Shown one piece after another: positions 1-64,000 of a stretch of 64,000 bases of DNA (its first letter is position 1; each line of letters opens with the position of its first letter). The translations under genes were made by a program, and so were the position numbers. Below the pieces are notes generated by a model, which saw only the letters and a list, made by a program, of their open reading frames with translations, did not search any database and was not told the DNA's origin. Location of the stretch: positions 1-64,000 of the forward strand of contig NZ_FNOZ01000020.1 of NCBI RefSeq assembly GCF_900107175.1. The letters are read 5' to 3'. This DNA comes from Modestobacter sp. DSM 44400 (GTDB taxonomy: Bacteria > Actinomycetota > Actinomycetes > Mycobacteriales > Geodermatophilaceae).

Positions 1-264
1 GGTGAGAAGCGTCGGGTCGGTCTCGGTCAACGGCCGGCGCCCGCCCCCGGGGCGACGCACCCGATCGGTCACCGGCGCGCCGCCGGTCAGCTCCGCCATC
101 CCAGCGGTCACGGTCTCCGGGTGCAACCCGCTGGCGCGGGCCACCCGGGCGGTGCCGCCCCGGCCCAGCGAACGTGCCTCGGCCCCCGCCAGCAGCCGAC
201 GCTGCCGCTCGTTCAGGTGCGGAAACACGCTGGCGAACTTCTCGGCCAGTGCCTCATCGGACAC
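1..264 (-). CDS. ISAzo13-family transposase, N-terminal part (partial at window edge)
   Basis: The minus-strand translation starts SDEALAEKFASVFPHLNERQ and continues through a stretch containing AEARSLGRGG and [17 protein letters not shown]. This is the characteristic N-terminus of ISAzo13 (Rhodopirellula-type DDE) transposases: a helical region ending in a basic RRPGGGR motif before the catalytic domain. Only about 88 residues are inside the window, so whether the DDE domain is intact is not known. The start is taken as GTG at 264, which puts the SDE motif at residue 2 as in relatives; GTG at 276 is an in-frame alternative. Its frame has no lesion in the visible part, so the element may be recent. 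Confidence 0.8.
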   Translation of the reverse strand, partial: MSDEALAEKFASVFPHLNERQRRLLAGAEARSLGRGGTARVARASGLHPETVTAGMAELTGGAPVTDRVRRPGGGRRPLTETDPTLLT

Positions 265-327
265 ACCGGTGGTCACCTCACCAAGCTTGACCCCCGAAGC
301 CCAATCCTGGAGTTGATCCCTGCCGGG
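1..327 (-). mobile_element. ISAzo13-family insertion sequence, one end (rest lies left of the window)
   Basis: The stretch holds the start of an ISAzo13-type transposase and ends near base 327, where the reading frame of the neighbouring LamG domain is abruptly lost. The sequence just inside the junction (about 300-327) is non-coding and is taken as the terminal region of the element. The exact terminal inverted repeat and target duplication cannot be fixed because the other end is outside the window. The insertion lies inside the LamG-coding part of the next gene. Confidence 0.7.
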
Positions 328-329
328 CC

Positions 330-1439
330 CTAAGTGGCGTTGTTGTACACGCCGAAGGTGAGCTGCCCGGAGTCGGTCATGAAGACCTGCCGGTCGTAGT
401 TGCTGGACTGGGCGCCGCTGGCGCCGCTGCCGAAGCCGACCAGCCACCCGCCGCGGGTGGTCGTGGTAGAGAACCAGGCCTGGGTGGAGAACGTCTGCGG
501 GTTGCTCACCAGCTGCGACGTCCACACCGCACCCGCCGCCCCGTCCAACCGCACCGCGGTGTCCCCGCTCAGGCTGCAGTCCGGGCCGGCGACGCCATAG
601 GTCACCCCGGTGCTGGTGTAGGTGCCGTTGCCGGCGGATCCGGACGAGCCGCCGTTGACCGCGGTCGGGCCGGCCGCGTCCTGGAGAGAGAGGTAGGACA
701 GCGCCCCGGCGGAGGTGGCCGCCGAGCCGCAGGTCCAGTTGCCGGCCGCGTACCAGGAGCTGGCCGGGTTGCCCGTCACCGCGGTGAACGTGGCGTACGC
801 GCCGCCGACGGCCGGCAGGGCCAGCAGGACCGCGACCGATGCCGCTGCCGCCCCGCCGAGCCGGCGGGTCCGGGCCCGCGGACGACGGACGATGGCCTGC
901 CCGGCAACCGGGCTCCCGCGGGTGGGTCCGGGGCCGCCCGGCGGCGCGGGAGCGCGGGACGGGACGGCCAGGGCGACAAGGCCGGCGAGCGCCAGCACAG
1001 TCAGCACCAACGGTCCGAACCGGTGCTGCGCCGCCCACAGCACCGGCGCCCCGAGCAGCGGCAGGCGCAGCGCGCCGACACCGTGCACGGCTGCCGGCTG
1101 CACCAGGGTGCTGTCCGCCTGCGGGTTCGCGTCCCCCCGCAGGCGCAGCCCGCCGGGCTCGATCGCCGCGAGCCGGTGCAGCCGCAGCTGTCCGGGCATG
1201 TCCGGGTCGTCGACGAGCAGGATCTGCCCGGGCTCGATGTCCGCGGTGGCGACCGGGCGCACCAGCGTGACATCGCCGGGCTGCACGGTCGGGGCCATGG
1301 AGCCGGACATGACCACACTGGTCCGCCAGCCGGCCGCTGCGGGCAGCACGGACACCAGGAGCAGCAGGACCAGCGTGCCGAGCGCCGTCCGGGCCAGGAA
1401 GCGGACCGAGCGGGCCGCACGGGGAGCGGCGTTGGTCAT
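330..1439 (-). pseudogene. SipW-like type I signal peptidase fused to a LamG domain, 3' end lost to IS insertion
   Basis: The first 165 residues form an ER/SipW-type signal peptidase: membrane helix at about 17-36, catalytic Ser47 in the SGSMAP box, His88 in RLHRL replacing the usual Lys base, and GDANPQAD (Asp103, Asp109). A second helix follows at about 140-160, then a basic linker, a third hydrophobic helix and the start of a LamG/concanavalin-like domain. The protein stops at TFGVYNNAT, in the middle of a LamG strand, and the TAG at 330-332 lies at the edge of the insertion sequence. The peptidase half could still be made. It overlaps the TasA-like gene by 4 nt (ATGA), so the two were translated together; the expected role is processing of secreted matrix or surface proteins. 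The missing LamG half is not visible in the window. Confidence 0.75.
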
Positions 1440-2053
1440 GTCGACTGCGCTTCCCAGGTGAAGCCGACCGAGACCGAGCCGCCCGCGGCGCTGACCGGGG
1501 CGCTGGACGACAGCGAGAAGGTGATCCGGTAGCTCCGGACCTCACCCGTGGTGGTCCCGGCGGTCTGCCAGGAGTCAACTCCGCCCGAGTAGCTGTTGGG
1601 CATGTCGACCACCGTGCCGCTGTAGAGGTCGGCGGACGGCACGAAGGCCCCGCAGCCGCCGGAACCGCCGGAGCCGCCGCCGCTGCCCGCGGAGACGGTC
1701 ATGAGTAGATAGCTGGCCAGCGACCGGGAGGTGGTCCCGCTGGTCCGGTAGAGCTTGACGAGCGCCGGCGTCGAGCCCGTGGCGGTCACCGCGATGCACC
1801 GGGTGCCCATGGCGCCCGGCTTCAGCGCGGAGACCCTGAACATCGCGGTTCCGGCGTCGTCGTCACCGAGCACCACCGTGGCGGTGGAGACGGGGACGGT
1901 GACGGCGGACGTGGCGTCGGAGAAGTCGGCGTAGGCGGAGTGCCAGACGAACGTGGTGGCCAGCAGCACGGCGGCCAGCCCCGCCAGGCCCCACTGGGCG
2001 AGGGCAGTCGGGCGCCGGCCACGAGGTATGCGTGGGACGAGCAGCCTGCTCAC
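1436..2053 (-). CDS. TasA/CalY-like secreted protein
   Basis: 205 residues if started at GTG 2053, which has an AGGAG-type ribosome site at 2061-2066, 7 nt upstream. A basic N-terminus precedes a hydrophobic segment (GLAGLAAVLLATTF) and then the YADFSDATSAVTVPVSTATV motif typical of exported CalY/TasA-type (camelysin) proteins that are matured by SipW. The rest is Ser/Thr/Gly-rich beta-type sequence with a GGGSGGSGG stretch and two cysteines. Coupling to the downstream SipW-like gene supports a substrate-peptidase pair. A fibre- or matrix-forming function is inferred from the family; no catalytic residues are seen. Confidence 0.65.
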   Translation of the reverse strand: MSRLLVPRIPRGRRPTALAQWGLAGLAAVLLATTFVWHSAYADFSDATSAVTVPVSTATVVLGDDDAGTAMFRVSALKPGAMGTRCIAVTATGSTPALVKLYRTSGTTSRSLASYLLMTVSAGSGGGSGGSGGCGAFVPSADLYSGTVVDMPNSYSGGVDSWQTAGTTTGEVRSYRITFSLSSSAPVSAAGGSVSVGFTWEAQST

Positions 2054-2161
2054 CGGGAAGACTCCTGGGGTGCCATAGGGACGGCCGGCATACGCCGGTC
2101 TCCCCCAAGGACGGCAGGAGCCCCCGGTTCCTTGACCCCGGGCCACCCTCGGCCCGCTCGT
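2054..2161 (-). promoter_or_regulatory. Structured 5' leader of the TasA-like gene, unknown class
   Basis: The 108 nt between the GNAT stop and the TasA-like start can fold strongly when read on the minus strand: a GGGGU...ACCCC closing pair encloses GGAACCGGGGGCUCC and a perfect ACCGGC-GUAU-GCCGG hairpin, ending just before the AGGAG ribosome site. The spacing (fold directly abutting the ribosome site) is like a translational riboswitch. I compared it by eye with c-di-GMP-I, ydaO, ZTP and SAM folds and could not match it. Calling it regulatory is an inference. Confidence 0.35.
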
Positions 2162-2623
2162 TCACCCCTCCGGGTGACGTCCGCCGGCCAGCCGCATGGG
2201 CAGGTGCAGGATGGCGTCCTCGAGGTAGTCCGGGCCGGAGCGCCGGAAGCCGAACCGCTCGTACCACTGCTCCAGGTAGGCCTGGGCCCCGATGTCGATC
2301 GTCCGCCCGCCGCACAGCTCGATGCCGCGCCGCACCAGCGTCGCCGACAAGCCCCGGCCCCGGGCGCCCACCGCGGTGGCGACCCGGCCGATCGCCCGGT
2401 CCTCGTCGTTCTCCAGCACCCGGATCGTCGACAGCACCGTGCCGTCGGCCGCCCGCTGCCACAGGTGCACGGTGCCCGGTTCGGCGTCCCGGCCGTCCAG
2501 CTCCGGATACGGGCATGCCTGCTCCACGACGAACACGTCGACCCGCAACCGGAGGATGCCGTACAGCTCGGCGGGGGTCAGCTCCGCGAAGCGGGCCTCG
2601 TGCAGCGTCGGCTCTCCGGTCAC
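2162..2623 (-). CDS. ElaA-like GNAT N-acetyltransferase
   Basis: 153 residues with a GTG start. The N-terminal [16 protein letters not shown] is the hallmark of ElaA/YjcF-type GNAT proteins. The acetyl-CoA binding loop of motif A is seen as [20 protein letters not shown] (R/QxxGxG/A type), followed by [31 protein letters not shown]-type C-terminal strands. The substrate is unknown; ElaA relatives are uncharacterised acyltransferases. It is a single-gene unit, divergent from the TPP-controlled thi operon and upstream of the TasA-like leader on the same strand. Confidence 0.85.
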
Positions 2624-2658
2624 CGCGCCATCTTCCCGCGGTAGTAGCGTCGCCAGCC

Positions 2659-2729
2659 GACACGGGGTGTCCCGACCGGGACTGAGAGCACACCCGTCGA
2701 ACCTGCTCCAGCTCGCACTGGCGAAGGGA
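2659..2729 (+). promoter_or_regulatory. TPP riboswitch (THI box)
   Basis: The conserved parts are all present in order: CACGGGGTGTCC, the ACTGAGAG bulge, CACACCCGTCGAACCTG and CTGGCGAAGGGA. The final GCGAAGGGA of the aptamer lies only 10 nt before the thiM start and serves as its ribosome site, so thiamine pyrophosphate binding would hide the Shine-Dalgarno sequence. Translational control of thiM-thiE-thiD is therefore expected. Confidence 0.95.
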
Positions 2730-2738
2730 TGTCACGGC

Positions 2739-3533
2739 GTGGACGCCAGCTCCCTGCGTGCCGCTCGCACGCAGCTCACCGACTCAGCACCCCTGGTGCA
2801 CTGCCTGACCAACACCGTCGTCCAGGCGTTCACCGCGAACGCGCTGCTGGCCGTGGGCGCAGCCCCGGCGATGGTCGACGCCCCGGAGGAGGCCGCCGAG
2901 TTCGCCTCGGTCGCCTCCGCGGTGCTGGTCAACGTGGGCACCGTGCACGCCCGCACCGCAGAGGCGATGCGGCTGGCCGCCCGGGCCGCGAACGCAGCCG
3001 GCACCCCATGGGTGCTGGACCCGGTGGCCGTCGGCGGGCTGTCCTTCCGCACCGATCTGGCCGCCGAACTGGTCGCGCTGCGCCCGACCGTGGTGCGCGG
3101 CAACGCCTCGGAGGTGCTGGCGCTCGTCGGCGCGGGGGCCGGCGGTCGTGGGGTCGACAGCACCGCCGCGGCGGACGACGCACTCGCGGCGGCCGAGGAG
3201 CTGGCCCGGCGCACCGGTGGCGTGGTGGCGGTCAGCGGTGAGGTCGACGCGGTCACCGACGGCAGCACCACGGTGCGGGTCGGCGGCGGGTCGGTGCTGT
3301 TGACCCGCACGACGGGGGCCGGCTGCGCGCTGGGCGCCCTGGTCGCCGCCTACGTCGCGGCCACCGGCGACCCGCTGACCGGCACCGTCGCCGCGCACGC
3401 CCACGTGGCGCTGGCCGCCGAGATCGCCGCCGACCTCGCCGACGGCCCCGGCACCTTCGCCGCCCAGTGGCTGGACGCGCTCGACGCGCTGGACGGCGAC
3501 GCGCTGGCCGCCGCCGACGTCCGCACCTCATGA
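2739..3533 (+). CDS. thiM: Hydroxyethylthiazole kinase
   Basis: 264 residues. Phosphorylates the thiazole alcohol (THZ) in thiamine salvage. The N-terminal [20 protein letters not shown] and the APAMVD motif match the substrate-binding face of the family. GNASEVLAL follows mid-protein, and [17 protein letters not shown] holds the ATP/anion-hole glycines and the conserved Cys. GTG 2739 was chosen because it follows the riboswitch-embedded ribosome site and gives the normal family N-terminus. It overlaps thiE by 4 nt (ATGA). Regulation is by the TPP riboswitch directly upstream. Confidence 0.95.
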
Positions 3534-4186
3534 ACCGCACGTTCGACCCGCGGCTCTACCTGGTCACCGACACCGCGTTCTGCGCCCCGCGGTCGGTGCC
3601 CGACGTGGTGGCCGCCGCGGTCGCCGGCGGGGTGACCGCCGTCCAGGTGCGGGACAAGATGGCCGGCCGCCGCGACCTGCTGGCCCTCACCCGGGCCGTG
3701 CAGGCGGTACTGGCCGACCGGCCCGACGTGCGGCTGGTCGTGAACGACGCCGTGGACGTCGCCCTGCTGACCGGTGCCGACGGCGTGCACGTGGGCGCCG
3801 ACGACCTGCCGGCGGCCGACGTGCGGGCCCTGCTGGGGCCCGGTCCGCTGGTCGGGGTGTCGGTGGGTTCTGCCGACGACCTCCGCGACGTCCTCGCGCT
3901 CCCGGCCGGCACCGTCGACCTCGTCGGGCTCAGCCCGGTCTGGGCGACGCCCACCAAGCCCGACGCCGGGCCCGGGCTGGGGCTGGACGGCGTGCGCGAG
4001 CTGGCCGCGGTGGCCCACGCCGGGGGCCTGGTCTCGGTGGCGATCGGCGGGATCCATGCCGGCAACGCCGCCGCGGTCGCGGCGACCGGGGTCGACGGGG
4101 TCTGCGTGGTCTCCGACATCTGCGCGGCTCCCGACCCCGCGGCCGCGGCGCGCACGCTGCGCGCCGCGTTGCAGGTGCCGGCATGA
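3530..4186 (+). CDS. thiE: Thiamine-phosphate synthase
   Basis: 218 residues, normal for ThiE. Joins HMP-pyrophosphate with THZ-phosphate to form thiamine phosphate. It is a TIM barrel: LYLVTD at the first strand, [15 protein letters not shown] (QxRxK pyrophosphate-binding region), [21 protein letters not shown], and the [20 protein letters not shown] phosphate loop, then [15 protein letters not shown] near the end. ATGA overlaps on both sides couple its translation to thiM and thiD. Confidence 0.95.
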
Positions 4187-5013
4187 CCGCCGCCGTGGCG
4201 CTGACCGTGGCCGGCAGCGACCCCAGCGGCGGAGCAGGGGTCCAGGCGGACCTGAAGACCTTCAGCGCGCTGGGCGCTTACGGCACGGCGGTGCTGACCG
4301 CCCTCACCGCGCAGAACACCCGGGGTGTCACCGGGGTGCACGCCGTCCCGGCGGCGTTCGTCGGCGACCAGCTGCGCACCCTGCTGGCCGACGTCACCGT
4401 GCACGCCACGAAGCTCGGGATGCTCGGCTCGGCGGCGGTCGTGCGGGAGGTCGCCGCGGTGCTGACCGACCGGCCGGGCGGGCCGGTGGTGTGCGACCCG
4501 GTGATGGTGGCGACCAGCGGCGACCGGCTGATCGACGAGGACGCGGTGGACGCCGTCCGCACGGTGCTGCTGCCGGTCACCGACCTGCTGACCCCCAACG
4601 TGCCGGAGGCCGCGGCGCTACTGCAGGTGACCCCGGCGACGTCGGTCGCCGAGCTGGCGCCCCAGGCGCTGGCCCTGCTGGCGCTCGGGCCGCGGGCAGT
4701 GCTGCTCAAGGGCGGTCACCTCGGCGGGGACGAGAGCGTCGACGTGCTGGTGACGGTGGACGGCGTCCGGGAGACCCGGCGGCCCCGGGTGGACACCACC
4801 TCGACGCACGGCACCGGCTGCACGCTGTCCTCGGCGATCGCCGCGCTGGCCGCCCGGGTGCGACTGGCCGAGCCGGGGGCGGCGCTGGACTGGGCGCCGC
4901 TGGTGGAGGGTGCCCGGGACTACCTGCAGGTGGCGCTCCTCGAAGGGTCCGCGCTGGGCGTCGGCTCCGGGCACGGCCCGGTGCACCACTTCGCCGGCTG
5001 GTGGGCGGCCTGA
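4183..5013 (+). CDS. thiD: Hydroxymethylpyrimidine/phosphomethylpyrimidine kinase
   Basis: 276 residues of the ribokinase fold. Phosphorylates HMP and HMP-phosphate to give HMP-PP for ThiE. Diagnostic motifs are VAGSDPSGGAGVQADLKTF at the N-terminus, KLGMLGS, VVCDPVMVATSGDRL, LTPNVPEA, VLLKGGHLGGD and the C-terminal STHGTGCTLSSAIAA anion hole. As the last gene of the thi unit it completes a salvage set (THZ and HMP) without de novo genes such as thiC or thiG nearby. It runs into the convergent dinB gene with a 6-nt gap. Confidence 0.95.
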   Translation: MTAAVALTVAGSDPSGGAGVQADLKTFSALGAYGTAVLTALTAQNTRGVTGVHAVPAAFVGDQLRTLLADVTVHATKLGMLGSAAVVREVAAVLTDRPGGPVVCDPVMVATSGDRLIDEDAVDAVRTVLLPVTDLLTPNVPEAAALLQVTPATSVAELAPQALALLALGPRAVLLKGGHLGGDESVDVLVTVDGVRETRRPRVDTTSTHGTGCTLSSAIAALAARVRLAEPGAALDWAPLVEGARDYLQVALLEGSALGVGSGHGPVHHFAGWWAA

Positions 5014-5019
5014 GCCGTT

Positions 5020-6357
5020 TCAGTCGGCCCAGTCCGGCGGGTCGCCCGGCCGCAGGTCGGGGTCGTCGGCGGCCAGGGTGCGCACCGGTCCGGGCGTCGT
5101 CCGCGGGCCCTCGAAGCGCACCGTGACCCGGTTCAGGCCGCTGCCCCACACCCAGCCCGAGCCGAGCTGGGCGTGGACGACGTCCTGACCGGGGTACCAG
5201 GCGACGACCGCCGGCCCGGGCCGCGGGTCGGCCGGCACCGGCTCGGCCGCCAGGCCCTCGGCGGTCGCTGCCTCCACGGCGTCCCCTTCGGCGAACAGGT
5301 CGCCCTGCACGAACGTCGCCAGTCCCGAGACGCCCACGCCCAGCAGTCGCAGGCCACCGGAGCGGTCGACCCCGCCGAGCAGCCGGCGGGCCACCTCGGC
5401 GATCTGCCGCGGGTCGTCGACGGGCTGCGGAAGGGTCTGCGAGCGCGTCAGCGTGGTGAAGTCGTAGCGGCGCACCTTGAGGGTGACGGTGCGCCCGGAC
5501 GTGCCCGAGCGCTGCAGCCGGCTGCCCACCCGGGCGGCCAGCGCGTCGATCTCGGCGGTCAGCCTCGCGGCGTCGGTGAGGTCCCGGGCGAACGTCTCCT
5601 CCGCCGACACCGACTTCGCCTCCCGGTCGGTGATCACCGGACGGTCGTCGTCCGCCCGGGCCAGCCGGTACAGCCCGGCGCCCTGCGCCTGCCCCACCAG
5701 CGAGGTCAGGTCGATCAGCGACAGCCGGTGCAGGTCGCCGATGGTCGTCACCTTTACCTGCGCCAGCCGCTCGGCGGTCGCCGGGCCGACGCCGCCGAGG
5801 CTGCGCACCGGCAGCGGGTGCAGCACGGTCAGCTCCTCGCCGGCCGGGACGACGGTCAGCCCGTCCGGCTTGTCCAGCTCCGAGCCGATCTTGGCCAGCG
5901 ACTTGGACGTGCCCACGCCCACCGAGCCGGTGACCCCGCCGGTGGCCTCGGCGATCGTCGCCTTGAGCTGGGTGGCCATCGCGGTGACCCCGTCGACGCT
6001 CAGCTCGTGCCCGCCGGCGGCCAGGTCGACGTAGGCCTCGTCGATGGAGACCGGCTCCACCAGCGGCGAGAGCTCCCGCAGCAGCGACATGACCAGCTCG
6101 GAGGTCCTCTTGTAAGCGGGGAAGCGCGGGCTGAGGAACGCCGTCCCGGGTGGGCAGAGGCGCCGGGCCTCGATGGTGGACATCGCGCTGTGGGCACCGA
6201 ACGCGCGGGCCTCGTAGGAGGCGGTGGAGACGACGCCGCGGCCCCCGGTGCCGCCGACGACCACCGGCCGGCCCCGCAGGGAGGGCTTGTCGCGCTGCTC
6301 GACGGCGGCGAAGAAGGCGTCGAGGTCCAGGTGCAGGATGCTCGGGTCCCGCCGCAC
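5020..6357 (-). CDS. dinB: DNA polymerase IV (Y-family translesion polymerase)
   Basis: 445 residues. The GTG start at 6357 has an AGGAGG site at 6363-6369. The catalytic palm shows HLDLDAFFAAVEQRDKPSLR (first acidic residues, steric-gate region) and VSIDEAYVDL (second acidic pair); the VVSTASYEARAFG finger and SVGVGTSKSLAKIGSELDKP thumb are normal. HhH and little-finger parts follow (RSLGGVGPATAERL, GRTVTLKVRRYDF). The C-terminal 60 residues are an extended tail, as in other actinobacterial DinB. No LexA box was seen in the 45-70 nt to the divergent methyltransferase gene. Confidence 0.93.
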   Translation of the reverse strand: MRRDPSILHLDLDAFFAAVEQRDKPSLRGRPVVVGGTGGRGVVSTASYEARAFGAHSAMSTIEARRLCPPGTAFLSPRFPAYKRTSELVMSLLRELSPLVEPVSIDEAYVDLAAGGHELSVDGVTAMATQLKATIAEATGGVTGSVGVGTSKSLAKIGSELDKPDGLTVVPAGEELTVLHPLPVRSLGGVGPATAERLAQVKVTTIGDLHRLSLIDLTSLVGQAQGAGLYRLARADDDRPVITDREAKSVSAEETFARDLTDAARLTAEIDALAARVGSRLQRSGTSGRTVTLKVRRYDFTTLTRSQTLPQPVDDPRQIAEVARRLLGGVDRSGGLRLLGVGVSGLATFVQGDLFAEGDAVEAATAEGLAAEPVPADPRPGPAVVAWYPGQDVVHAQLGSGWVWGSGLNRVTVRFEGPRTTPGPVRTLAADDPDLRPGDPPDWAD

Positions 6358-6425
6358 GCCGCACCTCCTCGTCGTCCCACCGGGTGGGTCCCGGCTCTCC
6401 GATGATGCCGCGCGATGATGACCCG

Positions 6426-7046
6426 ATGGTCGAGCAGAGCGCCTGGGCGCAGATGAGTCAGGACGACCCGGACCACTCAGCCGCCTACGTCGAACGATTC
6501 CGCACCATGGCAGCACAGGGTGCCGACCTGGCCGGGGAGGCGCGGCTCGTCGACGCGCTGCTGCCCCGTCGTGCCCGGGTGCTCGACGCCGGGTGCGGAC
6601 CCGGCCGGGTGGGCGCGTTCCTGGCCGACGCCGGCCACCAGGTGGTCGGGGTGGACGCCGACCCGGTGCTGATCGAGGCGGCCGAGGCCGACCACCCGGG
6701 ACCGCGCTGGTTCGTCGGCGACCTGGCCGAGCTCGACCTGCCCGCACTCGGCATCCCCGAGCGGTTCGACGGGATCGTCTGCGCCGGGAACGTGATGGCG
6801 TTCCTGGCGGCGAGCACCCGCCGGGAGGTGTTGCGTCGGCTACGCGGCCACCTCCGGGACGACGGCCGGGCGGCGATCGGCTTCGGCGCCGGCCGCGGCT
6901 ACCCGTTCGACGAGTTCCTCACCGATGCGGAGGCGGCCGGCCTGGCACCGGACCTGCTGCTGTCCACCTGGGACCTGCGGCCGTTCGGACCGGACGCGGA
7001 CTTCCTGGTGGCGGTGCTGCGGCCGATCCCCGGGCGGGACCGGTGA
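6426..7046 (+). CDS. SAM-dependent class I methyltransferase
   Basis: 206 residues from ATG 6426; in-frame ATGs at 6402 and 6405 would add 7-8 residues and cannot be excluded because no clear ribosome site is seen. Motif I is RVLDAGCGPGRVGAFLADAG, followed by the acidic VVGVDADPVLIEAA (motif II), and IVCAGNVMAFLAAS, with a conserved GFGAGRGYPFDEF before the final strand. It belongs to the small Methyltransf_25/11-type proteins; the substrate cannot be told. It overlaps the damaged cupin gene by 4 nt (GTGA), so the two formed an operon. Confidence 0.85.
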   Translation: MVEQSAWAQMSQDDPDHSAAYVERFRTMAAQGADLAGEARLVDALLPRRARVLDAGCGPGRVGAFLADAGHQVVGVDADPVLIEAAEADHPGPRWFVGDLAELDLPALGIPERFDGIVCAGNVMAFLAASTRREVLRRLRGHLRDDGRAAIGFGAGRGYPFDEFLTDAEAAGLAPDLLLSTWDLRPFGPDADFLVAVLRPIPGRDR

Positions 7047-7403
7047 CGTACCTGCCCGATCCGGCGACGTTCTCCCGCCGGGGCGACCAGCGCTCCGCCG
7101 GGCGCACCCGGTTCGTCGCGACCGGCAGCCAGACCCGGGGCGACCTCGGCTTGTTCGAGGTGGCGACGGCGCCGGGCGGCAGCGGCCCCGGGCCGCACCT
7201 GCACCGGACGTTCAGCGAGTCCTTCTCCGTGCTGGAGGGCGAGCTGGCGGTGCTCAGCGGCGAGGAGTGGACGACGGCGTCGGCCGGGGATCTGGCCAAC
7301 GTCCCGCACTCGGGCGTGCCCGGCTTCCGCGCGGCCGGCCCCGACCACTGAGGAGATCGACGCCTTCGCGCTGCGCCAGGACCAACTGAACCTGCGGGAC
7401 TGA
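7043..7403 (+). pseudogene. Cupin-domain protein, broken by internal deletion and frameshift
   Basis: The first 102 residues are a clear cupin: GSGPGPHLHRTFSESFSVLEGELAVL holds the metal-ligand His pair and Glu, and ASAGDLANVP the second motif. Translation then meets TGA at 7349-7351 just after PGFRAAGPDH. In the +1 frame at once after this comes EEIDAFALRQDQLNLRD and a stop at 7401-7403, which reads like the usual C-terminus of this family (HDQYNL type). About 40 middle residues, including the second cupin motif's last His region, are missing. The simplest reading is a deletion joining two parts out of frame. Confidence 0.75.
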
Positions 7404-7404
7404 G

Positions 7405-8316
7405 CTACTCGCAGGCGGTTCCGTCGCCGTCGCCGTCCATGGCGGGGGAGTAGCCGGGTTCCCCGCGGTGCAGCGGGGCGGCGCCGGCGGCCCGGGCTGC
7501 GGTGCAGTTCTCGTAGGGGGCGCCGGGAGCCGGCGCGGCTGCGGAGGCCGGAACTGACTCCGGGGCCGGTGCCGGGGTGCCCGCCGTCGGGAGCGGCTCG
7601 TGCGGGCAGCCGGCGAGGACAGCGTTGATCGCGTCGTGCTCGGCCGGGGTCACCCAGAGCCCGTAGGCGGCCTTCACCGCGAGCTGCCGCGCGACGTAGG
7701 AACAGCGGTAGCCGCGGTTGCTGGGCAGCCAGGTGGCCGCGTCGCCGTCCCCCTTCTGCCGGTTGGCGGAGTAGTCGACGGCGAGCAGGTTGAGCGGGTC
7801 GTTGGCCAGCGCGGTGCGCTTCGAAACGTCCCAGGCGAAGGCGCCGGTCTGCCAGGCGTCGCCGAGGGCGACCACGTGGTCGATGTCGACGCTGGTGCCG
7901 TCGCCGCGCTCGAAGGAGATCGTGGTCGCGGTGTAGGGGTCGGCCAGCGACCCGCTGAGGACGACGCAGTCCGCCGTCCCGGGCTTGTAGACCTCACCGG
8001 TCAGGTCCCGGCGCAGGACGTCGTTGCGGGTGTCGCAGCCGTTTCGGTCGACATCGGCCCAGGCCTGGCCGAACTGGTCGCGGTCGTACCCGGTCTGCGG
8101 AGCGCGACCCTTGACCGGCAGCGTGGCCAGGACGGCCAGCGCGGTCTGCCCGCCGGGCGCCGGAGCGGCCGAACTGGTCAGGGGCGACGCCTGACTCTCA
8201 TCGGCCCCCCCGGTGGACGCCGTCGGCGACAGCGCGGCCGGGCCGCAGGCTGCCGTGCCGAACAGCAGGGCGCCGGCGAGCAGGGCGGTGCGCAGCGCGG
8301 TGGTGCGTAGATTCAC
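7405..8316 (-). CDS. Secreted lipoprotein nuclease: HNH (DUF1524-like) plus excalibur domain
   Basis: 303 residues from GTG 8316. A lipobox ends the signal peptide (LLFGTAAC), so it is expected on the outer face of the membrane. After a Ser/Ala-rich linker come TGYDRDQFG, then the HNH core DIDHVVALGDAWQTGA and NLLAVDYSANRQKGDGDAATWLP, as in the GmrSD-C/DUF1524 HNH family. The last 35 residues form an excalibur calcium-binding motif (YENCTAARAAGAAPL ... MDGDGDGTACE). Secreted proteins of this build are common in actinobacteria and are thought to degrade extracellular DNA; that role is inferred. It is a single gene, next to the broken cupin, with a 2-nt gap between the convergent stops. Confidence 0.85.
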   Translation of the reverse strand: MNLRTTALRTALLAGALLFGTAACGPAALSPTASTGGADESQASPLTSSAAPAPGGQTALAVLATLPVKGRAPQTGYDRDQFGQAWADVDRNGCDTRNDVLRRDLTGEVYKPGTADCVVLSGSLADPYTATTISFERGDGTSVDIDHVVALGDAWQTGAFAWDVSKRTALANDPLNLLAVDYSANRQKGDGDAATWLPSNRGYRCSYVARQLAVKAAYGLWVTPAEHDAINAVLAGCPHEPLPTAGTPAPAPESVPASAAAPAPGAPYENCTAARAAGAAPLHRGEPGYSPAMDGDGDGTACE

Positions 8317-8498
8317 GTGGATCCCCCGGAGTCGGTCGCGCTCGACGCTAGGCGGCCGGCCAGCGCGCACCGGGCAGGTCCGCCGGACCTGCGCGTCGTG
8401 TCGGTCAGGCCGGCCCGCCTCCGGGCTCCTGACGGGGGACAGCACGACGGCCACCCGTCCGTCGCCGGAGGGGTGGCCGTGGTGCGAGCGGTCGGAGG

Positions 8499-9137
8499 TC
8501 AGCCGTCGGAGTGCCCGGACTTCCCGGAGTTCCCGCCGCCCGAGTTCCCGCCGCCCGAGTTCCCGCCGCCCGAGTTCCTGGAGCCAGACTGCTCGGACCC
8601 GGAGTCGTCGGAACCCTCGGACTCCTGATGCGCGGCCTCGTCCTCGGTGGCGTCGTCGTCCGAGTCATCGCCCACCCGCTCGGGGTGTTCGTGCGCGGCA
8701 GAGGAGACCGCCCCGCCGTGCTCCCGGCCGGACTCGAACGAGGTGTGGGCGGCCGAGGACACGTCGTCCCCGTGGTTGGTCTGCTCGGTGCTCTCGGGGG
8801 CCTCCTCCACCGCCGTCGGGGCTTCCGGGGCCTCCGTGGTGACCTCCGGCGCCTCGGTGACCTCCGGCGCCTCCGTCGTGACCTCCGGCGCCTCCGTCGT
8901 GGTCGGCAGCACCTGTGTGGTCGTGGGCGCCGTCGTCTCGGTCGCCGGGGTCTCGGTGACGGCGACCGACTCCGAGGACGTCGAGGAGGACGTCGAGGAG
9001 GACGTCGGCTCGATCGTCTGGGCGGCTGCGGTGGCGCCGCCACCCACCACGACCAGGGCCGCGGCACCGGCGGCGACCTTGCCGGCGACCCCCGCCGGGA
9101 CCGCCTTGGCGATGAGAACAGACAACAAACCGGGCAC
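8499..9137 (-). CDS. Hypothetical Thr/Glu/Ser-rich protein with repeats
   Basis: 212 residues from GTG 9137, with an AGGAG-type site 6 nt upstream. One hydrophobic segment (AAGAAALVVVGGGATAAAQ, about 22-40) acts as signal or anchor. The rest is low complexity: a TSSSTSSSTSS run, a TTEAPEVTTEAPEV repeat of about four units, an acidic stretch DDSDDDATEDEA and a C-terminal series of NSGGG pentapeptides. No known domain is seen. The composition suggests an extended surface or wall-spanning stalk. It stands alone between the HNH lipoprotein and a decayed region. Confidence 0.6.
   Translation of the reverse strand: MPGLLSVLIAKAVPAGVAGKVAAGAAALVVVGGGATAAAQTIEPTSSSTSSSTSSESVAVTETPATETTAPTTTQVLPTTTEAPEVTTEAPEVTEAPEVTTEAPEAPTAVEEAPESTEQTNHGDDVSSAAHTSFESGREHGGAVSSAAHEHPERVGDDSDDDATEDEAAHQESEGSDDSGSEQSGSRNSGGGNSGGGNSGGGNSGKSGHSDG
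8527..8580. repeat. 15-bp tandem repeat encoding NSGGG units
   Basis: Three identical copies of GAGTTCCCGCCGCCC and a partial fourth lie head to tail inside the C-terminal coding part of the hypothetical repeat protein. On the minus strand each copy encodes one NSGGG pentapeptide. The perfect identity at DNA level points to recent expansion and possible length variation. Confidence 0.9.
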
Positions 9138-9294
9138 GGAGGACTCCTATGGGACGACGACAGCTGCAGTGCAGTGATCGGCAGGGGACAGGCGGAGCCG
9201 TAGCCGTATCGCCGGAATTCACCAGATCAGGTGCTGCGGGGCAGGAGCGCCTACGCGATGTCACCCACTGTGACGGCGGGCCATGTCCTGTGGG

Positions 9295-9693
9295 TCAGGC
9301 GTGGACCCGGATGTGGTCCAACCGACGACCCACGAGGGTGCCGGCCGGGAACCACCGCGCGTACTCGACGACGTCCTCGACCGTCTCGGACACCAGATCG
9401 GTGAAGTCGTCGGCACGCAGGAGGTCTGGCCCCAGTCCGCCGCTGGTGTAGTAGCCCGCCACCGCGAGCCCGATGTCGTCGAGAGTGAGGTCGAGCTCCC
9501 AGACCATCGCCGTAATCGTGGCCGATGGGAGTTCATCCCCGCGAACGCGCGGCGGCACCCGCACCCCCGCTCGGGGTCCTGTTGGTCACGCGCGCAGACG
9601 TAGTCCAGGAACACCAATTCGCCCTCCGTGGCGAAGCAGAAGGTCACTGTCCCGTGCGCCCTGACCCTGGCTGGTCGCGGTCAGCAGTCTCAT
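9295..9693 (-). pseudogene. Small conserved hypothetical gene with two frameshifts
   Basis: Joined across three segments the protein reads MRLLTATSQGQGARDSD, then VTFCFATEGELVFLDYVCAR and RGCGCRRAFAGMNSH, then ATITAMVWELDLTLDDIGLA to the end at 9295. I recognise this arrangement (ATS.GQGAR, EGELV, CGCGRAF.G..SHRAT, DLDLT) as a small actinobacterial protein family of unknown function. An extra base near 9642 and a missing base near 9531 put the middle in another frame; the outer parts share one frame, so the two errors cancel. It is either a recent pseudogene or a site of sequencing error. It follows another broken gene. Confidence 0.65.
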
Positions 9694-9698
9694 GCCGG

Positions 9699-10028
9699 GA
9701 CGCTCGCACGGGGGTCTGACAACTCCACCCATCCCGAGCATCTCCGCTGGCTGGATGCGGGGCGACACGGACTGCCTCTGGACACCCCGCGTCGCTCGCC
9801 TGCCCAGGCAGTGCCTGCTCGTGCAGTGGACGCGTCCTTCCGCAGGCGACACCGTCGTGTCCGACTCCTGCCGCAAGCGCTGAACCCAGGCCGCCAATCC
9901 GCCCGGCGTCTCGACGTCGTCCTCGGCGTGTGATCCGAACCCATCTTCGTGGGTTCCGGACCCCAGTCGTCGCGCGCCGCCCGCCACCCGGCGTACCGAC
10001 GCGTCGTCGGTTCGACCAGTTCCGGCAT
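9699..10028 (-). pseudogene. GNAT-family acetyltransferase remnant
   Basis: The start MPELVEPTTRRYAGWRAARD is followed, after a one-base shift near 9957, by SGTHEDGFGSHAEDDVET and GLAAWVQRLRQESD ... GRVHCT. This is the ordered N-terminal half of a common actinobacterial GNAT protein. The part that should hold the acetyl-CoA loop is gone or scrambled; only a trace (RPASSQRRCSGW) of the RPSxRRRG motif is seen in a further frame before the small gene starts. So it carries at least one frameshift plus a deletion and is not functional. Confidence 0.6.
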
Positions 10029-10054
10029 CGTCGTGTCGCCCTCGAGGTGGTGCG

Positions 10055-12670
10055 TCAGTTCGCCATGTCCACGAAGCGGCTGTAGTGACCCTGGAAGGCG
10101 ACCGTCACATTGGCGGTCGGACCATTCCGGTGCTTGACCAGCATGATGTCTGCCTCACCGGCACGAGGGGATTCTTTTTCATACATGTCCTCGCGGTGGA
10201 TCATCATCACCATATCGGCATCTTGCTCGATCGATCCCGATTCGCGAAGGTCGGAGAGCATCGGCTTCTTGTCCTGCCGTTGTTCTGAACCGCGATTCAG
10301 CTGGCTCATCGCAATGACCGGTACTTCCAATTCTTTGGCCAGCAGCTTCAGCGCGCGAGAGAACTCCGACACCTCCTGTTGACGGCTCTCCACCCGCTTT
10401 CCCGACGTCATCAGCTGCAGGTAGTCGATGACCACCAGCTTGAGGTCGTTGCGCTGCTTGAGCCGCCGCGCCTTGGCCCGGATCTCCATCATCGTCATGT
10501 TGGGGGAGTCGTCGATGTAGAGCGGGGCATCGGCGATCTCGCCCATCCGGCGGGCCAGCTTGGACCAGTCCTCGTCGGACAGCGTGCCGGCGCGCATGTG
10601 GTGCAGCGGCACCTTCGCCTCTGCCGACAGCAGGCGCATGGTGATCTCGTGCTTGCTCATCTCCAGGGAGAAGATGGCGGCGGGCTGGTGGTTCTTGATC
10701 GACGCCGAGCGGGCGATGTCGAGCCCCAGCGTCGAGTTGTGTGTCGGGATGAAGCTGTGCCCGGCCAGGAACAGGTGATCCGCTGCGTCGACCTGGATGC
10801 AGCGGACCGGCACGCTGTCGACGGCCCGGACGTCGCTGATGAACCGCACACCGCGCGCCGTGAAGGTGCGCGCCCCGCGCTCCTTGTGCAGCAGCTTCTT
10901 GCGCTCGAGCCGGAACACCTCGTCGTCGGTGCTGAAGGCCAGCGTGAAGCAGGTGGACGAGGCCTCGGAGCGACCGGCGACGCGCTTGCGCGTCATCCGC
11001 ACCCGGTGGCCCAGGCTGGCGATCAGCTCGCGGGCGTCCTCGGCCAGCCGCTGGCTGGTGACGGCGAACTGCACGACACCGTGTGGCGCAACCGTGCCGT
11101 CGGTGTCCAGCAGGCCGGCCAGCAGCGCCCTCCGCTGCCCAACCGACGCCCGCAGGTACGCCGCCGGGACGTGCTTGTCGCCCTGCACGCCCAGGGAGCG
11201 CAGCAGGCCCGTCACGGTCCCGTGCTGGGCTCGGCATGCCTGGCACTGGGCCAGCCCGGCGGAGGGGCCACCGCAGTCGGGGCAGGCCGCCGTCCGGCCG
11301 GCGTCGCCGGCCGCGCGGAGCCTGCCGCCGCAAGCCTCGCCACAGGTCTGCACCTGCGAGGTCTTGGGCACGGAGAGCTGCCCGCACATCGGGCACGGGT
11401 GCGCCGCGACGCCGTCCCGGGCCGGGAGGCGCATCGCGTAGCGGAGGTCGGTGGAGGTGCGTTCGACCACCAGCCCGTCGGCCTCGATGTAGACGGCGAT
11501 CTCCGGGTCGGCGCTGGTGTAGTGCGCGGAGGCCGACGTGCCGTCGCCGAGCCACACGCCCAGCGCGTACGGCGGCAGCGGGAGCGGGGCCTCGGGCAGC
11601 GCAAGAGGCTCCGCGTTGGTGACGGAGTGGTTCAGCCGGGCATCCTTGGTGGGGCAGCGGACCGTGCGGGCGAGCTCCTCGGTGGTGCGCACGGCGGCGA
11701 ACGTCCGCTGGTTGCGGTAGCCGTTGTAGCCGATCCGGGCCGCCTGGGCGGACTTCCGGCTGGCCCGGTCGTCGGTCAGCCACTGGTGCTGGGCGTCGGC
11801 GACGATCGTCGAGCCGTCGGAGAAGTGCACCTCGTAGCAGGGTCGGCCGGTCATGATCTCGGTCGCCGCGACGACCGACGTCGGACGGCCGTCGGCACCG
11901 ATGACCTGCTCGCCGACCGCGACCTCTCCCATCGTCGTCCAGCCCGTGGGGGTCGCCACCGGGGTGTCCAGCGCCAGGGCCTTCCCGACACCGGGACGCG
12001 CAGCGATGACGATCATCTGACCGGCCTGCAGGCCGTTGGTGAGCTCGTCCAGGTCACGGATGCCGGTGGGCACGCCCCGGGCGGTGCCGCCGCGGGAGGC
12101 GATGGCGTCCAGCTCGTCCATGGTCGGCTGCAGGATGTCCTCGAGGCGCGAGTAGTCCTCGCTCATCCGCTTCTCGGTGACGTCGTAGATCTCCTGCTGG
12201 GCCCGGTCGACGATGTCGTCGACGTCGCCCTTGCCACCGGCCGCGCCGTAGCCGAGCTGGACGACGCGGGTGCCGGCCTCCACCAGCCGCCGCAGCACCG
12301 CCTGCTCGGCGACGATCGCGGCGTAGTAGCCGGCGTTGGCCGCGGTGGGCGTGGAGGCGATCAGCGTGTGCAGGTAGACCGCGCCGCCCATCTTGGACAG
12401 CTGGTCGGTGCGATTCAGCTCAGCGGCGACGGTGATCGCGTCGGCGGGCTCGCCCCGGCCGTAGAGGTCGAGGACGCAGTCGAAGACGACCTGGTGGGCC
12501 GGGCGGTAGAAGTCGGCGCCGTGCAGGACCTCCACCACGTCGGCGATCGCGTCCTTCGACATCAGCATGCCGCCGAGCACCGACTGCTCGGCTGCGACGT
12601 CCTGCGGGGGCTGCCGGTCGTACTCCGGAGCTGCCGCCCTCGGTCGGCTGACGTCGTCGAGCACTGCCAC
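10055..12670 (-). CDS. dnaB: Replicative DNA helicase DnaB carrying an intein
   Basis: 871 residues: 456 of helicase and a 415-residue intein. GTG 12670 was chosen for its GGGAGA ribosome site. The N-terminal primase-interacting domain (PPQDVAAEQSVLGGMLMSKD) and linker are normal. The Walker A motif ARPGVGK|S is split by the intein after its Lys (residue 230); after excision STLGLDIARS continues. Walker B VVIDYLQLM, the arginine-rich LSDLRESGSIEQDADMV and the C-terminal MLVKHRNGPTANVTVAF are all present. Without splicing no active helicase can form, so intein removal is essential. The gene lies downstream of the rpsF-rplI operon on the same strand, with a LexA-type box in the gap. Confidence 0.97.
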   Translation of the reverse strand: MAVLDDVSRPRAAAPEYDRQPPQDVAAEQSVLGGMLMSKDAIADVVEVLHGADFYRPAHQVVFDCVLDLYGRGEPADAITVAAELNRTDQLSKMGGAVYLHTLIASTPTAANAGYYAAIVAEQAVLRRLVEAGTRVVQLGYGAAGGKGDVDDIVDRAQQEIYDVTEKRMSEDYSRLEDILQPTMDELDAIASRGGTARGVPTGIRDLDELTNGLQAGQMIVIAARPGVGKALALDTPVATPTGWTTMGEVAVGEQVIGADGRPTSVVAATEIMTGRPCYEVHFSDGSTIVADAQHQWLTDDRASRKSAQAARIGYNGYRNQRTFAAVRTTEELARTVRCPTKDARLNHSVTNAEPLALPEAPLPLPPYALGVWLGDGTSASAHYTSADPEIAVYIEADGLVVERTSTDLRYAMRLPARDGVAAHPCPMCGQLSVPKTSQVQTCGEACGGRLRAAGDAGRTAACPDCGGPSAGLAQCQACRAQHGTVTGLLRSLGVQGDKHVPAAYLRASVGQRRALLAGLLDTDGTVAPHGVVQFAVTSQRLAEDARELIASLGHRVRMTRKRVAGRSEASSTCFTLAFSTDDEVFRLERKKLLHKERGARTFTARGVRFISDVRAVDSVPVRCIQVDAADHLFLAGHSFIPTHNSTLGLDIARSASIKNHQPAAIFSLEMSKHEITMRLLSAEAKVPLHHMRAGTLSDEDWSKLARRMGEIADAPLYIDDSPNMTMMEIRAKARRLKQRNDLKLVVIDYLQLMTSGKRVESRQQEVSEFSRALKLLAKELEVPVIAMSQLNRGSEQRQDKKPMLSDLRESGSIEQDADMVMMIHREDMYEKESPRAGEADIMLVKHRNGPTANVTVAFQGHYSRFVDMAN
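10736..11980 (-). other. DnaB intein, class 3 type with LAGLIDADG endonuclease and zinc-ribbon insert
   Basis: The intein runs from Ala (codon 11978-11980) after GVGK to Asn (10736-10738) before Ser. Position 1 is Ala, not Cys or Ser. Block B reads VADAQHQW with Trp at 11780-11782; block F reads VRCIQVD with Cys at 10799-10801 where most inteins have Asp; block G ends FIPTHN with Thr at 10742-10744. This Trp-Cys-Thr set marks class 3 inteins, where the block F Cys makes the branched intermediate. Endonuclease motifs are GVWLGDGT and LLAGLLDTDGTV. Between them lie four CxxC-like pairs (about 11225-11400) resembling two zinc ribbons. Confidence 0.88.
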
Positions 12671-12732
12671 GCTGGATCTCCCATCCCGTCGAGCGGACCC
12701 GCGATGGGGCATCCCGGCTCGACATCACGCCG

Positions 12733-12748
12733 TCGAACACTTGTTCGA
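12733..12748. promoter_or_regulatory. LexA-type SOS box upstream of dnaB
   Basis: TCGAACACTTGTTCGA is a perfect match to the actinobacterial LexA operator TCGAAC-N4-GTTCGA, and the symmetry extends one base each side. It lies 63 bp upstream of the dnaB start, in the promoter region on the minus strand. It points to DNA-damage control of the helicase gene, or of whatever else is transcribed from this gap. Confidence 0.75.
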
Positions 12749-13094
12749 CATATGGCTACCATCGGGCGCTGACAGTTCCCACTCCCGCGGTAGCGCGGAC
12801 GACGCTATGGAGCCGACGGCCCGTGGTCCAACACCGTCTGTGGGCAGGGTTCTGCACAACATGTGGATATGTCGGTGGACGAGCACGGTGATCGTGTGGA
12901 CGCACTCGGGAGGAGCGACGGTCGACTCCCGGCCATCCGGGTGCCACCTGCGCAGCGGCCCCGACCAGGGTGTGGACAGCGGGGAGCTGCAAGAAATATC
13001 TGCGACACGCCGGACGTCGTCCCACCCGCCCCGCGAGCCCAGCCCCGGAATGCCAGGAGGGGCGCCGGACCGGAGTCCGACGCCCCTCGCGGGC
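12749..13094. other. Intergenic gap between rplI and dnaB, no gene seen
   Basis: With the flanking LexA box and hairpin repeat it forms a 480-bp non-coding interval. Plus- and minus-strand frames here lack family motifs and a coding-like third-position pattern. A TGTGGATAT at about 12852-12860 looks like a lone DnaA-box-like sequence. Nothing else is recognised. Confidence 0.5.
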
Positions 13095-13147
13095 GGCCCC
13101 CTGCAGGGTCCCGCCGCGAGCTTGCGAGCGGTGGGGGGCAGGGGGTG
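13095..13147 (-). repeat. Stop-proximal hairpin repeat, copy after rplI
   Basis: Read on the minus strand, the copy begins 4 nt after the rplI stop: outer arms CCCCCTG...CAGGGGG, inner arms CCCACCGC...GCGGCGGG, and the tip CTCGCAAGCTCG. It is closely related to the copies after ssb, ino1, the lipoprotein gene, dnaN and the DUF3566 gene. A terminator or RNA 3'-end role is likely. Confidence 0.8.
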
Positions 13148-13151
13148 TTTT

Positions 13152-13607
13152 TCAGCCCGAGACGACCTCGAGGGTCACCGCGGTGCTGACCTCCGGGTGC
13201 ACCCGCACCGTGACGGTGTGGGTGCCCGTGCTCTTGATGCTGCTGGGTAGCTCGATCCGGCGACGGTCGAGCTCCGGGCCACCGGCGGCGGTGACCGCGG
13301 CGGCCACGTCGGCGGTGGTGATGCGCCCGAAGAGGCGGCCGCCGTTCCCGGCGCGGGCCGGGAGGGTGACGGTCAGCCCGGACAGCCGGGCCGCGACCGA
13401 CTGGGCCTCTTCCAGCGTGCGCACGTCGCGGGCAGCGCGCGCCCGGCGCAGGCTCGCGATCTGCTTCTCCGCACCACGGGTCGACAGCAGCGCCAACCCA
13501 CGCGGGAGGAGGTAGTTGCGGGCGTACCCGCCCTTGACCTCGACGGTGTCACCGGAGGAACCCAGACCGGTGACCTCAGCAGTGAGAATGAGCTTCATCG
13601 TGCTCAT
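13152..13607 (-). CDS. rplI: 50S ribosomal protein L9
   Basis: 151 residues. The L9 signature MKLILTAEVTGLGSSGDTVEVKGGYARNYLLPRGLA lies at the N-terminus (rRNA-binding domain), followed by the long helix and the C-terminal domain with LFGRITTADVAAAV. ATG 13607 is 2 nt past the rpsR stop; ATG 13598, three codons later, would give the usual family N-terminus and is equally possible. It is the last gene of rpsF-ssb-rpsR-rplI and ends in the hairpin repeat. Confidence 0.95.
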   Translation of the reverse strand: MSTMKLILTAEVTGLGSSGDTVEVKGGYARNYLLPRGLALLSTRGAEKQIASLRRARAARDVRTLEEAQSVAARLSGLTVTLPARAGNGGRLFGRITTADVAAAVTAAGGPELDRRRIELPSSIKSTGTHTVTVRVHPEVSTAVTLEVVSG

Positions 13608-13609
13608 GA

Positions 13610-13846
13610 TCAGCGCGCCGTGGAGGTGTAGGGGAGCAGGGCCATCTCACGGCTGTTCTTCACGGCCACGGCGACGTCCCGCTGGTGCTGGCTGCAGTTG
13701 CCGCTGACGCGCCGTGCTCGGATCTTGCCGCGGTCGGAGATGAACTTCCGCAGCAGGGTGGTGTCCTTGTAGTCGACGTAGGTCGCCTTGTCCTTGCAGA
13801 ACTGGCAGACCTTCTTCTTCGGCTTGCGGATGGGGGGCTTGGGCAC
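13610..13846 (-). CDS. rpsR: 30S ribosomal protein S18
   Basis: 78 residues. GTG 13846 has AGGAGA 5 nt upstream. [16 protein letters not shown] carries the CxxC pair of the zinc-binding S18 type, followed by [12 protein letters not shown] and [20 protein letters not shown]. The four ligand positions are complete here (two Cys and the Cys/His near SGNCSQH), so this is the zinc-containing form rather than the zinc-free paralogue. Part of the rpsF operon. Confidence 0.96.
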
Positions 13847-13871
13847 GGGGTTCTCCTGGGAGATGTACAGA

Positions 13872-13933
13872 GGGGACGGCCCCTTCCAGGGCACCGCCAC
13901 GAGCTTGCGAGTGGTGGGGAGGAAGGGGTCCTT
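13872..13933 (-). repeat. Stop-proximal hairpin repeat, copy after ssb
   Basis: Starts a few nt after the ssb stop on the minus strand. Outer arms GGACCCCTTCC...GGAAGGGGCC, inner arms CCCACCAC...GTGGCGG, tip CTCGCAAGCTCG. It separates ssb from rpsR inside the ribosomal operon, so it may cause partial termination or set an internal RNA end rather than ending the operon. Confidence 0.8.
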
Positions 13934-13935
13934 CT

Positions 13936-14442
13936 TCAGAAGGGTGGTTCGTCGCTGGACGCCGGCGGGGTCGACCACGGGTCGCTGGACCCGCCGCCGC
14001 TGCCGGAGCTGCCACCGGAGCCGCCGCCGAAGCCACCGCCCGAGCCGCCACCGAACCCGCCGCCGCCACCCTCACCGCGCTGGGCCTTGGTGACCTTCGC
14101 GGTGGCGTAGCGCAGGGACGGGCCGATCTCGTCGACCTCGAGCTCGATGACGGTGCGCTTCTCGCCTTCCTTCGTGTCGAAGGAACGCTGCTTGAGGCGA
14201 CCGGAGACGATCACCCGCGAACCGCGGGTGAGGGACTCGGCGACGTTCTCCGCCGCTTGCCGCCACACGTTGCAGCGCAGGAAGAGCGCCTCGCCGTCCT
14301 TCCACTCCGAGGACTGACGATCGAACGTCCGCGGGGTGGAGGCGACGGTGAAGTTGGCGACGGCCGCGCCGGACGGCGTGAACCGGAGCTCCGGGTCCGA
14401 CGTCAGGTTGCCGATGACGGTGATGACCGTCTCGCCAGCCAT
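13936..14442 (-). CDS. ssb: Single-stranded DNA-binding protein
   Basis: 168 residues. An OB fold with [19 protein letters not shown] and [27 protein letters not shown] precedes a Gly-rich disordered linker ([17 protein letters not shown]) and the acidic tip SSDEPPF that recruits partner proteins. The fold is the homotetramer type. Located between rpsF and rpsR as in most bacteria, 2 nt from the rpsF stop. Confidence 0.97.
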
Positions 14443-14444
14443 GG

Positions 14445-14735
14445 TCAGTGGACCTCGGGCCGCATCAGCTTGGTGCGCAGCACCGACTCGTTGAGGTTCA
14501 GCTGCCGGTCCAGCTCCGCCACGGCGGAGGGCTCGGCGTTGATGTCGATGACGGCGTAGATGCCCTCAGGACGCTTGTTGATCTCGTAGGCCAGGCGACG
14601 CCGGCCCCAGATGTCGACCTTGCCGATGCTGCCGCCACGGCTGGTGACGACGGACAGGAACCGGTCCAGGCTCGGAGCGATGGTCCGCTCCTCGAGCTCG
14701 GGGTCGAGGATGACCATCAGTTCGTAATTGCGCAC
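14445..14735 (-). CDS. rpsF: 30S ribosomal protein S6
   Basis: 96 residues, starting at GTG 14735 with an AGGAGG site 11 nt upstream. [20 protein letters not shown], the [26 protein letters not shown] core and the C-terminal [11 protein letters not shown] match bacterial S6. First gene of the rpsF-ssb-rpsR-rplI operon; S6 and S18 form a complex in the 30S platform. Confidence 0.97.
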
Positions 14736-14908
14736 GGAGAACCCCACCTCCTCTGGTCTCAGCGGCTGCAGAGGATCTGCAGCAGGAGGGCTGTGCATGC
14801 GTCGCGCGCCCGAGCAGGCGGGTTGCCAGCTGCGGTCGCGCACCCGACAGGCTACCAGCGAGCCCGGCAGGTCCGCCGGTGAGCTGGGCGGATGCCCCGG
14901 CGACCCGG

Positions 14909-15288
14909 TCAGCGCGAGGCGCGCTGGAGCCGCACGCCGCGGACGAGGGCCGAGGAGACACCGGTCAGCGCGAGGAGGGCCGCCAGCGCCGGCGCGGTCA
15001 GCCCGGCGCCCGGACCCGGGCCGGCGGCATCGGGGGAGACCTCGCTGCCGAGGCGCCGTCGTGGTCGCCCAGCACACCGCCGCTGCCGGAGGAGCTGCGG
15101 CCCGGACCCTGGCCCGGGACGACGGAGTCGCCCGGCGCGGACACCGAGGACGAGGTGGGCGCCGCGCGGCCTCCGGGGCGGGGGCGGCGGGCGGCGGGGG
15201 CACCACCGCCGGGGCTTGCCCGGAGGGCGGGCACGGTGATCGGCGGCGGGGACGGCAGGTTCACCGATGGGCAGCGGCTCGTCGGCAC
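14909..15288 (-). pseudogene. Remnant of a Pro/Ser-rich membrane-anchored protein, frameshifted
   Basis: At the end of this gap the minus strand encodes [20 protein letters not shown] followed by [11 protein letters not shown] and a stop at 14909-14911, a good C-terminal membrane anchor with a basic tail. The upstream Pro/Ser/Gly-rich part ([18 protein letters not shown] ... [10 protein letters not shown]) lies in a neighbouring frame, and a third frame near 15290 gives [14 protein letters not shown], which looks like the start of a mature secreted protein. At least one and probably two shifts have broken the gene, and no signal peptide remains. Function unknown. The rpsF promoter should also lie in the rest of this gap (14736-14908). 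Confidence 0.4.
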
Positions 15289-15380
15289 TGACGGCTCCTA
15301 CCGGTGAGGAGAACCCGGGTCACGTCGGAGAACGATCATGGACCTCGGCGATACGGCCGCACCCCGGGGAAGTGGCGAAC

Positions 15381-15386
15381 TACTGT
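15381..15386 (+). promoter_or_regulatory. -10 element of a leaderless promoter (endonuclease IV gene)
   Basis: TACTGT lies 7 nt before the ATG at 15394, so transcription would begin at or next to the start codon; no ribosome site is seen. Confidence 0.55.
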
Positions 15387-15393
15387 CCCGGGG

Positions 15394-16206
15394 ATGGCGA
15401 ACCACGCGGTCGGGGTCCATGTCGGACCTGGCCTGACCGAGGAGAACGAGCTCCTGAACGGCGGGCCGCTCGCCCGGGCCGCCGAGATGGACGCCGACGG
15501 AGTGCAGGTGTTCCTGGCCGACCCACAGGGCTGGACGGCGCCCGAGCCCCGCCCGGACGCCGCGGATCTGCTCGCCGGCGACGTGGCCGTGTTCGTGCAC
15601 GCCCCCTACGTGCTCAACCTCGCCTCGACCAACAACCGGATCCGCATCCCCAGCCGCAAGCTGCTCGGCCAGCACGCGCGGGCCTCGGTGGCGATCGGGG
15701 CCCGCGCGATGGTCGTGCACGGTGGCCACGTGCTGGCCAAGGACGACCCGGCGGCCGGGGTCGACAACTGGCGCAAGACCTTCGCCCGGCAGGCGGAGTC
15801 CGGCGGTTTCGGGCTGCCGGTGCTGATCGAGAACACCGCCGGCGGCGACAACGCGATGGCCCGCGAGCTGGGCGCGCTGGACCGGTTGTGGGAGGCGGTC
15901 GGGGAGTTCGACGCCGGCTTCGTGCTGGACACCTGCCACGCCTGGGCCGCCGGGTGGGACCTGACCCGGGTGGTCGCCGACGTCCGGGCGATCACCGGCC
16001 GGATCGACCTGGTGCACCTGAACAACAGCCGGGACCCGGCCGGCTCCGGCCGCGACCGGCACGCCCCGCTGGGTGAGGGCGAGATCCCGCTGGAGCTGCT
16101 GCTCGAGGTCGGCCGCGCCGCGGACGCCCCGATCGTGCTGGAGACCCCGGGAGACGCAGCGAGCCACGCCGCCGAGGTGGCGATGCTGCGCAGGGCGCTG
16201 AGCTGA
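15394..16206 (+). CDS. Endonuclease IV-like AP endonuclease (xylose isomerase-like TIM barrel)
   Basis: 270 residues. VGVHVG at the first strand, VFVHAPYVLNLAS, MVVHGGHV, LIENTAGG, FVLDTCHAWAAGWD, IDLVHLNNSRDP and IVLETPG give the zinc ligands (His, Glu, Asp) of the Nfo/AP2Ec fold in the right order. It cuts DNA at abasic sites during base-excision repair. The start is leaderless (TACTGT 7 nt upstream). Convergent with the GT87 gene and separated from it by a strong two-way terminator. Confidence 0.85.
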   Translation: MANHAVGVHVGPGLTEENELLNGGPLARAAEMDADGVQVFLADPQGWTAPEPRPDAADLLAGDVAVFVHAPYVLNLASTNNRIRIPSRKLLGQHARASVAIGARAMVVHGGHVLAKDDPAAGVDNWRKTFARQAESGGFGLPVLIENTAGGDNAMARELGALDRLWEAVGEFDAGFVLDTCHAWAAGWDLTRVVADVRAITGRIDLVHLNNSRDPAGSGRDRHAPLGEGEIPLELLLEVGRAADAPIVLETPGDAASHAAEVAMLRRALS

Positions 16207-16210
16207 CCCA

Positions 16211-16274
16211 GGGTTGAGCCGCCTGCGCGACTGATGGACCGGGTCATGACCCGGTCGGCCGGGCGGCTCAACCC
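16211..16274. terminator. Bidirectional terminator between endonuclease IV and GT87 genes
   Basis: Outer arms GGGTTGAGCCGCC (16211-16223) and GGCGGCTCAACCC (16262-16274) are perfect; inside lies the 20-bp palindrome GACCGGGTCATGACCCGGTC (16237-16256). The GT87 stop codon at 16268-16270 is inside the outer arm. No T-run follows on either side. Confidence 0.75.
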
Positions 16275-17767
16275 ACGGCGCCGACCCTCGATCGTCGCGA
16301 GACGACGACCCGATCCGGGGCGTGGTCCAGCACGCCACCAGCCGGGTCGTCGGTGCCGGGCCAGCTCTGCCGCACCCGGTCGTGCTCGGGCTGCCAGACG
16401 TCGCGCGCCACCAGCGCCATCAGGACGACGACTGCGACGTCGCGCACCCCGACGGCGAACAGGAACCACTCGACGCCGATGCCCTTGTTGTCCGTGCCCA
16501 GGTACCAGAGCAGCCGCGGCACCCACAGCAGCGCCTCGGTGGCCTGCCACAACAGCAGCGACCGCCAGTGCGGGCGGGCCAGTACGGCCAGCGGCAGCAG
16601 CCACAGTGAGTACTGCGGGCTCCACACCTTGTTCACCAGCAGGAAACCGGCCACCAGCAGGAACGCCAGCTGGGCCACCCGGGGGCGCCGGGGGGCGAGC
16701 AGCGCCAGCGCCGCCACTGCGGCGGCGAGCACGAGCAGTGCGCCGGCGACCACCGCGTTGAGCACCGACGGCGACTGTCCCTCCGCCAGCGGTCCGTCCA
16801 GGATCCGGTTGTCGGTGACGGTGAGCGCGATGTTCCACAGCGTGTCCGGGTCGGCCGGCCGGCTGCCGTTGAGGGTGAAGAAGCGGGTCCAGTTCTCCGG
16901 CGCCAGGACGGCGATCGGCACGTTCACCACCAGCCACGCCACCGCGGCACCCAGCGCCGCGCCCGCCCACGTGCGGAGCCGCCCGGCCCGCAGGCACAGC
17001 ACGAACAGCACGCCCAGCAGCAGCACGGGGTACAGCTTCGCGGCCGTGCCCAGCCCGATCAGCACGCCGGCCAGGACCGGGTGCCGCCGGGCCCAGGCCC
17101 ACATGCCCAGCGACGCGAGCGCGACGGCGAACAGGTCCCAGTTGGTGAAGGCGTGCACGAACAGAAGCGGCGACAGCCCGACCATGGCCGCGTCCCAGGG
17201 CCGCCGTCCCGACAGCCCGAGCACCGCGCGCGTGGTCAGTAGGGCGCAGGCCGACAGCAGCAGGCAGGTGACTACGTAGTAGCTCTCGACCGGCACCACC
17301 GACGGCAGCGGACCGACCGCTTCGGCCACGGTGTCGTAGCGGTAGGCGAGTTCTGCGGCCACCCCCATGAACGCGCCGGTCAGCACCGGGTACTCCACCT
17401 TCGAGTCCAGGTAGGGCACCTGCCCGGTGTCCAGGCCGTGCAATCCGAACAGCGGCACCGTGTCGGAGTAGCAGAAGTGCGTGTACTGCTTGGAGCCGGT
17501 CCAGTTGCCGTCGGCGCAGGGCGCCTGCTTGACCCAGGCGACGGCGAGCACCAGCACGGTGAACAGCAGGCACACCCGAAGCGGCGTCCAGAACAGCGCC
17601 CGCCCGGTGACCGCGTGCCGGCCCCACGGCCCGCCCACCAGCTCGCTGGCCTGCGCCGCGACCGGGTCGTTCCAGGTCGGGACGACGCGGTCGGGGCCGG
17701 GAACGGCGGCGGGCCCGCCGCCCGGCTGGTCGGCCGGGACGGACGGGCCCGTCGTCGTGCTGCTCAT
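16268..17767 (-). CDS. GT87-family polyprenyl-phosphate-dependent mannosyltransferase (membrane)
   Basis: 499 residues with about 10-11 membrane helices. The long first periplasmic loop contains DLDTGQVPYLD-like sequence (GLDTGQVPYLDSKVEYPVLTG), with the acidic residues of GT-C enzymes, and VKVWSPQYSLWLLPL late in the protein is shared with the PimE/GT87 group. It probably adds mannose to lipids or glycans on the outer face using polyprenyl-phosphate-mannose; the acceptor is unknown. It lies next to the class A PBP gene as in mycobacteria (Rv0051 next to ponA1), 22 nt downstream on the same strand. Confidence 0.8.
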   Translation of the reverse strand: MSSTTTGPSVPADQPGGGPAAVPGPDRVVPTWNDPVAAQASELVGGPWGRHAVTGRALFWTPLRVCLLFTVLVLAVAWVKQAPCADGNWTGSKQYTHFCYSDTVPLFGLHGLDTGQVPYLDSKVEYPVLTGAFMGVAAELAYRYDTVAEAVGPLPSVVPVESYYVVTCLLLSACALLTTRAVLGLSGRRPWDAAMVGLSPLLFVHAFTNWDLFAVALASLGMWAWARRHPVLAGVLIGLGTAAKLYPVLLLGVLFVLCLRAGRLRTWAGAALGAAVAWLVVNVPIAVLAPENWTRFFTLNGSRPADPDTLWNIALTVTDNRILDGPLAEGQSPSVLNAVVAGALLVLAAAVAALALLAPRRPRVAQLAFLLVAGFLLVNKVWSPQYSLWLLPLAVLARPHWRSLLLWQATEALLWVPRLLWYLGTDNKGIGVEWFLFAVGVRDVAVVVLMALVARDVWQPEHDRVRQSWPGTDDPAGGVLDHAPDRVVVSRRSRVGAVG

Positions 17768-17789
17768 GCGCTCAGTCTGCCCGGCCGGG

Positions 17790-20297
17790 TCAGCCGTTCG
17801 GCGCCGTGTTGTTGCCGCCGGGCGGCACCACGGGGGGCACCGCGCCACCGCCACCGCCACCACCACCGCCACCGCCGCCACCACCCCCACCGCGGGGCGG
17901 CGTGGTCGTCGGAGAGGTCGACGGCGGAGTGGTGACCACCGACGGCGTCGGCGACTCAGGGGCCTCGCTCGTGGTCTCCGGGGCCGGCCTGGTGGTGCTC
18001 GCCGGAGCCCGGGGCCTCGTCTTCGCCGGCGCCTCGGTGGTCGGCTCTGCCACGCTTCTGCCGGTGTCGCCCTTGATGATCGCCTTGCTCGGCAGCTGTT
18101 CCTCGGGCGTGCCCGCCAGAGCGGCGTCCATGAACTCCTGCCAGATGGCGCCGGGCAGTCCGGAGCCGTAGATCGGCCTGCCCTGCGCGTTCTCGATGGC
18201 TTCGTTGCCGTTCTCACCGCCCATCCACACCGCGGCGGACAGCGATGGGGTGTAGCCGACCATCCAGGCGTCGGTGTCGTCGACCGTGCTGCCCTGCCGG
18301 CCCTGCGTACCGGTTTTGCTGGCCACCGGGCGGCCGCCGTCCAGCGCCCGCTTGGAGTGCTTGGCCACGCCCTCCAGGGCGAAGGTGACGTCGTTGGCCA
18401 CGTCGGCCGGGATGGCCGGTTCGCCGGGGTCGCCGTCGTTCTGCTGCAGCACCGCGCCGGTGCTGTCGGTGACCTTGGTGACGAAGTAGGGGTTCCGCTC
18501 CATGCCGTCGGCGGCGAAGGTCGCGAAGCCGTGTGCCTGGTCGATGGGCCGCAGCTCGTACTGCCCGATCCCGATCGAGCCACCGGTCTCACCGGTCTCG
18601 GGGTCCGCCAGCGTGCGCTTCCCGTCGAAGTTGGGGTTGCCCGGCGCATCCCAGGTCTCCGGCATGTCCATCGTCTGCAGCGCGACGCTGCGCACCTTCT
18701 CCGCCCCTACCTCGTAGGCCAGGCCGTAGAACGTGGTGTTCAGCGACCGGGTGATCGCCTCGGTCAGGGTGCACGAGGCGCACTGCGCCCCCCCGGCGTT
18801 GCTCACCGGCAGACCCGGACGGTCCTTGAACTGCTGCGGGGAGGAGCCGTCCCGCTGGGCGTTCACGCTGATGCCCTGTTCCAGCGCGGCGGCCAGCACG
18901 TAGGGCTTCATCGACGAGCCCGGCGGCCGGTAGGCGTCGGAGGCGTAGTCGAAGCCGTTGCCGTCCGCGCCTCCGTAGTAGGCGACCACCGCACCGGTGC
19001 GCGGGTCCATGGCGACCAGGGCCTGGCGCAGCGTCTCTGGCTCGCCGTCCATCACGTCGGTGACCGCGGCGACCGCGGCGTCCTGGGAAGCCTTGTCCAC
19101 CGTCGTGGTGATCCGCAGGCCGCCGGACTCGATCTCATCCTGGGTCAGGCCGTAGCGGTCCTTGAGCTCGTCGGTGACCTGACGCACGACCAGGCCGTCC
19201 GGGCCGTCGGGGGCGCCGAGGGTGCTGCCGGTCTTGGGCAGCGCCGGCGGGTAGACGGCGGCCGACCGGGCGGCGGGGTCCAGCCAGCCCTGCTCGACCA
19301 TCGCGTCCAGCACCAGCCCCCAGCGGTCCTGGGCGCCCTCGGGGTTGGTCTCCGGGTCGTAGGCGCTCGGGCTGCGGACCAGCACCGCCAGCACCGCGCC
19401 CTGCTCGGCGGTCAGCTGGGCGGCGGGCACACCGAAGTAGGTGTTGGCGGCGGCCTCGATGCCGTAGGCGCCGCGGCCGAAGTAGATGGTGTTCAGGTAC
19501 TTCTCGAGGATCTCGTCCTTGCTGTACTCGTTGTCGAGCTTGACGGCGAGGAAGAGTTCCTTGAACTTGCGGCTGAAGGTCTGGTCGGAGTTCAGTATCG
19601 CGTTCTTCACGTACTGCTGCGTGATCGTCGAGCCACCCTGGGTGGAGCCGCCGGTGAGGTTGTTCCAGGCCGCGCGGGCGATGCCGGTGAAGGAGATGCC
19701 GGGGTCGGAGTAGAAGCTCTGGTTCTCCGCGGCGAGCACCGCCTGCCGGGCGGGCTCGGACACCTGGTCCAGGCGCACCTCCGTCCGGTTCTCGGTGCCC
19801 AGCCGCGCCATCTCCGTCGTGCCGTCGGCGTAGTAGAAGACGGTGGTCTGGTCGTTGCGGATGGAGTCCGCGCTGGGCACGTCGGTCGAGGCGTAGACCA
19901 CGCCGACGAAGACGCCCAGCAGGACCAGGGCCCCCACCAGGGTGGCGGCGAGCCAGACGAGCACACGGCGGCGCCGCTGCTTCTTCGAGCGCTTCTTCTT
20001 GCCCCCGCTCCCGCTGGCGCCCCGCGCCGGCGGGCGCGAACCGGGCGGGCGACCGCCGCCGCCGCCGGACCGGGAGCCCACCCCGGAACGAGACCCGCCG
20101 CCGGGACTCCCCGGCCGGGCGCCGCCCGCGGACCGTGACCCGGCGGCCGAACGCACCGCCGCGGAGGCGCGGGGCGTCTCACCCCGGCCAGCCGTCGTCC
20201 CGACACGACCGCTGGCCGCCGCGCGCTTGGCCGGCGGTGGACGGCGGTTGGCCCCGGCGGGGCGTCCGACCGGGGAGGTCTCGTCGTGGGGAGGCAC
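17790..20297 (-). CDS. ponA: Class A penicillin-binding protein (transglycosylase/transpeptidase)
   Basis: About 835 residues from GTG 20297. A basic, Gly/Pro-rich cytoplasmic tail of 105 residues ends in KKKRSKKQRRRR, then a membrane helix. The GT51 domain shows AAENQSFYSDPGISFTG and GGSTITQQYVKN; the transpeptidase has SSMKP (catalytic Ser), SLN (in TRSLNTTFYG) and KTGTQG. The C-terminus is a Thr/Pro/Ser-rich tail with a run of 17 glycines encoded by CCACCG-type repeats (17846-17892). It polymerises and cross-links peptidoglycan. Neighbours match mycobacterial ponA1. Confidence 0.95.
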   Translation of the reverse strand: MPPHDETSPVGRPAGANRRPPPAKRAAASGRVGTTAGRGETPRASAAVRSAAGSRSAGGARPGSPGGGSRSGVGSRSGGGGGRPPGSRPPARGASGSGGKKKRSKKQRRRRVLVWLAATLVGALVLLGVFVGVVYASTDVPSADSIRNDQTTVFYYADGTTEMARLGTENRTEVRLDQVSEPARQAVLAAENQSFYSDPGISFTGIARAAWNNLTGGSTQGGSTITQQYVKNAILNSDQTFSRKFKELFLAVKLDNEYSKDEILEKYLNTIYFGRGAYGIEAAANTYFGVPAAQLTAEQGAVLAVLVRSPSAYDPETNPEGAQDRWGLVLDAMVEQGWLDPAARSAAVYPPALPKTGSTLGAPDGPDGLVVRQVTDELKDRYGLTQDEIESGGLRITTTVDKASQDAAVAAVTDVMDGEPETLRQALVAMDPRTGAVVAYYGGADGNGFDYASDAYRPPGSSMKPYVLAAALEQGISVNAQRDGSSPQQFKDRPGLPVSNAGGAQCASCTLTEAITRSLNTTFYGLAYEVGAEKVRSVALQTMDMPETWDAPGNPNFDGKRTLADPETGETGGSIGIGQYELRPIDQAHGFATFAADGMERNPYFVTKVTDSTGAVLQQNDGDPGEPAIPADVANDVTFALEGVAKHSKRALDGGRPVASKTGTQGRQGSTVDDTDAWMVGYTPSLSAAVWMGGENGNEAIENAQGRPIYGSGLPGAIWQEFMDAALAGTPEEQLPSKAIIKGDTGRSVAEPTTEAPAKTRPRAPASTTRPAPETTSEAPESPTPSVVTTPPSTSPTTTPPRGGGGGGGGGGGGGGGGAVPPVVPPGGNNTAPNG

Positions 20298-20435
20298 GCA
20301 GTGGGCCCTTCCTCGAGTCGTGGAGTGACGCGGCGCGGGTGGCGCGACGGCGCGCTGCACCCCAGGATGACGTGCTCAGCTGTGTGCCGGCCGCAGCGTG
20401 CGACCAGCGGCCCGGTGCGGCGCCGGACGGGACGA

Positions 20436-20849
20436 CTACTCGGTCGCCGTCCGGCGGCGGTTCCTGCGCGGTGCGCGGCCCGGGGTGGGCTCGGCACCGA
20501 GAACGTATGAGGACACCAGGTGGTTCCAGCCGCAGCCGCGGCACACCTCGACGGTGTAGACGGAGAACTCCTCCTGCATGGCGTCCATCCGGGCGAGTTC
20601 CGGCCCGGTCTTGGCCTGCCCGGACACCGGGCCCAGCCCGTCACCGTAGACGTAGCTGACCTGCGTGAGCCGCTCCCGACGGCAGACCGGGCACGGCGCG
20701 TCGGTCGCCTCCCCGTGGTACTTCGCCGCTCGGGAAAGGTACGGGCCGGCGTCGCACACCTCGAACAGGCCGGTGCGCCCGGAGTGCACGTCGGCCAGGA
20801 CAGCGCGCCGCTGCAGCGCGTAGTCGACCACCGACCGTCGTCCGGGCAC
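20436..20849 (-). CDS. DUF5318 zinc-ribbon protein
   Basis: 137 residues from GTG 20849. [19 protein letters not shown] and [18 protein letters not shown] are the conserved N-terminal motifs; CPVC and CRGC pairs form a likely zinc ribbon. The family is found beside ponA in actinobacteria (Rv0049 in M. tuberculosis) and its function is unknown. Same strand as ponA, with a 138-nt gap. The C-terminal tail is Arg-rich. Confidence 0.85.
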
Positions 20850-20956
20850 GGCGCCAATGTACGCAAATCGAGCCCTCCAGTGGCTGCTCCGCTGGACCTG
20901 ACGCGGGAGGCCGGGGGCTACCAGAGCCGGCTCGGCTTGCGCCACGACAGCTCATC

Positions 20957-20979
20957 CGATGTATCGTCTCGATACATCG
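20957..20979. promoter_or_regulatory. PadR operator palindrome
   Basis: A perfect inverted repeat, CGATGTATCG - TCT - CGATACATCG, 23 bp long, lies 24 nt before the padR start. It is the kind of TGTATCG-type dyad bound by actinobacterial PadR proteins, so autoregulation is likely. It may also act on the divergent DUF5318 gene. Confidence 0.8.
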
Positions 20980-21002
20980 ACCGATGGAGAGGCGGAGGTG
21001 GT

Positions 21003-21647
21003 GTGCTCGAGCTCGCCATCCTCGGCCTGCTGCAGCAGTCGCCGATGCACGGTTACGAGCTGCGCAAGCAGCTGGCCGCCGTGCTCGGAGGGCTGCGCAG
21101 CATCTCCTACGGCTCGCTGTACCCCGCGCTGAAGCGGATGCACGCTGCCGGGCTCATCGCCACCGAGGAACCCGACCCGCGCGCCCCGCTGCCGGCCGAC
21201 GCCCCGCCGTTGACCGGCAGGCGCGGGAAGGTGGTCTACACGATCACCGCCGAGGGCAAGGAGCGCTTCCACGACCTGGTCAGCCAGACCGGTCCGGAGG
21301 CCTACGACGACGAGGGGCGCTTCGGCGTACACCTCGCCTTCTTCCGGCACACCGCGGCCGACGTCCGACTGCGCATCCTCGAGGGGCGCCGCCGCACCGT
21401 CGAACGGCAGCGGGACGGCCTGCGGGCCTCCCTCGGCCGCACCCGCGCCCGGTTGGACCGCTACACCCTCGAGCTGCAGCGGCACGGGATGGACTCGGTG
21501 GACCGGGAGGTCCGCTGGCTGTCCGAGCTGATCGACCGCGAGCTGGCCGACCCCGCCGGGGTCGACCGGGACCCCGACCGGAACAGCGCCGTCCCGGGCC
21601 AGGACCCGCCGCCCGGGGGAGACCCCGGCGCGGACCGCACCGCGTGA
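21003..21647 (+). CDS. PadR-family transcriptional regulator
   Basis: 214 residues from GTG 21003, with GGAGG 5-6 nt upstream. The winged helix is [24 protein letters not shown] ... [18 protein letters not shown], then a wing with [13 protein letters not shown]. The C-terminal half is a long helical dimerisation region ([20 protein letters not shown]) and a disordered tail. The palindrome upstream is its probable own operator. The gene sits 50 nt before ino1 as in M. tuberculosis (Rv0047c-ino1), so it may control inositol synthesis. Confidence 0.9.
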
Positions 21648-21697
21648 CCACCACACAACGACCGGACCCGCACGGGTCCGCCGCAGGAGGAGAGCCC

Positions 21698-22777
21698 ATG
21701 GGATCGGTCAAGGTCGCCATCATCGGCGTCGGGAACTGCGCAGCTTCGCTGGTGCAGGGCGTGGAGTACTACCGGGACGCCGACGAGACGCATCCGGTAC
21801 CGGGTCTGATGCACGTGCGCTTCGGCGACTACCACGTGTCCGACATCGAGTTCGTCGCCGCGTTCGACGTGGACGCCAAGAAGGTCGGCCGCGACCTCTC
21901 CGAGGCGATCTTCGCCAGCGAGAACAACACCATCAAGATTGCCGACGTCCCGCCGCTGGGCGTGACCGTGCAGCGGGGCACCACCCTCGACGGCCTGGGC
22001 AAGTACTACCGCGAGGTCGTCGAGGAGTCCGACGATTCTCCGGTCGACATGGTCGCCGCGCTGCGCGGGTCCGGTGCCGACGTCCTGGTCTGCTACCTGC
22101 CCGTGGGCTCGCAGCAGGCCGCGGAGTTCTACGCCCAGTGCGCCATCGACGCCGGCGTCGCCTTCGTCAACGCCCTCCCGGTGTTCATCGCCGGCACGCC
22201 GGCCTGGGCTGCGAAGTTCACCGCCGCCGGGGTGCCGATCGTCGGTGACGACATCAAGAGCCAGGTCGGCGCCACGATCACCCACCGGGTCCTGGCCAAG
22301 CTGTTCGAGGACCGCGGCGTGCAGCTCGACCGCACCATGCAGCTCAACGTCGGCGGCAACATGGACTTCAAGAACATGCTCGAGCGCGAGCGCCTGGAGT
22401 CAAAGAAGATCTCCAAGACCCAGTCGGTCACCAGCCAGGTCGACCGGGACATGGGCGTAGGAAACGTGCACATCGGCCCGTCGGACCACGTGCCGTGGCT
22501 CTCGGACCGGAAGTGGGCCTACGTGCGCCTGGAAGGCCGCGCGTTCGGTGACGTCCCGCTGAACCTCGAGTACAAGCTCGAGGTCTGGGACTCCCCGAAC
22601 TCGGCCGGCATCATCATCGACGCCGTCCGTGCCGCGAAGATCGCCCTGGACCGCGGCATCGGCGGCCCGATCCTGTCGGCGTCGTCGTACTTCATGAAGA
22701 GCCCGCCGGTGCAGTACAGCGACAGCGAGGCCCGCGACGCCGTGGAGGCCTTCATCCGGGGTGACGTCGAGCGCTGA
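21698..22777 (+). CDS. ino1: Inositol-3-phosphate synthase
   Basis: 359 residues, the short actinobacterial form. Converts glucose-6-phosphate to myo-inositol-1-phosphate for phosphatidylinositol and mycothiol. The NAD site is [16 protein letters not shown]; conserved blocks [44 protein letters not shown] and [19 protein letters not shown] carry the catalytic Lys and Asp residues. ATG 21698 has AGGAGGAG 7 nt upstream. Downstream lie a repeat copy and a strong hairpin. Confidence 0.97.
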
Positions 22778-22781
22778 GGAA

Positions 22782-22819
22782 GCACCCCGCACGCTCGGGG
22801 CGGTGCCCTGGAGGGGCCG
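22782..22819 (+). repeat. Degenerate stop-proximal repeat after ino1
   Basis: GCACCCCGCACGCTCGGGGC followed by GGTGCCCTGGAGGGGCC resembles the 3' part of the copy after ssb (CACCACTCGCAAGCTCG...GGTGCCCTGG), with a decayed tip. It begins a few nt after the ino1 stop. Confidence 0.5.
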
Positions 22820-22823
22820 CACC

Positions 22824-22872
22824 GCGGACGGCCCGCGACACCTGCTCCGGCAGGTGCCGCGGGCCGTTCCGC
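22824..22872 (+). terminator. Hairpin terminator after ino1
   Basis: GCGGACGGCCCGCG and CACCTGC pair with GCAGGTG and CGCGGGCCGTTCCGC around a TCCG loop, a stem of about 20 bp with small bulges. There is no T-run. It ends just before the leaderless promoter of the lipoprotein gene. Confidence 0.75.
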
Positions 22873-22902
22873 GTCCCCGGCGGTCCCCTCAGCTGCGCCT
22901 CC

Positions 22903-22908
22903 TACTGT
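22903..22908 (+). promoter_or_regulatory. -10 element of a leaderless promoter (lipoprotein gene)
   Basis: TACTGT lies 6 nt before the ATG at 22915. Confidence 0.5.
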
Positions 22909-22914
22909 TGTCCC

Positions 22915-23691
22915 ATGCCGTTCCGCCGCCTCCCGCTGCTGTCGCTGGTATCGCTGCTGCTGGTCGCCCTGCTCGCCGGCTGTGGGAGCGACGCCGCCAC
23001 CGAGCGGATGCCGGGCGACCCGATCACCGCCGACGAGGCCGAGGTGCTCTCCGGCCTGCTGTACCGGGACTTCAAGGCCGGCGGGGCCGACTTCGTGGTC
23101 AGCGCGCCCTACGCCGAGAACGCCGTCGTCACGCTGACCGGCGAGATCGACTTCGCGCAGGGCATCGGCCGGGCCCAGGGCGTGACCAGCTACGGCGACG
23201 AGCGCCCGGACGACACCCGCACGCTGTTCTTCACCACCCAGGACCTCTGGTACGGCGACGTCCCCGGCCTGTCGGACGCCCTGGCCGCCGCCGGGCTACC
23301 GGACGCGAGCTACGTGCGCCGCCCGATCGCCACCACCAGCGCCACCGGCACGGCCTCGCTGATCGACGTGCTCGTGCAGCTCGTGCCGCGGCTGTCCGCC
23401 CGCGCCGCCGACGACCCGCGCTCGTTCCTGGAGCGCGACTACACCTGGCAGGGCACCAAGTCGGTCAACGGGGACCTCGCCTCACTGTTCCGCAGCAGCA
23501 CCGGGACGACGATCGCGGTCGCCGCCGACTCCCACCTGCTGCTGCAGTACGTGACCCGGCTGCCCGACCAGGACTTCGACGTGACGATCACGCTCACCGA
23601 CCACGGAGAGCGGGCGATCGAGCTGCCCAGCGACGCCGAGACCGTCACAGCCGCCGACCACCCGGAGATCGCCGACGCCATCGGCGTCTGA
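22915..23691 (+). CDS. Hypothetical lipoprotein
   Basis: 258 residues with a clean signal peptide and lipobox (LLVALLAGC, Cys23 or so). The mature part is rich in short strands: LLYRDFKAGGADFVVSAPYA, VVTLTGEIDFAQGIGRAQG, LFFTTQDLWYGDVPG, and a second half with DVTITLTDHGERAIELPSD. This shape recalls LppX/LprG-type lipid-binding or 'DUF2291-like' lipoproteins, but no family can be named with confidence. It is a single-gene unit with a leaderless start and a hairpin repeat directly after the stop. Confidence 0.7.
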   Translation: MPFRRLPLLSLVSLLLVALLAGCGSDAATERMPGDPITADEAEVLSGLLYRDFKAGGADFVVSAPYAENAVVTLTGEIDFAQGIGRAQGVTSYGDERPDDTRTLFFTTQDLWYGDVPGLSDALAAAGLPDASYVRRPIATTSATGTASLIDVLVQLVPRLSARAADDPRSFLERDYTWQGTKSVNGDLASLFRSSTGTTIAVAADSHLLLQYVTRLPDQDFDVTITLTDHGERAIELPSDAETVTAADHPEIADAIGV

Positions 23692-23695
23692 GAAA

Positions 23696-23758
23696 GGACC
23701 CCCCTACCCCCCACCGCTCGCGAGCTCGCGGCGGGGCCCTGCAGGGGGGCCACCGTCC
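23696..23758 (+). repeat. Stop-proximal hairpin repeat, copy after the lipoprotein gene
   Basis: Starts 4 nt after the stop. Outer arms GGACCCCCCT...AGGGGGGCC (extended by GGAC...GTCC), inner arms CCCACCGC...GCGGCGGG, tip CTCGCGAGCTCG. Together with the next copy and the hairpin at 23810 it forms a row of three stem-loops. Confidence 0.85.
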
Positions 23759-23802
23759 TCCTCACCCCTCGCAAGCGCGGGGCGCGCCTCGGGACGGGGC
23801 CC
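23754..23802 (+). repeat. Stop-proximal hairpin repeat, second subtype
   Basis: CGTCCTCCTCACCCCTCGCA ... GGGGCGCGCCTCGGGACGGGGCC closely matches the copy after trxB (CGTCCTTCTCACCCCTCGCA ...). It overlaps the end of the first copy, so the two subtypes are arranged in tandem here. Confidence 0.75.
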
Positions 23803-23809
23803 AGACAGC

Positions 23810-23850
23810 ACAAGAGGGGGCGGCCTCTTCCCCAGGCCGCCCCCTCTTGT
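23810..23850. terminator. Perfect 16-bp hairpin, bidirectional terminator
   Basis: ACAAGAGGGGGCGGCC pairs perfectly with GGCCGCCCCCTCTTGT around a 9-nt loop. It separates the lipoprotein gene from the convergent yqgE gene. Confidence 0.85.
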
Positions 23851-23892
23851 ACGAGTCGTTCTTACCAGGAACTCGGACCGACCGGAAGGGCG

Positions 23893-23934
23893 GGACCGCA
23901 AGGGCCGGACCGCACAGGCCGGACCGCAAAGGTC
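23893..23934. repeat. Three 14-bp tandem repeats
   Basis: GGACCGCAAGGGCC, GGACCGCACAGGCC and GGACCGCAAAGGTC follow one another without a gap in the non-coding space 3' of yqgE. Too short for a CRISPR array; no function is known. Confidence 0.85.
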
Positions 23935-23963
23935 ATGCAGGAGCCGGACCGGTCCGTCCCGGC

Positions 23964-24635
23964 TCAGTTCGCGGAGGGGTCCGCGGGTGCGGTGGACAGC
24001 ACGCCCAGCCGGCCGGTCTGGCGGCGCAGCACCGAGTGCCACAGCTCCGGCCCCGACGCACCGGCGAGCACGTCGCCCGGCGTGCCGGTGACACAGGCCC
24101 ACGCTCCCGCGGACAGCTCAGCGGCCAGCTGGCCGTCGGACCATCCCGCGTACCCGGCGAAGACCCGCAGCCCGGTGAGCTCGCCGTGCAGCTCCTCGGG
24201 GTCGCAGTCCAGGTCGACCAGGTGCACCTGGCCGGCGACCTGCCGCAGGCCGCTGTCCGGGTCGGCCGGCCCCGCCGGGGCGCGGGCGGCCAGGCACAGC
24301 GCCGTGTCGGTCTCGCACGGGCCCCCGACGTGAAAGACGCCCGGCTCCACGGCCAGCTCCGACCAGCCGGGCAGCACGTCGCGGATCCGCACCTCGCTGG
24401 GCCGGCCCAGCACGACGCCGAGCGTGCCGGTGTCGGAGTGGTCGAGCACGTAGACCACGGCGCCGGCGAAAGTGGGGTCGGTCAGGGCCGGCAGGGCCAC
24501 CAGCAGCGACCCGGGCCGGACGTCGTCCAGGCAGCCGACCGAGAGCGCGGGCACCGCGTCGCGACGTCGCTTGCCCGCCGCCGGGCCGGCAACGGGACGG
24601 CGGTCGGGGTCGGGTGACGAGGGCACCGGGTTCAT
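23964..24635 (-). CDS. YqgE/AlgH family protein (UPF0301)
   Basis: 223 residues. RPGSLLVALPALTDPTFAGAVVYVLDHSDTGTLGVVLGRP is the diagnostic N-terminus and FHVGGPCETDTALCL, LRVFAGYAGWSDGQLAAEL complete the fold. The family is widespread, with links to transcription of alginate genes in Pseudomonas that do not apply here; the biochemical role is not known. The N-terminal 30 residues are a Pro/Arg-rich extension. Divergent from the MFS gene. Confidence 0.9.
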   Translation of the reverse strand: MNPVPSSPDPDRRPVAGPAAGKRRRDAVPALSVGCLDDVRPGSLLVALPALTDPTFAGAVVYVLDHSDTGTLGVVLGRPSEVRIRDVLPGWSELAVEPGVFHVGGPCETDTALCLAARAPAGPADPDSGLRQVAGQVHLVDLDCDPEELHGELTGLRVFAGYAGWSDGQLAAELSAGAWACVTGTPGDVLAGASGPELWHSVLRRQTGRLGVLSTAPADPSAN

Positions 24636-24742
24636 CCCGTCCAGTGTGCATCAGCGAATCGCAGCCGGGGCCCTCGACCGCCGCGCTGTCGAGGAGGCCG
24701 CGGCATGTCGGTCGATCGGCTGGCAACCTCCTGGCAGCGACG

Positions 24743-24748
24743 TAGTGT
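24743..24748 (+). promoter_or_regulatory. -10 element of a leaderless promoter (MFS gene)
   Basis: TAGTGT lies 7 nt before GTG 24756. An alternative start, ATG 24705, has an AGGAGG site 7 nt upstream, so both modes are possible. Confidence 0.4.
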
Positions 24749-24755
24749 GGTGGGA

Positions 24756-26117
24756 GTGCAGCAGGCGGCGCCCATCGCGCGTCCGACCGAGCGCCCCACC
24801 GTGCGCCATCTCCTCCACCGCGGTGACTTCCTGCGGCTGCTGCTGACCCGGCTGAGCTCCCAGTTCGGTGACGGCGTCTTCCAGGCGGCGCTGGCCGGCA
24901 CCGTGCTGTTCAACCCGCAGCAGGCCGCCCAGCCGATCGACGTCGCCGCCGGGTTCGCCGTCCTGCTGCTGCCGTACTCGCTGGTCGCGCCGTTCGCCGG
25001 GGTGTGGCTGGACCGGTGGAGCCGCCGCCAGGTGCTCATGGTCGCCAACATGGTCCGCGCCCTCCTGGTGGCCGGCGTGGCCGCCCTGATCCTCGCCGGC
25101 GTGCAGGGCACCGCGTTCTACGCCGCCGGCCTGGCGGTCTTCTCGGTCAACCGGTTCGTGCTGTCGGCCTTGTCGGCCGGGTTGCCGCACACCACCGACG
25201 AGGCCTCCCTGGTGTCGGCCAACGCCCTGTCCACCACCGCGGGGGCGGTCGCCGGCGTCGTCGGGGGCGCGTCGTCCATCGTGGCCACCGAACTGCTGAG
25301 CCGGGGCACCAGCGGGTACGCGGCGCTGGCGCTGGCAGCCGCCGTCCCCTACCTGGTGGCCGCGGGCATCGTCTCCGGGTTCGACCGCGGGCACCTCGGG
25401 CCGGACCACCTGACCCGTGCGGCGCGGGTGACCGCCCGGGACGTCCTGTCCGGGATGGTCGCCGGCGTCCAGCACACCGTGCAGCACGCGCCCGCGGCCG
25501 CGGCACTGGTGGTGATGAGCGTGCACCGGTTCTTCTACGGGCTGCTCACGCTGATGACCCTGCTGCTCTATCGCAACAGCTTCGAGCCCTTCGGACCGTT
25601 CTTCCCCGCCGGACTCACCGGGCTGGGCGAGGTGCTGGCCGCCGGTGCGGTGGGCACGCTGCTCGCCGCCTCGATCACCCCGTGGGTGGTCCGCCGGATG
25701 GGCAAACCGCGCTGGATCACCCTGATGCTCGCCGCCGGCGGGGTCGGCCAGCTCGCGCTGGGTGCGCCCTTCGTCCCGCCGACCATCGTCGCGGCCGGCT
25801 TCGCCCTGGGATTCGTGGCCCAGTCGATCAAGATCTGCGTCGACACGACCCTGCAGGAGACGGTGGACGACGACTTCCGCGGACGGGTGTTCAGCGTCTA
25901 CGACACGCTGTTCAACGTCACGTTCGTGGTGGCGCTGCTGGCCGGAGCGCTGCTGCTCCCGACGTCCGGGGTGTCCTACCCGATGCTCGTCGTCGTCGGC
26001 GTCGGGTACCTGCTCACCGCGCTGGCCTTCGCCCGGTGGAACGCGGCTCAGGAGCGCCGGTCACCCGGCTCGTCGCACACCACCCACCTGCGGCCGGCCA
26101 AGAACGCCTCGGACTGA
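24756..26117 (+). CDS. MFS transporter
   Basis: 453 residues with 12 predicted helices: LTRLSSQFGDGVFQAAL at helix 1, LDRWSRRQVLMVANM in the loop between helices 2 and 3 (the A-like motif), and RRMGKPRWITLML after helix 8. It belongs to the MFS_3/MFS_1 enterobactin- or drug-exporter-like group; the substrate is unknown. GTG 24756 was chosen because of the TAGTGT element; ATG 24705 adds 17 residues and has a good ribosome site. Divergent from yqgE, convergent with the CCA-adding enzyme. Confidence 0.85.
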   Translation: MQQAAPIARPTERPTVRHLLHRGDFLRLLLTRLSSQFGDGVFQAALAGTVLFNPQQAAQPIDVAAGFAVLLLPYSLVAPFAGVWLDRWSRRQVLMVANMVRALLVAGVAALILAGVQGTAFYAAGLAVFSVNRFVLSALSAGLPHTTDEASLVSANALSTTAGAVAGVVGGASSIVATELLSRGTSGYAALALAAAVPYLVAAGIVSGFDRGHLGPDHLTRAARVTARDVLSGMVAGVQHTVQHAPAAAALVVMSVHRFFYGLLTLMTLLLYRNSFEPFGPFFPAGLTGLGEVLAAGAVGTLLAASITPWVVRRMGKPRWITLMLAAGGVGQLALGAPFVPPTIVAAGFALGFVAQSIKICVDTTLQETVDDDFRGRVFSVYDTLFNVTFVVALLAGALLLPTSGVSYPMLVVVGVGYLLTALAFARWNAAQERRSPGSSHTTHLRPAKNASD

Positions 26118-26130
26118 CCGGGCCGCTGCT

Positions 26131-27615
26131 TCAGCTCCGCCCGGCCCACCAGACCAGCAGCGCCACCTCGGCCTCGTCCGGCTCGAGGGGTCCGCGCTCG
26201 ATGCGCAGGTCCTTGAGGAAGCGCCAGGCCTGCCCCACCTCCGGGCCGGGACCGATCCCCAGCAGCTCCATGATCCGGTTGCCGTCGAGGTCGGGCCGGA
26301 TCCGGTTGAGGTCCTCCGCCTCCGAGAGGACCTTGATCCGGTCCTCGAGCGCGTCGTAGGTCGCCGACAGGGTGGCGGCTCGGCGGCGGTTGCGGGTGGT
26401 GCAGTCCGAACGCACCAGCTTGTGCAGCCGGGGGAGCAGATCACCGCCGTCGGTGACGTAGCGGCGCACGGCCGAGTCCGTCCACTCCCCGCGTCCGTAC
26501 CCGTGGAAGCGCAGGTGCAGGAAGGTCAGCCGGGAGACGGCCTCGACGACGTCCTTGGAATAGCGGAGCTCGGTCAGCCGCCGGCGCACCAGCTTGGCCC
26601 CCACCACCTCGTGGTGGTGGAAGGACACCCCCCCGCGGGCCTCGTGCCGCCGCGTTGCCGGCTTGCCGATGTCGTGGAGCAGCGCCGCCAGCCGCAGCAC
26701 CAGGTCAGGGGAGGGGAGGCCGGGATCGGCGACCTCCAGCTCGATCGCCTGGTCGAGCACGGTCAGGGAGTGGGCGTAGACGTCCTTGTGCTGATGGTGC
26801 TCGTCGATCTCCATCCGCAGCGCGGACAGCTCCGGCAGGACGACGTCGGACAGCCCGGTCCCGACGAACAGCTCCAGCGCGGCCCGCGGCGCGGGGTTCA
26901 GCAGCGTCCGGGACAGCTCGTGCTGCACCCGCTCGGGGGTGATCCGGGCGAGCTGGCCGGACATCTCGGTCATCGCGGTGACGACATCGTCGTCCGGGGT
27001 GAGCCCCAGCTGGGCGACGAACCGCACCGCCCGCAGCATCCGCAGGGGGTCGTCGGCGAAGGAGTCCACGGCCGCGCCGGGGGTGCGCAGGCGGCGGGCC
27101 AGCAGGTCGCCCAGACCGCCGAACGGGTCGGTCACGGTGCGGTCCGGGCCCAGCGAGACCGCCATGGCGTTGACCGTGAAGTCGCGGCGGGCCAGGTCGT
27201 CGACCAGCGAGGTGCCCCAGGCGACCTCGGGGTTGCGGGACTCCCGGTCGTAGCGGTCGGCCCGGAAGGTGGTGATCTCCAACCGCTCGCCACGCACCTC
27301 GGCCCCGACCGTGCCGAAGGCGATGCCCGTGTTCCACGTGGAACTGGCCCAGCCGCGCAGCAACTCCAGGGTCTGCTCGGGCCGGGCGTCGGTCGTGACG
27401 TCCAGGTCGCCCACCGCGCCGGACCCCGGCGACCCGGCCGCCAGCAGGGCGTCGCGGACCGACCCGCCGACCAGATGGGCGGAGAAGCCGGCGGCGGCGA
27501 ACCGGGCGCCCAGTTCCGACAGCACGGGGGAGAGGTCGACGAGCGCGCGGACGGTCGCCTGCACGGCCGGTGGGACGGGTTCAGGCTCAGGACGACGCGC
27601 GGGCTGTACGGGCAC
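26131..27615 (-). CDS. pcnA: CCA tRNA nucleotidyltransferase
   Basis: 494 residues. [12 protein letters not shown] (nucleotidyltransferase G-loop), [12 protein letters not shown] (catalytic Asp pair) and [21 protein letters not shown] and [13 protein letters not shown] define class II poly(A)/CCA polymerases. The second half has an HD domain ([28 protein letters not shown]), as is usual in actinobacteria. It adds or repairs the 3' CCA of tRNAs; the tRNA-Ile gene here lacks an encoded CCA, which fits. The start is GTG 27615, with TACCCT 8 nt before it on the minus strand (leaderless). Divergent from the Nudix gene as Rv3907c is from mutT4. Confidence 0.94.
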
Positions 27616-27713
27616 GACGATCGAGGGTAGTGGCGTTCCGCGACACGGGTCCTGCTCCGCGCCCCGGTCCGCTCCTCGCTGCGATGCTCCCGGAACTGTC
27701 GCCGGACAAGCGC

Positions 27714-27719
27714 TACCCT
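27714..27719 (+). promoter_or_regulatory. -10 element of a leaderless promoter (Nudix gene)
   Basis: TACCCT lies 6 nt before ATG 27726. A similar TACCCT serves the divergent pcnA gene at 27624-27629 on the minus strand. Confidence 0.5.
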
Positions 27720-27725
27720 CTCGGC

Positions 27726-28202
27726 ATGGCTGGGACGGGCGGGCGGCGGCGCCCCGGCCGACGCCTGCGCCGGGTCGACGAGACCTCCGCGGGCGGCCTG
27801 GTCGTCGCCGACGACGAGGTCGCCGGCCTGTGCGCCGCGCTCATCGGCCGTACCGACCGTCGTGGCCGTCTTCTCTGGTCGCTGCCCAAGGGGCACATCG
27901 AGGAGGGCGAGACGCCTGAGGACACCGCCGTCCGGGAGGTGGCCGAGGAGACGGGCATCCTCGGTGAGGTCGTCGCCCCCCTCGGCATCATCGACTTCTG
28001 GTTCGTGGCGGACGGCCGCCGGGTGCACAAGACCGTCCACCACTTCCTCCTCCGCGCCGTCGGCGGGGTGCTCTCCGACGCCGACGTCGAGGTGACCGAG
28101 GTCGCCTGGGTGCCACTTCCCGAACTCGGCAATCGGCTGGCCTACGCCGACGAGCGGGCGCTGGTCGAACGCGCGCCGGCCCTGCTGGCCGACACGGCGT
28201 GA
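27726..28202 (+). CDS. Nudix hydrolase (MutT4-like)
   Basis: 158 residues. The Nudix box [22 protein letters not shown] matches Gx5Ex7REUxEExGU exactly. ETSAGGLVV near the N-terminus and [22 protein letters not shown] mid-protein are shared with mycobacterial MutT4 (Rv3908), which lies in the same place between pcnA and the DUF6049/murJ genes. The substrate is likely a nucleotide or dinucleotide polyphosphate. First gene of a plus-strand run of cell-wall genes. Confidence 0.92.
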
Positions 28203-28275
28203 CCGAGCTCCCGAGGTCCCGAACGGGCGCAGCACGCAGCGGCATGGGAGCGACGAGCACCAGCGAGGAGATGCC

Positions 28276-30642
28276 GTGACGCGGCGGGCCGCCGGCCGCG
28301 CCGACGGCCGCCTCTCCCGCCGCACCGTGCCGCGAGCCGGCGGGCGGCTGGGTGCCGCCGTCGCCACCGGCCTGCTGACGGCGCTGCCGCTCGTCTGCCC
28401 TCCGCAGCCGGCCGTCGCCGCACCGGCTGGGACGGCGGACGGCAGCCGTCCGGTCACCATCACGGTCGGCCGGCTGGAGCCGCGCACCGTCACGCCCGGG
28501 TCGACGATCACGCTGAGCGGCACGCTGGTCAACGACAGCGAGGACACCTTCACCGACCTGGCGGTGCGGATGCAGCGGGGCGAGCTGTTGACCACCCGCC
28601 GCGCGCTGTCGACCGACCTGGCCGACCCCGACGACGCGACCGCCGCCACTGCGCCCTTCCTGCCGGTGCCCGGCGAGCTGGACCCCGGTGACTCGCTGAC
28701 CTTCACCTACTCCGTGACGCCCGACGAGCTCCGCCTGGCGACCAAGGGCGTCTATCCGGCCCTGGTCAACGTCAACGGCGTCCGGGCCGGCGGGGCGACC
28801 GAGCGGGTCGGCGAGCTGTCGACCTACCTGGTCGCCCAGCCGGCGGCGCCGACGAGCCGGACGACGGTCGCCTGGCTGTGGCCGTTCACCGACCGGCCGC
28901 ACCGCGACGCCACCGGCGCCTTCACCGACGACGACCTCGCCGCCGAGGTCGCTCCCGACGGCCGGCTGGACCGCGTCCTGTCGGTGCTGGAGGAGCTGCC
29001 GGTCACTCCGGGCAGCGACCAGCCGGTGCCGGTCACCGTGGCGGTCGACCCCGCACTGCTGGAGGAGGTCGCCACCATGGCGGCCGGCCCGTACACCGTC
29101 GACGGCGCGCGGGGCAGCGGAACAGCCGACGCCGCCGACTTCCTCGACCGGCTGCGCCGGGTGGCCGCCGTCCACCCGGTCGTCGCGCTGCCCTACGCCG
29201 ACGTCGACGCCGACGCGCTGGTCTCCGTCGGTCTGGCCGCCGCGGTCACCCGCACGCTGCCCGGCACGCCCGAGGGGACCGCACGGCAGCCGGTCGACGA
29301 CGACGGCACGACCACCGCGACCCCCGCCGCGCCCGCCACCACCACTGGGGGCAGCGGCGGTACCAGCACCGGCGGCGGCCGCGCCGACGACGACACCAGC
29401 GTCGGCGCGGCCCTGGTCCGCGAGGTCCTGGACGTGGAGCCGCGTACCGACGTGGCCTGGCCGGCCGGTGGCACGGTGCGCTCGGACACCCTCGACGTTC
29501 TCGCCGACGGGGGCGCCACGACGGTCGTGCTCGGCGAGGCCGGACTGACCGACAGCGACCGGGCGGTCGGCGCCCTGCGGGGAACGGTCGCCACCGCGCG
29601 GGCCGAGGTGTCCACGACCGAGGGCGCCATCACCGCGCTGGTGGCCGACGATGCCCTGGGCGACGTCGTCGCCACGGCCGCCACGCACCCCGGCGGCCCC
29701 CGGCTGGCCGAACAGCGGTACCTGGCCGAGCTGGGGGTGCTGACCACCCAGCTGGCCGCCGACGCGCCGGCCTCTCCGCAGAGCGTGCTCGTCGTCCCAC
29801 CGCGCGCGGTCGACGCGGACCCGGAGACGACCGCGGCGATGATCGGCGACACGGTGACCCAGCCCTGGCTGGGCGCAGCGTCCCTGTCCGACCTGTCCGC
29901 GGGACCGGCCACCGACGCCGGCACGCTGAGCACGACCGACGCTCCCGCCGGCGACGCCCTGCCTCGCGACGGCCTGACCCAGATCGCCGAGACCACCGCG
30001 GTGCGCGACGACTTCGCCGCCGCCGTGGCCGGCGACGCCGACACCGCGCTGGCCGGCTACGACGCGGCCATCGCCCGGGCCGGCTCCGCCGCCTGGCGGG
30101 GCGACCCGGCCGCGTTCGACGCCGCGACCGACGACCTGCGCGCGACCGTGGCCGACCTGCGCGCCCAGGTGGGGCTGCTCGCCCCGGCCGACGGCACCTA
30201 CAGCCTCGCCTCCAGCGACGCGCCCCTGGTGCTGACGGTGCAGAACGACCTGCCCTTCGCCGTCCAGGTGCGCCTGCAGCTGCGCGCCCGCGGCAACGTC
30301 GGGTTCAGCGCCGACGACAGCGGGGTCACGACGCTGGAGCCGCTGTCCCGGACCACCGTGCGGGTGCCCACCAGCGTGCAGCAGTCCGGCAGCTTCGCGG
30401 TCACTGCGGTGCTCACCACCCCGGCCGGTGGCCCGCTGGGCGAACCGGTGCAGCTGCAGGTGAAGAGCACCGCCTACGGGACCGTCACGTTGGTCATCAC
30501 CGTGGGTGCGGCGGTGCTGCTCGGCCTGCTGTTCCTCCGTCGGCTGGTCCGCTTCCTGCGGGGGCGCCGCGGCGGCACCCCGCCGGAGGAGGACGCCACC
30601 ACCGACCCGCTGACGGTGCCGCCGGTCCGGAGTCCGGTGTGA
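28276..30642 (+). CDS. DUF6049 secreted/membrane-anchored protein
   Basis: 788 residues from GTG 28276, with GAGGAG 7 nt upstream. A basic twin-Arg-containing N-terminus leads to a signal peptide (GLLTALPLVCPPQPAVAAP). Beta-rich domains follow: RTVTPGSTITLSGTLVNDSEDTF at the start and VLTVQNDLPFAVQVRLQLRARGNVGFS near the end. One C-terminal helix (TLVITVGAAVLLGLLFL) with a basic tail anchors it. It corresponds to Rv3909; the function is unknown, but the fixed place before murJ implies a cell-envelope role. It overlaps murJ by 4 nt. Confidence 0.88.
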   Translation: MTRRAAGRADGRLSRRTVPRAGGRLGAAVATGLLTALPLVCPPQPAVAAPAGTADGSRPVTITVGRLEPRTVTPGSTITLSGTLVNDSEDTFTDLAVRMQRGELLTTRRALSTDLADPDDATAATAPFLPVPGELDPGDSLTFTYSVTPDELRLATKGVYPALVNVNGVRAGGATERVGELSTYLVAQPAAPTSRTTVAWLWPFTDRPHRDATGAFTDDDLAAEVAPDGRLDRVLSVLEELPVTPGSDQPVPVTVAVDPALLEEVATMAAGPYTVDGARGSGTADAADFLDRLRRVAAVHPVVALPYADVDADALVSVGLAAAVTRTLPGTPEGTARQPVDDDGTTTATPAAPATTTGGSGGTSTGGGRADDDTSVGAALVREVLDVEPRTDVAWPAGGTVRSDTLDVLADGGATTVVLGEAGLTDSDRAVGALRGTVATARAEVSTTEGAITALVADDALGDVVATAATHPGGPRLAEQRYLAELGVLTTQLAADAPASPQSVLVVPPRAVDADPETTAAMIGDTVTQPWLGAASLSDLSAGPATDAGTLSTTDAPAGDALPRDGLTQIAETTAVRDDFAAAVAGDADTALAGYDAAIARAGSAAWRGDPAAFDAATDDLRATVADLRAQVGLLAPADGTYSLASSDAPLVLTVQNDLPFAVQVRLQLRARGNVGFSADDSGVTTLEPLSRTTVRVPTSVQQSGSFAVTAVLTTPAGGPLGEPVQLQVKSTAYGTVTLVITVGAAVLLGLLFLRRLVRFLRGRRGGTPPEEDATTDPLTVPPVRSPV

Positions 30643-32777
30643 CCGGCGGCTCCTCGGCCGACGCGGCAGCCGACCAGCGCAGCCCCGACGCGCAGCGCCC
30701 CCACTCCGCGGGCGGCCCGCGGCCGGACCGCCCACTGCCCGCGTCGCCGTACCAGGCCGCCCCCAGGGCCGGCGCGCCGGCCGGCGGTGCAGCGGGCACC
30801 CCGGTCCGTCCGCCCGTGCCCCCACCCGTGCCCCCACCCGTGCCCCACCCCACGGCCCGGCCGGCCGAGCCGTCCCCGTCTCCGCCGGCACGGACGCCGG
30901 TGCCCCCGCTGCCCCCTGTGCCCGGCCTGCCGCGGGTTCCGCCGGCGGCCGGTCCGTCGGCCGGTCCGGCGGCGCCGCAGGCCGCTCCCGGGCGGCCGCG
31001 CCCGGTGCTCCCCCCGGTACCGCCGCCGCGCCGGCGGTTCGTGCCGGGACCCGACGACACCCAGCTCATCCCGGTGCTGCCCGCCGTCCCGCAGCCCGGG
31101 CCGGAGACCGAGGAAGAGCTCGACCAGCGCGAGGGCGCCCCCGGCGGCAGCCGCGGGATCCTGCGCGCGGCCGGCACGATGGCGGTGGCGAGCCTGGTCT
31201 CCCGGCTCACCGGGTTCCTGCGCACCGTGGTGCTGACCGCCGCGCTCGGCTTCGGCCTGGTCGGCAACGCCTACACGGTCGCCAACACCCTGCCCAACAT
31301 CGTCTACGAGCTGCTGCTGGGCGGCGTGCTGACCTCCGTCGTGGTCCCACTACTGGTCAACGCCCAGGAGAAGCACCCCGACGGCGGCGTCCGGTACACC
31401 CAGCGGCTGCTCACCCTCGCCACGGTGGGCCTGGCCGCGCTCACCGTCGTGGCCGTGCTCGCGGCGCCGGCGCTGACCTGGCTGATGGGCATCCGGGACG
31501 ACCCGGGCCAGGTCGAGCTGGCCAACTGGCTGGCCCGGATCCTGCTGGTCGAGATCGTGTTCTACGGGGTGGGCGCGCTGGCCACGGCGGTGCTCAACGC
31601 CCGGCAGGTCTTCGGTCCACCGGCCTGGGCCCCGGTGCTCAACAACGTCGTGGTGATCGCCACCGGCATCCTGTTCCTGCTGGCCGCCGGCCCCGGTGAG
31701 CTCACGCCGCTGAGCATCACGACCGGCCAGGTCTGGCTGCTGGGCATCGGCACCACCGTCGGCATCGCCGTCCAGGCCGTGGTGCTCCTACCGCTGCTGG
31801 GCCGGCACGGCGTCCCCCTGCGCCCGCAGTGGGGGCTTCGCGGCACCGGCCTGGGGGAAGCGGGCACGCTGGGGCTCTGGGTGATCGGCTACGTGCTGGT
31901 CAGCCAGGTGGGCGTCGTCGTCGCCAGCATCGTGGCCAACGCGGCGGCCGACGACGGCGGCCTCGGTCCGCTGGCGTTCAGCAATGCCAGCCTGCTGTTC
32001 CAGATGCCCTACGGAATCATCGGCGTGGCCCTGCTGACCGCCCTGCTGCCACGGATGAGCCGGGCGGCCAGCCGGCATGACGTGCCCGGGGTGGTCGCCG
32101 ACCTGTCCCTGGGCATCCGGTTGTCCGCGGTCGGCCTGCTGCCGGTGACGGCACTGCTCGTGGCGCTCGGCCCCGCCGTCGGCATCGTGGCCTTCAGTCG
32201 CGGCAACGCCGACGTCGGGGATGCCCGGGGCGTGGGCGTCGCGCTGGCCGTGGGCGCGTTCGGGCTGCTGCCGATGGCGGTCACCCTCCTCCAGCTGCGC
32301 GTCTTCTACGCGATGAAGGACGCCCGCACCCCGACCTTGATCCAGGTGGCCATGGTCGCCGTCCGGGTGCCCCTGCTGCTGCTGGTGCCGGTCCTCGTCG
32401 GGCCGGACCAGGTCGTCGCAGGGCTGATGGTGGTCACCAGCGTCACGTACGTGGCCGGGTGGGTGGTCGGGAACGTCACGCTGCGCCGGAGGCTGGGCAC
32501 CGTCGGGAGCGCCCAGGCGATGGGCACCGTGCTGCGGATGACCGCCGTCTCGGCCGTCGCGGCGCTGCTCGGCTCGCTGGTGGTGCACCTCACCTCGGGT
32601 GTCCTCGGCACGTCGGTGGCGGGGTCGCTCGGGACCCTCGTCATCGGTACCGTGGTCATCGGCATCGCGGTGGTCGCGGGGGCCGTGGTGGTCAAGGTCC
32701 CGGAGCTCTCGGGGCTGGTGGCCGGAGTCCGGGCACGGCTCGGGCGCCCACGGGGCTCGGACGGCCCCGGTGCCTGA
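30639..32777 (+). CDS. murJ: Lipid II flippase MurJ with long proline-rich cytoplasmic tail
   Basis: 712 residues. The N-terminal 165 are Pro/Ala-rich, then 14 membrane helices of the MviN/MurJ family: AGTMAVASLVSRLTGFLRTV, YTVANTLPNIVYELLLGGV, FYGVGALATAVLNARQVFG and TLIQVAMVAVRVPLLLL. It moves lipid II across the membrane for peptidoglycan synthesis. The GTG start overlaps the stop of DUF6049 and the gene overlaps the next one, so all three are coupled. In M. tuberculosis MviN is fused to a pseudokinase and a discoidin-like domain; here those are a separate protein. Confidence 0.95.
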   Translation: MTGGSSADAAADQRSPDAQRPHSAGGPRPDRPLPASPYQAAPRAGAPAGGAAGTPVRPPVPPPVPPPVPHPTARPAEPSPSPPARTPVPPLPPVPGLPRVPPAAGPSAGPAAPQAAPGRPRPVLPPVPPPRRRFVPGPDDTQLIPVLPAVPQPGPETEEELDQREGAPGGSRGILRAAGTMAVASLVSRLTGFLRTVVLTAALGFGLVGNAYTVANTLPNIVYELLLGGVLTSVVVPLLVNAQEKHPDGGVRYTQRLLTLATVGLAALTVVAVLAAPALTWLMGIRDDPGQVELANWLARILLVEIVFYGVGALATAVLNARQVFGPPAWAPVLNNVVVIATGILFLLAAGPGELTPLSITTGQVWLLGIGTTVGIAVQAVVLLPLLGRHGVPLRPQWGLRGTGLGEAGTLGLWVIGYVLVSQVGVVVASIVANAAADDGGLGPLAFSNASLLFQMPYGIIGVALLTALLPRMSRAASRHDVPGVVADLSLGIRLSAVGLLPVTALLVALGPAVGIVAFSRGNADVGDARGVGVALAVGAFGLLPMAVTLLQLRVFYAMKDARTPTLIQVAMVAVRVPLLLLVPVLVGPDQVVAGLMVVTSVTYVAGWVVGNVTLRRRLGTVGSAQAMGTVLRMTAVSAVAALLGSLVVHLTSGVLGTSVAGSLGTLVIGTVVIGIAVVAGAVVVKVPELSGLVAGVRARLGRPRGSDGPGA

Positions 32778-34407
32778 ACCGGGGACGCCGTCCCCGGCCG
32801 GAGTGACCAGCAGACTGAGTGACCAGAAGTACGTGGACAGGGGGTCGGCAGCGTCCGTGACGTCGACGACCACCGGCCTGCCCGACCGCTATCGCCCGAT
32901 CAGCCAGGTCGCCCCGGACGAGGAGACCACCACCGGGGTCATCCGCTCCTGGCGCGCCCGCGACCGCGTGCTCAACCGCGACGTCGCGCTCCGCGTCCAC
33001 ACCCCCGGCGGCCCGCCGGCCCGGGAGTGGATCACCCGCGCGCTGACCGCTGGTGGGCTGGCCACCCCCGCCCTGTCGATGGTCTACGACGCCGCCGAGG
33101 GCACCGGTGGTGACGGCCCGGGCGGAGCCGCCTACGTCGTCAACGAGTGGCTCGAGGGCCAGACCCTGCGCCATCGGCTGGCCGAGAGCGGCCCGCTCCC
33201 CGAGCGGGAGGCCCGGGCGCTGGTCCGCCGGCTGGCCGAGGGCGTCGCCGAGGCGCACCGGGTCGGCCTGGCCGTCGGTGGCCTCACCCCCGAGCACGTC
33301 GTCCTGCGACCCGGTGGGCTGGCCGGCCTGCTCTCGGTCCCGGCCGCCACGGGCACCGTGCAGGGCGACATCGCCGCGCTGGGCGGGCTGCTGGAGCTGG
33401 CCCTCACCGGCCGGACCGGCAACGACGACACCCCGCCGGCCATCGCCTCGCCCGACCTCGCGGCCCTGGTCCGGCGGGCCCGCTCCGGCGACCCGTCGAC
33501 CGGGCTGTCCAGCGTCGCCACGATGGTCGCCCTGCTGGCCGAACGGCCGCGCACCGGCCCGCAGGACCAGGCCCGGCCCGATGCGGTCGGCGACAGCGGC
33601 TGGGTGCGCCGGCTGCGCGACGCCCTGCCCCCCGTGCCGGGCACCTCGGGTCCGCGCCCGGGCGGGGCCGGTCGCTGGCCGGTCGCCGACGACGAGGACG
33701 ACCTCGACTGGGGCACCACCTTCCCCGACGAGGGCGACGTCGCCGAGGAGGAACCCACCGGCCGCTCGGCGCGGCGCCGGCTGGCGGTGATCGGCCTGCC
33801 GCTGCTCGCGCTGCTGATGGTGATCGCCTTCGCGCTCTGGTTCGGCAAGAACGTGTTGTCGGTCGCCGGCTCCGTCGACGAGGTCCAGGGCTCGACCCCC
33901 TTGGCCGGAGCCCCGGCGAGCTCCTCGGCGGGGGCACCGCCCCCGTCGGCGGACGCAGCCGGCCCGCTCCCGGTCACCGCGGCGTCGGTCTTCGACCCCT
34001 ACGGCGACGGCGAGCCGGAGAACGACGACGACGTGCCGCTCTCCTACGACGGCGATCCGGCGACGGCCTGGCAGACGCTGGGCTACCGGGGGTCGGCCGA
34101 GTTCGGCAACCTCAAGCCCGGGGTCGGCGTCCTCTACGACCTGGGCAGCGAGCAGTCGGTGGGCGCGGTCACCGTGCTCACGACGCTGCCCGGCACCACC
34201 GTCGAGGTGCGCACCGGCGACGACCCGAACGGCGACCTGGACAGCTTCCCGGTGGCGGTCAGCGGCGAGCTCACCGGCACCGACCAGTTCGCCTTCCCCT
34301 CACCGGTCGCTACCCGCTACGTGCTGGTGTGGATCACCGGGCTGGTCCAGAGCGACGGGAACTTCACCGGCAGCCTCGCCGAGGTGACCCCGCTCGCCGC
34401 CGGTTGA
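32770..34407 (+). CDS. Pseudokinase with membrane helix and C-terminal discoidin-like domain
   Basis: 545 residues if begun at GTG 32770, which overlaps the murJ stop; GTG 32803 or 32857 are alternatives. The kinase-like domain has [12 protein letters not shown] where the VAxK Lys is Arg, [17 protein letters not shown] where the HRD Asp is Gly, and no DFG, so it should not transfer phosphate. A helix ([18 protein letters not shown]) follows, then an outside domain: ATAWQTLGY ... [20 protein letters not shown] ... [11 protein letters not shown], resembling F5/8-type sugar-binding folds. In mycobacteria the MviN pseudokinase is bound by FhaA; a similar regulator of MurJ is inferred. Confidence 0.85.
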
Positions 34408-34453
34408 TCCGCCCGCCGACGTGCCGCCCCGGCCCCCACGGGAATGCCCGACC

Positions 34454-34459
34454 TACCCT
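34454..34459 (+). promoter_or_regulatory. -10 element of a leaderless promoter (trxB)
   Basis: TACCCT lies 7 nt before GTG 34467, inside the 59-nt gap after the pseudokinase gene. Confidence 0.5.
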
Positions 34460-34466
34460 GTCCGTT

Positions 34467-35483
34467 GTGCGCCCCGTGACGAACGCCCAGCCCGCGCCCG
34501 GGCCCGCGACCTGGACCGAGAGCCCGCCGGCCATCCCCCCGGCCGAACAGGACGGCGTCCGTGACCTGGTGATCATCGGGTCCGGACCGGCCGGGTACAC
34601 CGCTGCCACCTACGCCGCGCGAGCCAACCTGCACCCGCTGGTGTTCGAGGGCACGCAGTTCGGCGGTGCGCTGATGACCACCACCGAGGTGGAGAACTTC
34701 CCCGGGTTCCCGGAGGGCGTGCAGGGTCCGCAGCTGATGGACGACATGCGCACCCAGGCGGAGCGCTTCGGCGCCGAGCTGGTGGCCAAGGACGTCACCG
34801 AGGTCGACCTCACCGCCAACCCCAAGGTCATCACGATCGGCGACGAGGTCGTCCGGGCGCACGCGGTGATCGTGGCCACCGGCTCGAAGTACCGCTACCT
34901 CGGCCTGGACAACGAGCAGCGACTGTTGGGCCACGGCGTCTCCGCCTGTGCCACCTGTGACGGCTTCTTCTTCCGCGACCAGGACATCGTCGTGGTCGGC
35001 GGTGGCGACTCCGCGATGGAGGAGGCCACGTTCCTGACCCGCTTCGCCAAGTCGGTCACCGTCGTCCACCGCCGTCCCGAACTGCGTGCCTCGAAGATCA
35101 TGGTCCAGCGCGCCCAGGACAACGAGAAGATCCGCTGGGCGCTGGGCAAGCAGGTGACCGAGGTGCACGGCGACAACGCCGTCTCCGCGGTGGAGCTGAC
35201 CAACGTGACCACCGGCACCACCGAGGAGCTGCCGGTCACCGGCATGTTCGTGGCGATCGGCCACGACCCGCGCACCGAGCTGTTCGTCGGCCAGTTGAAA
35301 CTGGACGACGAGGGGTATGTGGTCGTCGACCACCCGACCACCCGCACCGACGTGGACGGCGTCTTCGCTTGTGGCGACGTCGTCGACCACATCTACCGAC
35401 AGGCCATCACCTCCGCGGGCACCGGGGCCTCGGCCGCGATCGACGCCGAGCGGTGGCTCGCCGACACCTTCGGCGAGCGCTGA
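34467..35483 (+). CDS. trxB: Thioredoxin reductase
   Basis: 338 residues, 25-30 longer at the N-terminus than E. coli TrxB. FAD site [20 protein letters not shown], redox-active CATCDG (two Cys), NADPH site [16 protein letters not shown] with HRRPELRAS, and the C-terminal [21 protein letters not shown]. It passes electrons from NADPH to the thioredoxin encoded 128 nt downstream. The start is leaderless. In mycobacteria sigM and its anti-sigma gene lie between mviN and trxB; they are absent here. Confidence 0.97.
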
Positions 35484-35489
35484 CCAAGT

Positions 35490-35541
35490 GCCCCGTCCTT
35501 CTCACCCCTCGCAAGCTCGGGGCGAGCCTCCGGACGGGGCC
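35490..35541 (+). repeat. Stop-proximal hairpin repeat, copy after trxB
   Basis: Begins 6 nt after the trxB stop. Outer arms CCCCGTCC/GGACGGGG, inner arms CACCCC/GGGGCGAG, tip CTCGCAAGCTCG. Same subtype as the copy at 23754-23802. It lies between trxB and trxA, so it probably separates the two transcripts. Confidence 0.8.
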
Positions 35542-35611
35542 GAACGGGCATAGACGGGCTGCCCCACAAGTTCTACCCACCGACCCACCCGCGACCACAG
35601 GGAGCATCACC

Positions 35612-35938
35612 ATGGCAGGCAACACCGTGAAGGTTACCGACGACAGCTTCGCCACTGACGTCCTGGGCAGCGACAAGCCCGTACTGGTCGACTTCTGGGC
35701 CGAGTGGTGCGGCCCGTGCAAGATGGTCGCCCCGGTGCTGGAGGAGATCGCCGCCGAGCACGGCGACAAGCTCACCATCGCCAAGCTGAACATCGACGAG
35801 AACCCGCAGATCGCCCGCGACTACCAGGTCATGTCGATTCCGACGATGACCGTGTTCTCCGGTGGGAAGCCGGTCAAGAGCATCATCGGCGCGAAGCCCA
35901 AGGGCGCGATCCTCTCGGACCTCTCCGACTACATCTGA
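35612..35938 (+). CDS. trxA: Thioredoxin
   Basis: 108 residues. DFWAEWCGPCKMVAPVLEEIA carries the WCGPC active site, and MSIPTMTVFSGG the cis-Pro loop (Ile-Pro). ATG 35612 follows a weak AGGGAG site. Reduces disulfides in the cytoplasm with TrxB. Confidence 0.97.
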   Translation: MAGNTVKVTDDSFATDVLGSDKPVLVDFWAEWCGPCKMVAPVLEEIAAEHGDKLTIAKLNIDENPQIARDYQVMSIPTMTVFSGGKPVKSIIGAKPKGAILSDLSDYI

Positions 35939-36181
35939 TCGGCCGGCGCCGGTCGCGCCGACGCCAGATCGAGCACTCCCGCCAGGCCCGCCCGTCCGCC
36001 CCGGACCGGTGGGCCTGGCCCGTTTCCGGTCACCCGCAGCGGTGACGCGTGGGCCCCTTCCCGAGCGCTGGGGCTCCCCCGGTGCGCGCGGGAGGCCCCG
36101 GCAGAGACACAATCGACCCGACAGCCCGATGCACCGCCCGTCAGCGCCGACGGCCGACCGACGAGGAGCCACGATCCCCGC
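35939..36181. other. Intergenic gap trxA-cwlM, no gene seen
   Basis: 243 nt with no coding signal and no clear hairpin; it should hold the cwlM promoter. A purine-rich GACGAGGAG at about 36157-36165, 17 nt before ATG 36182, is rather distant to act as its ribosome site. Confidence 0.5.
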
Positions 36182-37306
36182 ATGGAGATCCTGCGTCCCG
36201 GCAGCTCCGGCCCCGCTGTGGCCGAGGTGCAGGCGGTGCTGCGCGCCCTGGAGCTGCTGGCCGGGGACGCCGCCGGCGAGAGCGGCTGCGGGGAGTTCGA
36301 CGAAGCCACCGAGCTTGCCGTCCGGCACTTCCAGCAGGTGCGTGGGCTGTCGGTCGACGGCCGGGTCGGCGAGGAGACCTACCGCGCGCTGAACGAGGCC
36401 CGCTGGTCGCTGGGCGACCGGCTGCTGCGCTACGACCCTGAACGCCCGCTGCGCGGCGACGACGTCCGCCGCCTGCAGGAGCTGCTGCTGGAACTCGGCT
36501 ACGACGCCGGCCGCGCCGACGGCATCCTCGGGGCCGAGACCGAAACCGGCCTGCGCGCCTTCCAACGCGACTACGGGCTTAACGCCGACGGCACCTGCGG
36601 CCCGGCCACGCTGCGCGCCCTCAAGCAGCTGGGCCGCCGGGTGACCGGTGGGCGCCCCCAGCTGCTGCGGCAGAGCGCCTCGCTGGTCGAGTCCGGCCCG
36701 CACCTGATCGGCCGGGTCATCGTTCTCGACCCCGGGCACGGCGGCGACGACACCGGCTACACCGCGGGGGAGACAACCGAGGCCGACCTGGTCTTCGACC
36801 TCGCCTCCCGCGTCGAGGGCCGGCTGGCCGCCGCTGGGGCCAAGGTGTACCTGACCCGGGGGCGCACCGGCGGCCCGACCGCCGAGGAACGCACGGCGTT
36901 CGCCAACGACGCCCGGGCCGACCTCTTCCTCTCCCTACACATGGAGGCGCACGGCTCTGCGCACGCCCGCGGGGTGGCCAGCTACTACTACGGCACCGGC
37001 TCCGGGGCGAGCTCCACCGTCGGCGAGCAGTTCGCCAACCTGGCCCGCCGGGAGGTCATCGCCCGCACCGGAATGCTCGACTGCGGCTCGCACGCCAAGA
37101 CCTGGGACATCCTGCGGATGACCCGGATGCCCTCCGTGCGGCTCGACTGCGGCTACCTGTCCCACCCGGTCGACCGTCTGCTGCTGCTGGACGCCCGGCT
37201 GCGCAGCACCATCGCCCAGGCGGTCGTCGCGTCCGTGCAGCGGCTCTTCCTGCCGGCCGAGGCCGACCCGCCGACCGGCACGTTCCTGCTCCCCGCGGGC
37301 GGCTGA
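36182..37306 (+). CDS. cwlM: CwlM-like N-acetylmuramoyl-L-alanine amidase homologue
   Basis: 374 residues. Two peptidoglycan-binding domains (ILRPGSSGPAVAEVQAVLRAL; PLRGDDVRRLQELLLELGYD) precede an Amidase_3 domain: LDPGHGGDDTG (His), TTEADLVFDLA (Glu) and FLSLHMEAHG (His) are the zinc ligands. The position of the general-base Glu (usually VEVGFLSN) is Asp in SVRLDCGYLSHP. No signal peptide is seen. In mycobacteria the CwlM protein (Rv3915, same place) is cytoplasmic and regulates MurA and MurJ instead of cutting wall; the missing signal and the altered residue fit this. Single gene. Confidence 0.9.
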   Translation: MEILRPGSSGPAVAEVQAVLRALELLAGDAAGESGCGEFDEATELAVRHFQQVRGLSVDGRVGEETYRALNEARWSLGDRLLRYDPERPLRGDDVRRLQELLLELGYDAGRADGILGAETETGLRAFQRDYGLNADGTCGPATLRALKQLGRRVTGGRPQLLRQSASLVESGPHLIGRVIVLDPGHGGDDTGYTAGETTEADLVFDLASRVEGRLAAAGAKVYLTRGRTGGPTAEERTAFANDARADLFLSLHMEAHGSAHARGVASYYYGTGSGASSTVGEQFANLARREVIARTGMLDCGSHAKTWDILRMTRMPSVRLDCGYLSHPVDRLLLLDARLRSTIAQAVVASVQRLFLPAEADPPTGTFLLPAGG

Positions 37307-37312
37307 CCCCCG

Positions 37313-37372
37313 GGCATAGGAAGCTTTGCACCAACTTTTCGGGCTGATACCGGGTGGAATGCTTCCTATGCC
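37313..37372. repeat. 60-bp inverted-repeat element after cwlM
   Basis: Perfect 12-bp arms GGCATAGGAAGC (37313-37324) and GCTTCCTATGCC (37361-37372) enclose 36 bp with inner GCACC/GGGTG pairing. It is less GC-rich than its surroundings and is unlike the other hairpins here. It may be the cwlM terminator or a miniature mobile element. Confidence 0.75.
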
Positions 37373-37430
37373 GGTGTGACCGAGCCGTCACGTCCGGCAC
37401 GTCGGCCCGGAGCGGGCAGTGTGGGCGGCT

Positions 37431-37436
37431 TACACT
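37431..37436 (+). promoter_or_regulatory. -10 element of a leaderless promoter (aminotransferase gene)
   Basis: TACACT lies 7 nt before GTG 37444. Confidence 0.5.
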
Positions 37437-37443
37437 CCGACAG

Positions 37444-38898
37444 GTGACCCTCCCTGTGTCCGACCCGACGGTCGGTTCCGGTCAGGCCGGGGCGCACTCT
37501 GTCGGTGCGTCCCCGCACGTCTCCCCGCGGCACCCGCGGCTGGATCCCCTGGCCGACCGGTACGCAGCACGGACCCACGGGATGAAGAGTTCGGAGATCC
37601 GGGCGCTGTTCTCCGTCGTCAGCCGCCCGGAGGTCGTCTCGCTGGCCGGCGGGATGCCCGCGGTCACCGCCCTGCCCCTGGACGTCGTCGGTTCGATGAT
37701 CGGCGACCTCGTCTCCGACATGGGCGCCCAGACGCTGCAGTACGGCTCCGGGCAGGGCGACCCCCGGCTGCGCGAGCGCATCTGCGACATGATGGCCCTG
37801 GAGGGCATCACCGACGCCTCGCCCAGCGAGGTGGTCGTCACCGTCGGCTCCCAGCAGGGCCTGGACCTGGTCACCCGGGTCTTCGTCGACCCCGGTGACG
37901 TCATCCTGGCCGAGGCGCCGTCCTACGTCGGTGCCCTGGGCGTCTTCCAGGCCGCGCAGGCCCGCGTCCGGCACGTCGAGATGGACGGCGACGGCCTGGT
38001 GCCCGAGGCGCTGGAGCAGGCCCTCGTCGAGGCGAAGGCCGCCGGCGACCGGGTGAAGTTCCTCTACACCGTGCCCAACTTCCACAACCCGGCCGGCGTC
38101 ACGCTGTCCGAGCCGCGGCGCGAGGCGATCATGGCCGTCGCCGAGCGGCACGACCTGCTCATCATCGAGGACAACCCGTACGGGCTGCTGGGATTCGACC
38201 AGGGGCCGATGCGCGCGCTGCGGGCCCGCAACGAGCACCGGGTCATCTACCTGGGCTCGTTCTCCAAGACCTTCTCGCCGGGTCTTCGGGTCGGCTGGGT
38301 CCTCGCACCGCTCGCCGTCCGCGAGAAGCTGGTGCTGGCGACCGAGGCCCAGGTGCTCTGCCCGCCGTCGCTGACCCAGTACGCGGTCGCCCGCTACCTG
38401 GACACCCAGCCCTGGCGCGAGCAGATCAAGGTGTTCACCGAGCTCTACCGGGAGCGCCGGGACGCCACGCTGGAGTCGCTGGGCGCCCTCATGCCGCCGG
38501 GCACGACGTGGACGCGCCCGGACGGCGGCTTCTACGTGTGGCTGAAGCTGCCGCGCGGCCTGGACGCCAAGCTGATGCAGCCCCGCGCGGTGGCCGCCCA
38601 CGTGGCCTACGTGCCGGGGATCGGTTTCTACGCCGACGGGCAGGGCCGGGAGTACATGCGGCTGTCCTACTGCTATCCCGAGCCGGACCGTATCCGGGAG
38701 GGAGTGCGGCGGCTGGCCCGGGTCATCGAGGCGGAGCTGGACCTGCACTCCACCTTCGACTCGGTCGACACCGGCACCTTCCGGGCCGTGTCGCCGGTCA
38801 GCAGGCCCGCGCCGCGTCAGGGGAACCGCGACACCGGTGCCGCGGAGTCGCTCACCGGCCCGGCCAACCGGAACCAGACCGAGGACCACCGAGCATGA
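37444..38898 (+). CDS. PLP-dependent aminotransferase (class I/II, LysN/2-aminoadipate type)
   Basis: 484 residues. SEIRALFSVVSRPEVVSLAG and GMPA mark the MocR/LysN-type fold I group; LQYGSGQGDPRLRE, GSQQGLDLVTR, APSYVGAL, VPNFHNPAGVTLS, IIEDNPYG and the PLP lysine in GSFSKTFSPGLRVGW are all present. There is no GntR domain, so it is an enzyme rather than a regulator. The substrate is not known. It overlaps the next gene by 4 nt; aminotransferase and D-Ala ligase-like genes are also paired near parB in other actinobacteria, so a joint role in wall amino acids is possible. Confidence 0.88.
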   Translation: MTLPVSDPTVGSGQAGAHSVGASPHVSPRHPRLDPLADRYAARTHGMKSSEIRALFSVVSRPEVVSLAGGMPAVTALPLDVVGSMIGDLVSDMGAQTLQYGSGQGDPRLRERICDMMALEGITDASPSEVVVTVGSQQGLDLVTRVFVDPGDVILAEAPSYVGALGVFQAAQARVRHVEMDGDGLVPEALEQALVEAKAAGDRVKFLYTVPNFHNPAGVTLSEPRREAIMAVAERHDLLIIEDNPYGLLGFDQGPMRALRARNEHRVIYLGSFSKTFSPGLRVGWVLAPLAVREKLVLATEAQVLCPPSLTQYAVARYLDTQPWREQIKVFTELYRERRDATLESLGALMPPGTTWTRPDGGFYVWLKLPRGLDAKLMQPRAVAAHVAYVPGIGFYADGQGREYMRLSYCYPEPDRIREGVRRLARVIEAELDLHSTFDSVDTGTFRAVSPVSRPAPRQGNRDTGAAESLTGPANRNQTEDHRA

Positions 38899-39890
38899 GC
38901 GAGACCGCACGTCTCACCGTGGACGGCCCGGGCCCAGGCAGCGAGGAGCACCCACTGCGCGCCATCGTCCTCGCCGGCGGGCTCACCTTCGAACGCGAGG
39001 TCAGCCTCTCCTCCGGCCAGCAGGTGGAGGAGGCGCTGCGCCGCGCCGGCGTCGACGCCGAGCTGCACGATGCCGACTCCGCGCTGCTGCCGGGGCTGTC
39101 GGCCGGTCCGGCGGACGCGGTCTTCATCGCCCTGCACGGCGCCATCGGTGAGGACGGCGCCCTGCGTGCGGTGCTCGACCTGGCCGGCGTCCCCTACGTC
39201 GGGTCGCCCGCGGCCGCCTGCCGGCTGGCCTGGGACAAGCCCGCGGCGAAGTCGGTGGTCCGCTCGGCCGGGGTGACCACCCCGGACTGGGTGGCGCTGC
39301 CGCACAGCACATTCCGGGAGCTGGGGGCCGGTGCCGTGCTCGACCTCATCGTCGCCCGGCTGGGTCTGCCGCTGATGGTGAAGCCCGCCGCCGGTGGCTC
39401 GTCGCTGGGCGTGCAGAAGGTCAGCCAGATCGAGGACCTGCCGGCCGCCATGGTCAGCTGCTTCGCCTACGGCGACACGGTCATGGTCGAGCGGTTCGTG
39501 GACGGCGTGGAGCTGGCGCTCTCGGTGGTCGACCTGGGCGAGGGCCCGGAGGCACTGCCAGCGGTAGAGATCGCCCCGGAGTCCGGCGTCTTCGACTACA
39601 CCTCGCGCTACACGCCCGGGATGACCGAGTACCACGCACCGGCCCGCGTCTCCGACGAGGTGGCGGCCCGCGCGGCCGCGGTCGCCCTCCAGGTGCACCG
39701 GGCCCTCGGCCTGGCGGACCTGTCCCGCACCGACGCGATCGTCACGCCGGACGGCGAGGTGCACTTCCTCGAGGTGAACGTCTCCCCGGGGCTGACCGAG
39801 ACGTCGATGTTCCCGATGGCCCTCGAGGCGGCGGGGCACACCCTCGGCGAGGTGCTCGGGCGGCTGCTGGCCCGCGCGGCCAGGCGATAA
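38895..39890 (+). CDS. D-alanine-D-alanine ligase-like ATP-grasp enzyme
   Basis: 331 residues. IVLAGGLTFEREVSLSSGQQ (N-terminal phosphate-binding Glu/Ser), ADAVFIALHGAIGEDGALRA, PYVGSPAAACRLAWDKPAAK, LPLMVKPAAGGSSLGVQKV and HFLEVNVSPGLTETSMFP (Mg ligands Glu and Asn) match Ddl. It differs from the housekeeping Ddl by the LAGGLTFERE start and a shorter omega-loop, so it may be a paralogue with another dipeptide product. Coupled to the aminotransferase gene by ATGA overlap. Confidence 0.85.
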   Translation: MSETARLTVDGPGPGSEEHPLRAIVLAGGLTFEREVSLSSGQQVEEALRRAGVDAELHDADSALLPGLSAGPADAVFIALHGAIGEDGALRAVLDLAGVPYVGSPAAACRLAWDKPAAKSVVRSAGVTTPDWVALPHSTFRELGAGAVLDLIVARLGLPLMVKPAAGGSSLGVQKVSQIEDLPAAMVSCFAYGDTVMVERFVDGVELALSVVDLGEGPEALPAVEIAPESGVFDYTSRYTPGMTEYHAPARVSDEVAARAAAVALQVHRALGLADLSRTDAIVTPDGEVHFLEVNVSPGLTETSMFPMALEAAGHTLGEVLGRLLARAARR

Positions 39891-40007
39891 CCTCGTTCTC
39901 CCCCGGACGACACCGCGGCCACGTGCCGTCCCTTGATGCGCGGAGCCGCTTCCCGCTCCTCGTCGGCGAGCCTCCGGTCCACCTCGTCCGATCGGAGCAG
40001 CTCCGCC

Positions 40008-40044
40008 GCACCGCCCGTTGCGTCAGTGACACAAGGGGCGGTGC
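40008..40044. terminator. Bidirectional terminator between Ddl-like and parB genes
   Basis: GCACCGCCCGTTGCGTCA pairs with TGACACAAGGGGCGGTGC with two mismatches in an 18-bp stem. It lies between convergent genes. Confidence 0.75.
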
Positions 40045-40067
40045 TCCAGCAGCAGCCCCCTCTCCCC

Positions 40068-41096
40068 TCAGCTTCTTCCGGTGATGTCGGGGGCCATCAT
40101 CCCGACGATCCGCTGCAGGTCGTCGACCGAGCCGAACTCCACCACGATCCGCCCCTTGGCGCGGCCGATCTGGACCTTCACCTTGGTCTCGAACACGTCG
40201 GACAGCCGGCCGGCGAGGTCCTCGACCCCGGGAGCGGTCAGCTTGCGGTTGTTCCGTCGGGCGGCAGAGGGAGTGGCGGCCACCGCGACTGACACGGCCT
40301 CCTCAGTGGCCCGCACCGACATGCCCTCGGCCACGATCCGGGTGGCCAGCGCCTCCTGCGCCTCGGCCTCGGGAAGGCCGAGCAGCGCCCGGGCGTGCCC
40401 AGCGGAGAGCACCCCCGCAGCGACCCGGCTCTGCACCTTCACCGGCAGCTTCATCAGCCGGATGGTGTTGGTGACCTGCGATCGGCTGCGCCCGATCTTG
40501 CTCGCCAGCTCCTCGTGGGTGGCACCGAACTCCTCGAGCAGCTGCTGGTAGGCCGCGGCCTCCTCAAGCGGGTTCAGCTGGACGCGGTGGATGTTCTCCA
40601 ACAGGGCGTCGCGCAGCATCGCATCGTCCGTGGTGTCCCGGATGATCGCCGGGACGCTCTCCAGCCCGGCGGCGCGGGCGGCCCGCAGCCGGCGCTCGCC
40701 CATGATGAGCTCGTAGCCGCCGTCCGGGCCCTCCCGGACCACGATGGGCTGGAGCAGGCCGAACTCGCGCACCGAGTGCGTGAGCTCGTCGAGGGCGTCG
40801 TCGTCGAAGACCAGCCGGGGCTGCTTGGGGTTGGGGACGATCTCCTCGACCGGCAACTCCCGCAGCTGCGCGCCGGGGACGCCGACCACTTCGGCGCCCG
40901 TCGGGACCGGCAGCGCGGTCACCGGGGCGGCGCGCTCGGCCCAGCCAGGGGACGCCGGTCGCTCTGCCGGCCCGACGCCGCCCGCGGACGCCTCGGCGGC
41001 CTCCGCGGCCCGGGCCGCAGGCGTCGCCGTCGGCGCCGGAGCACTGGTGGGGATGAGGGCCGCCAGGCCCCGGCCGAGACCGCCGCGCTTGGTCAT
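40068..41096 (-). CDS. parB: Chromosome partitioning protein ParB
   Basis: 342 residues. [13 protein letters not shown] at the N-terminus (ParA-activating basic tip), then the CTPase/ParB box: [36 protein letters not shown] (GERR core), the helix-turn-helix [17 protein letters not shown] and the C-terminal dimerisation domain. It binds the GTTCCACGTGGAAC sites at 42276, 42307 and 56008 and spreads as a clamp. Same strand as parA, 106 nt downstream. Confidence 0.97.
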
Positions 41097-41184
41097 TGGT
41101 CCTCCTGGCTGGTGCTCGGGGTCCGCAATCGCGGTACGAGCGGGATGTCGGTGGTGCAGAGAGGACGGAGACGAATCGGTACGC

Positions 41185-41206
41185 GTGAGCTCGCTGGCTC
41201 GCTCAC
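41185..41206. repeat. TGAGC-type palindrome across the parA stop codon
   Basis: GTGAGCTCGCTGGCTCGCTCAC is an inverted repeat whose right arm contains the parA stop (41203-41205). A near copy sits at the rnpA stop/yidD start (45313-45336). Confidence 0.65.
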
Positions 41207-42252
41207 GAACCGTGCCTGCCGGTCAGTCCGCGAGTGGTCACCGGCTCGCCGAGCACCAGCGCGGCGACCGGTGGGCCGGCCGGCGGCATGGGTGGCGGCG
41301 GCGGAGTCCGCGGCTCGAGCCGCGCCCCGCGCTCGGCGAGTTCCCGGGCGGCTTCCACATAACTGGTCGATCCGCGCGAGCCCGGGTCGTAGGTGAGCAC
41401 CGACTGCCCGTATCCGGGCGCCTCACTGACCCGCACGTTCCGCGGGATGACGGCCTTGAGAACCAGGTCCCCGAAGTGACTGCGGACCTCGTCGGCCACC
41501 TGGTCGGCCAGCTTGGTGCGGCCGTCGTACATGGTGAGCAGGATGGTGGAGACCGAGATGCCCGGGTTGAGGTGGGCCCGGACCAGGTCGATGTTGGAGA
41601 TGAGCTGGCCCAGTCCCTCCAGTGCGTAGTACTCGCACTGGATCGGGATGAGCACCTCGTCGCCGGCCACCAGCGCGTTGAGGGTCAACAACCCGAGAGA
41701 CGGCGGGCAGTCGATGAGCACGTAGCCGGGTTTCTGGTCGGCCGGCTGCTCGTGCAGGTACGCCTCAATGGCCCGGCGCAGCCGATGCTCGCGAGCGACG
41801 ACCGAGACCAGCTCGATCTCCGCGCCGGCAAGGTCGATCGTCGCCGGGACGCACCGCAGGTGCGGGCTGGCGGTCGTCGGGTGCGCGACCTCGGCGAGCG
41901 TGGCGTCCCCGATCAGGGCGTCGTAGATCGACGGCGTGCCCACCGTGTGTTCGACCCCGAGGGCGGTGCTGGTGTTCCCCTGCGGGTCGAGGTCGATGAC
42001 CAGGGTCCGCACGCCGTACATCGCCAGGGCCACCCCGAGGTTCACCGTCGACGTCGTCTTGCCGACGCCGCCCTTCTGATTGGCCACGGTGATGACCCGG
42101 ATCCGCCCTGGGGCGGGGAACGGTTCCTGGTCGGCCGCGTGCAGCACACGGGTCGCCCGCATCGCCTCGGCCGCTATCGGGCTGTCGAACTCCGCACCGG
42201 CGGACTGGTCGGCGGTCAGGCTGGACCGCAGCCGCTCGCCCGGGTCGGTCAT
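41203..42252 (-). CDS. parA: Chromosome partitioning ATPase ParA
   Basis: 349 residues from ATG 42252. The deviant Walker A is [17 protein letters not shown], followed by [32 protein letters not shown] and [16 protein letters not shown]. The frame stays open upstream to 42354, but that extension runs across both parS sites, so the later ATG is preferred. ParA forms ATP-dependent dimers on DNA and moves ParB-parS complexes. C-terminal 40 residues are Pro/Arg-rich. Confidence 0.95.
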
Positions 42253-42275
42253 CGGCGCATCCACCTCACCACCGT

Positions 42276-42289
42276 GTTCCACGTGGAAC
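42276..42289. promoter_or_regulatory. parS site 1
   Basis: GTTCCACGTGGAAC, the actinobacterial form of the ParB recognition palindrome, 23 bp upstream of the parA start. Confidence 0.92.
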
Positions 42290-42306
42290 GCGGCCTTCTG
42301 GGCGCT

Positions 42307-42320
42307 GTTCCACGTGGAAC
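42307..42320. promoter_or_regulatory. parS site 2
   Basis: GTTCCACGTGGAAC again, 31 bp centre to centre from site 1, between rsmG and parA. Confidence 0.92.
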
Positions 42321-42343
42321 GGTCCCCGTCCGGAGCGGAACCA

Positions 42344-43029
42344 TCATCGGCCACCGCGCGTCATGACCACCACGGTAGTGGCTGCAGCACCCAGCTCGAC
42401 ACCGACGGCCCGCGTGTGCACGTCGCGCATGCCGGCCGCCTCGAGCTCGGGCACCAGCTCCGGCACCTCCCCCGCCGCCCGAGCCCCGACCAGGGCGATC
42501 AGTTGGGCGCCCGGCCGCAACAGGCCGCGGCACCAGCCCACCAGCCGGGGGAGCGGGGCAACCGCCCGGGCGGTGACCACGTCCACCGGTCCGACCGCCC
42601 GGACGACGGACCGCTCCTCGGCCCGACCCCGCACGACCGCCCAAGGAGCGTGCAGCGACGTGACCACGTCGGAGAGGAACTCGACCCGGCGGGCCATCGG
42701 TTCCACCAGGGTCATCGTCAGGTCCGGCCGGGCGAGAGCCAGCGGGATCCCGGGCAGCCCGGCACCGCTGCCCACGTCGACGACCCGGGCACCGGCCGGC
42801 ACCGCCTCGGCGAGCGCCGCACTGTTGAGCACGTGCCGCTCCCACAGCCGCGGGACCTCGCGTGGCCCGATCAGCCCGCGGACGACGCCGTCCCCGGCAA
42901 GCATGGTCACGTAGGCGGCAACGTCGTCCAGCGCGTCGCCGAAGACAGCTGCCGCACCTGCAGGTATTTCCGGAACGACTACGTTCGGTGGTCCGCTGGC
43001 CGGGTCGTCGTGCCCGGTGTCTCCGCCGA

Positions 43030-43033
<4 letters not shown>
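42344..43033 (-). CDS. rsmG: 16S rRNA (guanine-527 N7) methyltransferase
   Basis: 229 residues. IGPREVPRLWERHVLNSAALAE (family N-terminal signature), VVDVGSGAGLPGIPLALARP (SAM motif I), LVEPMARRVEFLSDV and DVVTARAVAPLPRLVGW match GidB/RsmG. It methylates helix 18 of 16S rRNA; loss gives low-level streptomycin resistance in many bacteria. Start GTG 43033 overlaps the jag stop by GTGA-type coupling. Confidence 0.95.
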
Positions 43034-43704
<671 letters not shown>

Positions 43705-43804
43705 GATGGTTCCTCCCAGAGTCGTGCAGGCGGCCGGGCGAGCCCGGTGGTCAAGGGCCGGCGGCGGCCGGCGGGCCGTTGCGGCGGGGCACCGGCCGGC
43801 GGGG

Positions 43805-44920
43805 TCAGCGGCGTCTGCGTTTCCCGCGGTTGGCCGGCGCCGAGCCGGGACCGCCGCCGCGCGGCCGGTTGGCGGCCCCCGCGGGGCGGCCGTTCGCGCC
43901 GCCGGAGCCGGCGGCCGTGCTGCCGGTCGGACCCCCGGCCGACGCGGCGGGCGGGGCCCCGGTGTCGGCGGCGTCCGGTGGCGGCGCGTCGGCGGCGGTC
44001 ACCGACTCGGGGGCGACGGTGGGCTCGGGCGCAGCGGTGGCGGGGCGGCCGGGCTTGGCACGAACCGGCTTGGCGCCGGGCTTGGGCGCGAGCGCCCTGG
44101 GGTCGATCGCCGGCTTGTCGGCGGCGGCCTTGGCCAGCGCGGCCGGGGAGCCGGGCGGCGGGAGGGCCTTGAGGATGTAGAACTGCTGGCCCAGCGTCCA
44201 GAGGTTGTTGGTGAACCAGTACAGCAGGACGCCGATGGGGAAGAAGAAGCCGGAGACGAGCAGGCTCAACGGCATGCCGTAGAGCAGCAGCTTCTGCACG
44301 GTGGCCGCCTGGCCCTCGACCGGACCGGAGCGCTTCTGGATCTGCTTCTGGGTGAAGAAGGTCGTCAGGCACATGATCACGATGAGGACCGCGGCGACGA
44401 TGCGGATGTTCGTGTAGCTGGAGAACGCCAGGATGGCGTCGGCCTTGTCGCCCTGCATGTTGAACGAGGAGGAGATCGGCGCACCGAACAGCTTGGCCCG
44501 GGACGCCTGGTCGGTGAGCTCGTTGTCCCAGCTGTACAGACCGGGCTTGTCCGGGGCGAGCCGGCGCAGCACGTGGAACAGGGAGATGAAAACCGGGATC
44601 TGCGGCAGGATCGGCAGGCAGCCGGCGAGCGGGTTGACCCCGCGCTCCTTCTGCAGGGCCATCATCGCGGTGCTGAAGCCCTGCTTGTCACTGCCGTACT
44701 GCTTGCGCAGCTTCTGGATCTCCGGCTGGATCTCCTGCATCGCCCGCTGGGATTTGACCTGCTTGACGAACAGGCGGAACAGCAGCACCCGGATGGTCAC
44801 GACCAGGAAGACGATCGCCAGCGCCCAGGTGATGCCGCTGGCGGGGTCCAGGAAGGTGGAGAACAGGGCGTGCCACTGCTTCATCACCCATGCGATGGCG
44901 GTGTAGAGCGGATCAAGCAA
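43805..44920 (-). CDS. yidC: Membrane protein insertase YidC
   Basis: 371 residues from TTG 44920, chosen for the AGGAGG site 6 nt upstream and because it removes an unlikely 18-residue leader. Five helices: [20 protein letters not shown] at the start, then [20 protein letters not shown] with the conserved Arg, the cytoplasmic hairpin ([20 protein letters not shown]) and [20 protein letters not shown]. The C-terminal 100 residues are Ala/Pro-rich and end in KRRRR, typical for ribosome docking. Overlaps yidD by 8 nt. Confidence 0.95.
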
Positions 44921-45335
44921 CGCCAGCCTCCTGGGGCGGGGTCCGGCCGGGGGCCGGCCGGTGAGCACGGTCACGGGGACCCGCTCCGGGGATGAGCGGC
45001 GCCCGGGAAGGCGCCGACGTGCACGACGAGTGGGTGGGCTCGGCGGTTCCTGAGGGGCCTACGGTGCGGCGGGCCGGCACCAGGTCGACCCCGCCGGGGT
45101 GCCAGGGCGCGCACTTCGCCAGCCGGAGCACGGCCAGCCAGCTACCCCGGGCGGCCCCGTGCAGCTGGATCGCCTCGACGGCGTACGCGCTGCAGCTCGG
45201 GGCGAACCGGCACCGCGGTGGGAGCACTGGGCTCACCGCCCGCTGATAGAAGCCGACGACGGCCAGCAGGGTGCGCGCGACCACACCCCGGGGAGCGGTG
45301 CCGTGAACTCCGCATGAGCTCGCGAGCTCGCTCAT
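44913..45335 (-). CDS. yidD: Membrane protein insertion factor YidD
   Basis: 140 residues. [30 protein letters not shown] with the conserved CRF.PSCS motif is the family hallmark, followed by [18 protein letters not shown]. The C-terminal 50 residues are an unstructured extension. The ATG at 45335 overlaps the rnpA stop (ATGA) and lies inside a palindrome. Assists YidC in membrane insertion. Confidence 0.93.
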
Positions 45336-45336
45336 G
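45313..45336. repeat. TGAGC-type palindrome at the rnpA-yidD junction
   Basis: CATGAGCTCGCGAGCTCGCTCATG covers the rnpA stop and the yidD ATG. It is nearly identical to the palindrome across the parA stop at 41185-41206. A hairpin here would cover the yidD start. Confidence 0.65.
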
Positions 45337-45715
45337 ACCGGGTACCCCGTTCGGCGAGGACGCGGTCGAGGCCGGCCCCCAGGTCGCGGCGCAGCACGGC
45401 GACGTCGGCGCCCGCGGCCTCGGGCCGGGCACGGACCACCAGGTCCGCGGTGTCGGGCAGCCGGTCGAGCTGCTCGCGCACCAGGTGCCGTAGTTGACGG
45501 GCCACCCGATGCCGGCAGACCGAGTTGCCCACGGCCTTGCCCACCACGAAACCGGCCCGTGGCCCGGCCGGGGTGTCCAGGGGACCCCCGGCCCGGGCTA
45601 CGGGCCGTACGGAGAGGAAGTGCAGCACCATGGTCGGGCGACCGGCGCGACGACCGGACCGGACGACCACGGTGAACTCCGGCCGCCGGCGCAGGCGTGC
45701 CTGCGCTGGCAGCAC
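45332..45715 (-). CDS. rnpA: Ribonuclease P protein component
   Basis: 127 residues. [46 protein letters not shown] (the RNR-type motif, here [17 protein letters not shown]) and [22 protein letters not shown] match RnpA. The conserved basic stretch binds the RNA subunit. Adjacent to rpmH (1-nt gap), as in nearly all bacteria. Confidence 0.95.
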
Positions 45716-45716
45716 C

Positions 45717-45854
45717 TCAGGCGGAGAGCTTGTCGCGACCCTTGCGCCGGCGGCCGGCGAGGATGGCGCGGCCGGCCCGGGTGCGCATGCGCAGCCGGAA
45801 GCCGTGGGTCTTGGACCGACGACGGTTGTTCGGCTGGAACGTGCGCTTGCTCAC
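45717..45854 (-). CDS. rpmH: 50S ribosomal protein L34
   Basis: 45 residues. [20 protein letters not shown] and the following [20 protein letters not shown] are unmistakable L34. GTG 45854 has GGGAG 6 nt upstream. First gene of the minus-strand rpmH-rnpA-yidD-yidC-jag-rsmG run. Confidence 0.98.
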
Positions 45855-46559
45855 GAGGGACTCCCACTTGCTGACGACGTCGGCGCGGCGGTGCCCGGAT
45901 CGGGCCTCACACGCGTGCGGGCACAGGAGGTCGCGGGGTCGCGACCGGGACCTGCACCCGAGGCTGGTTCGCCGCGGCCAGGCACGCTGCTCGGGCGATG
46001 GGTCTCCCGGGTGCGACGTGCGGTTGTCCACAGACTCCGACCAGCATAGCCGAGTCCCGCCGAGGGGCGGTGTCCGGTCGGGCCGGGGGCTGCGGTCCCG
46101 TCCGGGGCACGAGCGACCCACCATGATCGACCGCGGGGGTCGCCGGATGCGGAGCACACGCCGGACGACGCGACCGCATCCTCGGCGGGACGCGCCGGTC
46201 GTCGTTGCCGAGCTGTGGACGGGGCTGTTAGCGTCGCCGTCGCTCCATGTGGGACGACACGGTCCCCGAACGGGGCGGGCCCGGTCGGTCTGCCCCTGAT
46301 GCACCGCTCCACCGCTTGCCCGGACACCGGCCCTGACCAGCACCGACGCGATCTACCGGATCCCCGCGACCCAGCGGTCGACGGCGGAGGCCGTTGCCCG
46401 TGCACACTCTGTGGACACCGGTGTGGAACCAGCTGCGCCGGTTCTCCACACCTGGGGACCGGCCTGGGGTCCGCGTGGCTCCCGCAGACGCGGGACGCAC
46501 CCTCCGCCGAGGGACCGACGGGACAAGCAGAGCCGAAGCACGGGAAGGGACGACAGACG
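45855..46559. promoter_or_regulatory. rpmH-dnaA intergenic region with DnaA-box-like sites and divergent promoters
   Basis: 705 nt without a gene. DnaA-box-like sequences: TTGTCCACA at 46024-46032 (perfect), CTGTGGACG at about 46213-46221, TGTGGACAC at 46410-46418, and a TCTCCACAC near 46443. TAGCGT at 46229-46234 could be a -10 element for dnaA, giving a leader of about 320 nt. The sites suggest DnaA autoregulation and perhaps origin activity on this side too. Confidence 0.6.
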
Positions 46560-48521
46560 ATGGCCGACTCCACGGTCGACCTGGCGACGGTCTGGGACCA
46601 GATCCGCGAACGGCTCGCCACCAGCCTGTCCCCGCAGCAGAACGCCATGCTGAACCTGACCCGCCCGCTGGGCCTGGTGGAGGACACCGCCGTCCTGGCC
46701 GCGCCCAACGAGTTCACCCAGACGGTGCTCGAGTCGCGCATGCGGCTGGTGCTCGCCGAGGCGCTGTCCCAGCAGTTCGGCCGGGAGATCCGGGTCGCCG
46801 TCCAGCTCGAGGACGCCCCGGTGCAGCCGGGTGCCGGCACCGGGACGCCGGACGCGCAGCAGCCGCTGGATCCCCGCTGGGGTGCCGGTGGGCCGGCCGA
46901 CCGCGCGCCGGAGCGCCCCGCGGAGCGACCTGCCGCGACCCGGCCAGGCGACCGCTTCGAGTCCTACGTCCAGCAGCGCCTGCCCGACGAGCGGTACGCC
47001 GGCGACCGCTTCGCCGACGATCGGTTCACCGCCGACAGGTTCACCGCAGGGCGCTCGTCCGAGGAGTCCTTCGGCGACGACCGCTTCGCCGAGGGCTTCG
47101 CGGCCGGGCGGTCCGAGGAGGACCGCGCCGCCCGCGAGCGGGCCGCCCAGGATCGCGCCGACGAGGACCGGGCTGCCCGGGACCGCGCCGACGACGGCCG
47201 CAGCGCCTTCGGCGTGCGCACCGAGGCGTGGCTGCCCGAGTCCGGGGACGGCCGCGACTGGTCCCAGGGTGCCGACCGGTCGGCCGAGCCCGACGGCGAC
47301 CCCCGCGGCTCCGGCGGGCCGGCCGGGGACGACGCCCGCCGCGGTGCGGCGCCGTGGGACCTCGACCCGGCCGATCGCGCCGGTGACCGGGCTGCCGAGC
47401 GGCGCCCCGGCGAGCGCGGTGGCCAGGGCACCCGGGGTTCCGGCGCCGTCCCGCTGTTCGCCGACCGGCACCGTCCCGCCGGCCTGGACCCGGGGCTGAA
47501 CCCCAAGTACGTCTTCGACTCCTTCGTCATCGGCAACAGCAACCGGTTCGCCCATGCCGCGGCGGTCGCGGTGGCCGAGGCACCGGCCCGCGCCTACAAC
47601 CCGCTGTTCATCTACGGCGACTCGGGGCTGGGGAAGACCCACCTGCTGCACGCCATCGGGCACTACGCGGCCCGGATGTTCCCCAACGTGCGGGTGCGTT
47701 ACGTCAGCACGGAGGAGTTCACCAACGAGTTCATCAACCTGGTGCACTCCGGCCGGGCGGAGGACTTCCGTCGCCGCTACCGGGACATCGACTTCCTGCT
47801 GATCGACGACATCCAGTTCCTGGAGCGCGCCGAGCGCACCCAGGAGGAGTTCTTCCACACCTTCAACACGCTGCACAACGCCAGCAAGCAGATCGTCATC
47901 ACCTCCGACCGGGCGCCGAAGAAGCTGACGACGCTGGAGGACCGGCTCCGCACCCGCTTCGAGTGGGGCCTGATCACCGACGTCCAGGCCCCCGACCTGG
48001 AGACCCGCATCGCGATCCTGCGCAAGAAGGCGTGGGGGGAGCGGCTGCAGGCCCCCGACGCGGTGCTGGAGTTCATCGCCAGCAAGGTGCAGACCAACAT
48101 CCGCGAGCTCGAGGGCGCGCTGATCAGGGTCACCGCCTTCGCCAGCCTGAACAAGCAGCCGGTCGACCTGGCGTTGGCCGAGCTGGTCCTCAAGGACCTG
48201 ATCAGCGACGAGCAGGGCCCGCAGATCACCGCGGCGATCATCATGGCCGCCACCGCGGAGTACTTCTCCCTGACGATGGAGGAGCTGCAGGGCGCCAACC
48301 GAAGCCGCACGCTGGTCAACGCCCGGCAGATCGCCATGTACCTGTGCCGCGAGCTCACCGAGCTGTCCCTGCCGCGGATCGGCGCCTCCTTCGGCGGCAA
48401 GGACCACACCACGGTCATGCACGCGGTCAAGAAGATCACCGGCCTGATGAGCGAGCGCCGGGCGACGTACACGCAGGTCACCGAGCTCACCGCACGGATC
48501 AAGAGCCGCGCCCGTCAGTGA
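46560..48521 (+). CDS. dnaA: Chromosomal replication initiator DnaA
   Basis: 653 residues, well above the 450-520 usual outside Streptomyces. Domain I ([20 protein letters not shown]) ends near residue 85. Domain II, about 215 residues, is an Asp/Arg/Ala-rich low-complexity linker with units like [15 protein letters not shown] and [18 protein letters not shown]. The AAA+ core starts [20 protein letters not shown], with Walker [10 protein letters not shown] near residue 353, [11 protein letters not shown] and the initiator motif. Domain IV ends with [17 protein letters not shown], the DnaA-box contact. Starts bidirectional replication at the adjacent oriC. Confidence 0.98.
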
Positions 48522-49168
48522 CCTTCCGGTGACCGACCGCCCCTGGACGACGGTCACCGTCCCCGCACATGTCGCCTTGTCCCCAGGGCTGTGCACAGGT
48601 TGGGGAGAGCGGTTGCGCACTCCCGACCATCGGGCAACCGCCTGGCCGAGGGCCCGCCGCCGTGGCCGGGCCCCCCGCTGACCTGCGACGTCCACCGTTG
48701 CGCCGCCCGCTGTCCACATCCTGCGGACGACGCTGGGGGCCTCCACGGCGCCTGCCGCGGTCGGGGGCAGGGCATGGGGACGACCCTGGGTGCCGCCAGG
48801 GGACGGCGGGTGGAGACCGGTCGTGGACGGTGCACAGCGGTCGAGTTGTCCACGTGTCGACACAGGAAGACGGTTCACGGCTCACAGCGCACCAACAGGG
48901 CCATTTCGGGGGTGACCTCCACGAAGGGGCTCGATCCCCAGGTTCCACATACGTGATGACGAAGATGAAGTACTTCTCTCCAGGTGTTCTCCAACCACAT
49001 TCAGGATGGGGACGTGCCGGTCCGGGGCCCGGACGGAACCGCCGAGCGGGCAGGGACGAGGGCAGTGGAGACGCGGGGGGCCTGCGCAGGAGAGGATGGT
49101 CGCCGCACACCGCGCCGGACCAGCCAGCGCAGCCGAGCAGTGTGCACCGACAAGGGGTGGGGTACAGC
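48522..49168. other. oriC region (dnaA-dnaN intergenic)
   Basis: 647 nt without a gene between dnaA and dnaN, the standard origin place in actinobacteria. DnaA-box-like sites: TTGTCCCCA 48577-48585, CTGTCCACA 48710-48718, TTGTCCACG 48846-48854, plus weaker GTGCACAG and CTCCACGAA-like sequences. The least GC-rich part (48950-48985, containing ACATACGTGATGACGAAG) is the best candidate for the unwinding element. Frames open across it show no protein family. Confidence 0.85.
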
Positions 49169-50329
49169 ATGAAGTTCCGGGTGGCACGAGAGGTGCTCGC
49201 CGAGGCGGTCGCCTGGACGGCGCGCAGCCTGCCGCCGCGTCCCTCGGTGCCGGTGCTGGCCGGGATCATGTTGGAGGTCGAGGGCAACCAACTGTCGGTG
49301 TCCGGCTTCGATTACGAGGTCTCGGCGCGGTCGGAGATCGATGTTCAGTCCACCGAGGGCGGCCGTTCCCTGGTCCCCGGCCGGCTGCTCGCCGAGATCA
49401 CCCGCGCGCTCCCGCCGCACCCGGTGGAGATCGTCGCCGAGGGCGCCCGGTTGTCGATCAGCTGCGGCAACGCGAAATTCAGCCTGCCGACGCTGCCGGT
49501 GGAGGACTACCCGTCCCTGCCGTCGATGCCCTCCACCGCAGGGGTCGTCGACAGTGACGCCTTCGCCGAGGCGGTCAGCCAGGTCGCCGTGGCCGCCGGC
49601 CGGGACGACACCTTGCCGATGCTGACCGGCGTCCGGCTGGAGATCGAGGACGACCTGGTCACACTGGCCGCCACCGACCGCTACCGGCTCGCGGTGCGCG
49701 AGTTCGCCTGGCGCCCGGAGACCCCTGGGTTGTCCGCGGCCGTGCTGGTCCCGGCGCGCACCCTGGCCGACGCGGCGAAGACGCTGACCAGTGGCCCCGA
49801 GGTCGTTCTCTCGTTGTCCTCCGGCGGCTCGGGCGAGGGCATCCTGGGCCTGTCGGGCAAGGACCGGCAGACCACGACCCGGCTGCTGGACGCCGAGTTC
49901 GTCAAGTACCGGGCGATCATGCCCAGCGAGTCGACCTCCAGCGCGATGCTGCCGGTGGCGCTCTTCACCGACGCGGCCAAGCGCGTCGCCCTGGTCGCCG
50001 AGCGGGGCACCCCGCTGCGTTGCGAGTTCACCCCGGGGCAGGTCACGCTGCGCGCCGGTGGCACCGACGACGAGGGTCAGGCGGAGGAGCGCTGCGACGT
50101 CGACTTCGACGGGGACGCGCTGACCATCGGCTTCAACCCGACATTTCTGCTCGACGGGCTGGCCGCGGTGCACACCGACCGGGCGCGGCTGGACTTCACC
50201 ACCGCGCTGAAGCCCGCCGTCCTCTCCGGCGTCGCAGAGCCGGCCGCCGATGACGGTGGCGAGCAGCGCCCGGCCGAGCGCCCGGGCAGCTACCGCTACC
50301 TGATCATGCCGGTGCGACTGCCCGGCTGA
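49169..50329 (+). CDS. dnaN: DNA polymerase III beta sliding clamp
   Basis: 386 residues. MKFRVAREVLAEAVAWTARS, RPSVPVLAGIMLEV, FSLPTLPVEDYPSLP, ATDRYRLAVREF and the C-terminal YRYLIMPVRLPG define the three clamp domains and the hydrophobic partner-binding pocket. ATG 49169 lies just past oriC. A stop-proximal hairpin repeat follows, separating dnaN from gnd. Confidence 0.98.
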   Translation: MKFRVAREVLAEAVAWTARSLPPRPSVPVLAGIMLEVEGNQLSVSGFDYEVSARSEIDVQSTEGGRSLVPGRLLAEITRALPPHPVEIVAEGARLSISCGNAKFSLPTLPVEDYPSLPSMPSTAGVVDSDAFAEAVSQVAVAAGRDDTLPMLTGVRLEIEDDLVTLAATDRYRLAVREFAWRPETPGLSAAVLVPARTLADAAKTLTSGPEVVLSLSSGGSGEGILGLSGKDRQTTTRLLDAEFVKYRAIMPSESTSSAMLPVALFTDAAKRVALVAERGTPLRCEFTPGQVTLRAGGTDDEGQAEERCDVDFDGDALTIGFNPTFLLDGLAAVHTDRARLDFTTALKPAVLSGVAEPAADDGGEQRPAERPGSYRYLIMPVRLPG

Positions 50330-50333
50330 AGTA

Positions 50334-50394
50334 GGACCACCCTTCCCCCCACGCCTCGCAAGCTCGGCGCGGGCCCCTGAAGGGTGGCCGTTCC
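50334..50394 (+). repeat. Stop-proximal hairpin repeat, copy after dnaN
   Basis: Begins 4 nt after the dnaN stop: outer arms GGACCACCCTTC / GAAGGGTGGCC, inner CCCACGC/GCGCGGG, tip CTCGCAAGCTCG. Compensatory differences from other copies (CACCC/GGGTG here, CCCCC/GGGGG at 23696) keep the stem paired. Confidence 0.85.
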
Positions 50395-50516
50395 AGGACG
50401 TCACCGTGCTCGGCGCGGGGCCCTGGACGGGGCCGCGGGGGGTCCGTCGCGCGGCTGCCGCCGGCGACGAGCACGATGGCGGGGGAACGTCCGCCGAGAA
50501 GGAGAGGGACCGAATC

Positions 50517-51449
<933 letters not shown>

Positions 51450-51500
51450 CCGAGCCGGCGAGGTCACCCGGATGAACCACATCGCTGGATGGGTGTGACC

Positions 51501-52697
51501 GTGTACGTCCGGCACCTGCAGGTCGGCCAGTTCCGCAGCTGGGAGTCCGCCGACCTGGCGCTGACCCCCGGCCCGACGGTGCTGGTCGGTCGCAACGGCC
51601 AGGGCAAGACCAACCTGGTCGAGGCGGTCGGCTACCTGGCCACGCTGAGCAGTCACCGGGTCTCCTCCGACGCGCCGCTGGTGCGGCACGGCGCCAGCCA
51701 GGCCGTCGTCCGCGCCGCGCTGCGCCGCGACGAGCGTGAGCTGCTCGTCGAGGTGGAGATCAACCCCGGGCGGGCCAACCGGGTGCGGGTCAACCGGGCG
51801 CCGCTGCCCCGACCGCGTGAGCTGCTCGGGCTGGTCAAGACCGTGCTGTTCGCCCCGGAGGACCTCTCCCTGGTGCGCGGCGACCCGGCCGAGCGGCGCC
51901 GATTCCTCGACGACCTCCTGGTGACGCGCACACCGCGGCTGGCCGGGGTGCGCAGCGACTACGAGCGGGTCCTCAAACAGCGCAACGCCCTGCTGAAGAC
52001 GGCGAAGCTGGCGCGGGGCAACGCGCTGGCCACCCTGGACGTGTGGGACGGCCACCTCACCGATCTCGGCGGTCAGTTGCTCGCCGCCCGGCTGCAGCTG
52101 GTCACCGCCCTGGCGCCGCATGTCGCCGCGGCCTACGCCGGGGTGGCCGGTCCGGGCGCGGACGCCGCAGCGCTGGGCTACGCCAGCACCGTCCCGTTGG
52201 CCGGCGAAGGCGCTCCACTGGGTCCCGACCGGGCGCTGCCCGGCGCCGCCGAGCTGTCCGCCGCGCTGGCGGCCCGGGTCGCCGAGCGCCGCGGCGAGGA
52301 GGTCGACCGGGGAGTCACCCTGGTCGGCCCGCACCGCGACGACCTGGTCCTGCACCTCGGACCGGCGCCGGCCAAGGGGTACGCCAGCCACGGCGAGTCC
52401 TGGTCCCTCGCCCTCGCCCTCAAGCTGGCCTGCTTCGCGCTGCTGCGCGCCGAGGGCGAGGACCCGATCCTGGTTCTGGACGACGTCTTCGCCGAGCTGG
52501 ACGCCGGCCGGCGCACGGCGCTGGCCGCGGTGGCCGCCACCGCCGAGCAGACGCTGATCACTGCGGCCGTGGCCGAGGACGTCCCCGCCGCACTGCGCGG
52601 CACCCGGGTGCAGGTGGCCGACGGCCAGGCGGTCGTCCTGCCGTTCTCCGCAGACATGGCCATCCCTGCGGACGTCGGGCCGGTGTCCGGTGGCTGA
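51501..52697 (+). CDS. recF: DNA replication and repair protein RecF
   Basis: 398 residues from GTG 51501 (ATG 51489 is four codons earlier). [18 protein letters not shown], Walker [56 protein letters not shown] and the signature/Walker [16 protein letters not shown] ... [13 protein letters not shown] are complete. Loads RecA at gaps during recombination repair. Overlaps dciA by 8 nt. Confidence 0.96.
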
Positions 52698-53190
52698 GGA
52701 GCGCCCGGCCCGGCCCTCGGACATCGCCCGCGCCGCGCTGGACGCCGCCCGCGCGGCGTCGGCCGCCCGCCCGCAGCCGACCCGCCGGCGGGTCGCCGGA
52801 CCGCGGCGCCGGTGGACCGGGCCGCACCCGGGCGCCGACGACCCGCAGCTGCTGGGGTCGCTGGTCGACTCGCTGGTCACCCAGCAGGACTGGACGTCGC
52901 GCACCAAGGTCGGCGCGGTCTTCGGCCGTTGGGACACCCTTGTCGGACCCGACATCGCCGAGCACTGCCGGCCGCAGTCGCTGTCGGAGGGTGAGCTGCT
53001 GGTCATCGCGGAGTCGACCGCCTGGGCGACCCAGCTGCGGCTGATGGCCCCCTCGATCCTGGCCAAGCTGCACGCGCAGGTGGGCGGGGACGTCGTGACC
53101 CGGCTGCGCGTTGTGGGACCGACGGCACCGAACTGGAAGAAGGGCCCGCGCACCGTGCGCGGACGCGGGCCACGCGACACCTACGGCTGA
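52690..53190 (+). CDS. dciA: DciA-like DUF721 protein (helicase loader)
   Basis: 166 residues. The DUF721 core is [38 protein letters not shown] and [21 protein letters not shown]; a Pro/Arg-rich segment precedes it. DciA recruits the replicative helicase DnaB in bacteria without DnaC, and lies between recF and gyrB in actinobacteria (Rv0004). GTG 52690 overlaps the recF stop. Confidence 0.92.
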
Positions 53191-53258
53191 GCGAGGAGCC
53201 CCATGGAACGCTTGACAGCACGGCGTAGCCGTTCCCTGCCTGCACCGGAGGTGGGTCG

Positions 53259-54200
53259 ATGAGCAGCCCCCACGACCGCGACGGCTTCGATGACCGCGGA
53301 CCCGGCGACTGGCAGGAACCCGAACACCTCGCCGAGGGCGGCGGCGAGGGCACCGGGGCCGCCGACCGGCCCGCGGACCCACCGAACGCAGCCCCGGGCC
53401 CATCCACCGGGAGCACCGCCTGGCAGCCCCCGGGTTGGGACCTGCCCACCGTGGAGCCCGAGCGCTCGACGATCGAGCCCGCGGTTCCGCAGTCGCAGCC
53501 GCCGGCCCCCGACGAACGCCAGGACGACGCCCTCCCACCGGCCGAGCAGGCGCCAAGTGGTCCCCGCGGGCTGTTCGGCCCGCGCCGGCGCCGGGAGCCC
53601 GGCGCCGCGGAGCAGGTGTTCCGGCGGGAGACCGACCCGGTCGGCGTCCAGGCCTGGGCGCTGCACCACGGCTGGGTGGCCTCCGACGGCACCGGGCCAC
53701 AGGACGCACCGCTGGTCGACCTGGTGCGCTCGGCGCCGGTGCGCCCGGCCAAGGAGGACTGCCCGGGCAACGTCGTCCGCGGCCGGGGCATGGGCCTGGA
53801 CCTGGTCGCCTTCGACGTCGTCTACGAGACGCCCCGCTACGCCGTGCCCCGGTGGGCGGTCACCGCTGCGCCGGTGCTGGGCGACGTCCCGTCCTTCCGG
53901 CTGACCCCGGCCCGGTTCTGGAAGCACCGCACCGGCGGGCTGCTGCAGGTTCCCAGCGGCGACCCGGAGTTCGACCTGCGCTGGGTGCTGCTCGCCGCCG
54001 TCGACGGCCCGCAGGTGCGCCGGGTGGTCGAGGACCCGGTGGTCCGCCAGCTGCTGCTGGGCACCGACGACGGTGACGAGCTGTGGTCGGCTGCCGGCTT
54101 CGTGGCCGCCGTGCGCCCGGACGGGCACCGTCCGCAGCTGATCGAGCACCACGCCCGGCTGCTGGCCGTCGTGGTCGGCGCGCTCGCCGCCGCGGCCTGA
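53259..54200 (+). CDS. Hypothetical protein with disordered N-terminus
   Basis: 313 residues from ATG 53259, with GGAGG 7-8 nt upstream. The first 120 residues are Pro/Glu/Asp-rich and disordered. The rest is a compact fold: QAWALHHGWVASDGTG, RGRGMGLDLVAFDVVYETPRYAVPRWAVTA, FRLTPARFWKHRTGGLLQV, PEFDLRWVLLAAVDGPQVRR and a final hydrophobic stretch LLAVVVGALAAAA. No membrane helix is certain. I do not recognise the family by name; similar proteins in actinobacteria are annotated as hypothetical. It is not part of the mycobacterial origin order. Confidence 0.7.
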   Translation: MSSPHDRDGFDDRGPGDWQEPEHLAEGGGEGTGAADRPADPPNAAPGPSTGSTAWQPPGWDLPTVEPERSTIEPAVPQSQPPAPDERQDDALPPAEQAPSGPRGLFGPRRRREPGAAEQVFRRETDPVGVQAWALHHGWVASDGTGPQDAPLVDLVRSAPVRPAKEDCPGNVVRGRGMGLDLVAFDVVYETPRYAVPRWAVTAAPVLGDVPSFRLTPARFWKHRTGGLLQVPSGDPEFDLRWVLLAAVDGPQVRRVVEDPVVRQLLLGTDDGDELWSAAGFVAAVRPDGHRPQLIEHHARLLAVVVGALAAAA

Positions 54201-54270
54201 GCAGGCCGCCCTGAGCAGCGCCGCAGGCGGGGACGCCGGCGCCCTGCCCACCGCCGGGCTGCGGGAGCTG

Positions 54271-55998
54271 TTGCCGTTGCTCCGGCCGCACCGCCGTGCG
54301 CTGGTCGGGGCCGCGGTGCTCTCGCTGGTCTCCGCCGCCGCGGCGCTGGCCCAGCCGGCGCTGGTCGGCCGGGTCGTCGGCGCGGTCGGCTCCGGCCGCA
54401 CGGTGCTGCCGGGGATCGGCGCGCTCGTCGTCGTGCTGGTGGCCGCGGCGGTGCTCGGTGCCGGCCAGCAGTACCTCCTGCAGCGGACGGCGGAGGGCAT
54501 CGTCCTCACCACCCGCCGGACGCTGACCGACCGGCTGCTCCGGCTGCCGGTCGCCGAGTACGACCGGCGCCGGACCGGGGACCTGATGTCCCGCGTCGGC
54601 TCGGACACCACCCTGCTGCGGGCCACGGTCACCAGCGGCGTCATCGAGGTCGGCGGCTCGCTGGTGGTCGGCATCGGTGCGCTGGTGGCGATGGCGTTGG
54701 TCGACGTCTGGCTCCTGCTGGTGACGGTGGCCTCGGTCAGCGTCGGGGTAACCACGGCGGTGCTGGCCGCGCGGCGGGTTCGCGGGCTCGCGCGGCTGGC
54801 CCAGGAGCAGGTCGGCGCGATGAGCGCGGCAGTGGAACGGGCGCTGTCGGCGGTGCGCACCATCCGGGCCAGCGGGGCGACCGGCCGGGAGGTCGCCGTG
54901 GTCGGCACCCGCGCGGAGCGGACCTTCGACGCGGGGGTGCAGGTCGCCCGGCTGCAGGCGCTGGTCTCCCCGGCCGGGTCGATTGCCGTCCAGGGCGCCT
55001 TTCTGGCCGTGCTCGGCCTGGGCGGCTACCGGGTGGCCACCGGCTCGATCGCCGTGGCCGACCTGGTCTCCTTCATTCTCTACCTGTTCCTGTTGGTCAT
55101 GCCGCTGGGTCAGGTGATCCGCGCCTACACCGAGCTGCAGACCGGGCTGGGTGCGCTGGCCCGGGTGCAGGAGGTGCTCGCGCTGGAGCCCGAGCGCGAC
55201 GACGTGCCAGAGGCACCGCACCGCCCCGGGACGACGACTGTCCTGCGGCTGCCCGCCGCCGGGGACCCGACCCCGCTGCTCGAGCTGGACGGCGTCGACT
55301 TCGGCTACCCCGACGGCACGCAGGTGCTGCACGGCGTCTCCTTCGCCGTTTCGGCTGGCACCCGCACCGCGCTGGTCGGGCCCTCCGGCGCCGGGAAGTC
55401 CACGGTGCTGGCCCTGGTCGAGGGCTTCTACCCGCTGTCCGGCGGCGTACTGCGGTGGGCCGGCACCGACGTCCGCGAGCTGCCCCGGGCGGCGCTGCGC
55501 GCGCGGCTGGGCTACGTCGAGCAGGAGGCCCCGGTGCTCGCCGGCACCGTCCGGGACAACTTGCTGCTGGCCGCACCCGACGTCGGGGACGACCGGCTCT
55601 GGGCGGCACTGGCCGACGTGGGGCTGACCGAGCTCGTGCAGCGCTCGGCGCGCGGGCTGGACGTGCCGGTGGGGGACGACGGGGTGCTGCTGTCCGGCGG
55701 CGAGCGGCAGCGGCTGGCCATCGCCCGCTCTCTCCTGGCCCGGCCGGCGTTGCTGCTGCTGGACGAGCCGACGGCCAGCCTGGACGCCCGCAACGAGGGG
55801 TTGCTGCGCCGCACGCTGACCACCGCCGCGGCCGACCGCGCCCTGTTGGTAGTCGCCCACCGGCTGTCCACGGTCCTGGACAGCGACCAGATCGTGGTGC
55901 TGGACGGCGGCTGGGTGACCGCCGTCGGTACGCACCCGGAGCTGCTGGAGACAAGCCCGCTGTACCGCGAGCTCGCGACGGCGCAGCTGCTCGTCTGA
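54271..55998 (+). CDS. ABC exporter, fused permease and ATPase
   Basis: 575 residues from TTG 54271; the true start may lie a few codons upstream, since the frame is open to 54199. Six helices in the first 300 residues (ABC_membrane), with the coupling sequence PVAEYDRRRTGDLMSRVGSD. ATPase: Walker A GPSGAGKST, Q-loop YVEQEAPV, signature LLSGGERQRLAIARSL, Walker B ALLLLDEPTASLD and the His switch VVAHRLSTV. A half-transporter that should work as a homodimer exporting lipids or drugs; the substrate is unknown. Followed by a parS site. Confidence 0.9.
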   Translation: MPLLRPHRRALVGAAVLSLVSAAAALAQPALVGRVVGAVGSGRTVLPGIGALVVVLVAAAVLGAGQQYLLQRTAEGIVLTTRRTLTDRLLRLPVAEYDRRRTGDLMSRVGSDTTLLRATVTSGVIEVGGSLVVGIGALVAMALVDVWLLLVTVASVSVGVTTAVLAARRVRGLARLAQEQVGAMSAAVERALSAVRTIRASGATGREVAVVGTRAERTFDAGVQVARLQALVSPAGSIAVQGAFLAVLGLGGYRVATGSIAVADLVSFILYLFLLVMPLGQVIRAYTELQTGLGALARVQEVLALEPERDDVPEAPHRPGTTTVLRLPAAGDPTPLLELDGVDFGYPDGTQVLHGVSFAVSAGTRTALVGPSGAGKSTVLALVEGFYPLSGGVLRWAGTDVRELPRAALRARLGYVEQEAPVLAGTVRDNLLLAAPDVGDDRLWAALADVGLTELVQRSARGLDVPVGDDGVLLSGGERQRLAIARSLLARPALLLLDEPTASLDARNEGLLRRTLTTAAADRALLVVAHRLSTVLDSDQIVVLDGGWVTAVGTHPELLETSPLYRELATAQLLV

Positions 55999-56007
55999 GC
56001 CACCCGC

Positions 56008-56021
56008 GTTCCACGTGGAAC
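56008..56021. promoter_or_regulatory. parS site 3
   Basis: GTTCCACGTGGAAC lies 9 nt after the ABC exporter stop, about 14 kb from sites 1 and 2 and on the other side of oriC. Confidence 0.92.
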
Positions 56022-56265
56022 GAGAGCGGCACCAGCGCCCCGAGGACGGTGTGTCGACGTCCGGGCCAACACGGGTGGTGGTCGATGTGTCGGGAGGGGC
56101 TCTCGAGCGACGTCAGGGCGTGGATGGCGGCGCCCTGTGGTGCAGACCCGGTAGGCTGGGGGAGTCACACCGCCAGCAGCCCGCTGAGCGCCGTTCTGCG
56201 CCTCCGTCGACCCCGTCGTCGGTCCTGCGCGCCCGGCGCCTGGCTGCGCGAGAGAAGGGCCCCAC
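56022..56265. promoter_or_regulatory. gyrB leader region
   Basis: 244 nt without a gene. It should contain the gyrB promoter; TAGGCT at about 56153-56158 in GGTAGGCTGGG is a possible -10 element. GAAGGG about 9 nt before GTG 56266 is the likely ribosome site. Confidence 0.45.
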
Positions 56266-58308
56266 GTGGTCGCTCGACCCAGCACTCCGGCAATGGAGAA
56301 CGCCTACTCCGGCAGCTCCATCACCGTCCTCGAGGGGCTGGAGGCGGTCCGCAAGCGCCCCGGCATGTACATCGGCTCCACGGGTGAGCGCGGGCTGCAC
56401 CACATGGTGCAGGAGGTGGTCGACAACTCCGTCGACGAGGCGCTCGCCGGTTGGTGCGACACCGTCCGGGTCACCCTGCTGGCCGACGGCGGCGTGCGGG
56501 TGGAGGACAACGGCCGTGGCATCCCGGTCGACATGCACCCGGTCGAGAAGCGGCCGACCCTCGAGGTCATCATGACCACCCTGCACGCGGGTGGGAAGTT
56601 CGACGGCAAGAGCTACGGCGTCTCCGGTGGCCTGCACGGCGTCGGCGTCACCGTGGTCAACGCGCTGTCCAGTGAACTGGACGTCGAGATCTGGCGCGAC
56701 GGTGTCGAGTGGCACCAGCACTACACCGAGAACAAGCCCGGCCCGCTGGAGCGCTTGGGCGAGACGACCAAGCGCGGCACCGCAATCACGTTCTGGGCCG
56801 ACCCGTCGATCTTCGAGACAACGGTTTACTCCTTCGACACGATCAGCCGCCGGCTGCAGGAGATGGCCTTCCTCAACAAGGGCCTGACCATCATCCTGCG
56901 CGACGAGCGGCCCGGTCAGAGCAAGGCTGAGACCGGCCTGGCCGACGAGATCCCGCTGGTCGAGACCGCCGTGGCCCCCGGTCATGAGGAGGAGGCGTTC
57001 GAGCCGACCGAGATCACCTACCGGTACGACGGTGGCCTGGTCGACTACGTCGCGCACATCAACCGCCGCAAGACTCCGATCCACCGCTCCGTGATCGGCT
57101 TCTCCGCCGACGGGGTCGGCAAGAACGACACGGCGATGTCGCTGGAAGTGGCGATGCAGTGGTCGGACGCCTACTCCGAGTCGGTGCACACCTTCGCCAA
57201 CATCATCAACACCCACGAGGGCGGCACCCACGAGGAGGGCTTCCGTGCGGCGCTGACCTCGATCGTCAACCGCTACGCGGTGGACAAGAAGATCCTCAAG
57301 GAGAAGGACGACAAGCTCACCGGCGACGACATCCGCGAGGGTCTGGCCGCGATCGTCTCGGTGAAGCTCGGCGACCCGCAGTTCGAGGGCCAGACGAAGA
57401 CCAAGCTGGGCAACACCGAGGTCAAGGGCTTCGTGCAGCGGGTCTGCAACGACCAGATCGGGCACTGGTTCGAGGCCAACCCCGCCGAGGCGAAGGTCAT
57501 CATCACCAAGGCGGCCTCGGCCGCCCGGGCCCGTCGCGCCGCGCAGGACGCCCGCAAGCTGGCCCGCAAGAGCCTGCTCAGCGTGAGCGGGCTGCCGGGC
57601 AAGCTGTCGGACTGCCGCTCGACCGACCCGCGCAACTCCGAGGTCTACATCGTCGAGGGGGACTCGGCCGGCGGCTCGGCCAAGTCCGGTCGTGACTCGA
57701 TGTTCCAGGCGATCCTGCCCATCCGTGGCAAGATCATCAACGTCGAGAAGGCGCGCATCGACCGGGTGCTGAAGAACACCGAGGTCCAGTCCATGATCAC
57801 CGCCTTCGGTACCGGCATCCACGACGAGTTCGACCTGTCGAAGCTCCGGTATCACAAGATCGTGCTGATGGCCGACGCCGACGTCGACGGCCAGCACATC
57901 CGCACGCTGCTGCTGACCCTGCTGTTCCGCTTCATGCGCCCGCTGGTCGAGGCTGGCCACGTCTACCTGGCCCAGCCCCCGCTGTACAAGATCAAGTGGG
58001 GGGCGAAGTTCGGTGACGAGTACGTCTATACCGACAAGGAGAAGGAAGCCGTCCTCAAGGTCGGCGCCGAGGCCGGTCGGAAGATCAAGGACGACGCGAT
58101 CCAGCGGTTCAAGGGCCTGGGCGAGATGGACGCCACGGAGCTGTGGGAGACCACGATGAACCCCGAGACCCGCATCCTGCTGCAGGTCACGCTGGAGGAC
58201 GCCGCGGCGGCCGACGAGCTGTTCAGCATCCTGATGGGCGAGGACGTCGAGGCCCGCCGGAGCTTCATCACCCGCAACGCCCGCGACGTCCGGTTCCTGG
58301 ACGTCTGA
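56266..58308 (+). CDS. gyrB: DNA gyrase subunit B
   Basis: 680 residues. GHKL ATPase: [45 protein letters not shown] and [18 protein letters not shown]. The TOPRIM domain has [14 protein letters not shown] and [19 protein letters not shown], and the tail includes [22 protein letters not shown] 56266 adds nine residues before [13 protein letters not shown] 56293 is an alternative start. Supplies ATP turnover for negative supercoiling with GyrA. Confidence 0.97.
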
Positions 58309-58379
58309 CACCTCCGGTGTAGGCAAGGAACGGCTTCGCCGTACTGGAAACTTATTGACAGAGCACCGCCTCCGGCGGG

Positions 58380-58435
58380 AGGTGGATGAATGCACCGGCC
58401 ACTCGCAAGCTCCCGGCCTGCGGATTCATCCACCT
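58380..58435. other. gyrB-gyrA intergenic hairpin with shared CTCGCAAGCTC tip
   Basis: Arms AGGTGGATGAAT (58380-58391) and ATTCATCCACCT (58424-58435) are perfect and enclose CCGGCC...GGCC pairing around ACTCGCAAGCTC. It sits 28 nt before gyrA, so it could act on gyrA translation or end gyrB RNA. TTGACA at 58355-58360 is a candidate -35 element of a gyrA promoter. Confidence 0.75.
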
Positions 58436-58463
58436 CTGTGCACCGACTTGTGGAGAACCAGAC

Positions 58464-60932
58464 GTGACCGAGACCCCCAGCCGCGACCGCGTCGAGCCGG
58501 TCGACCTCCAGCAGGAGATGCAGCGCAGCTACATCGACTACGCGATGTCGGTGATCGTGGGCCGCGCGCTGCCCGAGGTGCGCGACGGCCTGAAGCCGGT
58601 GCACCGCCGCGTGCTGTACGCGATGTTCGACCAGGGCTTCCGCCCCGACCGTGCGACGGTGAAGTGCGCCCGCGTCGTCGGCGAGGTGATGGGCAATTAC
58701 CACCCGCACGGTGACTCGTCGATCTACGACGCCCTGGTGCGGCTGGCCCAGCCCTGGTCGATGCGCTACCCGTTGATCGACGGCCAGGGTAACTTCGGGT
58801 CACCGGGCAATGACCCTGCGGCAGCGATGAGATATACTGAGGCTCGCCTGACTCCGCTGGCCATGGAGATGCTGGCCGACATCGACGAGGACACCGTCGA
58901 CTTCCAGCCGAACTACGACGGTAAGAACCAGGAACCGCTGGTCCTGCCGGGCCGCATTCCGAACCTGCTGGTCAATGGCTCGGCCGGCATCGCCGTCGGC
59001 ATGGCGACCAACATGCCGCCGCACAACCTGCGCGAGGTGGCGGCCGCCGTCTTCTGGCTGCTCGAGCACCCCGAGGCCGAGGCCGAGGAGGCCCTCACCG
59101 CGTGCATGGATCGGATCAAGGGCCCGGACTTCCCGACCCACGGCCTGATCGTCGGCCGGGATGGCATCGAGGATGCCTACCGGACCGGCCGCGGGTCGGT
59201 GCGGATGCGCGCGGTGGTCACCGTCGAGGAGGACGCCCGCGGCCGGGTCCAGCTCGTGGTCACCGAGCTGCCCTACCAGGTCAACCCGGACAACCTTGCC
59301 GAGGCGATCGCCGACGGCGTCCGCGACGGCCGGCTGCAGGGCATCTCCGAGATCGCCGACGAGTCCAGCGACCGGGTGGGCCGCCGGCTGGTCATCACCC
59401 TGCGCCGCGACGCCGTCGCGAAAGTGGTGTTGAACAACCTCTACAAGCACACCCAGCTGCAGACCACCTTCGGCTGCAACATGCTCTCCATCGTCGACGG
59501 CGTGCCGCGCACGCTGCGGCTGGACGAGCTCGTGCGGCACTGGGTAGCCCACCAGGTCGAGGTCATCGTCCGGCGCACCCGCTACCGGCTGCGCAAGGCC
59601 GAGGAGCGCGCGCACATCCTGCGCGGCTACGGCAAGGCCCTCGACCAGCTCGACGCCGTCATCGCGCTCATCCGGCGCAGCGAGTCCGCCGACGCCGCCC
59701 GCAGCGGGCTGATGGAGCTGCTGGACGTCGACGAGATCCAGGCGATCGCCATCCTGGACCTCCAGCTGCGCCGGCTGGCCGCCCTGGAGCGGCAGCGGAT
59801 CCTGGACGAGCTGGCCGAGATCGAGGCCCGAATCGCCGAGTTGCAGGCGATCCTGGACTCCCCGGAGCGGCAGCGGCAGATCATCCACGACGAGCTGGCC
59901 GAGATCGTCGAGAAGTACGGCGACGACCGGCGCACCCAGTTCGTGGCCCACGACGGTGACGTGTCCATGGAGGACCTCATCGCCGAGGAGGAGGTGGTCG
60001 TCACGATCACCCGCACCGGCTACGCCAAGCGCACCAAGAGCGACCTTTACCGCAGCCAGCGCCGCGGCGGGAAGGGCGTTCTGGGCGCCGCGCTCAAGCA
60101 GGACGACCTGGTACAGCAGTTCTTCGTGGGCTCCACCCACGACTGGATCCTCTTCTTCACGAACAAGGGCCGGGTCTACCGGGCCAAGGCCTACGAGCTG
60201 CCTGAGGCGGCGCGCACCGCCCGCGGGGCGCACGTGGCGAACATCCTGGCCTTCCAGCCCGACGAGAAGATCGCCCAGGTCATCCAGATCAAGGACTACA
60301 CGGTGACGCCGTACCTCGTGCTGGCCACCGCCAAGGGGCAGGCCAAGAAGACCCGGCTGACCGACTTCGACTCCCCCCGCACCGGCGGCGTCATCGCGAT
60401 GAACCTCCGCGAGGGCGACGAGCTGGTCGGCGCGGCGCTGATCAGCCCCGATCAGAACCTGCTGCTGGTGACCCGCAAGGCGATGTCAATCTGCTTTAAG
60501 GCCGACGACGAGCAGCTGCGGCCGATGGGCCGCGCGACCGAGGGCGTGCGCGGCATCTCGCTGGCCGACGACGACACCCTGCTGTCGATGATCGTCGTCA
60601 CCGAGGGCGTCGACGTCCTGGTCGCCACCGAGGGCGGCTACGCCAAGCGCACCGGCATCGAGCACTACCCGGAGCAGAACCGCGGCGGCAAGGGAGTGCT
60701 GACCGCCGACCCCAAGGCCCGCAAGGGCGTGCTGGTCGGTGCGCTTGCGGTGGTGCTCGGCGACGAGCTGTACGCGATCACCTCCGGTGGTGGCGTGATC
60801 CGGACGCCGGTGAACGGCGTCCGGCACACCCGGGACCGCGCCACCATGGGCGTCAAGCTCATGAACTTGCCGGAAGACGTCTCGATCGTGGCGATCGCGC
60901 GTACGACGGACAACGACGAGCCCGACGCCTAG
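58464..60932 (+). CDS. gyrA: DNA gyrase subunit A
   Basis: 822 residues from GTG 58464, with GGAGA 8 nt upstream. [20 protein letters not shown], the winged-helix/quinolone region [20 protein letters not shown], active-site Tyr124 in [14 protein letters not shown], and the C-terminal beta-propeller with QRRGGKGV (GyrA box) and its repeats. The residue at the M. tuberculosis Ala90 place is Ser. The codons around Tyr124 are unusually AT-rich (AGA TAT ACT). Works with GyrB in a heterotetramer. Confidence 0.98.
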
Positions 60933-61079
60933 GGTGGGGCGGATGCCAGACCGGCTGCCGGGGCGACCTCGCCCCGGCGCCGGGCTGCGCGAGGACCACG
61001 GCAGTGACCGGTGCGGCGTCGCCTGGACGGCGTGGGCGGCAACGAAGCGGCGCGGGCCGCTGGGGGACAGGAGACAGGC

Positions 61080-62033
61080 ATGAGCGACCGGACGCGAGGT
61101 TCGGTGCGCACCGGCTCCCGCGAGGGTGACGGAGCGGCCGGCGGTCTACCGGAGGCTGCCATCCCCGGCGACGGTGACGGCGGTGCGACCACGGCCGGCC
61201 CGGCTGCGAAGACGCCGAAGGCTGCTCCCGCCGCAGAAGCGGCGCGCGGAGCCGCCCCGCAGCCCTCGGTCGACGGCACGCAGGTCATCACCCCCGACAG
61301 TCCCCCGTCCGGAGTCTTCGCCGGCGCCGCGCCCGCACCGTCGTCTCCTCCGGCGGCCGACGGGAACGCCTCGGCCCGCACCGTCGCGCCGTCGAGTCCA
61401 CTGGTCCCGCCGCCGGGTGCGCCGGCGGGCCGGGCTTCCGGCTCCGCCGCCGGTGCCGGCTGGTCGCCGGGTGCGCGCGGGCAGGCTCCGGTCCCTCCGG
61501 CCGCCCCGGTCGGCCCCGAGGGCACCCAGGCGGTCCCGCTGCCCGCGGCCGGGAGTCGGCCAGCGGGTGCGTCCGGTCGTCCGCCGGGAAGCGGGGCGGG
61601 AAGCCCGTCGACGCCGACCGCCACCACTCCCAAGGAGCACGGTCGTGGGCGTGGGGTCAGCCGTGGCCCGCGCCGGGCCCGGCTGCAGCTGCGGCACATC
61701 GACACGTGGTCGGCGCTGAAGATCTCCCTGGTGGTCTCCATCGCGCTGTTCTTCGTGTGGATGGTGGCCGTCGGCCTGCTGTTCGGCGTGCTGAACGGCC
61801 TGGGGGTCTTCCAGACCCTCAACGACCTGTTCGGCCAGCTGGGCAGCGTCTCCGGCGGCGACGGCGGCAACAGCGAGGTCATCACCGCGGGCGTGGTCTT
61901 CGGCGGGGCAGCCGTCCTCGGCGCCATCAACGTCGTGCTGCTGACCGCGCTGTGCACGGTCGGGGCGGTCGTATACAACCTGTGCTCGGACCTCGTCGGT
62001 GGCCTGGAGGTCACCCTCGCGGAACGCGAGTGA
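61080..62033 (+). CDS. DUF3566 transmembrane protein
   Basis: 317 residues. The first 195 are Pro/Ala/Gly-rich and disordered. The DUF3566 domain starts at RLQLRHIDTWSALKISLVVS and has two helices (LVVSIALFFVWMVAVGLLFG; GAINVVLLTALCTVGAVVYN) around LNGLGVFQTLNDLFGQLG. It lies after gyrA in nearly all actinobacteria (Rv0007); the function is unknown, with an envelope or division link suspected. A hairpin repeat follows the stop. Confidence 0.92.
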   Translation: MSDRTRGSVRTGSREGDGAAGGLPEAAIPGDGDGGATTAGPAAKTPKAAPAAEAARGAAPQPSVDGTQVITPDSPPSGVFAGAAPAPSSPPAADGNASARTVAPSSPLVPPPGAPAGRASGSAAGAGWSPGARGQAPVPPAAPVGPEGTQAVPLPAAGSRPAGASGRPPGSGAGSPSTPTATTPKEHGRGRGVSRGPRRARLQLRHIDTWSALKISLVVSIALFFVWMVAVGLLFGVLNGLGVFQTLNDLFGQLGSVSGGDGGNSEVITAGVVFGGAAVLGAINVVLLTALCTVGAVVYNLCSDLVGGLEVTLAERE

Positions 62034-62040
62034 CGAAGTA

Positions 62041-62106
62041 GAAGGGCCCGCTGCCCCATACCGCTCGCGGGCTCGCGGCGGGCCCCTGCAGGAAGGCCGT
62101 CGATCC
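62041..62106 (+). repeat. Stop-proximal hairpin repeat, copy after the DUF3566 gene
   Basis: Begins 7 nt after the stop: GGGCCCGCTGCCCCATACCG, tip CTCGCGGGCTCG, then CGGCGGGCCCCTGCAGGAAG. More diverged arms than other copies, but the same order of parts. It separates the gyrase unit from the tRNA genes. Confidence 0.75.
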
Positions 62107-62134
62107 GGGCAAGGTAAGCTCCCTCTCGGTCCAC

Positions 62135-62208
62135 GGGCCTGTAGCTCAGCTGGTTAGAGCGCATCCCTGATAAGGATGAGGCCGGAGGTTCAAGTCCTCC
62201 CAGGCCCA
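62135..62208 (+). tRNA. tRNA-Ile (GAT anticodon)
   Basis: 74 nt. Acceptor GGGCCTG/CAGGCCC with A73, D-arm GCTCAGCTGGTTAGAGC, anticodon loop CTGATAA with GAT, T-arm GGAGGTTCAAGTCCTCC. The CCA is not encoded. Placed after gyrA as in mycobacteria. Confidence 0.97.
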
Positions 62209-62297
62209 CCCGTGCACCGGTGACCGGATTCCGGCGCCGCGACGGACACCGGTTCCCGCGGCCGCGGGGCCGACACCTCATCTGGAGGTCACCCCGC

Positions 62298-62438
62298 GTG
62301 CTGAAGAAGCTGGCGGTCGCAGCCCTGGCTGCCGGCGCCCTGGCGGCCGTCCGCAAGCGCAGCGCCGGCAAGGGCGAGGCCGACCTGTGGGCCGAGGCCA
62401 CGAGTGGCCCGGGATCGGTCAGCACCCCTCGTTCGTGA
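62298..62438 (+). CDS. DLW-39 family small protein
   Basis: 46 residues. LKKLAVAALAAGALAAVRKR is one hydrophobic segment with basic ends; GEADLWAEATS holds the DLW motif that names the family. GTG 62298 has GGAGG 9 nt upstream. Such proteins lie between the tRNA-Ile and tRNA-Ala genes after gyrA in many actinobacteria; function unknown, probably membrane-bound. Confidence 0.85.
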   Translation: MLKKLAVAALAAGALAAVRKRSAGKGEADLWAEATSGPGSVSTPRS

Positions 62439-62472
62439 CTCCGGTGGTGGGCACCCGCCCCACCGCCTTCCC

Positions 62473-62545
62473 GGGGACGTAGCTCAATTGGCAGAGCACC
62501 GCCTTTGCAAGGCGGGGGTTAGGGGTTCGATTCCCCTCGTCTCCA
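62473..62545 (+). tRNA. tRNA-Ala (TGC anticodon), integration target
   Basis: 73 nt. Acceptor GGGGACG/CGTCTCC with A73, D-arm AGCTCAATTGGCAGAGC, anticodon loop TTTGCAA with TGC, T-arm AGGGGTTCGATTCCCCT. The 3' half also encodes the last residues of the integrase on the minus strand, so it is the attachment site of an integrated element and was rebuilt intact by it. Confidence 0.97.
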
Positions 62546-63767
62546 CCCTATCGACAGGCCGTCTGACCTGCGCGTTTGCCTCTCGATCTTGTCTGTCGTC
62601 GGCCGGCTGAGCGGGCTCAGTCCGCAAAAAGTCCGCAGCTGGTCCGCACGTCGTGGCACGCAGGCGGTCCAGGCGCTCGGCGACGTCATCCAGATCGTCG
62701 TCGAAGAGGTCCGCGTACCGGTCGAGGGTCATGGCCGCCGAGGCGTGGCCGAGCATCCGCTGGACGGCCTTGACGTTGGCACCGGCGCTCACCGCCAGCG
62801 ACGCCGCGGTGTGCCGCAGCTCGTGCGGCGTCAGGCCGGCCAGGCCGGCTGCGCGGGCGGCGTCGTCGAACCAGGCGTACCTGGCGTTCCGGTTCCGGAG
62901 GACTGCGCCCTGCGGGGACGGGAAGGCCAGCTCGTCACCGGGCCGGTTCACCACCGACCGCGCCAGTTCGTCGACCAGGAAGCGCGGTAGGGGCACCGAG
63001 CGGCGGCCGTGCGTCTTCGGCGTTCCCCAGACGACGGTGGACCCGTTGATCTCGGTGACTGCCTCCTCGACGGTCAGCCGACGGCGGAGCAGGTCGAAGT
63101 TCCGCACCCGGAGAGCTGCGAGTTCCGACCAGCGCAGACCGCAGTAGCTGAGGACGAGGACGGTCACCCGCCCGGGCCCAGCAGCGTCGGCGAGGGCCTC
63201 GACCTGCGCGGAGCTGAGGTACCGCCGGCGTTTCGTCCCCAGCGGAGGCAGGTTCATCCCGAGCGCGGGGTTGGCCATGAGGCGGCGGTCCCGTACGGCT
63301 GCACCGAGGATCCCCGACAGGACGCCCTGGGCCTTGCGCACCGAGGCTCCTGACAGCCCCCTGTCGGAGAGCTCGGCCAGCCAGGCCTGGATGTCGCTCG
63401 GGGTGACACGTACCAGCGGGACGTCACCCCACCGCGGTTGGACGTGGGTCCGCAGCACGTCCGCCTAGCGAGCCCGCGACGTCGGCTTGAGGTTGATCTT
63501 GCCGGCCAGCCACACGGGGGCGAGTTCACCGACGGTCGCCTTGGCGCGTCGTGGGTCGACGTAGGTGCCGGTGCCCACGGCGGTCGTCACGGAGTCCAAC
63601 CAGCGTTGCGCGTCGACCTTCCGGTCGAAGTGCCGAGCGTGCTCCCGGCCGGCGGGGTCGCGGTAGCGAGCGCGCCAGCGCCCGTCGGCCCCGTCTTGCG
63701 ATGCTTGCCATGGCGTCCCCTGAAGAGCGACGGCGGAGGCTGACAGGGTGCACCAAACCCCTGACAC
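62484..63767 (-). pseudogene. Tyrosine recombinase (integrase) of a tRNA-Ala element, amber stop in frame
   Basis: The N-terminal part (GRWRARYRDPAGREHARHFD, AQRWLD) ends at TAG 63465-63467 in NLKPTSRAR*ADVLRTHV; the frame then continues unbroken to 62484. Relatives have Tyr at this place, so one base change explains it. Downstream all catalytic residues remain: Arg in YCGLRWSELAAL, HELRHTAAS, GHASAAMTLDRYADL. A second lesion is likely at the start: MASIAR, the expected N-terminus, is in another frame near 63710. The last codons (RGIEPLTPALQRRCSAN) lie in tRNA-Ala. Confidence 0.9.
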
Positions 63768-64000
63768 CCGCCCAGGCGCTTCCGGCCGGCTTATGGGTGA
63801 CGTGCTGGTGAATCTCCAGTTCCTCTCCAGTACCCGCGGGGCGCCGCCCGACCACAGTCATCGGCCGCTCCGTAGCCGCCGATCCGTGAGGTGGTCGGCC
63901 GGGGGAAGGGTGGACCGAAGGCCCATCCGCAGGGCGCGTCAGCGCCCTTCCGGCGGCCGGCCAGCCCAGAACAATCACGGCGGGGGAGCAGCCGAGGCAT
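63768..64000. other. Presumed interior of the integrated element, no gene recognised
   Basis: 233 nt to the window edge. Short open frames on both strands have no known motif; an excisionase gene would be expected about here but none is recognisable. The other attachment site must lie to the right of the window or be lost. Confidence 0.4.

Follow-up and report, generated by a model that had tools for sequence, protein, structure and literature searches.

A REP-like hairpin repeat of Geodermatophilaceae, probably mobile and retained mainly behind stop codons

We describe a dispersed family of imperfect palindromes that follows genes of Geodermatophilaceae at high copy number, and we think it rather probable, judging from sequence comparisons, that this is a REP-like mobile repeat family which spread strand-specifically, without a recognisable RAYT transposase, and was kept mainly behind stop codons. 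The REP-like reading draws on the high copy number, a short foot tag, an irregular hairpin, the location behind genes, a tag that can give a stop codon and the occurrence of clusters. In the model we propose, copies would spread by strand-specific single-strand recombination without a recognisable RAYT transposase, palindrome deletion would remove them again, and they would persist mainly right behind stops, in sense orientation. The mRNA strand of such copies may still fold into a stable hairpin, its foot lying at the mouth of the ribosome on the stop codon, and this sense hairpin could influence termination, translation or the stability of the 3' end.

The family was noticed in a 64-kb stretch of DNA (hereafter the window), where an initial annotation had placed related hairpins after rplI, ssb, ino1 (decayed), a lipoprotein gene (two copies), trxB, dnaN and a DUF3566 gene. 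All of these exist: a covariance model (R1), combined with reading of the sequence, gave six full copies together with a partial and a decayed one (Table 1). When the window was scanned with filters off, the full copies scored 53–90 bits and the partial copy 29.8 bits, the next match (21.3 bits) being background, and the ino1 copy was not recovered among these matches. Pfam backs the names rplI, ssb, rpsR, trxB, dnaN, DUF3566 and ino1, and gave no match for the gene at 22915-23691 that had been called a lipoprotein gene. The spacer between stop codon and element is 4 nt in five full copies and 10 nt in the DUF3566 copy. An Rfam search of the window returned two tRNAs and a TPP riboswitch only, without a match to the elements, and with the limit set at E ≤ 1 the surroundings of the dnaN copy gave a single sub-threshold match, outside the element.

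Table 1. Copies of the repeat in the 64-kb window, with R1 scores, Pfam matches of the adjoining genes and details of each junction.
Copy	Position	Strand	State	R1 score (bits)	Pfam	Junction and context
After rplI	13093..13153	(-)	full	64.4	Ribosomal_L9	stop 13152-13154, spacer AAAA; GG foot missing
Between ssb and rpsR	13874..13937	(-)	full	75.1	SSB, Ribosomal_S18	TGA-AGAA-GGACC; element end 13878 and inferred rpsR GTG start 13846 are 31 nt apart, with a ribosome-binding site within these 31 nt
After ino1	22778..22818	(+)	decayed, 5' inner half gone		Inos-1-P_synth	TGA-GGAAGCACCCC...GGGGCC
After gene 22915-23691 ('lipoprotein')	23690..23755	(+)	full	81.0		TGA-GAAA-GGACC
Second copy after the 'lipoprotein' gene	23752..23801	(+)	partial	29.8 (over 23756-23794)		head-to-tail with the first copy and directly adjoining it; no GGA foot; outer limits set by eye
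After trxB	35482..35545	(+)	full	56.1	Pyr_redox_2, Thioredoxin	precedes trxA (35612); foot degenerate
After dnaN	50328..50393	(+)	full	90.3	DNA_pol3_beta	TGA-AGTA-GGACC; next gene 6-phosphogluconate dehydrogenase-like (Pfam NAD_binding_2/6PGD)
After DUF3566 gene	62038..62102	(+)	full, partly degenerate	53.0	DUF3566	10 nt past gene end; a TAG also 2 nt ahead of the GG foot

The unit measures about 60 bases and consists of a short tag, approximately G-N-N-G-A-A, followed by an imperfect palindrome of mostly 54–56 nt. An outer helix of GG/CC plus 8–9 bp leads through an asymmetric internal loop to an inner helix of 7–8 bp, whose tip reads C-TC-GC-NN-GC-TC-G on the gene strand, and the gene-strand consensus is TGA-NN-AA-GG-A-(8-9 nt arm)-CC-CCC-A-CCGC-TCGCNNGCTC-GCGG-C-GGG-NCCCT-(arm)-CC. 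Copies fall into two length classes, the shortening affecting both arms in step. The tip is less constant than first described, its two central bases varying among copies. In the 5.02-Mb genome to which the window belongs (the source genome), the exact core CTCGCAAGCTCG occurs 49 times and its reversed control 0 times, and the looser core CTCGCNNGCTCG, with the two central bases free, occurs 204 times versus 49 for the control. Restricted to the window, and with up to two mismatches allowed, the core shows no excess (33 found, 40 expected); what exceeds chance is the exact word and the structure.

The compensatory arm changes proposed for the window copies were confirmed across the source genome. 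R1 comprises 66 positions and 18 pairs and was built from 11 of 31 seed rows from this genome, all of one length class, the remaining rows having been omitted by hand or for shorter length. On alignments fitted to R1, 94.5% of stem cells are paired in the 143 distinct matches of the source genome, and 330 cells are changed on both sides versus a mean of 92 in shuffles, none of the 500 shuffles reaching as high; sliding the partner column gave at most 44 two-sided changes. Named relatives, likewise aligned to R1, showed 94.7% pairing and 219 two-sided changes versus 43 in shuffles, and pairing in slid controls never rose above 58%.

Scanning the genome and family with R1, as had been suggested, showed that the repeat has spread as a sequence family. 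The source genome contains at least 148 matches at E ≤ 0.1, a lower bound given that 150 candidates were scored and a re-scan of regions yielded a few extra copies. In two relatives the counts at E ≤ 1e-5 are 74 and 72, which makes the source genome copy-rich. The repeat is present in all 23 genomes of the genus, the source genome included, and, with 46 candidates scored per genome, in 101 of the 112 Geodermatophilaceae genomes and 9 of 12 genera; of the 11 family genomes without a match, nine come from three genera with assemblies of 2.4–3.7 Mb, the others being G039 and G067. At the low end of the genomes that do match, G055 has 2 copies and G045 and G114 have 4 each. The R1 scan was negative in all 16 genomes sampled from the same order outside this family, and under strict filters three of 394 genomes of the class were positive, namely the source genome, a second Geodermatophilaceae genome and another whose two matches are weak. 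Named loci were picked by a pattern containing AAGGACC, 80 of at least 114 such stretches being passed to the model, and among the matches listed all are from Geodermatophilus, Modestobacter, Blastococcus or Klenkia. Among the genomes searched, the repeat is essentially limited to Geodermatophilaceae. A search of the open-access literature, covering titles and abstract openings, found no published account of it.

The copies are anchored to stop codons. The initial annotation had given a spacing of 4–10 nt, which was right in placing the elements a short distance behind the stop and too loose as a range: in a census of 142 of the 148 source-genome matches (six were left out), 72 start exactly 4 nt past a same-strand stop, TGA in all 72, a count mildly biased toward 4-nt spacing by the six 5' flank columns of R1, mostly GAAGAA. 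At other spacers we found ten copies at 1 nt (nine TGA), five at 5 nt (TAG or TAA only) and two at 2 nt (TAG). Among the 133 named full-length copies, 53 have a spacer of 4 (52 TGA and one TAG), seven have TAG at 2 nt and four TAG at 5 nt, and the background stops in the named stretches are 545 TGA, 54 TAG and 8 TAA. Of the 253 copies with a GG foot, 209 have G at tag position -6, 172 have G at -3, and 123 have TGA at spacer 4; a literal GTAG stands in 13 of 245. This pattern fits a tag whose G (-6, -3) doubles as the G of the stop codon. Genes were called with a simple caller that over-extended some starts, and their stops were used; on the source-genome and named lists together, 124 spacer-4 TGA codons end a called gene and 8 could be assigned to none. 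Anchoring of this kind, in frame, is sharper than random insertion gives and counts against a REP-like repeat.

Enrichment after stop codons, whose absence was to refute the original proposal, is present genome-wide, and so is the claimed orientation. In the source genome 139 of the 142 examined copies lie outside called genes, and the upstream gene is on the same strand in 120 of the 137 copies having both neighbours called. These 137 copies occupy 79 codirectional, 52 convergent and 6 divergent gaps, and within codirectional gaps 68 are sense versus 11 antisense (p = 4e-11).

This geometry is what a selected 3'-UTR RNA element would explain well, that is, a useful module that was copied for mRNA-end protection, for Rho or other termination, or for an action on the ribosome at the stop codon: the sense bias, the single exact spacer and the in-frame TGA all argue for it. 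Counting from the first P-site base, the stop codon occupies +4 to +6 and a spacer of 4 puts the first pair at +11, around which hairpins encounter the ribosomal mRNA entry (PMC7282821); by our own count, the first base pair would sit at the mouth of the mRNA channel. E. coli REPs less than 16 nt from the stop are reported to lower translation and stall ribosomes (PMC12306157), which also favours a selected 3'-UTR element, and by analogy with them the most likely physiological consequence of the repeat would be an influence on ribosomes that have reached the stop codon. In addition, five of the six sense hairpins of the window fold better than shuffles (z -2.0 to -3.3). Selection for such an RNA element is a real though rather unlikely alternative to a REP-like repeat, and the two strands of the palindrome, discussed below, speak against it.

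On the gene strand the palindrome is irregular, with an A-C mismatch, tip mismatches and a bulged A. On the complementary strand a G-T wobble takes the place of the A-C, a G-U shift can accommodate the bulged A, and the tip becomes C-GA-GC-NN-GC-GA-G, with tandem G-A pairs around GC(NN)GC and a two-base loop. Tandem G-A pairs closing a two-base loop are an unusually stable motif in DNA and RNA. At the conserved inner mismatch, scored in the 209 of 267 copies captured by a regular expression, 173 copies have A-C, 15 G-C and 15 A-T, and the position pairs on the complementary strand in 203 of 209 (G-T, G-C or A-T). Leaving out one variable inner pair, A-C cells outnumber G-U cells on the mRNA strand by 62:24 in the source-genome copies (p = 5e-5) and by 37:23 in the named copies (p = 0.09, not significant); that G-U wobbles are no commoner than A-C on this strand argues against a selected 3'-UTR RNA. 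Of 241 distinct copies, RNA folding predicts the complementary strand to be the more stable one in 233, by a mean of 6.7 kcal/mol, and DNA folding in 214, by a mean of 1.9 kcal/mol. Dinucleotide shuffles show a complementary-strand advantage of -3.8 kcal/mol versus -6.8 for the real copies, with 853 of 964 in the same direction, so that composition explains over half of the RNA strand difference; this and the non-significant A-C excess in the named copies count against the REP-like reading. Within the window the complementary strand is favoured in five of six copies; the exception is the DUF3566 copy, in which neither strand clearly beats shuffles (z -0.84 and 0.15). The better-folding strand is thus predicted to be the complement of the upstream gene.

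These data bear on the suggestion that the hairpins are ordinary intrinsic terminators of the upstream gene. A GC-rich hairpin does stand just behind the stop codon, as in an intrinsic terminator. However, the better predicted fold is on the complement and the mRNA strand has no U-tract 3' of the hairpin, the longest T run within 12 nt being 0–1 in 215 of 267 copies and never above 3. Moreover, one copy lies between ssb and rpsR, where the gene order suggests that rpsR needs an upstream promoter; if so, complete termination at this copy would come at a cost. The reading as ordinary terminators of the gene they follow is not supported, while the copies may act as 3'-end stabilisers, as modulators of translation termination or as protein-binding sites. 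The missing U-tract and the ssb-rpsR copy also weigh against a selected 3'-UTR element. Repeated 3' hairpins should not be named terminators before both strands have been compared.

The complementary strand does carry a modest T-rich tail, CTTCTTCA, which runs up to the complemented stop codon. Its score deciles run from 1.7 to 2.9, whereas background and the mRNA strand give 0–1.0. The repeat could therefore be an opposite-strand terminator that keeps convergent or antisense transcription out of the gene, a reading to which the better predicted fold of the complementary strand also points, as does the finding of 52 of 137 copies in convergent gaps versus about 28 expected from gap length, the gaps being taken from copy-holding regions. 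We give it only a small chance: a gene ends on that side for only 63 of the 137 copies, the tail is short, and its conserved letters are TTCNNC, with no U-run, the mostly G positions -3 and -6 of the gene strand becoming C in the tail, against selection for a U-tract.

In 30 family genomes the region 3' of dnaN, classified by eye, has nine full sense copies, three decayed, two antisense, one case of fragments and 15 without the element, and the protein end is identical with or without it. Comparison of G001 and G013 over 0.4 Mb each, in aligned blocks mostly 93–97% identical, gave 15 distinct element sites, of which 4 are common and 11 differ; at one common site a C-G pair has been replaced by T-A in a compensatory change. 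Such variation in presence at orthologous genes argues against a selected 3'-UTR element. A third genome, G004, covers six of the seven queried sites: three have remnant-like sequence, one carries the copy missing from G013, one has a perfect palindrome unrelated to the repeat, and the last has an older copy, the tip of which has received a nested copy in G001. This allows four of the differing sites to be polarised: three seem to have lost a copy and one has gained it. The possibility that the element itself supplies the stop codon was ruled out for dnaN, where the stop position is unchanged without the element, and at 9 of the 11 differing sites, where the stop is unmoved in the copy-free genome; the exceptions are one site with TGA versus TAG and one nested site. 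No target-site duplication was evident by eye in filled and empty pairs. Where the element is missing, its place is taken by remnants or unrelated sequence measuring 0 to 101 nt, or 895 nt in one case, so that no clean insertion target can be defined.

The excess of apparent losses, the existence of decayed copies and the several family genomes with few or no copies would also be expected of a functionless relic of an extinct mobile repeat, found behind stops through purging elsewhere. This seems to us very unlikely, since purging alone gives neither one exact spacer nor an in-frame TGA, pairing has been retained through many two-sided changes, and the three-genome comparison contains one nested gain. 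For the REP-like reading, it is a point against that most polarised changes are losses, which leaves this one nested gain and nested copies elsewhere as the signs of present mobility. Further nested copies do occur at tips in the source genome and in others. The source genome also has two pairs in opposite orientation, and tandem arrays of 4–9 hairpins without a tag were found, with up to nine units of 48 nt.

RAYT transposases accompany the REPs that have been described best. Searching for the Y1/RAYT transposase (PF01797) was negative in all 112 family genomes, while the same search was positive in 5 of 14 control genomes, and among 39 relatives the two RAYT matches were both in other families of the order. 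The HUH Y2 transposase (PF04986) was found in one of the 112 family genomes, one without the element; this search was positive in none of the 14 controls and hence is a weaker test. With a well-populated REP-like repeat across an actinobacterial family in which no RAYT was found, the driver may be lost or of a new type. The TGA-plus-4 anchoring and the opposite-strand structure bear on what moves such repeats, and equally on what a hairpin at the mouth of the terminating ribosome does in a high-GC bacterium. A bolder version, which we regard as improbable, is that the mobile repeat has turned into a family-wide stop-specific 3'-end module: a hypothetical enzyme would recognise the folded complement and deliver the repeat to in-frame stops, beside the G of TGA or TAG, where it would abut the terminating ribosome and shield the gene against antisense transcription.

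Several known systems resemble the repeat in part. TRIT and other actinobacterial intrinsic terminator families are repeated GC-rich hairpins behind stop codons; the likeness, judged by description, extends to the high-GC actinobacterial setting, but the present repeat has no mRNA-strand U-tract, shows mobile-like turnover and nesting, and has a copy between ssb and rpsR. In integrons the attC site likewise places an imperfect palindrome directly after a stop codon, the bottom strand being the one that folds; here too the likeness is one of resemblance, and the present repeat differs in being dispersed behind unrelated core genes.

The closest parallels are with the GTAG REPs that accompany RAYT (PMC3733652, PMC2817692, PMC8266576). 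Both consist of more than 100 dispersed palindromes per genome, located behind genes in codirectional and convergent gaps, with dimers and clusters. GTAG REPs have a foot tag, which can provide stop codons, a tag-stem dinucleotide (GTAG-1/2) and GC-N2-4-GC loops (GTAG-3) (PMC3733652), all of them features shared with the present repeat, as are the noncomplementary dinucleotides. The irregular hairpin is also common to both, being recognised strand-specifically in REPs; here the strand asymmetry is one of sequence and predicted energy. Several features set the present repeat apart. Its unit of about 56 nt has two helices and a large internal loop, and REP units are shorter, at 20–40 bp with stems of 6–13 bp in the GTAG REP superfamily. 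Its tag is degenerate (GNNG) and lies on the strand opposite the better-folding one (GA/GCTTGC tip), unlike in the quoted REP; it is anchored mainly to TGA, at a constant distance of 4 nt, and not to TAG. The CGTC-tagged REPs are also dispersed palindromes apparently without a dedicated transposase, but differ in their 8–9 bp stems, AT foot pairs, CCA tails and mostly head-head dimers (PMC3733652). Given that no RAYT was found in the 112 genomes, the unit length and the differing tag polarity, the repeat is filed, on these sequence features, as a putative new REP-like variant and not as a GTAG REP. A Coxiella REP listed in PMC2817692 contains the same ten-letter tip, GAGCTTGCGA, as the present repeat.

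The tip of the REP-like repeat may not be confined to that family: a different palindrome, lying between gyrB and gyrA, carries the related tip CACTCGCAAGCTCC, which suggests that the tip is present in other hairpins too. The perfect inverted repeat that follows the pair of copies at the lipoprotein gene resembles a normal bidirectional terminator.

Features in the window and in other sequence stretches (L-numbers; C-numbers are contigs of the source genome)
Feature	Position	Details
Palindrome distinct from REP-like repeat	window 58379-58436	gyrB/gyrA gap; arms 22 nt, 86% complementary
Perfect inverted repeat, 17 bp	window 23810-23850	directly behind both lipoprotein-gene copies, gap to convergent gene
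Repeat copy, then GTTCCAGCACGTCACC-like sequence and 3' half-copy	L219 2501-2700; window 50390 onward	
Two repeat copies with near-identical flanks	L007 ~1501; L013 ~1501	C51 and C84
Tandem hairpin arrays without 5' tag	L137 3956-4389; L074 1626-1891; L244 2501-2701	
CTCGCTGGCGCTCGTCGGC-like word plus palindrome	L019, L020/L021, L030	C92, C93, C104
dnaB	window 10055-12664	869 aa

Some repeat copies are followed by a GTTCCAGCACGTCACC-like sequence and a 3' half-copy, forming a composite unit. In many genomes of the family a GGCGAGCACGATGG-like word recurs downstream of dnaN, ahead of the following gene, whether or not the repeat is there. The L007 and L013 copies belong to a duplication that extends beyond them and may be an insertion sequence. 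The tandem arrays are probably slippage products; in L137 the 48-nt units are 97% alike. The source genome also holds a separate repeat type, in which CTCGCTGGCGCTCGTCGGC-like words adjoin palindromes such as CGTGAGCTCGCAAGCTCGCTCACG, arranged in tandem on C93; we left it out of the REP-like family.

Finally, dnaB probably contains an intein, since in its predicted product a LAGLIDADG match sits between DnaB domain matches (Pfam).
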